Shown here: piece by piece, positions 1 to 64,000 of the stretch | Layout of the letters: every line of letters begins with the position of its first letter | How positions within the stretch are numbered: the first letter of the stretch is position 1 | Program-made: the position numbers and the translations under genes | The notes under the pieces: model-generated | What the model saw: the letters and a program-made list of their open reading frames with translations, nothing else | What the model was told of the DNA's origin: nothing | Database searches by the model: none | NCBI GenBank assembly: GCA_017506865.1 | Contig: JAFCMP010000127.1 | Coordinates: forward strand, 62,001 to 126,000 | Source of the DNA: Tribonema minus | Taxonomy: Eukaryota > Sar > Xanthophyceae > Tribonematales > Tribonemataceae | DNA: 64,000 nucleotides | Direction of reading: 5' to 3'

Positions 1-112
1 CCCACTGGTGCTGCTGCTGCGGCAGCATCACCCCACAGCTCAGCTACACCCAGTGCTTCAAGCAACAGCCTTTGACCACGCGTCCTCGTGCAACTGCTCT
101 GGCACCGCGCAG

Positions 113-822
113 GCTCTGCTCCAGCGACAGCACCAGCCAGCCCCCGCAGCGGAGCACTGACACCGCAGAGTACACCGCCGGGCATTCTTCGTGAGGCGCC
201 CTCACTGCTCCCCCCTCCTGGCGACACTCGGAACGAGGCGCCATCACCGCTGCGCTCCCCTAGTCCCACGGCAACACCAGCGCCCCCTCATGGTGGAGCG
301 CTGTCGCCAACGAGTCCGCGCAACGGAGCGCCGCCACCGCCCGCCCTTCATCGCAAGCTCTCATCGCCGCCGCGCCCGCCTAACAAGGCGCCATCGCCGC
401 CGCCCGTCTGCGGCGGCGCGCTGTCAACGGCGCGTGGCCCTGGCGGAGCGCTGCCACCTGCGGGCGCCAACAAATCGCCGCCAACGCGGCAGGTGTCGCC
501 TGCGTCATCGCCGCCGTCGCCGCCGTTGAAGTCGACGCTGGCTTCACGCTGCGCATCGCTGCCGCCTCCTGCGTCGCCGCTGCCGCCGCTGTCGCCTCCC
601 ATGCCGGGGCAATCGCCGCATCAGAAGCTGCGGACGCCGTCACCGCAGCAGCCACCGTCCCCGCAACGGCAGCAGCAGCAGCAGCGGCAACAGCAGCGGC
701 AGCAGCAGCAGCAGCCCTCCGCTGCGCCAGTGTGTCAAGAAGAGAGCGCAGCGGCTGAGCTGGCGAGGAAGGCTGGGGCTGCAAAGGGGAATGGCGTGCG
801 CGCAGTCAAGCACGCTGAGCAG
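113..822 (+). CDS. Pro/Gln-rich exon, upstream duplicate (exon a)
   Basis: This open stretch encodes a Pro/Ser/Ala-rich segment with repeated GGALS/APSPP-like motifs, then a short polyGln run, ending in KHAEQ before a GTACAT donor at 823. It starts after a CAG acceptor at 110-112 (phase 1) and ends in phase 0. The downstream exon at 2134-2888 has the same design: the same flanking CTCTGGCACC..CGCAG acceptor, the same Pro-rich then Gln-rich order, and a similar AQQ end before its donor. It is therefore a tandem duplicate exon. Because it ends in phase 0 and exon b needs phase 1, a and b cannot be spliced together in frame. Either may join the terminal exon at 3590. It could be an alternative exon, a decayed copy, or part of a separate gene starting left of the window. 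No function is recognised. Confidence 0.5.
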
Positions 823-2133
823 GTACATGGCACTTGTTGTGATGTCGATAGTGCATGTTTGCAGCATTGTTTTAGGACCCTGTGCCTTGCATAGGTAACT
901 GATCATGAGAGGGCAGCGAGCTCATTGCCGCACAGAGACAGGGTATGCACACTGTCGCACCAGGTGCTTTACACTCCTGGCGCAGTGCTTTGGATCAGCT
1001 CAAAGCAGTAGTACTTCAGAAGTATATTGTTCTGACACAGGCCGCCTATCATTTTCTCCGCACCGTGGCAGTGAGGCATTGAACACTCACAAATACTCTT
1101 GTGACAACCACTCAAGCCACACCGCATGCGTATCTTCTCGCCTCTGCAGACTCCGAAGGCAAGCGTCGCTTGCGTAAACACAGCGACGAGTGCGAGTCCT
1201 GCCGTGGTGCAAAACGCCCCTGCCCAGCTGGCCGCAGCGCAATTGGACGATAACCGCTGCCGCGCGCCGGCGAGCGGAGCATCGCTGTCTCCTGCGACGG
1301 CGCAGCACCGCGCCGACGACACTGTGCCGTCGGGTGCCGCACCCAGTCACGACTGTGATGGCTTTGTGGACGCAGGCTCGGGTGAGTGCCTTCTACAAAA
1401 AGCGAGCTCAGCGCGCCTCGACGAATGGTACCGCTTTTCTGCCTAGCCTGTGGCGCATGTCAGTGCCATGTTGCGCACGTCAGTACCATGTGTGCACTGC
1501 GGACAGGCATCTCTATGTCGCTGAAGCATGCGGCAGTGCTCAGGGTGCTTCATTGTACTGATGTCACAGGCCCCTCCAGAGTGCTTAGAGTCCCCCCAGA
1601 TTGCTCTTTCATATGTGCTCTGTGCGACTGCTGCATTGGCCCTTGCCACGCTTGAGCGTGCGCAGAATGCTCACTGGCTGCACATGACGGCACTCTCTCA
1701 TGTTGTGACACATCTCTGAAGAAACAGAGGCTGCAGCGCTGAAGGTGAAAGCAGTTACGCCATGACCGGATACTATGACTGGATATTCACACACAACGTA
1801 AAAGTATGTACTTCTGTAGCTGGCCTGGCTGCCAGTGAGCGTAGGTAGCGCTTAATGTTAGCTGTGTTTGCTGATGCGCTGTGAGCGCACGCTTGACACA
1901 GCATGAGAGCTGCAAATCCTGCAATCTTTATAGGGCTTCCGCCTTTCAACCAGAAGTAAGTAGAGTACTCTTGGCGCACCCAAAAGAACCATGAAGGTGA
2001 TGCAGCAACAAACTCGCCACAGTGCCTACGACACATCAGACCACATCTGGCACGCAGTGCATGCGGGCCCTACTGTCATGCGGAGTGGAAGCCCTAACCT
2101 ACACTTGCGCAACTGCGCTCTGGCACCACGCAG

Positions 2134-3643
2134 GCATTTCTGGGGCAGCATCGTGCGAGGGCTCGCCTGAGACAGCGCGACCACCATCGCCCCTGCCCGG
2201 CCCAGCGACACCCCCAGCGAGCCCCCTCAGCGGAGCGCTGCCGTCCCAAACTCCACCAGTTGAAGTGCGACCACCACCAGGCCACAGTGACGAAGCGCCA
2301 TCGCCGCGTCCGCCTTCTGGCGCAGCGAAGACACCGCCGAGCCCCTCTGGCGGAGCGCTGCCACCTTCGGATGGCTGTGGTGGAGCACTGCCGCCAGTGG
2401 AGTCCAACGCAGAACAGCCATCGCCGCAGACGTCCGCAGCGGAGTCTGCGTCGTCACCGAAGTTGCTGATGCCCAAGGCACAGAAGGCGACATCATCGCC
2501 GTCGCTGCCATCGGCGTCGACAGCGCCGCCGTCTCCGGCACTGCCGCTGCCAGCGGTAGCGCCGCCTGACCGTGAGCCGCCGTCGGCGCCGCCGTCGGAG
2601 GAGCAGCAGCCTTGGCAGCAGCAGCAGCAGCAGCCGCAAGAGCAGGAGCAGCAGCAGCAGGAGGAGGAGCAGCAGCAGCAGCAGCGGCCATCTCTCCAGC
2701 AGCAGCAGCAGCCGCAGCCCTCGCAGCGGCAGCAACCGCAGCCGCCGCAGCAGCAGCGGCTCTCCGCCAGCGCACCGGCGTACGTGCCAGAGCGTCAGCG
2801 CCGCAGCAAGGTTGCTGAGCTTCTGGCAGGCGCTGCGGCTAAGGGCGCAATGATGCGCAGCATGCCTGAACCTGGCCCTGCTCAGCAGGTGAGTCGATGT
2901 TGTGATCTTGGTTGAGTCCAGTGTGCGTGGTCCAGTGAAGTTGAAGTTTTGCGCTGCATGGCTCAAAGGCCATTGTGTCTTGTGCGTGTTTGAAGTCAGA
3001 GCGACCCCATCACTGGGCCTTCACTACCTGCCATCATAATGCCTCAATGTGGCGGGCCATTCGCATCTTTGGTGCTCATGTCACAATGCATGCACAAACG
3101 AATAGCGGCACACACGCAAGCGCCTGGTGCACATCTGGCCATTTTGTCAGTTACCACAGTCTACATGAAGTGGGCAGGAGGAGCTTTGCCTCTTGAGGTT
3201 TGCAAGAGTTCCAACGTTTGTGATGGAGCCTGAGCTGAAGTCAGAGTTCCCCCATCATGATGTACGGCACAGGCGGACACTGCCCTCGGCTGTCATCGCT
3301 GTTGTCAAATTGCAAGCAGCGCCAATGCCAATCTATTGCAGTTCAACAAATGTTGAGTCAGCATGTTACGCTGCTGATGTATTGCTTGCGTCATTGCATC
3401 AAGACAACTTTGTTTGATCGGTGTGGCATGCCCTTCTTGCTCATCTAGTGAATACAGCAACAGATGGCGCATATATGAGCCTGCATCTGACAAATTGCTA
3501 ACATGCAATCTTCATTCCGCGTATTCGTCCTGTCTAACGAGCCACGTACCTCACCTGAACAAATTCATTCTTTTTCTTTGCCTTTGCAGCCGGCTAACAC
3601 ATACGGCGAGCCGTCGCAGCCGCGCTGGCACCACTGCCACCAC

Positions 3644-3684
<41 letters not shown>

Positions 3685-4532
3685 CCAACAGCAGCAGCAA
3701 CAGCACCAGCAACAACAGCAGCAACAGGGCGCACCGCCCCAGCAGGCAGCAGTGCCTCCGCCGCCGCCGTCACTGGCGCCAGTGCAGCGGCCGCAGATGC
3801 ACTGCTCGTATCTGCCGCAGCCTCCGCCAATGCCGCCAATGCGACCACAAATGCGGTACTCGCATCCGCTGCAGGGTTTCTGCAGGGGCGCTGGTGCCTG
3901 CGGCTCCATGGTACAGCGTGCATGACGCCCAAGCCGTGCCGCCACGGCAGCAGGCCGCAGGTGCGCCTGTGGCAGCAGGCGGCTTTGTGCCCCTGCAGGC
4001 GGGGGTGATGTACACGCAGCAGGCCGGCGGCGGCGTGTATCTGCAGCAGGCTGCCTCGGTGGGCCTGCCCCAAGTGGGTGCCTTCGATGCCGGGTGGCAG
4101 CAGCAGCAGCAGACAAACGGGCAGCTGTTCGGCCAGCAGCAAGTGTCGCAGGGGCAGCCGCAGCGCTTGTCGCTGCAGCAGCTCCTGCAGACGCAGCAGC
4201 AGCAGCAGCAGCAGGCGCACTATCACCAGTGGCAGCCGCCGCCGCCGCCGCCGCAGCAGCAGCAGCGCCACCACCACCAGCACCAGCCGCACCACCAGCA
4301 GGACCCCATGCTTGCCGGCCCCGCCGCCGCCGCCGCCGCTGCTGCCGCGGCGGCGGCGGCAGCATATGGCCAGTACGGCGGTGGGCAGGTGTTTGAGCCT
4401 GCGGCTCAGGATGGCGGTGCGCAGTGGGTGCACCACAAGCGCGGCCACATGCGGCGGGGACCGGGGCACCGCGGCGCCAAGAGCCACGGCGCAAAAAGGG
4501 CTGCCGGAGCTGCGGCAGCGCCGGGCAACTGA
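2134..4532 (+). CDS. polyGln/Pro-rich protein, 3' part of gene (paralogue of 51672-55313)
   Basis: Exon b (2134-2888) encodes a Pro-rich segment, a long Gln-rich tract and an acidic/basic tail ending GPAQQ. A GTGAGT donor follows, and the next acceptor is TTTGCAG at 3587-3589. The terminal exon begins PANTYGEPSQPRW and continues with polyGln/His tracts, HYHQWQPPPPPP, polyAla and a conserved end (HMRRGPGHRGAKSHGAKRA) to the stop at 4532. The minus-strand gene at 51672-55313 has the same junction (AEQ, intron, DAPPQPRW) and the same C-terminus, so the two are paralogues. Within the terminal exon the frame open from 3590 stops at 3925, and the C-terminal half lies in another frame. A one-base-type frameshift or a tiny intron near 3860-3925 must be assumed, so this copy may be damaged. 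The gene start is not in the window. Function is unknown; the composition suggests a disordered nuclear or RNA-associated protein, which is only inference. Confidence 0.6.
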
Positions 4533-5240
4533 GGGCGCTGGCGTGGTGCGGAGCGACGCGGCGCCTCGGGATGTCACATGCCTAAGCAGCAGCAGGCAGC
4601 GCCGCAGGCGTAAGCGGCGCGGGGCCTGGCTGCGGAGGCAGCGGCTGCAGTGAACCACCGGGGAACGGCCAAAGCAAAAGCTGCCAGATTGAAGCGACCC
4701 GCAATCCTGCCTTCACTCGGAGCTCTGTCCTAGTGAAGGCCGTTGACTGCACCAGCGGCTTTCTGACAGCTTCCGCACTATTTTTGGCTTAGTACGGGTG
4801 TTAGCTGCCCCGTTTTGCTGGCAGAAGCTAGACTCGGGCCTCTCGTTCTTGCCGTTGCGCGATCCTCAGGCGCGCGCACTCAGACTTTGTTTTCGCGCGC
4901 GCCGTAGCGCCGGTTGTGAAACTATGGTGCTGACTCGTCACCATGACCTCACGGCCGGCGCCGAGACGGACACTACAACCACGTAGCGGCTTGTAGATGG
5001 GGGGGTTCAAGCTAGCGACCTGGGGGGGCTTGGGGGGTCTCACCGGACCTGCCGGGGGGTAGCTGCTGCAGCAGAAGTAGCGGCGGCAAATGCGGACATG
5101 TGTTGCTGCACAGTTCCGGGCGGTTGCGTTGCGTGCACGGCGGTGCTGTGAGATTGAGCAGGAGGAGGCTTCCTACGGCACCACTGAGGAGCCATTGCCA
5201 GTTTTGCCCATGGTGGCTGGACTGGGGGGTGTGAGCGCAG
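4190..5240 (+). repeat. Left arm of long inverted duplication (other arm 50945-52030)
   Basis: The C-terminal coding sequence, the 3' untranslated region and about 700 bp beyond the stop at 4532 reappear, reverse-complemented and clearly similar, at 50945-52030. Matching landmarks include the GCCGTTGACTGCACCAGCGG block (4740 and about 51455) and the run from the CCACCCCCCAG-type segment to CTGCTGCAGCAGAAGTAGC (5060 and about 51130). Similarity ends near 5240, where unrelated sequence begins. Confidence 0.85.
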
Positions 5241-6388
5241 TTTGACTCTGAATACTTGAGTATGATTTTGTTTCATCATTGTATGAGTCGCTCTGTTCTT
5301 GTGATGCATTTTCTTGTGGTGTTGAGCTTGAATGTTGGTGCACTTGCCTGCTTCACTAGGTGCAGCACGACCATGGTTGCATATATGAATCTTGAAGTAC
5401 AGCCTTCCACGGTGAGCTGCATTTCTAGCTTGATGTGCTGAGGCTGTTTTGCAGATGTCCACGCGAAGTGAATGCCACGGTGCCTTTGCGTTGTTGCCTT
5501 GTTGTGGTGCATGACTCATCATCAGGCCCACAATGTGAAGTGTGACATAGAAAAATAACTCATGTTTCAATGACTTCACATCTATGCATGTTACCTTTGC
5601 AAGTGCAGAAGAATGGCTAGACTGTGTGAGCTGTCTCTCCTTTATATGGCAGCAGCAGCAGCTCAAGCAGTCAAACTCAAACAGCTGTAGCCGATGAACT
5701 GAATCATACCACTTGTATCTGCAAGCAATGCGAACTCATGGCTGATTCGCGCAGGCAGCCGTGCATATGCCGCCGCTGCCACTGCCACTACTGTGCCCTG
5801 CTGGCTTCTGCAACACTGCATACGACGTCAATGTTGTGAGCGGAGGTCACTGCCATTGCCATGCCAGCCATGCCGGCATCTGAGCCGTTGACCATTGCAG
5901 TGTCGCCAAAACTTCACAAGGATATTCAAAGCAACGCTGCAGCCATCTTGGTGATGTCAAAAGCGATCACGTCTCTGTTGAAGATCACATTTGTTGAAGA
6001 GGAAGTACATGGGTGTATGCACTCCTTCTCTGCATGCATGCGGCAATGTTTGGTTTACATTTCAGGGCCCAAGGTGCAGCGTTTCAGTCCAATTGCACAG
6101 ACGCGTGACATGGGGAGCGCAGCAAGTAGGTGTAGTACGGTATGCATGCATACAACGTTGCAGCACCGCTCAACGACTTGGATGTCACCTAAATGAGTGC
6201 GGGCAAGCGAGCTATCATCTGGGCACACAACACACAGTGCAGGGCACAGCTGAGCCATGCGCGCAGCACGCCACGCTGTGTCAAAACGTGGCACTAAAAT
6301 GTTTGATTCATAGGCGCTGCATTGAAGCCAGCGAGGAAGTTCTCAGCACACGCGACTGTGCACAACTCTTGTGATTTGTTTTTCGCTC
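5241..6388. other. Intergenic, no gene seen
   Basis: Mixed-composition DNA between the polyGln gene flank and the 3' end of the TRAIP gene. It holds only short unrelated open frames with no recognisable protein features. I see no repeat or RNA gene here. Confidence 0.5.
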
Positions 6389-9300
6389 TCAAAGTCCATG
6401 CGCTCGAAGGAACGCCGCGGGCTGCTTGGACGGCGCTTTCTTGGCGTACATGGCGCTGGTGGCAAACATGTTGGGCACCAGCAAGTTCTGCGCGCGCTGC
6501 GCCACGCCGCTGAATGTTGACTTGGCGGCTGCTGGCGCCTGTAGAGCGTCAGCGCGCAGCAGTGCAGAATCGATGGGAGAGCGTCAAGCAGTTGCCGATG
6601 AGAAAGAAACATCATTTCCCAGTCACCAGCAGGCGTACGTGGCTCAGCCTACTCGAGTCCACAAGCATCAGGGATGTACTGCAACTACGCTGGACGCCCC
6701 CTCCCTCACCAAGTTGAATGCGTTGTGTGTGTGTGTAGCGCAGTTCACCCTTGTGATGAGAAAGTCATTCGTTTCCAGTCATCCAGGTGGTCCAGCAGGC
6801 GTACTGGCTCAGCATACTCAAGTCCACAAACATCAGGGGGGTACTGTATTGACGTTAGACCCCCCCCTCCCCCCCCCCCCCCTCACCAAATTGAATGCAT
6901 TGCGTGTAGTGGAGTGGAGTTCACTTTTGTGTCACACTGTACACACTGAAGCAGCACCATGCTGCAGGAGCGGTGGTTTGCAACAATGTACCGGTGTACG
7001 ACAGTCACGTACTTGCCGCTTGTGGCACGCGCAGAGATGCTCTCAGCAGAAAAGTGCACGCAAGTCGTTCAAGGCTGGGACTGTTTCACCGGACGGTCAC
7101 ATAGATTGATCTGCATCAATTTTAGCTCGTTTGGTACACCATGACATCGTCACGTTACTTTCACGTGCAAGCGGATCAGGCCATGTACCGATAGAGTCAT
7201 CAGTGTGGCAAGCCTACCTGCACCTTCAGTGAAACACTGTTTTACTGAGCTATGAAGCAGAGAGAGAGAGGGCATCAGCTCCCCAGGCAGTAACACAAAC
7301 GGCCTTTTCCTAGCAAGAAGTATATAGAAAGCGCAGAGAGAGGACAGCGCTCGCGAGGCGCTATTCCAAACAGGTGTCGCGCGGCGACTGCGGAGCCACT
7401 TCGCTTGGCCAATCCCGCCAATGGCACATGCATACCCCGCAGCTTGCAAAGGCAGAGAGGAACAGCGCCCACCTTCGTCGCAAGGCCATGGTACCTACGT
7501 ACCGTGACCCAGCCCATGTGACGAACCTCTGCGCTACGCCGGGGTTGTACATGATATAAGACGGGCTACCTTCGAAGTTGGTGGCGCATTGGAACTGAAA
7601 AGCTGCTAGATGGGGGGAGGTCTTACACGCCATATGACTCGTAAGACGGGCTACCTCAGGAGTTTCTGGCGCATCGGAACCGAAATCTGCTAGACAGGCG
7701 GGGGGGGTCTTATCACCATTTTATTCGATCGTTACCGACGCCGTAGCTCACAGAGGCAGAGAGGAATAGCGCGCACCTTCGTCGCCTCAGTACTTGCCCT
7801 GTCGCAGGAGCGCGCTTCCGATCTGAGCTTCATAGAAAGCGGAGGGAGAGGAGCAGCAGCTCGCGAGACGGTATTCCAAACGGCGGTCGCGCGGCGACTG
7901 CTGAGCCAATTCAACCCTCCAGATGCCAACAGTAAGTACTTACCACATAGCTCACAAAGACGGATAGCGCTTACCTTTGTCGCCGCGCCCTTCGCCGGCT
8001 GCAGGTTGTTGACGTGGCTCTGGTAGCGCTGCTGCGCGCGCGCCACATTCGCGCCGCCGCCGCCGCCGCCGCCCGACGCGTCCTGAGCGCTGGGGCGAAT
8101 GCTCAGCGCCGCGGCGGCGGCAGCGCCGATGCCGCCGCTGCTGCTGCTGCTGCTGCTGCTGCGCTTGAGTGCCTGCACGCGCATGCGAGAGTAGGGTTGA
8201 GACAAGGGCTAGGACGCCGTGCACAGCGGGGGCGGAGCAAGTTCGTGTTATTGCTTCCGGCGAGCAATGGCAGAAGCCGAGCTCAAAGGTGTTCACGGCA
8301 CCTGTTGGACAAGTAATTGAAGTTCTACCAAGCAGTCGAAGTTTCCTACTGCGGTGTTCACACTTTACTGTTGTACGTGTGATGATTGGCACAGCTGCGC
8401 CGCGAACTGCTGACTCAATCGGCCACGCTGCGCTACCCAATCACGGGCGCTAAAGCGCCGCACTGCCCTTCGTCGCAATGGCAATCTCGCCTGCCTCTCA
8501 CATCCAAAAGCGCTGTTTGTATGGCTGACTTTTGACGCCGCAGCGTGGACCGATAAAAGTGCTCAATGTGCATTCACCTTGGCTGCAGGCTTTGCAAACA
8601 GCGGCGCGTTCTCAGCGTCGTCGCTGGGTCGCTTCTGCGGCAGTACCCCCCACGTCGTCGGTCCCGGCGCAACTGCCGCGGTGCGCCGCCTGGCCTCGGC
8701 GATGTGCTCTTGAAGTTTCTCCTGCTCCTGCCGCAGGCGGTGACTCGCCTGCTTGAGCTGCTGTGTCAGCGACTTGACCTGGTAGTCCGCCTGGATCGAG
8801 TCAGAGTCAGGGTCAGGGCAGCGCCACAGTGTACACGGCAGGTTGAGCGCGGGCAGACACGGAAGTTCAAGTGTGAAGTTCAAGTCTGCACATACATGTG
8901 ATACCGGAAAATGAGAGCTTTGAGGAGAGAAGTACATGGACGAATGGACAAGGCTGGTGCTGTGCCGGGGCAACGCCACAAAACAGCACAAGCTCTAAGT
9001 GGAAGTGTCATTCCGCGCCATCTTCTAGTAGCTCCCAATCAGTTTTCACACATGTTGGAGAGTCCGATAGGACAGTAACATTTGCAATATCGCTTTAGCA
9101 ATGATGTGTTTCTTGTGCATCCTGCGGAAAATGCCAGTTCCCAACGAGTACCACGTCAGACACAACAATAAATTGCAATTCAAATACTTCGAACAAATTT
9201 GACGCGGGAGAGTCACACCTCTTCCTTGGCTGCTGTCAGCTCCAGCTTCTGCTGCTCCAGGGTCAGGTTTGTCTTGAACAGCTTCTTGTACTCCCCCTGC

Positions 9301-12300
9301 TGGTAGCTGCGTCGGGAGACGGACGGCAGCAGAGTTGAAGGTTCCACGAGGTCACGTGCACAGCGGCTCGCGCCCTGCTCAAATTAATTTTGCAGAAACG
9401 AGTTCTGGCGACTCACGTCTGGTCGCAGTGCTGGTGTCGCGCAAGTGTGCCAAGAAACACGCTCGCAGCACGCTTGTGAGGATATTGAAGTTTTGATGTT
9501 GAAGCTCCTTGCGGGTGCTGGGGCCAATGAACTGTGGCGACACCATGGCAAGTGCTCAGTCAGGCGAGAAGCTAGGTGTTCAAAGTTGAAGTTGGCTTCA
9601 TTCGACAGGTCATGACCAATGGGTTCTGCGCATGTTGTGGGGCGCCAACATCAATGGCCGCACGACATTTGGCGATCCAGTGTAACTTGACTAAATTCCT
9701 GTCATCTCTGCATGCAGTCCATCATGCATGTGGTCTGCACCTGAGCATCTTGTGCTGCTCCGAGGCGAAGGTGCTCCAGCTCTTGCCGCCCGCCATGATA
9801 TTGGCAGTCGCCTAGCAACGGCAGAGGACACGCAGCGACGGACCAGGACTAGGTGAGTACCACCGTTACATATACATTGGTGGTGGTGCCGCTTCAACTT
9901 CAAGTAAACACCACTCATTCACCCAGCCAGCTGCAGCATGCCCAGGTGCGGTGAGCGGCAGCCCTGTGTTCAAGCGCAATGGACTTGCAGACATCACATA
10001 GAAGCGCTCAACGACGGACAGTATGCGCCCACTACCTGCACGTTCGGGACAACTACAACATATAGGTCAGGCGACGGGTGCCATACTGCGACTATCCCTG
10101 CAGAGGCGCTGGCACATAAATTACAGTGGACCGTCTGGAGACACCCGCGCACAGTGCGAGCACGTGCTGATCGCTGCTGCAGAGCCAGCAGAACCGAACC
10201 CTACCCCTGACCTTGACACTAAGCCATGCGCTCGACGGTCCACGTGCACCAGCACATGCCAAAGTCACAGCGCAGTAGACTCCTGAGCGGCGCCATTCGC
10301 AGCACGTCCGGCGCACGCGTTACACAGACCCACGCGCAATCACGGAGATTGGCGTGAATGGATGTTAGTGGTCGATGTGCGTGCATGATCGTGGCACGAA
10401 TGACGGTAGACGCTCACTTAGGGTTAGGGCTAGGGCGTGGACGCGCTCAGAGGCAGCGCTCGCCTCCGCACGCATTCGGTTTTGGCCAGTACAAAGAGAC
10501 GATGCTCAAACGTACCCACACATCCCTACATACATACCTGCAAAGCGCACTCACGCATAACTCGCGCGCGTATATTCGCCAGCATTGAAGGCAGCGCTCA
10601 GCTTACAGCAGCACAAAGCGCTAAAAGCCGCCGCTCCGCTTCGTGTTCGCCAGGTGTGGACTTGGACGGCGCGATGATGATCATACAAACATACGTACCC
10701 CTGTGCTGTTGCGCAGACTTGCCTGCGTGAACTGCGGGTCGAGGCTGGTGCAACAGCCGAGACGCTCACGCAAAAGCGTGGGCGCGCGCGCAGGCAGCGC
10801 TCAACTCAGAGCCACCACTCAAACCTCAACTGGCAGGCATGGGCGTGGCCGGCGCAACGATGCTCATACCTACTACCATTACATACAGGGGGGGTCACGA
10901 TATAAGAGCGGGTCCGTCCCGCCAGCCTCACCGCTCTTATACTGTGACCGCTCCTATATCGTCATTGTGCTTAACCAGGGTTAGGGCTAACCCTAGGCTA
11001 ACCCTAGCCCTAGACCTGGGGTTCGGAGTAAATAATCTAGGGTGAGTGTGCCAACAGTTAAAGTTGATTAATTAAGCCGGAAAGCAACCGCACCGTGCGC
11101 TATACGCTGTGACTGATCGGTACGCGCTTGAGCGTTGTTGAATATCACGCAGAATCCGCTGCTCAGGCATCGTTCGAGAGGCGTCAAGTGGTAGGTGGGC
11201 ACGATATAAGAGCGGTCTGCCCCGCGCTGCACCAGATCGCTCTTATATCGACCAGATCCGTGTTCCGCCATCAGACCGCTCTTATACTGTGACCGCTCTT
11301 ATATCGAGCGCTCTTAAATCGTGACCCCCCCTGTATGCGCTGACCTGCGTGAACTTGAGGTCGAGGCTGGCGTCGCCCGCGCCCACCGCGTCCACGAACG
11401 CGCGCAGGTAGCCGTCCTGCTGCTGGCGCTGGCGCAGCGCGCCGATGTCCGACGCGAGCCGCTCGCTGCGCCGCCGCTCGCGCAGCAGCTCCTTGTCCTG
11501 CGCGCGCGCATCCAACATGACAGCAGCGCTCAGCACAGAGGTTCGCTGCTCGGCAGGGCGGAATACGTGAGCCAAATTTCATGTTCTGGACCTCCATGTC
11601 CTGCCGCTCGCTGCGCCAGCGCTCGCGCAGCAGCTCCTTGTCCTGCGCACGCGCATCCAACATGACAGCGGCGCTCAGCACAGGGGTTCGCTGCTCGGCA
11701 GGGCGGAATACGCGAGCCAAATTTCATGTTCTAAGCCTCCATGTCCTGCCGCTCGCTGCGCCGCTGCGCGCGCAGCAGCTCCCTGTCCTGCGCGCGCGCA
11801 TCGAACATGACAGCAGCGCTCAGCAGAGGGGTTCAACGCGCGGCAACACAGGATACGCGAGCGCGCAGCAGCTGCTTGTCCTGCGCGCACGCGTCATGAC
11901 AGCAGCGCTCAGCAGATGGGTCTACACGCGGCAACGCAGAATACTCGAGCCGGTATTGCATGTTATGCACCTCCCTGTCCTGCCCCTGCGCAGTTGAGGA
12001 TAAGGCAATGCTCAGCAAAGAGCGCCCGTGCCGGCGACGCCCCACCCGCTGCATGCACTATGTCTGTTCTCCGTGTTCTCCGTATGCAAAGCGTTCCGCT
12101 GCGCCGGCCCCCGCCGCCAGACGGCATTTTCCTTGCGAGCACCGCAGCACTTACAAGCTGTGGCGTCATTTGCTCACAGACGAGCACACTGTGCTGCCAG
12201 CACTGGACGCGGCAGTGCTCAGCAAAGAGCGCCCGCGCCACAAGGCGCTCCGCCCAGACACTCTCCGTTTTCTCCGCGTCCAACGCGTTCCGCTGCGCCG

Positions 12301-12538
12301 CTGCCCGCCACTACGCGTCACTTTCATCGCGAGGGCCGCAGCACTTAGAAGCAGTACCATGATCTCGCAATCAACGAGTACACTGTACTGCCAGCACTGG
12401 ACGCGGGCGGCAATCAGCCGAGTGCGCCCGTGCCATGATGCTCCGTCAGTGCAAGCGCTCTCCACCCTCCACGCGTCCACCGCGTTCCACCGCACTCAGC
12501 TGTACCGTCATGTCTCAGTCGACAAGTTCACGCTGCGT

Positions 12539-12582
<44 letters not shown>

Positions 12583-14198
12583 CGCAGCGCCGCCGCTGCC
12601 AGCGCCGCGCCGCGCACCTTCTTGATCCGCTCGATCTCTGCCGCATTGAGCGCGCCGCGCGCTGCCGCGAGCTCCGCGCGCGCCGCCGCCTCCGCCGCCT
12701 CCGCCTCCGCGGCGCGCGCCGCCGCCGCCGCTGCCGCCGCCGCCGCCACCGCGCGCTCCTCCCCGCGCAGCTCCGCCAGCCGCAGCAGCGTCGCGTCCTG
12801 CGCAGCGAGCCGCTGCCGCAGCTGCAGCGTCTCCGCGGAGGCAGCGGCAGCGGCGGCGGCAGCCTGCGGCGCGGCGACGACGTCGGTGCCGTCGAGGCAG
12901 ATGGGCGCCGCGGCGGTGGTGGCGGCGGCGGCGGCGGCAGCAGCGCCGAAGGCGGCGTCGGCGGCGGCGTCATCCGCGGCGGTCTCGGCCTGGTAGTAGA
13001 GACGCGTGGCGCGCTTGGCGCCGCTCTGCTTGCACTGCGGGCAGGAGTTGTGCGTGTTGGACCAGAGACTCAGGCAGGCCTGGCAGTAGGGAAGGACGGG
13101 GGGGGGGGGGGGGGGGGCGCACGGTCAGGGGTACTTCTGGTTTGCGGTCAAGGGCTTGTGACAGAGATTTCGCTCGTGCCGAAAAACCGCAGATGTAGAT
13201 GCCATAAGAAAAACAGCGTCCCACAGTCCCACACGCAATATGGATGGAAGCACCTGCGAAGCTGTGCGTCCCTTGCGCGCGTGCTCAACGGTCTGTGCAC
13301 GTAGGGCAGGGTGTATGACATTTGCATTTGCGGTGTTTGGCATGACTGTAGATGCTCAGGGCGGCACTGCTGGAGGCGCAGGATATGAGCGTGTGCTCAT
13401 GCTGCTCAGTGAGTCCGCAATGCGTTTCGTGACAATGCAATCGATGGCAGCAGCAACTGCTGCATTTGACAGTGCAAACCCCACCAACTTCATAACCTCA
13501 CAAACTGTATGGGATCTGGTCAGGCCTGACAAAACACCAGCTCAGCTTCAGAATGTGCTACATAGGTCCGGTGCCAAAGTCAGGTGCGCTAACACTTTGC
13601 ACGGTGCGAAGAATCGTCTACCGCTGTCGGTCACGTGCGACATCGTTTAAAGGCACATCACAGCCGTTCAAAGTAGATGAGAAAAGCAAACAACAACACA
13701 AGAGTTGCACGCCGCTTGATAATTTGCAGCGCACCACGACGACTCTTGAAGCTTACATCTTTGGGTTGCACTCAACACTATTCAGTGCTGCGCTGACCTT
13801 ACAAGCTATGAGGCAGCTACTTATGCAGGCCTTTGCGTGAACCATTGCAACAACAGCAGCAGCAGTGGCCGCACACAACAGCAGCAGTGGCCGCATTGAT
13901 TCCGATGCTGTTCTCACAGGTGGAGTTTAAGGAGCCAAAGAGCAGCGCCATGGCCTCAACTCCAGACAACGAGACTCACTGTGCTTTCTGCATGGCTGCA
14001 GTTCACCTGCTGTCGGGGCAAGATGAACAGCGGCAGTGAGATGATCGATCCAATTGAACTCACCTCATGGTAAACGTGGCCGCACTTGATGGCCGCCAGC
14101 CCCCCATTTGTGTGGCCATCTAGAGGCTCAAAGCAGATGGAGCATCCTGGGAAAGATAGGGTCGCTGGGTCCTGCTGCATGGCCAAATAATCCTCCAA
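6389..14198 (-). CDS. TRAIP-like: TRAIP-type RING E3 ubiquitin ligase, seven exons
   Basis: Exons on the minus strand: 14198-14064, 13079-12618, 11497-11345, 9299-9219, 8790-8578, 8172-7975 and 6538-6389. All introns are phase 0, and the joined 1392 nt encode 463 residues, close to animal TRAIP (about 470). Joining exons 1 and 2 completes a RING-H2 finger: C19-x2-C22-x16-C39-x-H41-x2-H44-x2-C47-x10-C58-x2-C61, with CGHVYHEACLSLW across the junction. Long Ala/Glu/Arg coiled coils follow (IERIKK joined to DKELLRERRR, then EYKKLFKTNL and DYQVKSLTQQL), then a Ser/Gly-rich and basic tail ending FLRAHGL. In animals TRAIP ubiquitinates stalled replisomes, but the C-terminal PCNA-binding box known there is not evident. 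The start may be the Met at 14198 or an upstream exon, because a pyrimidine-rich CCCAG acceptor lies at 14147-14149. Several introns carry partial exon copies. Confidence 0.82.
6598..6940. repeat. Direct duplication, about 165 bp x 2, in the last TRAIP intron
   Basis: Two diverged copies run about 6598-6760 and 6760-6940. Shared landmarks are GAGAAAG..CATTT, CCAGCAGGCGTAC, GGCTCAGC.TACTC, GTCCACAA.CATCAGGG and CTCACCAA.TTGAATGC. They lie directly upstream, in gene sense, of the last TRAIP acceptor. Confidence 0.8.
7310..7990. repeat. Duplicated block including copies of the TRAIP exon 6 donor edge
   Basis: The region around the true exon 6 donor (ACAAAG, GTAAGC at 7975/7974) is repeated further into the intron at about 7745-7785 and 7450-7490, each with AAG followed by GTGCGC or GTGGGC. 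A longer block is shared by 7310-7400 and 7830-7910: ATAGAAAGCG, CTCGCGAG, TATTCCAAAC, GTCGCGCGGCGACTG. A separate 85-bp duplication (ACGGGCTACC..GCTAGA) lies at 7558-7625 and 7650-7712. Confidence 0.75.
10417..10440 (+). repeat. Degenerate telomere-like TTAGGG tract
   Basis: CTTAGGGTTAGGGCTAGGGC inside TRAIP intron 3. Short and imperfect, so an interstitial tract and not a chromosome end. Confidence 0.6.
10886..11333. mobile_element. MITE-like element, 448 bp, TA target duplication
   Basis: Both ends carry the inverted repeat CAGGGGGGGTCACGAT(A/T)TA followed by AGAGCG, and TA flanks the element at 10884-10885 and 11334-11335. The interior holds further copies of the CGCTCTTATATCG palindrome and an inverted TTAGGG/CCCTAA stretch at 10972-11020. 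There is no coding capacity. The TA duplication and CAG..TCACGA termini suggest a non-autonomous Tc1/mariner-like element, which is inference. It sits only 9 bases past the splice donor of TRAIP exon 3. Confidence 0.8.
11498..11990 (-). repeat. Array of partial copies of the TRAIP exon 3 acceptor edge
   Basis: The true acceptor and start of exon 3 (CGCGCAG, GACAAGGAGCTGCTGCG) are repeated about every 140 bp upstream in gene sense, near 11590-11665, 11735-11805 and 11860-11900. The copies keep the CAG and share a spacer with GACAGCAGCGCTCAGCA and GCGAGCCAAATTTCATGTTC. They decay with distance from the exon. Confidence 0.8.
12005..12500. repeat. Three diverged tandem copies of about 175 bp in TRAIP intron 2
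   Basis: Copies at about 12005-12180, 12181-12365 and 12366-12500 share CTGCCAGCACTGGACGCGG, GTGCTCAGCAAAGAGCGCCC, GCGTTCCGCTGCGCCG and GCAGCACTTA.AAGC. No exon is seen in them. A (CAG)n run follows at 12541-12581. Confidence 0.7.
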
Positions 14199-15239
14199 CT
14201 GCCACCCACCAGACCAAGCTCTCTTCCTTTCTTGTTTGTAGCAATGCAGTTAGGTAGCCAGCGGCGCAGAGAACCATTTACCGCGCAATCCTTGCATGTC
14301 CTCCGCAATGGGGCTCCACGAGCAGCGCTACACACCTTCACAACCTCTTTTCCTCCAGGCGCGTACTTCAAGTTTTGAACTTGGCAAAGTGATGTTTTGA
14401 TGTTCAGATTGTCTTGAAGTTGAGGTCAGGTAAAGCCATGCCTGCAGCGGCAGCAGCAAAGTATTATTGTTCCCGTGTATGTCTGCAGAAAGCATGCACA
14501 TGTTGATGAATATCTCATCCTCTCAAAGAAGCACAATCGACACTAACATCACCTGGATGCATGTATGCATGCTTGAAAAAGCAGGATCAAACGGCTGCAA
14601 AGACAGCGTCGAGCAGGCCCTCATGAAATATCATTTTGTATCAATCTTGTAGTTTATCATCGGCTGCTGCGCCACATCTGCAAAACATGGGGCGCCGCTT
14701 TACGTGCCCGCCGTCTACCACAGTCTTTCCAAACACACCGAGAGCAAAAGTGTTTGTGTGACAAGCCCCCCCCCCCTGTCTTCACTTTCTTCAGACAGAT
14801 ACCCCGCACATTTCAACAGTGACCGACACATCACAGCGACTGACGCGCGCCTGCGCGGCAGTGCCAAACAGCAGCGCGGTGCCCATTGCTTGTCGCGCAC
14901 ACCTGCGGCCGCCTCAGCCGAGATCGGTATTGCCAACGCACACAGAGAAATAGTTCCATCCCCCATGCCCCGATTGTGGGGCGCGTGCCCCCTGTTCTCC
15001 TGGATACGCCACTCCAGAGAGCGCAGTGCTGCAGGTGCCATTGCTGTGTACAGAGGATGCCTCTCTCTCCCCTCCCCCCCCGCCCCCTGTGCACCCCCGC
15101 AGCCTCCTCTCCAGAAGGGCTGGCGCGGCGTGCACGCGGTACACACGCACAGGGGGCACTGTAGGGGGATGTCATTTCGCAGGGGGGGGGGCGTGGGGGG
15201 GGGGGAACAGCGCACGCGCCAGCGCTCCTCCACCGCCAA
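14199..15239. other. Intergenic: TRAIP upstream / carrier 3' flank
   Basis: There is no coding sequence I can support. Long C and G runs occur near 15070-15205. It would contain the TRAIP promoter; no TATA-like element stands out. Confidence 0.45.
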
Positions 15240-18200
15240 CTACTTGGTCACGCCGTAGTACCTGTTGGCGAGCGCCTTGTACTGCTCCATGAAGAAGAAC
15301 ATAAGCACCGTGTGGCCGCCGCTGCGCACAAAGTACGGCGTGAAGCCTTTCCAGAGGGAGCGCGCGCCCTCCTCGCGCGCGATCGCGCCGACCGTCTGCA
15401 GCATGCCCGTGTACTTGAGCGGCGCGCCGTCGCGCGCGCGCGCCTGCCCCTGCATGCGCGTCTTGGCCGTGTCGAGCGGCAGGCTCGCGTAGCTGTAGAC
15501 GACGGCGGCGGTGAGCGCGGCGACGGTCTGCGTCGCCGCGCCGTCGCCGAGGATCGGCAGCAGCGACGTCTTGACCTGGTCGTACGTGCCGAGCTGCGTC
15601 GCGCTGACGACCATGGCGCGCGCGACTGCGACGGGGGGGGGGGTAGGTAGGTAGTGTTCAAACAGCAGCGATCAGCGGCGCTGACATGGGGTGTGCGCAT
15701 GCATGAAGTACTCTGGAATCGCAGCTGTATGGTTGCGGGGACGCTGTGCGCTTGCCGAGCATGAATGTGCTTGGGTTGAGTGTGATGACGCACACTGTGC
15801 GGAGCGCTGCACGCACCTTTTATGCACATGAGCTCACCATTTATTTGCCGGAACCACGGACCCTGTGCGCGATCACGCGGGTGTTGCACGATGTGCAGCC
15901 GCGGATGACATCGCAGTGAGGTCTATGGCAGCGAAATAGGATGACCTCTTGCAGCAGGTGGTGTGCAGCCGCGAATGGCATCGTAGTGACGTCTATGCCA
16001 GCGAAAATGGAAGGCCTCTGACAGCAAGGGGCTCATACACTTGGTGATGCCACCAGGACCGATGCGTCCATCGACATCAACTGCTCCACCACAACGCTCC
16101 GACGAGGGATGCGCCTGTAGGGCTACCTTCCTTGCCAGCAGGTGCAACCGGCCCCTTCGGCTCGCTGATCGAGCGCCGTCAAAGCAGGAGAAGTAACTTC
16201 AACATTTTCATCCAACAAGACTTGAAGCGAAGCCTGCCAAATGGCCTACAGTAGCTCCTCGTCGGCGTATGAAGACCCCCTCCTCCTTCGTCACAAACTC
16301 GAAAAACGCGGGTGAGGCTGAAAACTTCCAACATTGCCACCGAGAATTCACTGGGGATGCACCGGCAGGGCTTGCTCCTTCCTCGCTGGTATGCAATGAC
16401 GCCCCAACGCCTTCGTCACGCGCTCAGGCCAACTGCGAGACTTGAACTGCTTCATCCAGCATTTCAACGATGGAATGCACGTGTTGGCCTGGCTTCCTGC
16501 CAGTACGGTACGACGCGCCTCCTTCGCCACGGGCTCAGGCACCGCCACCGCGGCTGCACCACTTCAACAGGTTCACCCAAAAGTTCAACAGGGACGCACC
16601 TGGTGCGCAGGCTCCTCGCCAGTACGTGAGCACGCCCTCCTCCTTTGCCACGCGCTCCACACACACTTCAACTAATTCCATGCATCAACTGCCCATTGGA
16701 GAACCGCTATATACTGCGGCGACGCACCCGTTGGGCTCGCTCCCCGCCAATACGTGAGGCCGCCCTCCTCCTTTGCCCAGCGCCCCACGCCAACCTCAAC
16801 TCTTTCCATGCATACTTCAACTGCTCCGACTGAGAGCTGCAACTGCGGCGACGCACCCATTGGACTCGCTCCTCGCCAGTAGTTGAGTATGAACTTCAAT
16901 TGTTTCAATGCATACTTCAACTGCTCCAACTGAGAACTGCTACGACGGCGACGCACCCCTTAAGCTGGCTCCTCGCCAGTGCGCGAGCACGCCCTTCTGC
17001 TTGCCATGCAACTTCAACTCTATCAATTCATACTTCAACTGTTCCAACTGAGAACTGCTACTGCAGAGACGCACCCTTTGGGCTTGCTCCCCGCCAGTAT
17101 GCGAGCACGCCCGCCTCCTTTGCCACGCGCCCCACACAAACTTCAACTCTGTCAATGCACACTTCAACTGCTACTGCGGAGACGCACCCGTTGGGCTCGC
17201 TCCTCGCCAGTACGTGAGCACGCCCTCCTCCTTTGCCACGCGCCCCAGTGCGTTGAAGACGTTGGTGTAGCCGCGCCGCTCCGCGGGCGGCAGGCGGCCG
17301 TCCGCTTGCATGCGCACCAGGCAGACCTGTCGTGCGGCACGGCGGCGGTTACGGCGGTTACGGCGGTTACGCTTTTTATTGACGTCACCTACCAGAGTCA
17401 GCGTGCGGCAGCTGCCCGTCCGGTTGCATGCGCACCAGGCAGACCTGTTGCGCGGCGTGGCGGCGGTTATGGTCGTTACGCGTTTCGTTGACGTCACTAT
17501 CAGAGTGCATTGCGCTTGTGGCAGCACGTGATCTGGCCTTTGTCGTCTGTCGCTGCAGGTTGGGGTGAGGGGGTTGGGCCACCGCAAGGATGGCAGATTC
17601 GTCAACTAGAACGCAGGCATGGATGGAGGTGACAATTTCTCATCTCAAACTGAGCAGCTCTACAGGACACGCAGAGAGCACATGTTGGAACTCGCCACCG
17701 CCATAGTTGATAGCACTCTCAGGCCAAAACTACAATTCCACTCACTTTCGCTTCAAGAGGCATTGCCCACCTGCAGCAGAGCAGGGAAACAAGCTCGTCG
17801 CCCATGTTGCGTGTTTCAATGGCCGCGCCACCCAGGACCGCTGCCATGGCCAACTTCAAATGCAACTGCAACTGTATCAATTGATGAGGCAGTGCTCACC
17901 TCAATGGGGCAGGTCAGGAAGGCCGCAATGCCGCCCGCCGCCAGCCCCGTCGTCAGCCTGTGCAGCACCGTCACCTGTCAGATGCGGGGCGCGGAAAACT
18001 TCAAGTTGGTGCTTGAACTTCGGCGCATCATGCGGGCCATATGCCATCAGGCTTGGCGCGCCTGAGCGCTGCCGACACACAAAGCGAAGACAGCGAGCTG
18101 AGCAAATGACGCGATACTTCAAGTACATACATACCTGCCACAAGGCCGTGCACAGCGCTCAGCTACGTCTTCATCCCGCCATGCCATATATATATATGAC

Positions 18201-20503
18201 GGTGGCACTGTTTGATTCGTGGCCAATGACTGCAGCAGCGGTGACCACGGTTATTGGTGGAAGGCACTTGCGGCTGACCATCCCTTGTCACCTAGAGCTC
18301 AACGATCTTTTGATTCGTTTTTCACATACATTCGAAAGTATGTATAAGGATATCGTACATAATGCGCGTATACGGACGTGCGGGCGTCACGCGACGGTCG
18401 GAGGCAGTGCCGCTAAACCTGACATCGAGTTGCCTGAAGCGGCCAACCTTCCCGCCGAGCTTTCGCCCCGTGACCTGCGGCACTACTCGCGGACACTTTT
18501 AAAAAAGTTTTTCAGAATAAGAATTACCTCAGTGCCCGGCGGCGCGATGGCCGCCTTGATGATGTCGTACAGCCCGAGGCGCGCTGTTATTTCTTTTTTG
18601 TTTATTTTCATATTTGTTCTTACAATAAGTTGTTACTTTCACTGAAAAAAAAATTATTAAACACCAGAATTACCTCAGTGCCCGGCGGCGCGATGGCCGC
18701 CTTGATGATGTCGTACAGGCCGAGGCGCGCCGTCGTGTACACGGCCTGCCGCGTGATCGCCGCGGAAAGACCCGCGTACAGGCCCCTGTGGCGGCGCACG
18801 TGGCATCGAGAGGCAGCGAAAATGAAAGTTGGTGAACGCGGCGATGGAGCGCGCACTGGGGGGGCGGGGGCATGCATTCGTGCGACATTGAAAGGCAGCG
18901 TGGACGATCGATGGACGCAGCATTGGAGCAGAGTGCGCATGCCGGGGAGGGGGGGAGGGGGCATATCTAATCGTAACCCTGCTAACGCGCATGCAGCCCC
19001 CCAAAAACCTTGTCGCGACAGCCCCCCCCCAAACCTTGGTTCCTGAGAAGAGGTGCCGGTGTGAGTCTCGGGCAGTGCTGCGCATGTCAGGGCAGGGAGT
19101 GCGCGCTACTACGCAGCAGCGCTCGCGCGCGTGATGCACATGTAATCTCCTCTCAGAGACTTCTTGTGACACGTCTCACATCACGCGACGCGGCGGCCGT
19201 GGTGCGTCAGTTGTCACGCAGGAGGAGCTGACCACAGCAGTGCGCATGTAGACTAAGTAAGTAAAGATCTCCCAATGTGCAGCAGCGCACAAGGAAGGGC
19301 AGTGGATGCCATGGAGGATTTCCTCTCGGAGTCTTCCTGACGGCACCCAAAGCAAAATGTCTGTCAAGCGGCCCGGTGGTGTTTGCGTGACCGCCATCGC
19401 GCGGCCAGTGCTGAATGGGATTCAGCGCTGCCAGTGGACATTGTGTGCTCATTCAGCGCTGAATGTCCATTTTCTATGTATTGAGTACGCCATAGTTATT
19501 GACTTGATGGAGCTAAATTCATTTACAAGAGATTGTGGAATAAAAACAGACCCGCCGCCCGCCGTGCTGCTGGACGCCTGGCGTACGCTGTGGGTTCGTC
19601 AGCCTGGTGATGTACACTCCACATGTACGAGTCTACAATGGACGTCCATACTACGTGGTTGACGGCGTGTACCACGTGCCTACCACATCAGCAGTCGCGT
19701 ATGTATGTGACAGTCACGACTTTGACAGGCCCGACTTGATGTTGAAAAGAATATACTATGCATCAACAACAGGCAGCCTAGTGCATTGTCACTACTCAGA
19801 GCTGTTGTGCCTCGTTCAACGCCTGGGCACAAACTTCATGTGCCTGGACTGTTTGAGATGTATTCCTGCACAGACGCAGACTAATGTGCGTTTCGCATTG
19901 TCAAAGGCCAGAATTCGCCACCGCACACGTCTTGGACGCTAGTCAATTTGTTCATGAATGCATGCACATAGGCACATGTTCCTTGTCTGCGTCATGCTGA
20001 CCATGGCATGCGCACGCGATCTGACGTTTGATTTTTGCTAAGCTATGCAATATATATATCAGCAAGCAGAGTTAGATGTCTCACTTGACTCCTTGTGTTC
20101 TGCGAATTTCATTGAAAGCCATGCTGGCTGTTGTTTTAGCACCGGAGTTCCCCAGCAGCTGCATGCGGACCTGCAAACACCACGTACAAGGAAAGGCTGA
20201 GGTTGACGCTGCTGCTGTGCTGGCGCGATCTCACATGGTTCGAGCACGCATGAGACACACACACGCGCCATGGTGGGATGCTAGCCACTCTTCAATGAGG
20301 GATGTATATTGCTGTCTTTTGCGAAGGATGACTTCAGCATCGCATTGTACACAGGCATGGAGTGCCACAGAGTGACACTCACTGTCTGATGTGTTCACCT
20401 TGATAAGATCCGCAGGGTGGATGAACATCCACGCGCTGATGCCGGACGCGCCGGCGACGGCAAATGTGGCCGCCATCGGGACCTGAGGCTGCGGCGTAGA
20501 CAT
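15240..20503 (-). CDS. Mitochondrial 2-oxoglutarate/malate carrier (SLC25A11-like), six exons
   Basis: Exons on the minus strand: 20503-20399, 20170-20085, 18785-18674, 17974-17900, 17326-17188 and 15625-15240. The joined 903 nt encode exactly 300 residues, the usual size of this carrier. The three mitochondrial-carrier signatures appear in order: HPADLIKVRMQ, CPIEVCLVRMQADGR and LPLDTAKTRMQ. Family hallmarks of the oxoglutarate carrier are visible in LYAGLSAAITRQAVYTTARLG, RRGYTNVFNAL, EEGVLTYWRGASPTVARAMVV and LWKGFTPYFVRSGGHTVLMF. The protein should exchange 2-oxoglutarate for malate or other dicarboxylates across the inner mitochondrial membrane. Each junction was fixed by AG/GT plus homology, for example ACGG joined to TCGCG giving SPTVARAM. 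Introns 3, 4 and 5 carry partial copies of the flanking exons. Plant dicarboxylate-tricarboxylate carriers are close relatives, so the exact substrate range is inferred. Confidence 0.93.
16220..17187 (-). repeat. Array of about eight partial copies of carrier exon 5 donor edge
   Basis: The last 60-70 bases of exon 5 plus the start of intron 5 recur about every 100-130 bp: near 17065-17140, 16945-17010, 16855-16890, 16725-16790, 16590-16655, 16490-16545, 16365-16420 and 16235-16300. Read on the minus strand, the nearest copies still spell KEEGVLTYWRGASPTG-like peptides followed by GTGCGTC. Between copies lies a spacer rich in CTTCAACT and TCCAACTGAGAACTGC. Confidence 0.85.
17405..17465 (-). 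repeat. Partial copy of carrier exon 5 acceptor edge
   Basis: The sequence CAACAG, GTCTGCCTGGTGCGCATGCA (minus strand) repeats the true boundary at 17326, 135 bp further upstream in gene sense and with the AG intact. Adjacent intron sequence (CGGCGGTTA.GG..TTACG, TTGACGTCAC) is duplicated too. Confidence 0.85.
18524..18594 (-). repeat. Partial copy of carrier exon 3 donor edge
   Basis: The last 60 bases of exon 3 with its donor (CACTGAG, GTAATTCT) are repeated almost perfectly 150 bp into intron 3. One substitution is visible in the CAGGCCGAGG/CAGCCCGAGG stretch. Confidence 0.9.
19562..19942 (+). other. Unidentified open frame inside a carrier intron (opposite strand)
   Basis: A plus-strand frame within carrier intron 2 stays open to 19942 and reads from about 19595 FVSLVMYTPHVRVYNGRPYY and on through VDGVYHVPTTSAVAYVCD, with a Cys-x2-Cys (MCLDCLRC) near the end. 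Composition is balanced and non-repetitive, unlike most chance frames here, and GC is lower than in neighbouring exons. I do not recognise a family. It could be a remnant of an inserted element or a nested gene. No convincing start or splice context was found. Confidence 0.3.
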
Positions 20504-21181
20504 GATCACCCTCGCCTGTGGTGACGTGTAGCTTCAGCCTGCCTCGACTATGAATGCGAAACCCCGCCAGGCGGTTTGCCGGAGTTTTTGGTGGGAAAAC
20601 CGTCAAACTCTCTCTCCCTCTCATCGTGTATGTGTTCAACATCAGCCTTTTGTTTACAACTATCGGCTTGAAGAGACTTCATGATGCGGTAGTACTAGGT
20701 AGCCTTCAGTGTTGCAACATAAACACAAAAAGATCACCCCATGACAAGCAGTGCTGAGTGAGCAATGTTGACAATACAGGACAACAATAAGAAAGCCAAT
20801 CTGGCGGCGTGTGAAGGTGAAAGCACCAGTCTTTAATCCTAAACTGATGTTCTGCTCAGCAGACCAGGCCGTACTTCCTCACTGTCGCTGCTGCTGCTGC
20901 CGCGGTGCGGGCAGCGCGCGCGCCACTGAGTGTGTGTCCTGTGTATCACGCCACATGAATCAACGTCCACGCTGTGCAATTACTCTGGCGCAGCCTGATT
21001 GCAGCTGCCTCATGCTGTTTGAAGAACCGGGGCCTCCGCATATCGATAACCTGACGGAGACAGACCAAAATCCCTAGCCAGGAAAAAAACTCCAGATCCT
21101 CGTGCAGGCAGACCTTTGTATGTACAACGAGAGAGACCACGCCCCCCGCTGCCCCTGCCCCCCCCATTCACCCCCCCATAT
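20504..21181. other. Intergenic between carrier start and F-box gene end
   Basis: Both neighbours are on the minus strand, so this holds the carrier's 5' flank and the F-box gene's 3' flank. No further gene is seen. Confidence 0.45.
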
Positions 21182-22501
21182 CTACAAGCCGTCGAGGCGG
21201 CGCTCGCGCACCACCATGCACCCCCCCGGCAGCTGGTCGTAGTGCTCGAAGATGCGCGCCTCGTCCATGAAGAACGCGCGCACGGTGCCGCGCTCGCTGC
21301 GGCGCGCAACCGCCGCCGCGCCGCGCGCCGCCGCGCGCCGGATGCACGGGCACAGTGCGCACGCGTCCCACGCCGGCGGCGGCGCGTCGGGGACGTTCAC
21401 CACGGGCAGCTCCAGGCACAGGCCGCGCGCGATGAAGTCCGTCTCGAACTCGCAAGCGGGCGCGGCGACGAGGACGCTGAGCACGGCGAAGTTGAGCGGC
21501 GCGAGGGCGACGACGGGCGCGCCGCCGCTGCAGCAGCGCTCCGCCGTGCTGCCGTTGAGCGCCGCCACGTGCGGGAAGCCGCCCGCCGCGATGGCGGGCA
21601 GCGCGTCGAGCGACGACGCGAAGGACGCAAAGGCGGCGGGGGACGCGCGCGCGAGCAGCGGCGCGGCGGCGGCGGCGCCGGGCGCGCCGCCGCTGCTGCC
21701 GTCGCCCGCGGGCTTGCAGACGACGCGCACCTGCGCCATGTCCAGGTACGTCCGGTTGTTGTGCACGTTCTGCACGATGATGCGCAGCTCCACGGCGCTG
21801 ACGGGGTCGCCGCCGGGCACGGCGATCTGGCGCGTGCGGCAGCCGTGATTGTGCGCGATGGTGCACCAGAGGTCCACGCCTGAGGCACAAACACCGGAGG
21901 CGATGACGTTAATGCAGCTGAATTTTTGCACTCCTGCACGCCATCTGATGCACTCGCGTGACAATGTGACAATGATTGTCGTACTTTGATTGAAACGGTC
22001 TGTTCTGACGGACTACTTTTACTCAGAAGTTTTGAGCGTACACACGCAAGGAGAAGCAATTCAGAACTCACCGCTGCCTCTGCCTTTCGCGAATACCACG
22101 CTGTGTTTCTTGGAGAACTGCCCCCGTGGCAACCGCATCCTGAAGGCCAAGTTCCGGTAGGCTGCCATCCAGGTCACCGCCCCAAAGCACTTGGAAGGCC
22201 GATTCGGTTGCAAGCCCCAGCGCCGCACGGCGAGATCGCCCCATACACTGTCGTCGCCGAACAGCTCCAGCATGCGCTTGCTGGTACGAGCGACGTGACT
22301 CAGCGCACGAGGCGGCAGCATGGCGGCGATGCCGAAGAGCGCATCGGGCGGGAGTAGAGGAAAAGCCACCGAAGTGGTGTAGCTAGGAGGCTCGTGATGG
22401 GTGTGCTGATTATGGCTATGGTCGTGATGGTGGTTGTGGAAGTCGTGATTGCAGCAGCCAGCAGAAGCGCAGCCCTCCTGCTGGTGCAGAGATGGCACCA
22501 T
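21182..22501 (-). CDS. F-box protein, two exons
   Basis: Exon 1 is 22501-22072 and exon 2 is 21879-21182. The junction GGCAGCG plus GCGTGGAC restores GSGVDLW in frame, and the product has 375 residues. The N-terminus is Cys/His-rich (HHHDHSHNQHTHH near residues 24-36). Residues about 48-96 fit an F-box (FPLLPPDALFGIAAMLPPRA, then LELFGDDSVWGDLAVRRWG), the Skp1-binding module of SCF ubiquitin ligases. The C-terminal 230 residues contain a polyAla linker, VPGGDPVSAVELRIIVQNV and FMDEARIFEHYDQLPGGCMV; I do not recognise a known substrate-binding repeat there. By family it would recruit substrates to an SCF ligase, with the substrate unknown. The start codon is the first Met of the open frame; an upstream Met cannot be excluded. 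Confidence 0.75.
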
Positions 22502-23249
22502 CTCTAATCACCGCGCTCGCCCTCTGACGCGGGCTCTTGCTTAGGTTTATGGCAGCTTGTTGTTCTGGCACCGAGCGTGATCAGACTACAAAAGGACCTC
22601 TAGCCTGCCGCCGGGTGTATCAGCGGCTCGCCTGCTTGTCTCATCCGACATCGATGTCTGCGATCTGATTGGGGAACGTTTTTCAGCTCAAGTTTAAGCT
22701 TTCAAGTTGAAGTTCTCCCCACGTAACTGTTGCTTTGTGCAAAGTCCGTGGATCTACAGCAAGATTGGATTTGCTACCTGTTATTTAAGGCACAACGCGA
22801 AGCCGTATTGTGACACACTGGATTTCCACGCCTGTCGACGATGATGATTACATTTCTGAGAGATGATTCGCGACTTCAGCAGACTCCGCCTTGTTGAGTG
22901 GTGCGGAATCAGTGGGCTGGCTGCCCCACTACTCACCATTTCGGTTTCGTTCAAAAGCAACGCTCAACTGCAGCAGATGACACACAGCAGCAGTCAAAAC
23001 AGACTCACAATCGTTCATTGCAAATGCCTTGCCACTAGCCCCCCCCCCCCCCCAATGCACCACTGGCACGCCCCCATAAATCGCGTGTGGCGCATTGCAT
23101 GCTGCGCCTCCCGCTTGCAACCGCAACGCCAACTCATTCAATGCTACATCCCAGCAGCCCCCGCAAAGCTGCAATCGCCTACTGGAACTGCATGCACAAC
23201 GCTCAAGCATCTGCTTGCGCTGCACGCGCTGTCACGCGCCGACACGCAC
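22502..23249. other. Region between F-box start and last resolved coiled-coil exon
   Basis: It contains the F-box gene's 5' flank and probably the unresolved 3' end of the coiled-coil gene. A CAG acceptor followed by an open stretch near 22918-22860 (minus) is a possible last exon, but I could not confirm it. A C14 run lies at 23040-23053. Confidence 0.35.
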
Positions 23250-26200
23250 TTGGCGCTCGCGGCGCATGTGGTACTGCAGCAGGAACTTCCTCACGAGCAC
23301 GTCCGCGCGCCGCGCACCCTCCGCCTTCCTCCTCTCCTGCTCCACCGTGACCCTCAGCAGCGACACCTCGTGAGTCGCAGCGCCTCCATCTGCTACATCA
23401 GCAGCCCCGTACTCGGGGCTCCGTGCACGGGTCAAGGCCAGCTGTGCCGTCAGATCCTCCACCTGGCACCGCAGCACGGCATTGTCGATGAGGTCTGCGA
23501 TCGCCACGCCGCCGCCGCCGCCGCTGCTGCTGCTGCTGCTTGCGCTGTGCACCGCGGCTCGTGCCGCAGTTGCTGCCGCCGCCGCCGCAGCCTCGCTCGC
23601 AGCGAGCTGCGTCTGCAGCTGCGCTACTTGGCCTCGCGTCTGCGCTGCTGATGCGGCGTGAAGGTCGCTTTGCTGAGCCGTTGCTGCTCTGCCGTCAGCG
23701 GCTAGCGCGCGCCACGCTGCCCCTTCCTTGCCCACCTGTGGCGGAGGCGTGGGATTTTTGTCACGGTCAGCAGCGGTGTCAGGACACTGTCGAAGGCGCG
23801 GATGAATTAATGCGTAGAGTGATGCTGTGCTCCGCCAAGTATGTCAGGCATGCTTTAATAGAGTGTGGCAGAGCAGCACCACCCGAGTAAAGCTTCATGG
23901 CGCGCAAGAGAACAGAAAACAGTTCCTTGTGCACCAGCAGTTGACCAACACGTGCTTCCTTGTGAATGGTCCCTCTAATCTTGCGGTGGTCCAAACTGAG
24001 GCATGTTTTGTTGAAGAGATGGGAAGGAAGGGCGTTGGTGCGATCATCAGATTTAAAAAAAAACACCAGAAATATCACAGTACCTGCGACATATCATGTC
24101 ACGCATCCCTTCACCTCCAAGCGAGCAGTTCAAGATCCATTGCAAGCCGCCAGCCTGACCCCAACAAACGCCTGCGGGTTCAGCACGGCTTCCACAACGG
24201 TCCAACAAACACTGTGCAGGGAGCTCCGCAACGGCCAGATCAGCCAGTCTGCTACGTGAACTCCAACTTCTCTAGTACACTACTTCGAAGTATATACTAC
24301 ACATGGATACCTCAAGCAGATAGACTGCGCACCTTTGCCACCAACTCCTTGTACTGCGCCCTGAGCGCTGCCAACGCCGCGGCGTCGTTACGGCAGCGCT
24401 CCACCAGCTCCGCCGTTTGCGCGCGCAGCGGTTCCATGCCCTCCCGCTCCGCTTCCACCGCGCGCGCCAGCGCCGCCACCTCCGCCGCCGCCGCCGCCGC
24501 GGCAGCGTCCACCGCCGCCGCTGCGGTGCAGCGCTCCTCTTGGAGGCTCGACTCTGAGGGCGAAGGACATGTGGCAGGCGTGATGTTCAGTTGTGTGCAG
24601 CGGTGTACACGCTGCTGCGATGCCTTTGCAGCTGTGCGCGTCACACACTCTGGGGGGAGGGCGATCACTACGGGCGAGGACGTGGCTCAACCTCAACTTC
24701 AATCGTGCGCGACACCAGGTCCATCAATTGCTGCTGTCGCAGCTGCTGCTGTGCTGGGATGAGATCTGCTTGACGCAGCAAGCAACACGCACAGATCATG
24801 GTGGCTGGTTTTCAAAGTCATACCAGCCTGCAGCATGGTGCTACCTATACTAGCATTTCACCGCGATGGGCCACGAAAGCATCAATTGAATACGCAAGTG
24901 CCCGGCCTCGTATCGTTGTGTTTGTAAGCTTGCAGCACATTGCACAGGTTTATCTGCCTCTCACGGAGCCCACTACGGCCTGGCTGATATTGATGGCACC
25001 TTTCGCACAGCACCGCACAAGCAACCCTGCCAATATCCACCACTTTAAATTCTCCAGTAATCTAAGGTTGGCTGGAGAGCAAAAGGCCTGCTGTGCGCGC
25101 CGTGCATCTCGCTGCACTGTCGCTCCGTACAAAAACCAGACCACTCAGTGGACGCTGCCTGCATGCGAGCACTCCAAAAGCGCTCCACCACCGCTCTCGC
25201 CCACCACACACACACGCGCACCTGCCGCGCGTGCCGCCGCGTCCGCGGCGCGCCGCGCCGCCTGCGCCTCCTCCGCCGCCGTGTGCGCGGCGCTCAGCTC
25301 CGCCAGCAGCGCGCCGCAGCGCTCGCGCTGCGCGCGCTCCGACGCGCGCAGCGCCTCCAGCGCGTGCGCGTCGCCAGCCGCAGCGGTGGCAGCAGCAGTG
25401 CTCCCCTGCGCCACGTCCGCGAGCGCCTGCTCGCTGAGCTGCACGGTGACCTCGAGGCGGCGGCGCTCCGACTCGGCGTGCGCGAGGCGCGCCGCGACGG
25501 CGTCGAGCCGCGTCTGGCACTCCGCGGCGGCGGCTCGCGCCGCCTCCGCCTGTCGCGGAGAGGGAGCGCGTGCGTCGCCACATGTCATTTCAGGGCAAAC
25601 GAGGGGCTGTGCATGCGCTGCACGAGTGAGCGTCGTTGCGTGTGTGCTGCGAGTCTGCCTTTTGAGAGGGAGAAGCATATTGCGCAGCTGCCACTGAGCC
25701 AGTTGACACAGCGACATGCAGCCGGTGATGCTCCCCCGCTGCATGCGCCAGCTTGTCGTGTCACGGTGCAGTAAGCTGACTCCTACGTCCAACCACTATG
25801 TGCCATGCGCGCAGCTCCTGCCTGGGGGGTAGCCAGAGATCGCACGCTGCATAAACATCTGCCGCACAACCGCAAGCGCAATTTCCAGCAGGCTGAAGGC
25901 ATAAACTCTAACAACTTCGCCAGCCCATGCAGCTTGCTGACCTGTTCCAGCGCCGCCGCGGTCTCCGCCTCCGCCGCCGCGAGCTGCGCCGCCGCCGCCG
26001 CGGCGCCCTCGCGCAGCGCCTGCGCCTCGCGCGCGTACGCCTGAGCCTCGCTGCTGCCGAAGGCGCGCAGCTCCGCCAGCTGCGCGTCCGCGCGGCGCAG
26101 CGCGTCGAGCAGCGCTGCCGCTCTCTCGCGCTCCGCCTCCAGCTCCGCGTCGCGCGCTGCTGCGCTCTCTACAGCGTCGAGCATGCTCGTCATCATCGAG

Positions 26201-27467
26201 GCCACGCCGCCTCCTGCGCGTGAAGCGATGGCGGTCAGAGGCGTGGTTGGAGGTGGTGATGAGGGCTGCAGCGTGCGAGAAGTTGAAGCGCGCAGGGTGC
26301 CTGGGCCGCAGAGCGCATAATCAAGCGCATGCAAAGAGCGAGTGCGGTGCGTTATATATCGCTGTACGTGTTTCACGCATCTGTGCAGGCGTTGCTGGGT
26401 GAGTGATTTTTTAACATCATTTCCATGTCGTGCAGCGCAACAACAACGCATGACAGCTTTTGGCCAGCCCGCATACAATTCGCCTTCCGCACGTCAGTGC
26501 AGCGAAAGCACGCCGCCGCGCACACCACTCTCACAAGCACCGCAGAAACACCTGCGTCGCTGCTGCCGGCAGCCGCAGCTGCGACCTCGCCGCCGCCGCC
26601 GCCGCTGCTGCTGCTGCTGCCGGCCGCGCTCCGCACAGCCGCCACCTTCTCCTCCAGCAGCTGCGCCGCCGCCGTCAGCGCCGCCGCGAGCGCCTCCTGC
26701 TGAGCAGCTGCGCGCGCGGCGGCGGCCTGGACGGCGTCGACACTGTCGAGCCGCGACGCCGCGCGCGCGCCCAGCGCCTCCGCATCGCGGCAGCGCTGCC
26801 GCAGCGCCGCGGCGTCGCGCTGAGCGCGCTTGTCCAGCTGCAGCAGCGCCGCCTCGAGGGTGGAGATCTTGGCCTCCCTCTCGGCCAGCTGCTTCTGGAA
26901 CGCCGCCGCCGCCGCCGCCGTCTGAAGCTGCCCTGCCTCTCGCTCCTGCTGCTCGAGCGCGGCTTCTAGCTTGGCGACCATGCCGCGAAGCTCGTCGTGG
27001 GCGGAGGCGCTCTCGGCGGCGGCGGCGGCGGCGCTGTCCTCGACTCTGGCCGCGTGAAGCCTGAGCCTCTCCAACTCGGAGTCGCGTAGGGTCAGAGTGG
27101 CTTTCAGCTCGTCTCTCTCCTCGCGCAATAGCCTGGTGCTGATTTCCATGGCTTCCACGCTGGTCGTCAGCCTTGCGACCTCCGAACCAGAGAACTGTTG
27201 TTGCATCACCTTCAGTGAGTCGAGCTCACGTGCCTGGGCCTGGTGGCTGGTCCAGAGCTGCTCATACCGGGCTGTCACATCCGTCAGAGAGGCCTTGCAC
27301 TCGCTGACCTGCTGGGTCTTGGTGTGCAGCGCTGCAGTAGCTTCTTTCACTTCATTCTTGCTGCTCTCCAGCTCTTGTCGCAGGCACTGAAGCAGGCTGG
27401 AAGTGCTTTGCGCGGCGCTGTTTTCCTTGTCGTCCAGTGCCGCAAGACCACCACGCTGGGGGTCCAT
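23250..27467 (-). CDS. Long coiled-coil protein with KEN box, five exons resolved, 3' end open
   Basis: Exons on the minus strand: 27467-26552, 26213-25942, 25549-25222, 24553-24333 and 23735-23250. These 2223 nt encode 741 residues in one frame (phases 1, 0, 1, 0). The last resolved exon ends HMRRERQ before a GTGCGTG donor, so more protein follows. The N-terminus MDPQRGGLAALDDKENS carries a KEN motif, a known APC/C destruction signal. The rest is almost continuous heptad-type coiled coil (TRLLREERDELKATLTLRD, LEAERERAAALLDALRRAD and similar), interrupted by Ser/Gly linkers. This design fits a cytoskeletal, centrosomal or kinetochore-type protein under cell-cycle control. That is inference, because coiled coils cannot be assigned by eye. 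The start Met follows no upstream open frame and lies 301 bp from the divergent gene's start. Confidence 0.72.
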
Positions 27468-27768
27468 GACAGAAGTGCAAGCGCTGCTGCGCGTCCACTA
27501 AGCTGCTGCGTGCAGCAGCAGCTGCAAATTCTCCAACGGTCATATTTTGTCCCGTGCAAGATGACACGTGGGCGGCACTGCAGAGGGTGCCACGAGGCCG
27601 CTGCAGTTGAGCGCAGGCTTGCGCTTCTGTGCTTGTCGCCATGGGTACAATCGATACCACCTGACTGGATGCGGATCAAAGGCGCGGCGGTACACTTCAA
27701 TCTTCATAGCTTGGATGGGTTTCGGTTTTGGAGTGCGCTTGTTGCTGGTGCTATTGGCCCAGCACTGC
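27468..27768. promoter_or_regulatory. Putative shared promoter of two divergent genes
   Basis: The starts of the coiled-coil gene (27467, minus) and the ubiquitin-like gene (27769, plus) are 301 bp apart, so both upstream signals must lie here if the start codons are right. No TATA box or other named element was identified. Confidence 0.35.
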
Positions 27769-29969
27769 ATGATGTCTCCTGCAGATGGCAACGCAAGTCC
27801 CGCTGGTGTTACGCTGACCGCTCCAGCACAGGTGATAAACCCTCATTTGTGTTCACGAGTTGCAAAAATCATGCAACGTGCTGAGAACACAACGAATAGC
27901 TCTGCAGCTGAATGTGATTGCAGCCTTTACGGATCGACTGTCACGTGTGTCCTGGTGCAGCAGCAGCAGCACAACAATGCACGCACGTGATATCCTGACA
28001 CATGTTGCCTTGCTGCCCTGGTGTGTGCAGCTTTGGGTCGACGAGAACAAGACTGCCCATGGGGTGTTGCACTACCAGGTTTCAGAGCCGTGGGTGGAGC
28101 AATGGAATCCCTCACTCAAGGTGGGCAATGGCGTCCTAGGCCTGCAGCGGATGATCACCAGCCAGATGCTATTTGCACTCTGCCTTTCACCTGTCAATCA
28201 ACATCACTGTTGGCCAACTAGCAAGTTGCGGCAACAGCGGTTGCAAGCACACCAAACGATACCGCGTGTGTGCCAACGGCGCTTTCTGAAGGTGTGCCAC
28301 TGGGGGCAGCAACTGCTCTCCCGCCTGCTACTCGATGGACAGGGGAGGCACGTGCAGCCATTTTGATCCAGGTGCCGGAAGCGTAATGGTACCTGCCCTG
28401 TGCCGAGTGCATGCACCGCAAGTCAATCTAGTTAATGCACCGCACGCGCCGAGCAATCTCTAGTCGTTTCAGCCGGCCTCATGTGCAGTGCACGCCTTGG
28501 CGCGCACCTGCTCGCTGAGCATGCATTGCCGCCCAGCCGTTCACCATGCCGACCGCCCGGAGAAAAAAAATCAAATTTCTGCCACCATGATGTACCTCTT
28601 AGGGACTACAAGCCAAGCCGTGTCGCCTCAAATGCAGCCCGCTCCTGCTTGTCCACGTGTCGTGTTACAGTAATATAATCTATGGGTGCACTTGGAGCAT
28701 TCATTCGGTGCATTTGGAGGATCCTAAACGTCTGCCACTCAGCTGCACATACAAACGCCGCGCGCCCCTCGCCAGGTCTGCATATGGGGCGACTTCCTCG
28801 ACCCCGGCACGGGCGCGCAGCGCGCGGCGTCCGGCCCCTTCTGCTTCGCGGAGCCGCAGGGCGCGGTCAACATGCAGGCGCTCGGCGCGGGGCTGCACGT
28901 GCTCTCCGCAGCGGTCGTTCAGGACCGTTCCGCAGATGGCGAAACGATGCTGGAACTGTCCGCGGAGCGCGCGCGCCACACGCTACGCGTCGACGTGAAG
29001 CGCGACTTTGCGCCGACGTACGCGTGGCAGCCCGTGCGCGAGTGGCAGGGCGTGCCGCCGGGGCTGGAGGTCAGGCTGCCGCTGGACGGGTGAGCACACT
29101 GAGCACTGCTGCTGGTGAAAGCGCGCTGTGCACTGCAATTGTACTGTACTGTAGTACTGTGGTAGTGTACTGTACTGTACTGCACTGGACGCAATCGCTT
29201 CTCATGTGTGCAGTCAAGGCAACGCGTTGAGCTGCGTAACTCAAATCACGCTGCACCTGGGCTGCATGACCCTGACCCATAGGCACGGAGTGGCCGGAAG
29301 CTTTTCTTATTATCTTTCTGTGGTTTGAGAGGGTTCATCGTGGCTCTATTTTCGCTGCATGGGCGTATGCCACTTGTTGCTCTGATGGGGCGTTCGTATT
29401 ACTCGACGTGTGAACCGCGGCTGCCGGAAGCATGGCTGTCGGCGACCAAAACTCCTGCAGCAGCGCTCGTGCATTCGCCCTGAGCGGGGTTACACATCTT
29501 TTCCTATGCGGTCACCTGCGGCAGGAGGCATTATATCTATGTACCGTCCTCTCCGCGCATGCGCATTTCAGTGCACACATCAAGTTCAACCTGCCGTGGC
29601 CGCGGCGGTGTCAGCGCTCGCCACGATTACCACCGCAGAAGCCTCACTATTGTAGTCTCCCACTGTACTGCGCGCAGATCCGGAGAACGCACCGCGCGCA
29701 TTCCCCAGCCATGGCAGCTCCAGCTCTTTGTGCAGGACCCTCACCTGCCGGGAGATGGATTTTTCTTCCGCCAGCAGATAACGGGCGGAACAACGGTCGG
29801 TGACCTGCGGCAAGCGATCGCTAGCCATCGCGAAGTGCAGTTGCCGTTAGAACTGGTGTGGATGACGCTAGGAGGGGCGCCGGTCGCCGACCACGAAACC
29901 GTCAAGGAGCTGGACCTGTTCAACAGGCAGAAGGAGTTGAAGTTGGTGTTCGGCTCGGCCCTCGGTTGA
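27769..29969 (+). CDS. Protein with C-terminal ubiquitin-like domain, four exons
   Basis: Exons 27769-27831, 28031-28120, 28776-29089 and 29678-29969 join into 759 nt encoding 252 residues. The order is: a short leader; LWVDENKTAHGVLHYQVSEP; a middle domain (VCIWGDFLDPGTGAQRA, LRVDVKRDFAPTYAWQPVRE); then a C-terminal stretch of about 85 residues (LQLFVQDPHLPGDGFFFRQQ, GGTTVGDLRQAIASHREV, ELVWMTLGGAPVADHETV, LKLVFGSALG). The C-terminal part has the beta-grasp rhythm of ubiquitin-like domains: two strands, a helix after TVGDLRQAI, then an LxWxxLGGxxV turn and a final LKLVF strand. It lacks a terminal Gly-Gly, so it is probably not a conjugated modifier. I do not recognise the family. The frame is open upstream to 27568, so the start could be earlier. 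Confidence 0.7.
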
Positions 29970-30716
29970 GCAGATGGGTCACGCTTGTGCACACCTGTAC
30001 ATATGGCGATGCGTTGACGGCACACATTACACGCACACACATGCACGGTTCATGTGGTACAAGGATCAGCAGCGGGCGATGTGCAGATGCGAAGTTCTGT
30101 AATGCATTACAATTTCTTTACAGAAGATGAGTCCTAGTGCAGTGGCTCCTGCTCTGCCTTGCTTGCGGACTGCGTGGCTGCCTACTCAACAGCTCTTGCA
30201 GTACACGCATGCAGGGCGGCATCACCTGTCATGCCATGACAGATACGACATATATGCACATTGCACTAGCTGCACCAGCTGCACCAGCTGTCACTATTGC
30301 AGCACATGCACACCTCTTCTGTCCGTAACCGATGCATGTGCCCTACTGGCTGTGACATCCTTTGGCGATGTCGTGAGCTGCGCCGCCGTATCATACGCTT
30401 GTACTTGGTGGGAGTCTCATTGACATGTGTGGGTAGTGACAGCCATGATGGTGTGTACTGACAGCAGAACATCTGATCTGTATGCCAAAGTTCCCTGATT
30501 CTTCAGGGCAGCAGATGATGATGATGTATGCAATTCTGTCCACAAAGCATTCGAATAAAAGCGTCTGTGTCCGAGTGGCGGGTGGGTAGGTATACTCAGT
30601 TGAAGAAATCATGCAGTGCCTGACGGACACACCAAGGCAGAGACTCGGAGTTTACAGCGGAGGCTTGACTGCAGAGCGGTGGCAGTACTGCCTTCGGCAC
30701 AGCTGCAGCAGCAAAG
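29970..30716. other. Intergenic, upstream of glutamyl-tRNA reductase
   Basis: No coding features. It contains (TGCACCAGC)-like short repeats near 30268-30290. It should hold the 3' end of the ubiquitin-like gene and the reductase promoter. Confidence 0.4.
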
Positions 30717-33700
30717 ATGAGCCGGGATGCGGCAGCGATGGCAGCACCGAGGTGCCCCATCAAGCGCATTAGTCAGACCCTCAGCCTAGGTGTCTTCTAT
30801 ATGCACATCCTGCTGCTGCTGAGTTTCCTGGGCATCGCCACCGCGAGGCGGGCGGAGGGAGTTGCAAATGGCGCCTGGTCCAAGTGCCCCATCTCCCGCC
30901 GGCTCACAGCCTTCCAGCCCTCTAACGTGCCTGGCCTGCGCCAGCAGCAGAGTAGTACAGCCACCTTCACGCATAATCGCTCCCCAGCTCTGTCTCTCAG
31001 GAGCGAAGCATCGGCCAGGCGACGGCGAGCTCGTCCCACTTGGATGAGCGCCGTGGAGGACCAGCAAACCACTGTACAGGCGCCGAAGGTCGCAGCAGCC
31101 GCTGCCGCGGTCAACAAGGTGGCAGCCGCCGCTGCAGACGCAGGCAGCAAGAAGGCGAAGCGCAAGGAGAACAGTACCGCCCCCCTGCAGGTCCACGTGA
31201 TCGGCTTGAGCCACCACAACGCCGCATTGGAGGTGCGCGAGAAGCTAGCCGTGCCGGAGGCGAACTGGAACATGGAGTCAGAGGCGCTGTGCGAGCAGGA
31301 CAGCATCGTGGAGGCCGCGGTTCTGTCCACCTGCAACCGCTTCGAAACATACATTGCAGCTCACGACGCCCACGCAGCCATCCGGGAAACCATCGCGCAT
31401 CTGCAGCAGCGGTCTGGCCTCAGCCAGGCCACCCTGCGCCGCTCTCTCTTTATTCTCAGCGGGGAGGATGCCGTCTGGCACTTGTTGCGTGTGAGCGCGG
31501 GGTTGGACTCCTTGGTCGTCGGCGAGGGGCAGATTCTCAGCCAGGTCAGTACCCGTTATTTTCTGACCCGAAAGCTATTACAAGCAACTCAGTATTGATG
31601 TGTCCCGGCCCGATGCATCGGCGCACCCGAGCCCCCCGAGTCAGGCGGCAGTGAGCTGCTCGAACTGTGCGCAGATCTCAACACCTTTATATTCATGTCC
31701 TCACAGCTAATGCGTCTCTTACTGCAGTATGGCAAGGAGATATGTTCAGTTGAGAGAGATTCCAGAACATTGAGAAAGGTTAGCGGCGATAAATGAGTGT
31801 GTGATATAGTGAGTGCATCTGGATTGCTATGTAGCAGCGGAGTTGTCGTGCGCTGGTGCGCGCGTGTGGGCCTGCCGCTGCTGCTCTTCCTCAAACATCT
31901 TTGTTTGGCTTAGCTTCATATGCACACATTCGGACCATTCTGTAGCTGTTGCACACATCGTACAGCTGCATGTGCGCTCATGAATTGCTGCGTGAAGCGC
32001 GCTCGCAGCAGGTGTCCCAGTTGTCGGTAAATTTCATAGTGTGTCTGTGCAGTGATAATTTGGAGTGGTCATGCTCGTTGATGGATGGCTTGGAAAACAG
32101 TAGTGCGGTCTTCAGATGCTAGCGCAAGCAGGTGCTACATACGACACAAAACTCAAGAGTAGCCTTTGCCATCTCGCCATATTCATGCAGAAGTATACAT
32201 GTATGTATTCACTCCACTCATCCCGATGTTCACAACTAATATCGGTGTGGGCACGAGATGCCCCACCGTGATGTGCAGCGAGTGCTCAAGAGCTTCCATA
32301 TTCATGTAGGCCGTAGATGGTATAACTTGCGTCAACAGTTATTACAGGTTGGTATTCTTGCAACACGTGGCCTACACTCCATCTCATGAGATCTATTGCG
32401 TGCATTCTCACACGCCTTTCAAGGTCCATTTTTTGATAGGAGCCTGTAGCTGAATCAACACAAGGACTTCACCGGCTGCAAGTGTCTACACTGCTGTTCT
32501 TTGTGCAAGCATCAATTTGGGCAACAATCTACCGCTCATGGCAATAGCACTGTACAATCATTGAGTGGGCCTGTTGTACAGCTTGCACAGCCCCTAAATC
32601 AGGCATGTGTAACAACAGCACAAGCACTCTACACTACGACCTGGACCGTCAATAGCAGGCGTCCAATAATGCATCGAGCTCCGCCGCCGTGGCGCAATGC
32701 CGTCAGCGCTTCTGCTGCGGCACCAGGTCTTTGTCAGCAGGGGCGCGTGTCACGCACTGCCTTGAGCACCACGCCACTTTAACCATGGAGAACGGACGTG
32801 AAGGATCTGCGCTGCCAGTGGAAGGGCCCCCAAGGGGGGGGGGGGCTTTCGCCCGCGCGTCCCCTCACTGGTGTGCGCAGGGGCGTGCCACGCGGTGCTT
32901 TCAGCACCACGACGCTGATCATGCAGACCCTGCAACAAAGACGCGTAGCGCCCCCCCCGTTGCACGCCACAACAAGGCTGGCACTTACAGAAGCCCGCCG
33001 CCCGGCACGTCTGCACAGCTGCTGTCCGCCGCCGCGCCGCCCCCCAAATTGCACAACTTGAAGAAGTTGATACCCCCCCCCTCCCGGCGCCGCGCCGCGC
33101 TGTCGCTGCAGGTCCGCCAGCGCCATCTGCACGGCCGCCGTGTCGTCCAACTGCATAACCTGAAGTTGACATCCCCCACCCACGCTCCTCGCGCCAGTGC
33201 CCCCACCCCCAGTTCATGTTTGCATAGTAGCGTGAAGTTGAAGTCATCAAGGACTCAAAGGCTGCAAGTGACTAGTCGCACTGCTGCTCCCTGTGCAAGC
33301 ATCACCTTGGCAGGCAATGATCTACCGCTCTTGGCAATGGCACTGTACAATTGTTGCGTAAGGGCCCCTGTACTAGAGCTTGCACAGCCCTTCAATGAGG
33401 CATACGCCGTGACAGCATCAGCTATCTACACTGCAACCTGCACCATCAATAGTAAGCGCCAATACGTTCCAATATCCCTGCGCTCTTCCGCGCCACCAAC
33501 TCCAACCGCACCATCGTTTGCAGCACGCAGCGCGTGCGCATTGCGCTCCGCCGCCGTGGTGCGGCATTGCCAGCGCCACTGCCGCGCGGCACCAGGCCTT
33601 TTTCAGAAGGATTGCGCGCCTCGCTCTGCCTTAAGCACCACGCCACTTCGGCCATGGAGAACAGACCGCCCGCTGCAAGCAGAGGGGGCCGGGGGGGGGG

Positions 33701-36182
33701 AATGGGCGGGCTTTTGCACAGGTGTCCCCTTTGCGGCGTGCGCGGGGTGGCGTGGCGTGTCACGCACTGCCTCGAGCACCATGACGCCCACAACTGCACA
33801 ACTTGAAGTTGACATTCCCGCCGTGCTCTGCGCTGCCGCAGGTGCGGCAGTGCTACCCGCACGGATCGTCGCGCTGCCCCCATTTTTGCACAGCATGGAG
33901 TGGACCGTATGCCATGCTCTACGCCACCACAACTTGAAGTTGACATCCCCCTCCGTGTGCCGCGCCGCTCGCCACGCCGCCGCAGGTGCGCCAGTGCTAC
34001 CTGCACGGCACGGAGGAGGGCGGCTCCGCGGGGAAGGTCGTCGCGCGGCTGCTCAACACGGCGGTCTCCGCGGGCAAGCGCGCGCGCGCCGAGACAAGCA
34101 TCTCCAAGGGCGCCGTCTCCATCTCCAGCGCCGCCGCGGAGTTCAGCAAGCACCGCTGCGAGTTTGACATCCAGAAGCCGTTCCTGGAGGCGCGCCTCAC
34201 GATCGTCGGCGCCGGCACCATGTCGCGCCTCCTGCTCATCCACCTGCAGTCGCTCGGCATCAAGGAGGTGACGCTCGTCAACAGGTCAGTGCTCAGCGCT
34301 TGGCGGTGACAGGATTAGGGGTAGGGTGTCGGGGGTAGGGTTAGGGCGAGGGTCAGCGCTCAGCTACTTGTACGATGTGCACCTGCAGTCGCTCGGCGTC
34401 AAGGAGGTGACGCTCGTCAACAGGTCAGTGCTCAGCGCTCGGCGGCGGCAGGGTTACGGTTAGGGTTAGGGTCAGCGCTTAGTTAGATCCACCTGCAGTC
34501 GCTTGGCGTCAAGGAGGTGATGCTCGTCAACAGGTCAGTGCTCAGCACTCGGCGGCTTGCTGCTGCTGCGTGCAGCAGCGTTCAGCTACTCGATGCGCAG
34601 CAGCGCTCAGCTGATGAGCACAGCAGCGCTCAGCTGCTCCATGTGCAGCAGCGCTCAGCAACTCAGCACGCAGCAGCGCTCAGCTACTCGATGCGCAGTC
34701 GTGGTTCAGCGCGCGCCCTTTGTGTATGTACGATTTGACGCAGCATCGGCATCGTTGACCGCCGCGGGGCGCGCCATGACTCAAGTGCATGAGAGAGCTG
34801 TCACGGTTCATTCAGACGTTTGCGCGCAGGCGCGAATTGCGCGCGTTGTGGTCTGCTACTTGCATGCTTTGCTACTTGCATGCAGCGACAGGGGCAAGGG
34901 CGCGAGTCAGCGCTTGGGGACGCTTTCACCACCACCGTTCTGCATCTGCCGCCCACGTTCACGCGCTTTTACACGGCGTGCCTTCCAACTTGCACACACA
35001 CGTAGCTCATGCGCTCCCCCCCTCCCCCCTTACATATCCGCGCACATTCCCCCCCCCAGATCCATGCCGAAGTGCCTGGAGCTGCAGGCGGAGTTCGACG
35101 CGATCAAGTTCAACTTGCACCTCGCGGACGAGCTCGACGCCGTCGTCGCCAAGTCGGACATTGTCTACACGGGCACGAGCGCCACGGGCTGCATCGTAAC
35201 GCGCGACAGGCTGCGCGAACTCGGCGTCGGCGCGGCCCACCCCGTCATGTTCGTCGACATCTCCGTCCCGCGCAACGTTGAGTCGGAGTGCAACGAGGTC
35301 GACGGCGTGCACGCGTACGACGTCGACGACCTCAAGATGGTGAGCGCTGCCGCCCCGCCGCTGCTGCCACCACTGCTGCTGCCACTGCCGCCGTCGCTGC
35401 TGCATGTTTGCTGCGTGTGGTATGCGCCTGCCCTGCCGGCTGCCCTGGCGCTGCCGCGCAGCTGACTGCCCGCGTGTGCTGAACCGCGCACGGCCATGCG
35501 CCGGATAGAGATGCTGTAGGCGGCGGCAGCGATGGTTTTTGGGTCAGCACATGAGTGCTCGTTCAAAATCTACTTTGAAGGTGCATCTTGAGCTGCTTTA
35601 GTTCTGACCCCAAACTCATCGTTGCTCTGACCCTGGACCTATTGCCGCTCTCAGGTGGTGGCGCGCAACACGGCGATGCGCCGCAAGGAGATGCTGGAGG
35701 CGGAGGCAATTCTCGTGTCACCATCAGTGCTCACCAATACACTACTTGAAGATGCACTTGAGTCCTACATCGCTAACCCTGGATCTGTACATATGTGACG
35801 CGTCCGCATCGCTCCTCAGGTCGTGGCGCGCAACACAGCCATGCGCCGGAAGGAGATGCTCGAGGCGGAGGCGATCCTCGTGGAGGAGCAGATCAAGTTC
35901 CAGGGCTGGCAGCAGTCGCTCACGGCGATCCCCGCCATCTCCAAGATGCAGGAAAAGTTTGAGGCGATGCGCGCGGAGGAGGTGCGCAAGGCGGCCAACA
36001 AGCTCGCAAGCCTCTCGCCGAAGGAGATGGAGGTCGTGGAGAAGCTGTCCAAGGGCATTGTCAACAAGATGCTGCACGGGCCGATGTCGGCGCTGCGCCA
36101 GCCGGAGGGGCCCGAGGAGAAGAAGCGCACGCTCGCGACGCTCAAGACCATGTTCCGCCTCGAGAAGGACCTCATCGACTAG
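30717..36182 (+). CDS. hemA: Glutamyl-tRNA reductase, plastid-targeted, four exons
   Basis: Exons 30717-31544, 33986-34284, 35060-35339 and 35820-36182 give 1770 nt and 589 residues. The enzyme reduces glutamyl-tRNA(Glu) with NADPH to glutamate-1-semialdehyde, the first committed step of the C5 path to haem and chlorophyll. Visible hallmarks are GLSHHNAALEVREKLAV, the catalytic Cys in STCNRFETY (about residue 206), SLVVGEGQILSQ, the NADPH-binding GAGTMSR, VTLVNRS, FVDISVPRNVE and a C-terminal helical dimerisation region with VVARNTAMRRKEML. The N-terminus has a hydrophobic signal segment (MHILLLLSFLGIATARR, Met at 30801), then a basic Ser/Arg-rich stretch with LTAFQPS. This resembles the bipartite leader for a secondary plastid. 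Met at 30801 would give a cleaner signal peptide than 30717. The junction VNR/S and the phase-0 junctions agree with family alignment. Confidence 0.95.
32460..33985 (+). repeat. Large duplication with exon 2 acceptor-edge copies in reductase intron 1
   Basis: Two diverged units, about 32460-33240 and 33245-33985, share AATCTACCGCTC.TGGCAAT, AGCTTGCACAGCCC, GCACCAGG.CTTT.TCAG and CACCACGCCACTT..CCATGGAGAAC. Copies of the exon 2 start with its acceptor occur at about 33104-33145 (GCAG, GTCCGCCAGCGCCATCTGCACGG with changes) and 33830-33875 (CGCAG, GTGCGGCAGTGCTACC). Each is preceded by CAACTTGAAGTTGACAT-like sequence, as is the true exon at 33986. Confidence 0.8.
34285..34560 (+). repeat. Two partial copies of reductase exon 2 donor edge
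   Basis: The end of exon 2 with its donor (CACCTGCAGTCGCTCGGC, AAGGAGGTGACGCTC, GTCAACAG, GTCAGTGCTCAGC) is repeated at about 34380-34440 and 34490-34550. Both copies keep the GT donor. The spacers contain TTAGGG-like repeats (34312-34352 and 34451-34472). Confidence 0.9.
34565..34700 (+). repeat. Minisatellite, about five 28-30 bp units
   Basis: Units of the form GCAGCAGCGCTCAGCTACTC..ATG follow one another inside reductase intron 2, directly after the donor-edge copies. Confidence 0.8.
35480..35722 (+). repeat. Two partial copies of reductase exon 4 acceptor edge
   Basis: At 35649-35722 the sequence CTCTCAG, GTGGTGGCGCGCAACACGG and on through GAGGCGGAGGCAATTCTCGTG copies about 66 bases of exon 4, with the acceptor intact. 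A weaker, interrupted copy with an in-frame TAG lies at about 35484-35530. The true acceptor is at 35819/35820. Confidence 0.88.
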
Positions 36183-38341
36183 GCGTTCCGGTTTAGGGCC
36201 AGGGTTAGCTAGCCCTAGTTGATGCACTAGGCGCGCGCAGGGGGGAGCAGCGGCGCCGCGGGTTAGGGCCAGGATTCGCTAGCCCTAGTTGGTGCACTAG
36301 GCGCGCGCGCGCGCTCGCTCGCGACCCTCGAGACCATGTTCCGCCTCGAAAAATAACTCAATTGACTGGGTGCGCGAAGGGGGGAGCAGCGGCGGCGCGG
36401 CGTAAGGCCAGGGTTAGCTAGCCCTAGTTGATGCAGGGGTGTCGGAAACCCTGCGCTCGTGGGTCTTGCGGGTCGCTCACGCGCGCCAATGCGCGGTCAG
36501 TGTTTGCGCGCCGCTGCCGGCGGGGCGCGGGCGACTCCCATGTATGTACACTTATGAGGGTATGTAGGCATTGTCCGCTTTTCCAGTTTCCGCTCACACA
36601 CACACATGCACGCTGAGAATTCGCTTGCCTTGGGGCTCCTTTGCATCAATGGTTACAGGCGATTACATAGTACCTGCCCACGCAAAGGGGGTTTTCATGG
36701 CGTGTTCCGCTGTCTTGTCCCCCTTTCCTGCGCCGCTGCTGCTGTCTGTTTCGTCGGTATGCGCTGTTGTGATGGCAGTTCTGGTGATGGGGTGTGCCGC
36801 GTGTACGTACTGTTGCGGTGCATGTGCGCGTGTGCGCTGCGGCGCTCCCGAGCGGTGATGCGCCACGCGCTTGTGGAGCACTGCTCAATGGCATGCTGCG
36901 CGTACCAATTGCGCTGGAGGCTAAGTTCAATGGATGTTCAAAGGCGTGACGCTCCAATGCACGTGGGGCCCTTGCATGTGCAAGATTGCGATGATCAGAC
37001 AGCTCTTGCTTGGGGCAGCGTCCGGTGTAGCAGTTTACCTCCAGAAGTGTCGTACTTGAGGTAGCGGGCGTGTAGCTGGCCGTTAATGCCTTGACACAAA
37101 CAAATTTGTTTGTAAAAAATACACATGTTGTGATGTAATGTGCTCACGTTGGAAATACCGAGAAAAATGGCATCCATGTTCTGTGCAGTTGAAGTCTCTC
37201 GTGTTGATTCTTGCTTATGGCGCGAAAAAGCCCAGTTAGTGATCACGATGTTCAGCTTCTGCTGTCAGAATCCGAGTCATTTGTCAAAAACTTGAAAGCG
37301 TCTGTCTCAATGCGCTCTGACGTCACTTTTAGACGGCACCGGCAAATAATGTCATCTCCCCCCTCGTGTTCCGTATGTGCAGTTCAAGCAGGGCAACAGA
37401 GCGTGCACCATGACATAGGTCGCTGATGCATCTGTTAAGAGACAGGGTGCAGCTTGGCGTCTTGTTACAGTCACACGGCCGCGCGTTTGTGCCAGCAAGC
37501 GTCACTACAGTGTCATCACGAAACTATCCACGACGATGGGGGGCCCTTAGCTAAGTGGCATCGCGCAGAACTGCACTGCCACAGCGCGCGGCGCTCAAAA
37601 ATCTGCCTTTGTCTGTGGCTGCAGCATTGGATGCCCCCCCCCCCCCCCATATCCTCAACACCAAACCTAGATACTCCCCATCCCATCCACACGCACAACA
37701 CATGCACTACGCGCAAATGCCACTTCAGATTCAACCCCCAGATTCACCAACACAGGCGGATACACCAAAACACGAAGATCTGTGTGCACGGCGGCACGCG
37801 CGCGTCGCATCGCGCTGCGTAGCATCTTCCGCGGCGCGCGGCGGCGGCGTTGGCGGCGGGGTAGCGGCGGTGGCGGCGGCGGCGGCGGCGGTGGCGGCGC
37901 TGGTCGTGAAACAACATATAGCAGAGGTCGATTATTCTGCGTCTCTGATCACTGACGTCAGGTTGCGTCTACTCCGCTGCGTGGCGGTGAGAACTACACT
38001 GCAGGCGACGGACAACGAGGAGGAGGGGGGGGGGGGGGGGGGGGAAGGCGGGGGGGGGGGGTGCCTTCTTGATCGCATCAGGTCTCGTCCGCGCCTGCAC
38101 ACTGGCATACGCATCTGGATCGCGGCACCACTCACTGATGGCATACTCTCGGCCGCTGCCGGTCGCTCTGTGAGTCAGTGTGGGCTCAGAAGCCTTGAAG
38201 GCGAGAGGGGGGGGGGGGGGGCAATGAGAGGGGGGGTCTGGGGGGTGCCTTCACAGGGGACCATCCCTCCACCAGCTGCATCTACATGACAAATGTGCTC
38301 TGTCGCTGCCGCCGGCCCTGAGGGCTCGGCTGTCACCTGCA
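36183..38341. other. Intergenic between convergent genes, with reductase 3'-end copies
   Basis: At 36190-36440 a block with GTTAGCTAGCCCTAGTTG and GGGGAGCAGCGGCG is repeated three times. At 36318-36356 a copy of the reductase C-terminal codons (GAGACCATGTTCCGCCTCGA) ends in an early TAA. A fragment like the end of the 48.8-kb transposable element lies at 37203-37240. Long G runs occur at 38025-38062 and 38207-38222. No gene is supported. Confidence 0.55.
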
Positions 38342-41300
38342 TCATTTGTCAGCGCAGTCCTCATCATCCGTTGGCGCAAACAGGCTGAGGAAGTGCGCGT
38401 CGAGCGTGCTGTCGCTCAGCGCGAGTACCCTGCCCGTCCCCCTCCCCCCGGACCCCCCTGCCGCAGCCCCGCCCCCGTCTTCTGTCCCATCCCAGCTGTG
38501 CATTGACCACTCCAGGTGCTTGGGGGTGCTGAAACCCCCTTCGGAGGGGGTGTCGAGCCCGCCCCCCGTGTGCGGGCTTCTCAGCGCAAAGTGCTCCGCA
38601 GCAGCACCGTGACTGCTCTTTGCAAGCACGCTGCCGCCCGCTGCTGCTGCTGCCGCCGCCGCCGCCGCGGCGCCGCTCTGCTTCGTGGCGGCCCCCTTCT
38701 TACCCGCGGATGCTGCGCAGGTGCTGCCAGCCGCTGAGGCGGCGGCAGCGGCGGCGGCGACTGCAGGGGCAGTCATCGACAGCCGCGGCACACACCGTCG
38801 CAGAGCCGCGGTGGCGCTGGCAGCAGCACCGCCACCACCACCAGCAGCAGCAGTAGCAGCGGCGGGACCGGCCGTGCCTGGCCTGGGCATAGACCTGCGC
38901 GCGGCAGCAGCAGCTGCGGCAGCGGCAGCGGCGGGGGCGCCGCCGGCGGCAGCAGCGGCGGCGACAGCAGCGGCGACGGCGGCAGCGGCAGCGGAGGCGT
39001 CGCCCCAGCCCGCCGCGGAGGTGAGGGCGTCGTGGCAGTGCTCAGGCATGAGCGCCGCCAGCGGCGACGCGCAGTGGCCCAGGCGGAACGACGCGGGCGA
39101 TGACAGCGGCGCCGTCAGGATAGGCGTTGCCGCCGCTGCTGCCGCGGATGGCGGCGCCGTGGCGCTGCTGAGCCGCCGCTGCGTTTGGTTTGGTGGGGGT
39201 TGGGGCGGAGCGGGGGGGGGGGGGGGCATCAGCACGCTGGCAGGCATTGTGGTCACTTTTGTGTTGCACTGCATGCATATGATGCGCATGCGGGGCGCTC
39301 CACTTCACGCCTGCCCCTTTGGCTGATCTGTGATCTCAAGAATGAACTCCCAAGATGCAGGAGCGTGCGCACTGGTGAAACCGAACCCTAACCGAAACCT
39401 TTACCCTAGCCCTAGTCCAGCGTGTTTGGGCGCTCACCTCCCCCCCCAAACCTACCTACCCCTAGCCATGCCCCTAATCATCCAACGCAGGCCCGCTGCA
39501 GCGCAGGCAGCTTGCGACTCACTTTGCCTTTGGCGGTCCCCAGCCTGTGCGGCGTGTGCGGCGACGCGTTGGAGCTGCTGCAGGGCTCGGCACCGCCGCC
39601 ACCGCTGCCGCCACCGCCGCCGCCGCCAGCAGCGTGCCCCGCGACGGCGTCTGCCAGAAGGTCTGTGCGCGAGTCGGTGACCTGCGGAAATGCGGCAGTG
39701 CAGGCGGTGATCAGCGCTCAGCGCCGGTGGTAATGAAGTGCAGCTTCGCTCGTGACGCAACGCTGCTGTGTAGGTAGTCTGGATGCCTTTGCCTCGCTTG
39801 CGTGCGCGTGCGCATGGCAAGTGGTGCCGGCCGCTTAGAAGGCACGCAGACGCGCCGGTTTGCACTCTGCCTCAAAAACTTTGTGTGCTTGAGGGTTAGC
39901 CGAGGGTGCGGCATTTGGTGGTGGAGGGTGAACGTCGAGGTTAGGGCTGAGGTCAGTTTTGAAATTAGCTTTTAAGAGTAAGAAGCGAGCTTCAGAACCA
40001 CGGTTAGGGTAAGGGTTAGGTCTACACTCAGCACCAGGGTTGGGGTAGGGTAGGTAGGTACCTGTATGCGGAACGGGCACGGCCCCTCGACGACGAGCAC
40101 GTCGAAGCCGTCACGCGCGGGATCGTCATGGCGCGAGTCCAACTCCAAGTCGTGCGGCGTGGTGAGCACGCTGCTGCACATGGGCGCGCCGTCGAACTGC
40201 GCCGCCGGCCCTGCACACCGAGTTCGCGAGAGGCGGGTGAGATCAGAGCCCTGGACTAAACTTCTCACAGTATATAATGTTTTTTTTTTTTCTTGTGTCG
40301 CCCCGAAGAATGCATGGTCAGGTGGCTGGCATGTTTAGTTATTGGCTGCGTGCGGCAATGAGCTCATATATCGTTGTTTGTCCGCTCGAGTCGAGCAGCG
40401 AGGTCCAGACGTCACAAGTGCACCTTCACTTTTGCAATGCTGTCAGCTGAAACTTAAGCATGGGCTGCCAAAATCTACAAATCGTGGGGGCAAACATCGT
40501 CCGCAGCGCTCAGGGGCACTATGAGAGAGCCCTGCACACACCAACGCGTACTTCTGCACAGGCGTGACGCAGCACGTGATGAGACAGATCAGCTCACCTG
40601 GGCTGATGATGGTCAGCTTCAAGTCCATCTCCGCGCACACGATTGGCGACGCCGTCGCCAGCCCGCTGCTGCCGATGCCGCCGCCGCCGCTGCCGCCGCT
40701 GCCGCCGCCGCCGCCGCCACCGCACTTCGACAGCGCCAGCGGCGGCACGATCAGGGGGGAGGGGGCAGCTCCCGCCAGCAGTAGCTCCAGAGGGGGGGGG
40801 GTCAGGGGGGCCGCGAGGGGGGTCGGCAGGGGGCTGTGCAGGGGGACATCCAGGAAGAGGCTCTGCTCGGGGGGCTTGTGGCGCGCGCGGGGGCGCGGCC
40901 CCCCCGCCGTCTTGCGCGATCGCTCTATGAGCGCGCGCGCAGTGGCGGAGCCGTCTGCGGGAGTCGCCGGCGCCGCCGCCGCTGCCGCCGCCGCGAAGGC
41001 GCTGCGCCGCACCGGCACGGGCGCCGCCGCCGCCGCCGCTGCCGCTGCCGCCGCCGCTGGCGCAGGGGGCGCCAAGAAGGCGCTCTCTACGAGGTGCGTC
41101 GGGAAGGCTTTGCGCTGGCGTGACGGCGGTCGTCGTGACAGGTTCGCCATGCCATCGGCATCGGTGCCCCACATCAACGTCGTCGCGCCGCCGCCGCCGC
41201 CGCCGCTGCTGCCGCCGCCGCCGTCAAGGGAACCACGCCGCCGCGCCGCGGCAGATGCCACGGCCGCCGCTGCCGCTGATGCAGCCGCCGCCGCCGCAGA

Positions 41301-42821
41301 CGCGTCGTCGCCCGCCGCCACCTCGCGCGACACCAGCTCGGCGCGCGTGCCCTGCAGTTGCAGCACCGCTCCGCCGACGGCATCCGCCGCCGCTGCCGCC
41401 GCCACCGCGGCAGCCGCAGCGGGGCGCAGGCAGGGCACCGAGGTGTGCACGCGGCCGGCGGCGGCCGTGGTGGGGCGCTGCGCCGCCGCCGCCGCCGCCA
41501 GCGCTGACGCTGGCGTGAGGGCGGCGACGGCGGCGGCGGCGGCGGTGCGCGCGGCGCCGCCCATGGCGTTGCCGTCGATGCGCAGCGCGCGCGCGCTGGC
41601 GACGCGGCCGAGGCGCGCCGTCCTGTCCATGGTGCTGCGCTCGTAGTCCAGCTGCTGCAGGTCCAGGCCGTTGCGCGACAGCTGGTGCCCGCCGTCGCCG
41701 CCGCCGCCGCCGCTGCCGCCGCCGCTGCCGGCACCCAGCGCCACCGGCATGTTGCTGCCGCTACCGCCGCCGCCATGGTGTGGCGCAAACACAGTCCCGG
41801 GCTCAAGGGCGTTCTCAAGAAGCGTAGTCTTGAGGCTGGTCCACGCGCTGTTCTCCGCGTCGATCTCCGCGCCGCTGCCGCCGGCGCTGCCGCCGCCGCC
41901 ACCGCCGCCGCCGTCGCTGCTCCTGCTGCTGCCGCAGTCCCCCTCCAGCTCCAGAATGGCCCGCGTGTCCATGGTATCGGTGGTGAGGTCAGTATTCCAC
42001 AGTGCTGCGCTGGCGCCATTGCCACCCCCACTGCTGCCCCTGCCGCCGCTGTCGCCGCTGAGGCGCCCGCAGCCGATGCCGCCACCGTCCGGCTCGAGTT
42101 TGCGCTGCTTCCGCGCCGCGTCCGCGCGCGCCGCCAGCTCCTGCCCGTGGCTGGGACCGCGCGAGAGCAGTGCCGCGGCGGACGTGCTGCACATGAGCCG
42201 CGCGGGCTTCTTGCCGGCGTCCTGCTGGAAGCTCCAGTTCTTGAGCCTGCGCGCCTGCTGCGCCTCCCTGTGCTCCTGCGTCAGCAGCGAGCAGCAGTCC
42301 GAGTAGCACTCGCTGCTCGCGCTGCTGCTGCTGTCGTCTGCGGCGCCCCCGCCCTTGCCCCCCTCGAAGTCGTAGCTGCTGGGCGTATGGAAGCCGTCGT
42401 GCGTGCCGCCGTCGCCGCCGCGGTGCGCGGCCGCGCCCCCTCTCTTGTGCAGCGGCTGCTGCTGCTGTTGCTGGTGCTCCAACTGCCTGCTCTGGTAGCG
42501 CGAGCTGGTGGTGCCGAAGGCCACTGCGCTACGGGAGTGCATCAGCACCTGTTGCGGCTGCTGCTTGGTTGCCGTCGTCGCCGGCGCTCGCCCCCGGCGT
42601 CGTTGTTCCGGGCCGTCTCGCTGCTGCTGCTTGGTCAATCTCGCATCGCGGCGGACCTGCTTCACAGAGGGCGCATCGCAGGTCGCTCCAAACGCTCTCT
42701 GCACCTTGACGCCACTGCCGCGGGAGTACACTCCCCTGCGAAGCATGTCGTTCCGATGGTGTTCGGCATCACGCCTATGGGGCCCTGGCGCTGTTCCGCC
42801 GCGTAGGAAGCCGAACTCCAT
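38342..42821 (-). CDS. Large Ala/Gly-rich low-complexity protein, four exons, unknown function
   Basis: Exons on the minus strand: 42821-40598, 40210-40062, 39681-39523 and 39268-38342. They give 3459 nt in one frame and 1152 residues. The protein mixes runs of Ala, Gly, Gln and Ser with a few complex stretches: MEFGFLRGGTAPGPHRRDAE at the start, ARRLKNWSFQQDAGKKPARL, LDLQQLDYERSTMDRTARLG, MDLKLTIISPGPAAQFDG, DLELDSRHDDPARDGFDVLV, and a C-terminus with GGFSTPKHLEWSMHSWDG and an acidic end (DDEDCADK). The exon 1/2 junction falls inside KLTIISPGPAAQFDG, one of the least repetitive parts, which supports the splice. I do not recognise a domain. The composition suggests a mostly disordered scaffold or regulatory protein, which is inference only. 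Confidence 0.68.
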
Positions 42822-43494
42822 GCTGCGCCACCTTCAAGCGGCACCGCCTGGGGCCTTGCTGTTTGCGTCACTCAATGATGTGTTACCCAGTGCCGAGTTG
42901 TCGCATGCGCATTGCTGTTAGCCTTGGTTGCGCGCACAGCCTTCATGTGCAGAGGGCTTCATGACGAGTCTTTCGCCTTTGCCGTGCGAGGGGGCATGTG
43001 GCGGTTACGTTCCGTAGAGGCAGTTACACATTCAACTTCAACTTCACCTAGCGACTTTCCAAAGTGCATTGCTGTGATTCATAGGGCAAAAAAAGGACCG
43101 CGGCAGGCGCACGACAATCACTAGTTTCCAGTTGTTTGTCCTTGGGCAAGGACACATGCTTGGCCACAGCTGTGTCGGTGCACATTGCTAGACAGTGACA
43201 ACGTGGGTGGGGTCAATGCAACCAAATAGAACACCGCAGCCTCAAAGTAGACTGCCAGGTGAGACCGCAACATGCCTAAATGCATGCACGCATGTGCGAA
43301 TGCACACAACCATGACCAACAGCTCTTGCCGGCAACAGCGTCAAGAAAGCGGCACCGGTGTTCTCAGCCAGCAACGGCAGCCTTCAGGCGGACTGATGTG
43401 CATTATTAGTGCAGCCAGGCCGCACACGACATGGGCACCCAAAAGTGGGTGCTCGCAACGGATACAATGCCGCTTCAGGCACTCCAGCCAGGTG
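42822..43494. other. Intergenic between two minus-strand genes
   Basis: This is the 5' flank of the low-complexity gene and the 3' flank of the ataxin-3 gene. A CTTCAACTTCAACTTC stretch lies near 43040. No gene is seen. Confidence 0.45.
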
Positions 43495-46400
43495 TCATCG
43501 GAGCCGCACCATCACAGATGCGCCCCCCAACCCTTCAGATGCAAAGGTCCCCCCCCTGCCAGCGACGCCCACAGGGTCCAGGGGCGACCCCCCCGGTCCT
43601 ACCAAGTCAAACGCAGGGGGCTGCTTCGCCGCGCCGCCGCTCAATTGCTGTGCCGCAAAGGCCCACAGCTCGAGGGCGGATGCCTCAGACTTAAATCTCC
43701 GCACCGCGCGGCCGCTCGGCAGGCGCACCTGCACAGGGCGCAGCCATGGCAGTTGGCGGGTGGGTACACACAGCGGGGGGGAGGGGGGATTGCAAGTTAG
43801 CAGCGATGTCGTTCCGAAGCGATCGTCGACGCGCATCGAGACGCTTTGTCAAATGGCACATGTAGGTTATGGCAGCAAGCTTGGCATGAACCATCTGGGC
43901 TTTCTTGCGCCCCACGCGAAAAATAATTGGAAGTACACACAGGTAGAGGTGCTGGAGCATGGTGTGCTGGTTAGCATGCGACACTCTGCCGGTGGGGCTA
44001 TACTAGGCGTCAGGACAGGGGTCAGGGAGTGGCGCACTGTGATCTCAAGATGGAGCGGAATTTGCTGCAGTCACTCTCAGCGGATCTGCAGACTCCGCAC
44101 ACCCTCCGTCCCTGGACCTCAGCAGCAAGAGTCGTCCTTGCGGAGAAAGGGTACAGAAGCGCGCCTAGGAAGTGGGGCGTCGCAGCAGACCCCAACTGCT
44201 GCCTCGGCACGACGTTGTGACTCGAGTCAAACTGCAAGTGCAAGTTCAAGTTCAAGTGCAGTGCATACATACCTGAACGCGCACCGTGCCGGGGTCGCTG
44301 GCGCTGGGCTCGTTGCCCAGTGCGCCGTAGTCGCCTGCAACTGCCGCCGCCGCGCCTGCACGCGCCACGCGCAGCGCACAACTAGGTTAGAGCTCACCGC
44401 GCAGCTGCTGTTGGTGCCAGCGCTGGTTCTGGCAGCTGCCGGATACGCATTCACGTAGGGCGGCGATGGCGCAGGATGAGGCTGGCTAACCTAACCCGAA
44501 CCTAACCCTAGCCCTAACCGTAACCCTAAGCTTGCGTGCGGCACACGCGTAGGGCCAGGGGGGCTAGGGGGCATACTTGGTGCACGAACGGGGGTCGCAG
44601 GGCTCAGTTGGCTCACTCTAACCCTAAACCTTACCCTGACCTCAACCCTGACCCCCAACAGTAACCGTCGCCCAACTGCCGCGCGCGTCGGTGACCAGAA
44701 ACAGCGACAGACGTGCATATCCCTCGGAGCGAGCCTGTTTGCGGCGTCGGCGTGCGGCGCCAGCTCCGAGGGCGCCGTTCTAGCTGAGCGCAGCGGCGGC
44801 GCAGCAGCAAATCTTAGCACTCAGCGCGACGCCATGTTCTTGGAGGCTGGCCATCTGCTTCGTGCCGCCTCTGTGCTGTCGGCACGGGGGCGACCGACGC
44901 CAAGCGCGCAATAGCACGTCAGCGCTCTGCTGAAAGCCACCAGCACGCATGAGTGTAGGTGGCGAGGCTGGCGGGACAGCCGATGCTAGATGTCGAGCAC
45001 ATCACAGCACTCAGTGCGCCGCCACGTTCTCAGAGGCTGGCCATCGGCGTCAAGCCGCCAATTTTGCACGCCGTGGGCGCCCGTTAGTCGGGGTGGGACT
45101 GGCGCAGGTAGGTACCACGCTCATGTGCCCTACTGAAAGGTTTCTGGCGTCGGCCCCAGCCCTAGCACTAGGGCCCAACCTTAATGTTAGGGCACACGCG
45201 CACCTGCCGCGCCCTGGTCCATCAGCGACAGCGCAATCGCCTGCGCTAACTCCTGGTCCTCCTGTGAAGCACCCCCCCCCGCCGCCGCCGCCGCGCCACC
45301 CCCCCCTAACCCCCCTCCCCCCCCCCCTCCGTCTAATCTTTGCCCCTTCCCTGCTGTGCTCCAGGACGAAGCAGACGTGGCGGCGCCGCTGCCGCCGGGC
45401 TTGATAACTGAGCCTCCGCCCTTGCCGCCGCTGCCGCCGCCGCCTTTTATGAGTTCGGCGTCGTCATACCTACAGGTGGCGAGGGTTACGGCTTGGCGGT
45501 AGTTTGGGTCAGCTTGTCGTGGTGCCATGAGCGGTGCAATGAAAAAAATTGGCATATTGCTACATACCACCAAGCAGCAAGATGGCCAACATCGGCAATG
45601 TGCCACACTGATGGCAAAAAGTGGCACGTCACACGACATGAAGTTAGGGTCTGAGCTTGCGCGCGCGCTGCCGCCACATCGGCCCGGGGGCCAGCGTCGC
45701 CGCTGCTGGCTACAAAGTCAGCGTGGGAAGCTCCAGACACGGTGTGAAGGCAAGAAATGCAGCACTTATCGGGCAGGCATGGTTGTCAAACAAGGGACAT
45801 GAACACCGACATGTGCCTGTTTGCGCCGCTCCGGTACACATGCAGCCTACGCCCAATCCTAATAATATACTTCGAAGTATACATACATGGCATGCGCCCA
45901 CACGCTGTTCTATGCCTTCAGCCCACAACCAGATGCACGCAACACTTGTACGTGACAATACACGACGACGAGTCATAAAACTGTTAAGGTTAAAGGTAGG
46001 TATCAACTGCAGTCAGGTTCTAGGTCTAGGGGTAGGTTGGTATGTCATGCCATCGCCGTACCAGTCCTCCGCGTTTCCGGCATCGCTGCCGTACGGCCCC
46101 TCCGTGGATGGCGGCGGCAGGGTCCCGCCCCGCACCACAAATACGCTGTAGCCGTCTAAACGATACTGCAGTGCCAGGGGGGGGGGGGATTGGGTCACCG
46201 AAAGCGGGCGGTGCGTGTGATGTTAACTCTGAGGGGAAGTGATCAAGTGCTAAGCCACTGGTGCAGCATCATGTCCGGCCTCGAACACCAAGCGTGACTG
46301 AGCGCAGCGCGAATGGCAATGGCTGACTACACTAGATCAGCAGCATGCGCGGGGGTCCAGGCAAGTCGCGTGCTGAGCAGCTGATGCAGGCGAGGATGGC

Positions 46401-48419
46401 TAGGGCTGACATTCAGTTAGCGCGATAGGGGGGTGCGGTGCACATGGGGGTGTGCTTGCTGAGCATCACCTGATACGACGATGCCTTCCACACGCAACGT
46501 GGCAACGCACCCAGGGTCGCGTCAGATGCTGACGTGTGCGCACACCTCATGGCCGAAGTCGCGGCACAGCGCATGCCCTCCCTGCTGGCTCGACCAAGCC
46601 CCCTTGTCAACGCTGACCAATGACACGGTGTGGTTAGCTGTCAAACTGTGTGCCCTCCACCAATAGCCGTGCTACATACGGTTTGCTAGACCGGGCTGAG
46701 GTGCGCGCACTTACCCCTGACCCTAACCCTACCCCTAACCCTAACCCCCCTTAACCCCCTGACCCACCTGATGGAGCGTCGCCTCCAGCGCGTACGACGT
46801 GATCCACTCCGGCCGCTCGAGCGTGCTGTTGAGGTTCCAGTAGCGCCCACCGACGCTGCGCACCGCGAACCAGTGCGCCTGCCGATTGCAGACAAACCCC
46901 GCCTCCGAGTCGTAGCCCGTCGTGCTCAGCTTGCCCGCGACGCGCTCGCTGCCCGCGGACTCCAGACGCAGGCCGTAGCGCAGCGTCAGCGCCTCGCTCA
47001 GGACCTGCACGGACGCAGCGCCATGCACGCGGAGTTCTAGTGGTGTCACTGAATGTGAAGTTGAAGCTGAAGCTGCCCGCCGCCCGCGACGCGCTCGCTG
47101 CCCGCGGACTCCAGGCGCAGGCCGTAGCGCAGCGTCAGCGCCTCGCTCAGGACCTGCGCGGGCGTTATTCACGCGAAATTCTGTTGGTGTCAATGCACGC
47201 ATGGGAAGCTGCTGAAGGTGAAGTTGAAGTTGAAGTTGCCTGCCGCCCACGACGCGCTCGCTGCCCGCGGACTCCAAGCGCAGGCCGTAGCGCAGCGTCA
47301 GCGCCTCGCTCAGGACCTGCGCAGGCGTGCCATGCGCGCGACGCTCTGTCGCTGTCAACGCGCGCACGCGAGCCGCGCGAGCACTCAGCGATGCGGGGGA
47401 TGCAGCTGTCGCGCGCGCCGTGGCTGCCTTGAGGCGCGCGCAGAGTGAATGTGAAGTTGAAGTTGAAGTTTCCCGCCGCCTTCGCCCAGCCGCGGTCTGT
47501 GGCGCATATTGCCCGGTCGGCGCGCGTGGGCCGGCATCGCGAGCGAAGCGCGCGCAGAGCGGTCGCTGTAGTCGAGCGCGAACCTCAGAAGCACGCGCCG
47601 CAGACATGGTGTCACGGAGCTGTTTCGCGCACGCGCGCGCACGCGTGCGGGGTCAAAGTTCAAGTAGAAGTCAGAGCAAAGCGCCACCGCGCCTCGCTCA
47701 GCACCTGGTGAGGTCACGCGCGCCGCCACCCGCACGCAGCGTGTTCTTGTTCGCGCGCGGCTGCTTGCACACAGCGCGCGCAAAGGTACTTCCAGCACAC
47801 AGACATGGTTGACACGCGCTGCCAGCGCGCTCGCACCTGCAGTGAGAAGTTCCCCGCCTCGTCCACGTTCCCAGAGTCCTCCGCCTGGAACTTGAGCGCG
47901 TCCGGCGTGCTATGGCCAAGCTCCAGCATCAACTGCGAGGGGCACCCCGTGTTTGTTTTTAAGGCAAGTCCCTGTGACGATTTTTCAGGACACCACTTTG
48001 GCCTGAGCTAACACAGAGGAAACGCGGTAGTTCAGAGCGGGAGTTCCTCACGCCACGAGCTGTAAACGCGCAGCAAGCAATGTCATCACAGGCCTGATGC
48101 AGCACAACCGCGGGCTAGTTCTGTCTGGAACTTGAAGTGTGAGGCCTTACTGATGCAGAACAGGTGAGAGCGGCTACCTGTCTCTCCTTGGCGTCAAGCA
48201 CATGGGCGATGTCAGCCAGATCCGGTGCTGTGAATATGCAAGCCTGCGGCAAGGAGCACAGAGCCGCGCAGAGGGGCAGACTGATCTCAGTTTTCTATAG
48301 AAGATGTCAGCACGTTTGCAAGCGGTGCTCGGTGCTCGACCTTGTACCTGCAACAGATTGTTGAGGCAGTGCTGCCCGCACAGAGAGCTTTCTTGCTTCT
48401 CGTGATAGATCCAACCCAT
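43495..48419 (-). CDS. ATXN3-like: Ataxin-3 type Josephin deubiquitinase with UIM and UBX-like domain
   Basis: Exons on the minus strand: 48419-48348, 48227-48178, 47932-47837, 47004-46768, 46165-46062, 45469-45204, 44334-44273 and 43728-43495. The Josephin catalytic set is present: Gln9 and Cys14 in HEKQESSLCGQHCLNNLLQ, His in RQAHWFAVR and Asn in YWNLNSTL. LADIAHVLDAKERQLMLELG, DSGNVDEAGNFSLQ and GYSVFVVRGG are further family blocks. Exon 6 carries a ubiquitin-interacting motif (EDQELAQAIALSLMDQG). The last two exons form a UBX-like fold (VRVQVRLPSGRAVRRFKSEA, then GTFASEGLGGASVMVRL). The protein should trim ubiquitin chains, perhaps with Cdc48/p97 through UBX. Exon 1 ends in phase 0 but exon 2 needs one extra base, so a micro-exon of 3n+1 nt between 48348 and 48227 (the GxYFxA region of the family) is missing from this model. 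Confidence 0.88.
44486..44530 (-). repeat. Degenerate telomere-like CCCTAA tract
   Basis: CTAACCTAACCCGAACCTAA and similar units in ataxin-3 intron 6. A second, poorer tract lies at 44617-44655. Both are interstitial. Confidence 0.65.
46711..46760 (-). repeat. Degenerate telomere-like CCCTAA tract
   Basis: TTACCCCTGACCCTAACCCT followed by further CCCCTAACCC units, ending 8 bases from the ataxin-3 exon 4 donor. It therefore forms the very start of intron 4. Confidence 0.65.
47060..47710 (-). repeat. Partial copies of ataxin-3 exon 4 acceptor edge
   Basis: About 80 bases of exon 4, from its acceptor through CTGCGGCTGGAGTCC and GGCAGCGAGCGCGTC, recur at about 47080-47165 and 47245-47330. The CAG acceptor (GCGCAG, GTCCTGAGCGAGGCG) is intact in both. 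A short third copy of the acceptor region is at about 47685-47710. Each is followed by GAAGTTGAAG tracts. Confidence 0.88.
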
Positions 48420-48828
48420 GACGGGCAAAGTTGACAGTTGGAAGCTTAAGCAAGCTTCAAGGAGGCGTTCTTCAACTTGAATGTGAAGTAGCAGGAAGTT
48501 TGCACTTGAATTTCAAAAAAGACGACAGACGGCAGCAGCTGAGAGTGATTCTGTTGTTATAAATATGGTCCAGCCAACTGCGCTGCACGACCTGCCCTCG
48601 TTGTGCTGATTTTCTAGGCAGTGTACGCCACAGCCACCCACTATGTGCTGCCTTGAGAAACTGACAGACTCTGACTGACTAGCAAACACAATATGGTACC
48701 CTAGAGTAGGTAAACGCTTCAGTTGCAATGGGCATGACCTGCGGAAGTGAACTCTGCCAGCCCTCGTTCTACACACTGGAGGAGGAGAGATCAATGTGCA
48801 CTGTCACGTTTGCTTCACGTGAATGTAC
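48420..48828. other. Upstream region of the ataxin-3 gene
   Basis: No gene seen. It should hold the ataxin-3 promoter; no specific element is recognised. Confidence 0.4.
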
Positions 48829-50607
48829 TTTTTATTGATTCTCGCTCAGGGCGCGAAAAAGCCCAGATGGTGGTCTAACTTGATGCTGCTGTACGGGATC
48901 TGCATGTCGTGTGACTTCTGAAAGTGTCGCAACGACAACCACTCAAACGCCGCCGCCGCCAAAGGGCATCTCGGGATCCTCCCCTACGTCCTCCTCCATG
49001 TGCCCCCCCCCCTGGATTCTGCCATGTGTGTCATGACACGGCCAGAGTACGCCATGTGGAGCGCTGCCGACAGTGCCGAGCGTAAGCGCGCCATGGCGAT
49101 GCCCTTAAGAGCTTTAGGGCGTGCTCCTCCGGGCACTGACATCCTGCTGGCATACTCCGTCGCCACAGCCTCCAGCAGCTTCCGCCCCTGCTCCCCGATG
49201 CTGCCAAAAGACCCGATTGCCAAAGTGGCAAGTTTGTAGCAATTCTGGTCATAATGACCACAATAGTGGGATAATTTGGCGGCCTCTTGGTCGCGGCAGC
49301 AGCGCTCGGGGTCTGCTGCAGTCTTTGCCGCCCGCGACGCCACCTGTGCCTCGAAGCAGGTGACGTCCACCATGAGCGGTTGGTGACGTGTCCAGAAACG
49401 GCGTATAGTCCTCGTCCACCAGTCCCGTTTTGAGGTATTGCCGCAGGATGCGCTGCGTAGCCCTCTTGACGCTATTGTGGACGATGGTGTCGTGCGCCTT
49501 GACGCGTGGCGCTTGACACAGCCGTGCATGCAGGGTGCCGCCGGCGACTTCCCGCACACCTTGCAGCCTGCCGTCTGCTCCTCTACTCCGATGGCGCGTT
49601 TGACGGCCAGCTGCCAGGATAGGCCATCGAACGAAGCCGTTGTGGAGTACATGGGCTCGTTGAGGAATGCCATGCCGATCGAGTGCATGTGGCGCTGCGA
49701 CCGGAATCGAGCAAGTGCTTGCGTGCGTTGCGTGCCCTGCGGCAGCTGTTGCAGGTCCGCCTCCACTTTATCTGCAATCTCGGTAGCGACGGCATCTGCA
49801 AGCGCACTCTGATTAAGGCGCCTCAGGCTACACTGCAACTGCAGAGCACTGACGTCAAGTACACCGTGAGCAGCGTCCGCACCGATGCCACCACCTGCTG
49901 GCGGCCGCGGCCGCGGCTGCTGCATATGTGGCTGCTGCTGCTGATGCATGAGCGCTGGTGGCAGCATATGTTCCAGCTTCTCGCCTGTTGCTGCACGCAA
50001 AGATGCGGCAGCTGTGGCAGTCGTCTGCAAGAGGGGCAGGCGCGCCACCTCTGCTGCTGCTGCGCCTTGTAGCATTGCTGGTGTGGAGCGTGCAGCGCCT
50101 GCATTGATGGCTGCCGCTGCTGCGCGCGCTGGAGCAGCTGCGCTGCCTGCCGTTGCTGCTGCTGGTGTCGCTGCTGCCGCAGGTGCTGGTGCAGCGCCTG
50201 CCGCATTGGCCGCTGCCACCGCCGTCGCCGCTGTCGCAGCCGACACGGTTGCGGCGCCGCCTGCTGCCGCTGCTCCTGTTGCAGGTGCTGCAGCAGCCCT
50301 AGTAGGGCCTGGAGCAGCTGTGTTGCCTATGCCCGCAGCAGCTGCTGGTGATGCTGCAGTGTGAATAGCTCCACATGGCATTCTCTTGCCATGACACATA
50401 TGGCAGAACGCAGGGAGGGGGGGCACATGGAGGAGGACGTAGGGGAGGATCCCGAGATGCCATTTGGCGGCGACGGCTTTTGAGTGATTGTCGTTGAGAC
50501 ACGTTCAGATTGTCACACGACATGTAGATTCCGTACAGCAAGTCAATTGAACTTAAGTTAGACCATCATCTGGGCTTTTTCGCGCCCTGAGCGAGAATTG
50601 ATAAAAA
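48829..50607. mobile_element. Transposable element with about 210-bp terminal inverted repeats
   Basis: The left end (about 48829-49044) and the reverse complement of the right end (about 50393-50607) match almost throughout. They share TTATTGATTCTCGCTCAGGG/TTATCAATTCTCGCTCAGGG, GCGCGAAAAAGCCCAGATG, CATGTCGTGTGAC, GGCATCTCGGGATCCTCCCC and TACGTCCTCCTCCATGTGCC. The core holds one long degenerate open frame on the minus strand. A target duplication is not clear: the flanks read GTAC on the left and AACA on the right. The superfamily is not assigned. Confidence 0.85.
48984..50426 (-). pseudogene. Degenerate element-encoded protein, retroelement-like C-terminus
   Basis: An open frame of 480 residues fills the space between the inverted repeats. 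The first third is Ala-rich low complexity. Then come RFRSQRHMHSIGMAFLNEP, a CKVCGK..PCMHGCVK Cys/His cluster, LMVDVTCFEAQVASRAAK, HYDQNCYKLATLAIGSFG and EQGRKLLEAVATEYASR. Between about 49375 and 49510 the better-looking peptide (VKAHDTIVHNSVKRATQRIL, RQYLKTGLVDEDYTPFLD) lies in a different minus frame, so two frameshifts break the gene. The order (short helices, CxxC..H finger, HDxIVxxxxR helix, xVDVT strand, a long helix, then E/G-rich helix) resembles the C-terminal part of reverse-transcriptase proteins of algal retroelements. That reading is by pattern only. The inverted repeats argue for a DNA-transposon body, so the assignment is open. Confidence 0.5.
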
Positions 50608-51671
50608 CAACATAGTGCCTAATGATGAGCAACGACAAAGCAACGCCGCATTGGCGCACAACGATGCATCGTCATGCAGACACTAAGGCAGACAACAATT
50701 ACTTTGGGTGGAAAAATCTACAAATAGCCTCATCACATATTTCTATGTAGTATGCAGGTCTGCCATGTGTGCTGTGCCAGGCTGTACTTCAAGTGTAGTA
50801 GATGCAAACACGGTCGCGCTGCACCTGGTGAAACGGGAATTGCACGACACCCAAGCTCAATCAACATGATGACAGCAAGAAGAGAGTAGCACCATTGCAC
50901 TTCAAAGTAGCATGACTTTTACGGCGATCAATCGACGACATGATTACAGTCAAGCCGCGCTCGCACCCCACACCCCCAATCCAGCCACCCTGGGCAACTC
51001 TGGCAAGTATTACTCAGCGGTGCCGTGGCAAGACTCCTCCTGCTCAATCTCACAACAGCACTGCCGTGCACGCAGCGCAACCGCCCCGAACTGCGCAGCA
51101 ACACATGTCCGCATTTGCCGCCGCTACTTCTGCTGCAGCAGCTACCCCCGGCAGGTCTGGTGAGACCCCCAAATGTCCCCCAGGTTGCTAGAGCTTGAAC
51201 CCCCCCTCTACAAGCCTCTACGTGGTTGCAGTGTCCGTCTCAGCGCCGGCCGTGAGGTCATGGTGACAGAGTCAGCACCATGGTTTCACAACCGGCGCTA
51301 CGGCGCGCGCGAAAACAAAGTCTGAGTGCGCGCGCCTGAGGATCACGCAACGGCGAAAACGAGAGGCTCGAGTCTAGCTTCTGCCAGCAAAACGGGGCAG
51401 CTAACACCCGTACTAGGCCAAAATAGTGCGAACGCTGTCAGAAAGCCGCTGGTGCAGTCAACTGCCCTCATTAGGACAGAGCCCCAAGTGAAGGCAGGAT
51501 TGCGGGTCGCTTCAATCTGTGAGATGGTGCTTTGGCCGTTCCCCGGTGGGTCACTGCAGCCGCTGCCTCCGCAGCCAGGCCCCGCGCCGCTTACGCCTGC
51601 GGCGCTGCCTGCTGCTGCTTGGGCTTGTGTCATCCCGAGGCGCCGCGTCGCTCCGCACCACGCCAGCCCCC
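50608..51671. other. Intergenic, mostly 3' flank shared with the left polyGln gene
   Basis: From 50945 on this is the right arm of the inverted duplication described at 4190-5240. Positions 50608-50944 show no feature. Confidence 0.6.
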
Positions 51672-52030
51672 TCAGTTGCCTGGCGCTGCCGCAGCGCCGG
51701 CAGCCCTTTTTGCGCCGTGGCTCTTGGCACCGCGGTGCCCCGGTCCCCGCCGCATGTGGCCGTGCTTCTTGCGCACCCACTGCGCACCGCCATCCTGACC
51801 TGCAGGCTCGAACACCTCCTCAGCGCCGTACAGGCCGTATGGTGCCGCCGCCGCGGCAGCAGCGGCAGCGGCGGCGCCGGCGGCGCCAGCAAGCATGGGG
51901 TCCTGCTGGTGGTGCGGCTGGTGCTGGTGGTGGTGGCGCTGCTGCTGCTGCTGCGGCGGCGGCGGCGGCTGCCACTGGTGATAGTGCGCCTGCTGCTGCT
52001 GCTGCTGCTGCTGCTGCGGAGGTGGTGGAG
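50945..52030 (-). repeat. Right arm of long inverted duplication
   Basis: Reverse-complement match to 4190-5240, covering the C-terminal codons and 3' flank of the polyGln gene. Differences include several base changes and small indels, so the copies are not recent or are under no constraint outside the coding part. Confidence 0.85.
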
Positions 52031-53652
52031 GCGGTGCATGCGTGAATTGCTGCTGCTGGTCGTACTGCTGCTGCTGCAGAGCATACCGCTGCTGCCGCTG
52101 CTGCTGCTGCTGCGCTTGCGACACTTGCTGCTGCTGCTGCAACGATGGCGGCACAACTAGCCATTGCCCAGCCTGCTGCTGCTGCTGCTGCGACTGCCGC
52201 TGAGCCTGCTGCTGCGCGTATTGCGCAGCCGTCGCTACCTCTGCCGCATGCCGCTGAGCCTGCAGCTGCGCCACCTGCTGCGCCTGCAGCCGCGCCAGCT
52301 GCACCTGCTGCGCCTGCTGCTGCACCAGCTGCTGTTGCATCTGCTGCTGCTGCTGCTGCTGCTGCTGCCGCTGGTGAGGCGAAAGGGGGAGCTGCTGCGG
52401 GATGTACTGCTGATGCTGCTGCTGTTGTGGAAGGGGGGGACGGTGCTGCTGCGGAAGACGCTGCGGAGGAAAGTGCTGTTGCGAAACGCGCTGCTGCTGT
52501 CCCTGCGCCATCTGCTGCTGGTGTTGAACGCCCGTAAGCACGAACGCGCAGCTGCCATCCGCAGAAGGCACATTCGCCGCCACGTACATGGGTGACCCTG
52601 CCGATGACGGCATATAGGGGCCGGTCCACTGCGGCGCCATCGCATTCCCCTGCACCACTGGCAAACGAGGCCCCGCAGGCTGCTGCCGCGGCACCGGCAG
52701 CACTGGCACTGTGCTGAGCGGTGCTGCCTGCTGGTATTGGGCTGCGTACGCAACCTGTGCCGGAGGCAGCAGCGGCGCGTACTGTGGTGGCACAGTCTGC
52801 AGCGACGCCGGCACAGATGGATATACCACAGGCGATGGCGATGCCTGTTGGGACTGCGAATCCCCTGGCTGCCACTGCTGGTCCCAGCGTGGCTGCGGCG
52901 GCGCATCCTGCAATGGACACAGATGCGCAGCAGGTAGAAAGGAGAATATATTTTCCATCAGGGGCTGCTGAGTAAGGGACGAAGCATCACGGCAGCGAAC
53001 ACATGCGGATCGCACACCAGCATGAGCAATGTCGGACTACAAAAGTATGCATGGCTGCCTAACTCGCACATCCAGGGATGGTGGCAGTGCTCAAACAAAG
53101 TAGTAAGGGTATGGCGACAGACGCAAGCATCAGCAATGGAAACTTATCAGTGATGTCACCACGCTGATCTCACGCCACTGAGAGTGCTGCATCATGGTCA
53201 TTGCAACAAAGCAATGCCTCTTGCCAATGGTATGTCTGAACTGTCAACTACTCGTCGTATCACTGACGGATCGTAGCAGGCCTCCATAATTTGTGCTGCT
53301 GTCTCCTTGTGTTCGGGTTGCAACACCTGTACAGCTCTTTTGCATGGCGTGCGAGTTCAAGGTCACACTACAAGAAAACGAGGTCGTGATACAACCACCA
53401 ACACCAACCTTGACCACCAGCAGTGGTCCAAACACCGCTGCAACGCATGACCATGTTGAGCCATGCTAACACAAACTCAATGCGCGCAAGCGTTGCACGT
53501 ATTTGTAGCCAACTTCAATGTTCACCTGCTCAGCGGGGTCCGCTACAGGCACAGTGCTCCTGCTGGTGGCCCTCTCCCTGGCCATCGCCAGCATCTGAGC
53601 AGCCGCGTTGCTGGGCTGGCGCTGTGGCGCGCATCCAGGTGCAGCATCAACC

Positions 53653-53720
<68 letters not shown>

Positions 53721-53948
53721 GTGGTGGTGATGGTGCTGCTGTTGCGGTGGCTGCTGTTGCTGCCGCCGCTGCTGCTGCTGCTGCGGCGGCGGCTGCTGTG
53801 GCGGCTGCTGTGGCGGCTGCTGGTGGCGGTGCTGCACCTGCTGCTGCTGCTGCTGTGCCAGGGCCGCCGCAACCATTGCACGAAACTCAGCGGCCACATT
53901 GGTTTGCTGGCGCTCGAGTGTGCGCCGAGGTGTGCTGCCAGCCAGGTG

Positions 53949-53979
<31 letters not shown>

Positions 53980-54025
53980 AGCTGCGGCTGCTGTGGCGGA
54001 GGCGACGGCGGCAGCGGCGGCTGCA

Positions 54026-54063
<38 letters not shown>

Positions 54064-55313
54064 GCCTGTGCCAGCGCAGCCTTGGCGAAGAACTCAGCAA
54101 CCGAGTTGGCCAAAGGACGCTTGGATGCACGCGCAGGTGCGCTGTCGACCAGGTGCTCCTCTTTGTGCTGCTGCTCCTGCTGCTGCTGCTGCTGCCGCCG
54201 CTGCGCGCGCTCGCCCGTCGCCGCGTCATGTCCTGTGCTGATGGCGGTGCCGCTGGTGGCCAAGCATGCCTCAGCGCGATCATCGAGTGGCGCCGCGGTG
54301 GCGAGCACCACGCTGCTCAGCTTCACGTCCTCGGCCACGCTGGGTGTGCACGATGCAGGCGCAGTGCGACGCGGCGAATCCTGCTGCGCGGCGCTGGCGG
54401 CGGCGGCAGCGGCGGTCGCGCTGCCATTGCTGAGCATTGCCCCTGCACCGTCCACGAGCGCTGCCTTGAATTCCTGCGCCTCGGCACGCAGCTTGGCGTC
54501 CTCAGTCGGGCTGCCGCTCGCCACGGTGCAGGGCGGCACACGCTGCGGAGTGCTGCTGGCGGCAGTCTCTGTGGGCAGCGCCTCAATGCGGTCGACGAGA
54601 GATGTCACAGCGGCGCGCACCTTGGCGCGTAGCGTCTCGCCCTTGCCCGAACTGGAAACTTGCATCGCGCCCTGTGTCGCGCTGGCTGCGGCGGCGGCGC
54701 TGCTGCTGCTGAGCAATGTTGCGGCGCCATCAGTGAGCGCTGTCACAGAGCCGCACGCCTTGGCGCGAACCGCCTCGCGCCTGATGACGGCGCCGGCGTC
54801 GCCACTGCGCATCACGGCCTGCACAACGTCGCGCGCTGCCGCCTGCGCCGCCTCCGTGCCCGGCTCATGGTCCTGCTGCTGCTGTGGTGACAGTCGCTGC
54901 TGCTGCTGCTGCTGCTCCTCCTTGTCTTGCTGCTGCTGCTGCTGCAGCGGCGGCGGAGGCAGCGGCGGCACATCGGCGGCCATGGCCTCAAGACGGGTCG
55001 CGTGCGCGGGCGTGGGTGATGCGCTGCGAGAGCTGCGGTGCGGCAGCTGCTCAGGCACCAGCTCCGGGCGTCCCTTCGCCATCGAAAACGGCATGGCTGC
55101 GCTGCTGCTGCTGCCGCTGCTGCTGCCGGTGCTGCCGCCGCCGCTGCTGCTGCTGCTGCTGCCGTTGGCCCACGGGGCGAGCACCAGGCCCTCTGTCACT
55201 CTGGCGGAGCGCTTTGACAGCGGACAGTCACTGCTGGCGTACTGTGGCAGCTGAGGCTCCATCACAGCTGTTGAACTTGCAGAATTCGCCGCACCCCAGG
55301 TGATCAGCTTCAT
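51672..55313 (-). CDS. polyGln/polyAla-rich protein, two exons (intact paralogue)
   Basis: Exon 1 is 55313-53526 and exon 2 is 52907-51672, with phase 0 at the intron. They give 3024 nt and 1007 residues. The start is the Met of MKLITWGAANSASSTAVMEP; the frame is open further upstream to 55625, through a duplicated 45-bp segment. Exon 1 holds Ser/Ala-rich sequence, Gln runs, and at least three copies of a 30-35 residue unit ending in long Gln runs (for example ERQQTNVAAEFRAMVAAALA and PQRQPSNAAAQMLAMARERA). Exon 2 begins DAPPQPRWDQQWQPGD, is over half Gln/Pro/Ala, and ends in the conserved block HYHQWQPPPP..HMRRGPGHRGAKSHGAKRA shared with the plus-strand paralogue. The basic Gly/Arg tail could bind nucleic acid. 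No known family is recognised and the function is unknown. Confidence 0.72.
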
Positions 55314-56383
55314 GCTCGGCGCCGCCTGCCGCGCAAGCGCCGCCGCTTGATGCTCGGCGCCGCCTGCCGCGCAAGCGCCGCCGCAGCCGTTGGCGGTGGC
55401 AGCACAGCAGTGCTCCTCGTGCCGCCGGGGCTCTGAGCGCTGATGCCAGCCATGATATCGGCAAGAGGGGCCCGCCCTGTGGGGGTTGGAAAGGGAAAAA
55501 CTGCAATTAATACTGGGCGCACAAGCGCTCTTTGTCACATGCTGGCTGCACGCGCGCAAGTGCGGACAAGTCATGGGCAGCTGACACACGGCAAGACAGT
55601 AGATGTCGCAGTGCTCACTAAACAAGTAGATCTGCCGGGGAGCATAAAGTAGCCCGGGCCTTTCCTCTAGTTCGAGTGACCTGACCCCAAAGCAGCAGCT
55701 GATGGCTTTTCAATGGAATACTTCTTCGAAGTATACAGCATGCAAAAAGTCTGACATGCCCCGTGCCTGGCTGCACAGTTTCGCCACATCAGCTAGTGCT
55801 CAATGACGCACGGCTCAGCAACAGCGATGCGCCGCTCATCTGACATGACGGCGGTCAGAGGCAGCACCATTGCGTCCCAAAAACCGGCGCCGCTCGGCAC
55901 TCGCCAGAGTGGCATCTCGATGGAGGGTCCTGTCACATGCCAAGTGGGGGGGGGGGGGTAACGTGAATGCGTCAGAGCGCGTCTGTGGTAGGGTTGAAGG
56001 CATTCTGTGTGCTAGGGTAAGGTTACAGCAAGGAAAGGTGAGATTGGAGCTCGTGTACATTCGTGCAGCTGGACGAACCAAAGACTCCGAATCTGCCCAG
56101 CGGCACATGCAGCGCACAACATGCATGCACGTTCAAACTACGCAGATGCATGTGCTGCAGCCATGGACCAGCGCTGAGTTGCTGCTCTGAGGGAGGGGGG
56201 GGGGGAGGCGTAGGGGGAGGGCTAGCATTGCAGGTGCTGTTGCGAAGAAAAAGTTGCTGCTCAATATACAGGCAGTACTGCGCAGTGCTGCCACACAGAG
56301 TCAAGGGTAGAGCAGTCAATGATGTTTCATAACTCTCAGGCGTATTTGACCTTGGTTCATTGCACACTTCAGCTCTCGCTTAC
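55314..56383. other. Intergenic, with short duplication near the polyGln gene start
   Basis: A 45-bp segment (TGCTCGGCGCCGCCTGCCGC and following) is tandemly duplicated at 55312-55385. No gene is supported in the rest. It contains the imperfect palindrome CTTCTTCGAAGTATAC near 55721. Confidence 0.45.
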
Positions 56384-59300
56384 CGTCCGTCAGGCGCGCA
56401 TTGAAGTGCTGCCGCTGTTGTCGCATTCCCACCACGGCATGCACAACCAGGAACATGGCCGCCAGCAGCAGCGGCTGACCCACAGTTGCCGCTCCGCCTT
56501 CGTACGACATAAAGTGTGAAGCAAGGGTAAGCTCAGTGAGATCCTGCGACACTAACACATAGAGATTACCTAGTCAGATCCCTGAGGCGCTCGACGAGCG
56601 TGCACACATGGACGCCGCCAGCTGCAGTACATGAGCAAATGGCAATATAATGCAGGGCAGACAGCTGCTTCATCAGAAAGGCGGCACCTGCGTCAGCCGC
56701 CATTCAAGGCAGTGGTTTACGTAGAGTGCCCTCAGCAGGGCCTAACCGTCAGGTACTGCTGTGGTGCCGTCGCTACTGTGGCGCTGTTATTCTACTTGGC
56801 AATAAAGTTTTGCTGTCAGCTCCGCAGTAGAAGTATTAATCTGTACAGTGATGCATTTGCAGCGTGCAGCATTTTATGTACGCAGTTCAGTGCGTAGCAG
56901 GCGCCTCACAAGGAAGAGTGAGTCTTCACTCACTAGTGATTGTTCAAGTTGAAGTTGATCAGAGAAAGCGCGTGTTGCTGTCTTACCTGCAGACCCCGTG
57001 CCCACGGATTGACCGTCCGCCGTTGTGACGTCCTCTGCTGCACCTGGTTGCGGAGAGTAAACTGCGCACACAAGGCAGCCAGAAGTGTTGAGGTAAGTGT
57101 CAGTCAACTTCAATAAAACTTCAACAATTGAAATCAAAGCTCAAAGACCACGGGCAAGCTGGAAGCATACAAAGGCAACTCACACAATGAACAGTGCAGC
57201 GATGGTTTGAGGGCAGCAGATGCAGTGTTGATATTGAGCGGGGAGGGGCAGTGCTCAACTTTGAGGTTTTGCGAAAGAAGCCTAGAAGAAGAGAGCTGCT
57301 GTCGGCCAACGCAGTGCTCTGATCCCCCCTTGCTATGACCTTGCATCACTGTGGACATGTGACATGTGCATTGAAAGTTCAACCACAGCGGTCATGGTGC
57401 ATTCCCCTGTCACATCCCAGTTATTGTGATTATCCGTGACCAAGACAACACAGGCGCAGCCGTTATGCTCACATACTGGCAGAGAGAAGCCGGTGCCGCG
57501 ACTCTGCAGTTGCACTTAAACTGACGTGGGGCTCCGCTCTGTTGCCCGCTGATAAAAAAACCTTAAGCATGTAGCTTCAACTTTGAAGGTTCTCCTATGA
57601 TGCGGAAGGAAAGTGAGAGTTGAAGTGATGCAGTGCTCAGCTGCTGAGGTGACTCACCGATGAGCGCGCTGCTGCGGTCGGCGGCGGCGGTCATGTCCTG
57701 CAGTCCCAGCGCCCTGCGCATGGCGTCCTCCACCCAGCGCCGCACTCCCCAGACTGCAGCAAGCAGCACAAGCCAACATGTGTGCGCGTCGGATGCATTC
57801 ACAGCAGTACAGCAGCACCGGGTGTGCAGTCAGACAGAGTGGGGACGAGAGCGCAGCGCTGAGGTGTGGCTTACAATGTTGTCAAAAGAAAAACACGTGT
57901 GCACCGATCGGCGCTGGTTGTTACAATGGAGCCGCGTTGAGCTACGTGTAGGGGAGAAAGTGAATCGCTATGAAAACAGTGATTGTGGTATGGGTAAGCT
58001 ACAGGAAGCGCTGGTTGTATGCCCCCCTTTCAAAAGCAGCAGTTGGCCTGTGTGAAAATATGCGAGGGGCAATGACATTACACGGCATCCGTGCAGCTGC
58101 AACGCATTCAGATTTCTTGAGAACTTACAAAGTGGTGTCAAAGACCATGCAGTCAACTGTGATGTGGTGTGATGTGTCATGAGGTCATGAAGGCAAAAAT
58201 AGGTGCCAGGGAAATGCCCAACGCAGTCGCACTCACAGTTGAGCCATTGTTGCTGACACCTGTTGTGAGGCTCATCACCTCGGCTTGCTCCAGGAACCTT
58301 TTACCATGCCTCTGATTTCTAGGTGAAGGCGCTTGCAGTATGTAGTGAAGCTGCGGTTACAGTCATACTTGAAGTACATATGCTTCGAAATCATTTGATG
58401 TGCTCCTTTTCTGACGGCACGTCAGGCACACACCAGGCAGGCAGACTGTGCCAGTGCATGCAGTTGAACTTACCGACAACCGTCGCTCCGCCGGCACGTC
58501 CCCCTCTGAAGTTAAACGAGACGACCGGCCGAGGCGCGGCAGCAGCGCGTGGAGCGGCGGCCAGTATGGCGTCCACCTGCTGGTCCCAGCTGACGGTGAC
58601 GATGGGGGGCCGGCAGCCATAAGGTACCACCAGAGCGCCGCTGTCCGGTGTGGGACGCTGCTCCTGTACGTCGCCTGTCAGGTTAAGCACAGCATGCATG
58701 TAACTGTCAGCAGCATAATTGTAGACTGTCCACTGCGAGCTGAGCGCTGCCGGCTTACGAAGGAAAGTGTGCCCACATTACGCCAGGCAGCCATCGTGCT
58801 GACTCTGCGCGATGCCGTGACGCGTTGAACTATCCCTGGCGTTCACATTTCATTGATGTGATGAATGCAGCTGCCGCCCTCCCACATGTTGCCCTGCTGC
58901 ACTGTACTCGCAAGTGAATCATGAAGTGATGGTTGAAATGCATGCATGCGTTCAACTGACCCGGGGCATCTCCCGCCACACTGCAACTGGTTGTGCGTCA
59001 AATCGCTCAGCGCACCGCATAACTGTAGCCTGCAACAGCCTTCCAGCAGTACTACCATATGTGTATGTATGGCATGTCAGCGCACGGTACTGTAGGCATA
59101 GCCTACAATGCAGGAAGCGATGCGCGGGAATCTGGTGCTGCCGCGCGCAGAGAGATTGCATAACTCGCTTGCTCGTGCAAAGTCGCTCAGAGGCAGTCAA
59201 GATTCGACCGCCAGGCCTTTTGGCCCTGGTCCATTTGCCACTGCAGCTCGTGCTTACCGTCAGTCAGGTGCGCGATGGAGTGCTGCGGCTGGCGCGGCCT

Positions 59301-62300
59301 TCCCAGCACGGCATGCACAACCAGGAAGGTGGCCGCCAGCAGCAGCGGCTGACCTATCTTTGCCGCTCCGCCTTCGCAGGATAACAGAGTGTGCAACAAG
59401 GGTACGGTAAGGGGGGACCTGCTGCACACTTGTCGCATAGAGGTGCTTCAGACGCTCAAATGCCTACACACATGGACACTGGCAGTTGTTGTGCATCCAT
59501 GCCATGAAGCATTAATGCAGCCGCAGGTAGGGTTAGGGTTAGGGTTAGTGGATCTACTGGATCATACTTCTATTCCAGCAACAGATGAGTGAATGGCACC
59601 ATAAGGCAGGGCAACAGCTGATTCATCAGAGAGCAGCAGCTACAATCGCCGGCACTTCAAGTGAGTGATTTGCTCGGAGCTCCCTCAGCAGGGTCTGACC
59701 GTCAGTGCTGCTGTGGTGCTACTTCGAAGTATCATTTCACTTTGCAATAGAAGTATATATCCGTAATGAGGCAGTTGTAGCGCCGTCCATGTCTTTGTAA
59801 ATGCAGTATGTGCCTCGCAAGGAAGAAAGTGAAAGTGGATGTTTACTCACTGTTGTGCAAGTTGAAGTCGATAAGATACAGCGCACATTTGCAGTCTCAC
59901 CTGCGAACCCTGCGACCACAGGTTGACCCGCCGCCGCAGTGACGTCCTCTGCAGCGTCCGGTTGTGGAGAGCGCACTGCACACACAAACAGTAAACAGAA
60001 TTCAGGTAAGCGTCTGTCAACTACAACACAGCTTCACTGCATCATCTGGTTGCGCAAACTGCACTGCACACAGAATCGGGAAAGAGTATCGAGGTAAGCA
60101 TCTGCCAATTAACAGGGATGTCCGCTGCGAAGCCCGGTTGCGGAGGGTGAAGTGCATGCACAAGGCAATCAAGTGTGCTTGAGGCATATGTATGATACCT
60201 CCGGAATTTCAACGCTTGAACTTAAATTCGAAGACATGGGCTCCGCTGCGTTGACTATTCAGACGCGTCAAGCATGTAACTCCCATATTCTCGGTCATCC
60301 ATGTGCATACAACTGTTTGTGCGATTCTCAGGTGTGCCCACATGCATACACGAATTCATGTTGCAAAGCGTGATGTATAAGTTGTGGCAAGCATAGGCCT
60401 GCTTGCCAATGTGACGGTGCAGCACTGCTCAACAGGTATTGTGACGCGCGCAAATGGCGCAGCCCTGCACCGGTGCCTGCACCGAGAGCTTGCAAGTTGC
60501 ACCACTGCTGTGCACATTACTACATCTGAGCACATGTAAGCAGCACATGGGCAAGCAAAACATTGTGACTTGCCAAATGCACATCAACTTCAACTTCAGC
60601 AGCTCAAAGGGGCACTGCTCAGCGGACACGCCGACCGAGCGCGTCGCTGCGGGCCTTGTACTTCTCAGGGTGCAGCGCACAAGTGCGCATGCGCACTGAA
60701 TTCAATACTTCAAAGTACATCCATAGAGAAAGCCCAACCCCTGCTGTCAAGGAAGTGGAAGTTGAAGTGATGCAGCGCTCAGCTGCTGAGGTGACTCACC
60801 AACGAGCGCGCTGCTGCGGGCGGCGGCGGCGTCCATGTCGTGCAGTCCCAGCGCCCTGCGCATGGCGTCCTCCATCCAGCGCCGCACTCCCCACACTGCA
60901 GTAAGCAGCAGAGTCCAACAATTGTGTGTGTCAGGGGCGTTGATGCTTCTACAGGAGCACTGCGCAGTCAGGCAGGATGCCGTCGTCCGAAATCGCTTGA
61001 AATATACACATCTCCTCTCCTTATTCAATGCTGTCTTGTGACAGCGGAGCTAGACTCGGCGCATTTGCACACGTGCTTATCATGTGTATTCTGCTGGCTT
61101 TTGTAAGCATGTGCCTGTGCAGGCCCGGCGCCCCGACACCACCTCAGACGCCCTCGTGCAAGCCCCAGTCAGCGGTGCTGCGCTGACCTCGTTGGATGGT
61201 CAGCAAGCACGGAGCCTTGCCTTGGTCGCTACATTTGGGCCCCTTGCCTCTGCCACCGAGTGAGCACCGTTTCTGGTGGTCGTCGAGACCAAGAGCAATG
61301 GGGACGTGACTCGGCAAATCTAGGATCTGGCGTCTCTACTTGGTGAGTCTGGCGTGCCTTGTGTGTGATATCTTGTTTGTGATATCTAGGCACGCCAGAC
61401 TCACCAAGTAGAGACGCCAGGTCGGAGATTTCCCGAACCACATCCCCATTGCTCTTGGTCTAGGAGACAAGGAGAATCGGCACCAAACCGCAGCAGAGGG
61501 GAGGGGCCCGAATGTAGCGAGTAAGGCAAGGCTCTGTGCTAGTTGGCCGTCCAATGAGGCCAACACAGCGCCGCTGACTGGGGCTTGCACGGGGGCGTCC
61601 GAGGCAGCGCCACTGGGGTGTTGGGGCGGCTGCGCAGACGCATACGGTATGTACGCACAAAAGGCAGCAGAAGACACTTGAAGAGCATGAGCTTGCGTGC
61701 AGACGCGTCGAGCTCCGCTGTCACAAGACAGCTTTGAATAAGGAGAGGAAATGTGTACTTGATGTATATTTCGAGCCATTTCGGACGACGGCAGCTGCAA
61801 TGAGAGCGCACCGTTCAGGGGCGGCAACACAGTCAACATCATCTAAAGTACTTCAAGTCCGCACTGAAAGGTGCCGCCGTTTCGCAAGAAGCCGAATCTG
61901 ACAATCTGCAGGGCGGTGCGAGCACAAGTGCTGTCGCAACTGGGAGGCATGCAGAAGGCACTGGCTGCATGTTCATCTTCCTTCCTGAGATGCAGCAGAG
62001 GAGCACTGTGAATGACACGGACCGTGCTGACTTGCACAACGCCCGTGAAGCTGCAAAGACGTTGCAATTTCTTGAATTGAGAAATTGACCAGTCCCAAAG
62101 ACTTATCCCATAGTGAGGTATCATGAGGCAGGACCAAACTTGAGTCATGAAAGCAAGTACAGCTGCATGCACGATGAAGACGTTGCTGTGGAGAACCACA
62201 GTGAACTTCACCGCAAACAGCGCGCTGTGCTTCCAGACCAAACTTTGCATTGCCTTTTCAAAATTGTTTGTACCATCGCATATGAACTACACATACGCCT

Positions 62301-63940
62301 GTCTGTTGCTCACACAACAGCACGCGCTGCGGCGCTTGACGACCTCGTTGCGTGCTTGCAGTATGAATATTCAGCTCTGACCCACTTTGCAAGTGCGTGG
62401 CACGTGGTCTTGCCGACAACAGCCGGTACACCCGCATGCCGTCCCTTGATGCTAACGAAGATGACAGGCCGAGGCGCGGCAGCAGCGCGTGCAGCGGCGG
62501 CCAGTGCGACGCCAATTTGCGCGTCCCAGCTGACATTGGGCAGACGGTGGCCCCGAGCCACCACCAGAGCACGGCTGTCCAGTCCGAGATGCCGCTCTTG
62601 TGCGCAGCCTGTCAGATTGGCACAGCATGCGTGTAACTGTCAGCAGAGGCCTCGTACACAGTCCAATGCAAGCTGAGCAGTGCTGGCCTACGAAGGATAG
62701 TGTGCCCACGATGCCCCAGGCAGCTGAGGTGCTGACTCTGCGCGCTGCCGTGATGCATCGAACTACCCCTGGCGTTCACTTTTCATTTTTAGGATGAATG
62801 CATCTGCCGCGCTCCCGCATGGTACTCCGCTGCACTGTACACGCAAGTGATGGTTAAATTGCATGCATGCATTTAACCGCCCCCGGCGCATCCCCTTGCA
62901 TACTGAAAGTGATGTGCTTCAAATTATCCAACACACCGCATAACTGTAGCCTGCAACAGCCTCCTAGCAGTCTTCCTGCCATACTTCGAAGTATATACAT
63001 ACATATATCATACTTTAAGAAGTATATGGTATGCCAGCGCACCTTGCGCACCGCCACTGTATGTAGGCATGCCCCACGGTATTGAACGCGATGCGAGCGA
63101 ATCTGGTGCTGCCGCGCGCAAAGAGATTGCATAACTCGCTTTCAGGTGCAACGTCGCTGCAGGGGCAGTCAAGAGTCAACCGCCAGGCCTTTTGGCCCTG
63201 GTCCATTTGCCACTGCAGCTCGTGCTTACCGTCCGTCAGGCGTGCGATGGAGTGCTGCCGCTGTTGCGGCCCCCCCAGCACGGCATGCACGACCAGGAAG
63301 GTGGCCGCCAGCAGCAGCGGCTGACCCACTGTAACCGCTCCGCCTTCGCAAGATACAGAGCGTGCACACAGGGGACGTCCAGTGAGAGTCTGCTGCATGG
63401 TAGTTTGACCATGGAGAGATTTTTTTTTTTTTACCTCATCAAGAGCTCGAAGGGCCCACAGACTAAGACACTGCCAATTATGGTGCATCGGTGGCAAGAA
63501 GCAAACATTCAGCTGCAGTGGTGGATCTCTGAATGGCATCCCTGCAATAGATGAATAAATGGCATCATAATGCAGGGCAAACATTTGGTCCACCAGAGAC
63601 CAGCAGTTACAACTGTCGGCAGTGGGTGATTTCCCCGGAGCGCCCTCAGCAGTATCTGACCGTCAGTGCTGGTGTGGTGCTATGTACTTCGAATTATCAT
63701 TTCACTTTGCAGTAGAAGCATGCATCTGTAGTGAGGCAGTTCTAGCGTCCTCCGTGTCTTTGTAAATGCAGTATGTGCCTGGCAAGGAAGGAAGTGGGTG
63801 TTTACTCACGGTTGTTAAAATTCAAATTGAAGTTGATGAGATACAGCGCACGTTTGCTGTCTCACCTGCAAACCCTGTGCCCACAGGTTGACCTGCCGCT
63901 GCGGTGACGTCCTCTGCAGCACCCGTTTGCGGAGACAAAA
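56384..63940 (-). CDS. Modular gene of repeated four-exon cassettes, unknown function, partial
   Basis: Ten exons fall into three cassettes A-B-C-D on the minus strand. Cassette 3: C 63940-63866, D 63343-63230. Cassette 2: A 62608-62414, B 60895-60800, C 59975-59901, D 59371-59258. Cassette 1: A 58674-58474, B 57753-57658, C 57061-56987, D 56497-56384. Lengths are 201 (195 in cassette 2), 96, 75 and 114 nt. Every exon enters and leaves in phase 1. One cassette encodes about 162 residues: A, RPTPDSGALVVPYGCRPP..VSWDQQVDAIL; B, VWGVRRWVEDAMRRALGLQD; C, SPQPGAAEDVTTADGQSV; D, a likely membrane helix, VGQPLLLAATFLVVHAVLG, then R.RQHxIARLTD. Introns are 490-830 nt except A2-B2, which holds a palindrome. 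No start or stop is in the window. It could instead be three tandem genes. I recognise no family. Confidence 0.65.
59527..59549 (+). repeat. Telomere-like (TTAGGG)3 tract
   Basis: GTAGGGTTAGGGTTAGGGTT is the cleanest TTAGGG run in the window, in an intron of the modular gene. Confidence 0.75.
60030..60175 (-). repeat. Partial copies of exon C acceptor edge in the modular gene
   Basis: Sequences like GTGCAGTGCAGTTTGCGCAA (about 60040-60075) and the TCCGCAACCGGGC-type stretch (about 60120-60165) resemble the acceptor and first codons of exon C2 (59975). They lie upstream of it in the B-C intron. Confidence 0.6.
60965..61800. repeat. Large palindrome, arms about 400 bp
   Basis: The left arm (about 60965-61367) and right arm (about 61386-61800) are reverse complements, centred near 61376. 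The centre is near perfect (GGCGTCTCTACTTGGTGAGT, then CTGGCGTGCC, mirrored after a short GTGATATC loop). The outer parts are diverged but clear (TTATTCAATGCTGTCTTGTG against TTATTCAAAGCTGTCTTGTG). Both arms can encode a VQAPVSGA..SLDGQ..SLAL peptide. It lies in the A2-B2 intron of the modular gene. Confidence 0.88.
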
Positions 63941-64000
63941 CTGCACACACAAACAGTAAAGGGAATTGAGGTAAGCATCTGTCAACTACAATAAATCTTC

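Follow-up and report, generated by a model that had tools for sequence, protein, structure and literature searches.

Same-direction copies of exon edges and splice sites in introns of many Tribonema minus genes

Introduction

Why do introns contain copies of the edges of the exons that adjoin them, splice sites included, and do such copies serve splicing or merely accumulate? The question is raised by a 64,000-nucleotide stretch of DNA from the yellow-green alga Tribonema minus (contig JAFCMP010000127.1; hereafter the window), in which a sequence-only reading had described partial copies at no fewer than eleven exon-intron junctions in five genes. We found that same-direction copies of the adjoining exon edge and its splice site lie within the introns of many, though not all, sampled T. 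minus genes.

Copied exon edges in the window

Exons of the GluTR, carrier and TRAIP-like genes were set by the T. minus proteins P0002, P0121 and P0241, respectively, and GluTR introns were placed manually from P0002 and a string match. GluTR had been called a reductase in the earlier reading; P0241 is a RING protein and corresponds to its TRAIP. The name ataxin-3 follows the same reading and is putative. A strict junction test was applied, in which a single copy has to span the junction and reach 8 bp or more to either side of it. It was passed at seven of the eleven edges (three in the carrier gene, three in GluTR and one in the TRAIP-like gene). The edges are as follows.

7434..7785, minus strand: TRAIP-like exon 7 donor, possible edge copies 7738-7785 and 7434-7481 of the edge at 7975; weak
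11458..11987, minus strand: TRAIP-like exon 3 acceptor, units of ~145 bp with copied acceptor and exon start; strict test passed
16589..17247, minus strand: carrier exon 5 donor, five decoys in intron 5; strict test passed
17280..17506, minus strand: carrier exon 5 acceptor, exon start 17326, pair 17280-17398 / 17398-17506; strict test passed
18501..18733, minus strand: carrier exon 3 donor, true GTAATTCT from 18673, decoy 18501-18587; strict test passed
33052..34009, plus strand: GluTR exon 2 acceptor, exon start 33986, copies 33797-33864 and 33052-33135; strict test passed
34238..34556, plus strand: GluTR exon 2 donor 34285, decoys at 34424 and 34534; strict test passed
35646..35882, plus strand: GluTR exon 4 acceptor, exon start 35820, decoy 35646-35717; strict test passed
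36125..36435, plus strand: GluTR CDS end and 3′UTR, stop TAG 36180-36182, CDS-end copy within 36311-36435; no splice junction
46933..47366, minus strand: ataxin-3-like exon 4 acceptor (~47004), two decoy acceptors, period ~149/163; clear edge
59949..60111, no strand assigned: exon C of a modular gene (candidate model of the earlier reading), pair 59949-60023 / 60037-60111, offset 88 bp; weak

Eight of the eleven edges stand as clear copied junctions, two are weak, and one, the 3′ end of the reductase, is a stop codon, P0002 and P0001 both ending in ...EKDLID. The copying of this last edge shows that the process does not depend on a splice site. TRAIP-like exon 3 occupies 11345-11545 according to P0241. 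The copies at TRAIP-like exon 7, which by its coordinates is exon 6 of the earlier reading, are visible in translations only, apart from an 85% match to each other; their similarity to the true edge is below threshold, and the array count scores them as interior. The carrier exon 3 donor pair (18501-18587 / 18647-18733) shares 90% identity, CAG is present in both ataxin-3-like decoys, and the modular-gene pair (75% identity, 50.9 bits) has GGTAAGC in both copies. Identities of roughly 67-98% appear unlike the product of an assembly duplication. In the T. minus protein models of three genes (GluTR, carrier and TRAIP) the outermost junctions are used and the copies lie within one intron.

Distribution among sampled genes

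The 52 introns examined, from 20 genes, yielded 29 junction-crossing arrays, 17 interior arrays and 2 unclear ones. Two 'x' arrays, introns kin141-3, psm223-1 and car423-1 (the last without a splice call) and the non-contiguous HMM exon pairs of the second set were excluded from the counts, and second-set edges beyond complete introns (kin190 exon 1 and two kin520 edges) were left uncounted. The predominance of junction-crossing arrays should be read with the variation between genes: beyond the first 32 introns the numbers are 5 junction and 9 interior arrays, arrays and alignments within a gene are non-independent, and resampling genes by bootstrap gives a broad interval for the junction fraction (0.42-0.85). 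Among ten loci chosen by HMM-exon number ahead of the repeat search, eight carried local duplications and seven carried junction-crossing arrays.

The effect had been called systematic. Its occurrence in genes on ten contigs supports this, but 17 of the 46 classed arrays are interior, and duplication density varies strongly between gene loci, from 0 to 36%. Coverage was just 2.2% and 1.1% in two 100-kb samples, drawn at random, that contain coding-like segments; the coding-potential scan found 29 of 52 HMM exons and so was unused for junction placement in these samples. GC content as a cause of hot loci was rejected, the relation in 24 gene loci being weak (rho 0.24, p 0.25). For CpG o/e in these loci, rho was 0.46 (p 0.022).

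When junctions of the 52 introns plus ataxin-3 were used as queries, 30/105 matched a copy in their own intron and 0/105 matched when mis-paired with introns of other genes, which excludes chance and argues against a dispersed family in this sample (the carrier and TRAIP acceptor positions were one base off in this test and correct in the comparison of junction-centred and interior copying given below). All 128 pairs in 24 gene loci are direct and none is inverted.

Shape of the copied units

Replication slippage at junctions had been proposed as a cause. Direct orientation agrees with slippage or duplication there, but clean tandem units are few: alignment extends over at least 0.9 of the offset in 9 of 44 junction pairs, and over 0.7 in 12 of 44, whereas simulated tandem duplication keeps clean units at 0.60 without large indels and at 0.32-0.46 with them. 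Clean head-to-tail units are thus a minority, of which the 145-bp TRAIP array and the ~149-bp ataxin-3 array are examples. Close similarity stops ~4-10 bp beyond the splice site in four of five displayed pairs.

Short TTAGGG tracts abound in the introns. A duplication unit bounded by TTAGGG was considered and rejected, since 8 of 26 tracts in first-set introns overlap copies and 8.4 are expected (9/25 versus 9.4 when ±20 bp are allowed). AACTTC repeats were likewise discarded as a breakpoint motif (13/23 overlap copies versus 9.7 expected); they are abundant genome-wide. Motif counts by distance gave nothing clear on branch-point conservation.

Decay of the copies

Mismatches in 50 alignments are distributed over codon positions as 52:47:102, and with one alignment per junction (26 junctions) as 23:31:66. 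The former is close to 1:1:2, as expected when the true exon alone is constrained. Over 43 alignments, identity is 0.884 in the exon part and 0.755 in the intron part. The dinucleotide AG or GT is usually retained, as had been claimed (77 of 86 cells), at a rate (0.895) near exon-part identity. Decay with distance was also confirmed: in 12 arrays the nearest decoy was the best match in 10 and the farthest in one, with one tie, that is, 10 of the 11 untied arrays. The copies evolve neutrally, and the coding constraint expected of alternative or mutually exclusive exons was not found. Because they decay like unused DNA, they look like the by-product of a duplication process with a preference for exon borders, and not like a device for splicing.

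Junction bias and alternative explanations

We consider it somewhat probable that recurrent local same-direction duplication across the live junction buries older copies as neutral intronic DNA. A segment crossing a live exon-intron junction would be duplicated locally, in the same direction and repeatedly. The outermost junction would survive each event, leaving splicing and protein unchanged, while the earlier copy would be displaced into the intron to decay as neutral DNA. As buried copies accumulate, introns would grow from their edges. The events probably start as tandem duplications, of which few pairs are still clean, and spaced pairs may have arisen as the intron changed afterwards or as nearby copies underwent gene conversion by the exon. 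Mutation, in the form of breaks or slippage clustered at exon borders, would underlie the bias, and not selection.

Whether such a bias exists was judged against uniform neutral tandem duplication along introns, with junction-crossing events tolerated, an explanation that we find rather doubtful. Under it, exon constraint on one copy keeps these duplications recognizable for longer, so that edges would merely seem favoured, and the exon part has indeed diverged roughly half as much as the intron part. The interior arrays suit it, as do the junction positions spanned (29/104, compared with 23.6% of interior bases). The comparison of copies at junctions with copies elsewhere, suggested by the sequence-only reading, supports an excess at junctions in the array counts, but purely intronic junction-side windows show no peak over interior ones (14/98 versus 52/420, OR 1.18, p 0.61), again as a uniform process would have it, although neutral runs expect about half the interior rate in these windows. 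The observed junction fraction of 0.63, however, exceeds the 0.28, 0.30, 0.35 and 0.46 of the length-matched neutral simulation. Simulations including exon constraint gave 0.11-0.46 at median intron lengths of at least 856 bp and 0.43-0.45 at 494-644 bp, and reached 0.64 at 394 bp, but the real median is 879 bp. Junction-centred windows were copied at 0.279 and interior windows at 0.124, a ratio of 2.25, against 0.50-0.71 in three neutral runs; simulated junction biases of 3-, 5- and 8-fold gave 1.44, 1.40-1.65 and 2.45. Placement independent of exon borders, as neutral minisatellites require, was not found, a result that depends on the simulation assumptions.

Copied edges made by another process might be refreshed again and again from the constrained exon by local gene conversion, so that junction arrays would seem both younger and more abundant than in reality. 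This is possible, though on the doubtful side. One kinesin decoy is identical to the exon over 66/66 positions with an intron part at 0.69, the similarity of several young pairs ends abruptly on the intron side, and few pairs are clean tandem units, all in its favour; yet pooled alignments fit one-sided neutral decay, the nearest-best order calls for fresh copies and not for the renewal of existing ones, and conversion does not create arrays. We think it improbable that templated insertion in break repair copied nearby exon edges into introns, given that inverted copies are absent from the gene loci (0 versus 128 direct) and that the copies are edge pieces, windows deeper in the exon being copied in 2 of 104 cases. 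An unaligned spacer in most junction pairs (in 35/44 the alignment covers less than 0.9 of the offset) would fit such insertion, as would the TTAGGG tracts, which in primates and rodents are described as inserted during break repair in the accessible part of one study (PMC7215372); in T. minus, however, the tracts are not located at the copies. Selection for arrays that buffer splicing or let it vary was proposed in the earlier reading; that it maintains the decoys as spare or alternative splice sites is highly unlikely. Retention of AG and GT could be taken for it, as could the GluTR exon 4 copy, an exception among copies in that 7/7 differences fall at third codon positions, and the arrayed acceptor of TRAIP exon 3, where 16 residues separate the T. 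minus model from a relative's protein. Overall, mismatches nevertheless fall on codon positions as in neutral copies, splice dinucleotides decay about as the exon part does, and the outermost GluTR sites are joined in the predicted T. minus models and in P0001.

Relation to known systems and significance

Intronic minisatellites are direct local arrays within introns, and the T. minus arrays resemble them, some being clean head-to-tail; they differ in that the terminal unit is a working exon edge, that arrays are over-represented at junctions and that clean tandem units make up a minority of pairs. Introner elements are repeated DNA with splice sites in algal introns, whereas the T. minus junctions had no match outside their own intron in the 105 mis-paired queries.

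In the accessible part of a report on potato RdRp, a tandem duplication across an intron-exon boundary made a new intron in one event (PMC4974935). As described there, the duplicated segment likewise crosses the boundary and carries splice signals. Unlike that single event, the T. minus copies are found at many junctions, where they build up into arrays and decay, and in the three genes with protein models they remain inside the old intron. Similarly, tandem duplication of exonic proto-splice sites has been modelled as a source of new introns (PMC2891723, accessible part); ready-made AG or GT is supplied by local duplication in both cases, but the three T. minus protein models contain no new intron. 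In the literature found, which excludes subscription journals and preprints and includes no T. minus genome paper, duplication across a junction is reported from just one gene (PMC4974935, accessible part). T. minus shows its recurrence in many genes of one genome, where it adds to intron length.

It is tempting, if quite tentative, to regard exon-intron junctions as hot spots of local DNA duplication in this lineage, for example through breaks left at exon borders by transcription or splicing, with introns lengthening by a conveyor that copies the live junction time after time and buries its predecessor. In each affected gene, the splice sites would then have left behind a neutral and dated record of themselves, and the gene would offer a natural test of the spliceosome's choice of the outermost among near-identical sites. 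With many natural sets of such sites, each within one transcript, the choice of the true site becomes directly testable, exon definition against first-come, and the source of intron length becomes measurable as a mutation process.

Exon-edge copies in the window

The T. minus assembly comprises 158.18 Mb in 554 contigs, and the window corresponds to G000:C127:62001-126000. Exons of three genes were set by the T. minus proteins for GluTR (P0002), a mitochondrial carrier (P0121) and a RING gene, TRAIP (P0241). Direct local copies were present at the exon edges listed by the sequence-only reading. The following seven junctions in these three genes passed a strict test, in which a single copy covers the border by at least 8 bp on both sides:

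Carrier, exon 3 donor
Carrier, exon 5 acceptor
Carrier, exon 5 donor
GluTR, exon 2 acceptor
GluTR, exon 2 donor
GluTR, exon 4 acceptor
TRAIP, exon 3 acceptor

The listed edges were upheld at these junctions and at exon 4 of an ataxin-3-like gene, which has two decoys (intronic copies that include the splice site). TRAIP exon 7 and the copy pair of the modular gene were weak, and the supposed 3′ edge of GluTR is a stop codon (P0002 and P0001, a GluTR protein from a metagenome contig, both terminate in ...EKDLID). A module repeating at ~2.9 kb spacing occupies 56337-63329 (56337/59212, 79%; 56631/59585, 67%), with related peptides at 56367, 59214 and 63186.

Occurrence beyond the window

Exon positions were taken for the carrier, proteasome and kinesin families, and 10 loci were picked solely by HMM-exon number, before inspection. 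Duplications covered 16.8% of 20 gene loci (L021-L040) and, at a slightly stricter score, 2.2% and 1.1% of two random 100-kb samples. A uniform rerun gave mean coverages of 13.6% (24 gene loci), 10.6% (8 window pieces) and 1.5% (20 random pieces). Variation among loci was strong, 5 of the first 20 being devoid of duplications. Junction-crossing arrays were found in genes of 10 contigs (C127, C25, C549, C141, C180, C516, C30, C36, C515 and C190). The exon-edge effect is genuine and recurs in many but not all sampled genes.

No duplication arrays occur at loci L028, L030, L036, L037 and L043, whereas coverage climbs to 25-36% at others. Hot loci have a higher CpG observed/expected ratio (rho 0.46, p 0.022, 24 loci).

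Junction versus interior

In the first set of 32 introns, 16 arrays crossed an acceptor and 8 a donor, 8 were interior and 2 unclear; 8 introns lacked arrays. Addition of a second set (8 introns) and the window (12) gave 52 introns of 20 genes, in which 29 arrays cross a junction, 17 lie in the interior and 2 are unclear. The introns beyond the first set contributed 5 junction-crossing versus 9 interior arrays, four of the latter in TRAIP intron 7, where edge copies had been placed earlier.

The overall junction fraction was 0.63 (gene bootstrap range 0.42-0.85). Neutral simulations, which included exon constraint and identical detection, gave fractions that fell as median intron length rose: 0.64 (394 bp), 0.43-0.45 (494-644 bp) and 0.31-0.36 (856-972 bp). 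In a second set, whose introns were longer and in which 5 of 6 runs had large indels, the fraction was 0.11-0.26; length-matched runs gave 0.28-0.46. Simulated 3- and 5-fold favouring of junction-crossing events yielded 0.46 and 0.52.

Among small test windows, copies were found for 29/104 centred on junctions, 25/104 at exon edges, 2/104 deeper in exons, 14/98 in adjacent intron and 52/420 in intron interiors. Windows centred on the junction are copied more often than interior ones, but adjacent intron shows no peak, and its equality with the interior rate, taken alone, counts against an edge effect. Uniform neutral runs gave adjacent-intron/interior ratios of 0.42-0.66 and junction/interior ratios of 0.50-0.71, and runs favoured 3-, 5- and 8-fold gave 0.99-1.63 and 1.40-2.45, respectively. 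Since the observed ratios (1.15 and 2.25) exceed those of the uniform runs, a junction bias in duplication is likely; its magnitude depends on a simple model, in which only the 8-fold run attained 2.25.

Splice-site use and protein models

P0001, presumably transcript-derived, comes from a metagenome contig of 2,184 bases and is joined at outermost junctions identical to those of the T. minus model. It contains LQSLGVKEV in place of the T. minus LQSLGIKEV; because the decoys retain V, the GluTR copies may be older than this change in T. minus. At the arrayed acceptor of TRAIP exon 3 (11345-11545), a relative's protein (P0242) joins ...IKK to DKELL, and the T. minus model has 16 extra residues (RTSVLSAAVMLDARAQ), which suggests either that this model is wrong or that the arrayed acceptor has shifted.

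The NCBI model P0002 lacks 15 residues that are encoded in frame at 31074-31118 and present in P0001, and its 45-nt intron may be an annotation error. A second T. minus GluTR protein, P0003 (79% identical), is encoded on a different contig.

Short repeats in introns

TTAGGG tracts (9-mers) occur at ~87 per 100 kb in 40 introns (40.2 kb; gene loci and GluTR), versus 0-15 for other repeats of this composition; random samples gave 15 and 11, and 12 kb of exon none. Their density correlates with duplication coverage (rho 0.46, p 6e-4, 52 pieces; rho 0.49, p 0.016, 24 gene loci), but when tested for position at copies the tracts were not located there. AACTTC hexamer repeats reach 32-75 per 100 kb, versus ~3 for same-composition units (introns, window and L001-L020).

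Form and decay of the copies

Copies were direct rather than inverted (128 versus 0 in L021-L044; 51 versus 1 in the window). The decay with distance that had been noted was supported: among 12 junctions carrying two or more decoys, the highest score belonged to the nearest decoy at 10 and to the farthest at one, with one tie (p 0.012). Clean head-to-tail pairs were a minority, alignment covering at least 0.9 of the offset in 9/44 junction pairs (at least 0.7 in 12/44) versus a clean-unit share of 0.32-0.60 in simulated tandem duplication, although inclusion of non-adjacent pairs reduces the 9/44 figure. Close similarity stops ~4-10 bp beyond the splice site in 4 of 5 displayed pairs, and one kinesin decoy is identical over its exon part (66/66) and 0.69 identical over its intron part. 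Such spaced, sharply limited pairs could stem from gene conversion acting locally on the exon part, from fast intron change or from copying with filler.

Identity in 43 alignments was 0.884 over exon parts (1,773 bp) and 0.755 over intron parts (4,124 bp), a difference that reflects one-sided versus two-sided decay. Copies usually keep the splice dinucleotide, as had been noted (GT in 11/13 and 11/13 cells, AG in 27/30 and 28/30). Mismatches at codon positions 1, 2 and 3 numbered 52/651, 47/640 and 102/637 in 50 alignments, and 23:31:66 with a single alignment per junction (26 junctions). This 1:1:2 pattern is the one produced when the copy is neutral and the exon varies at third positions only, and selection for decoy arrays, one of the causes initially suggested, is not supported; the GluTR exon 4 copy, with 7/7 differences at third positions, is the exception. 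The best account is that local duplications would recurrently span a live exon-intron junction, the copies then decaying neutrally.
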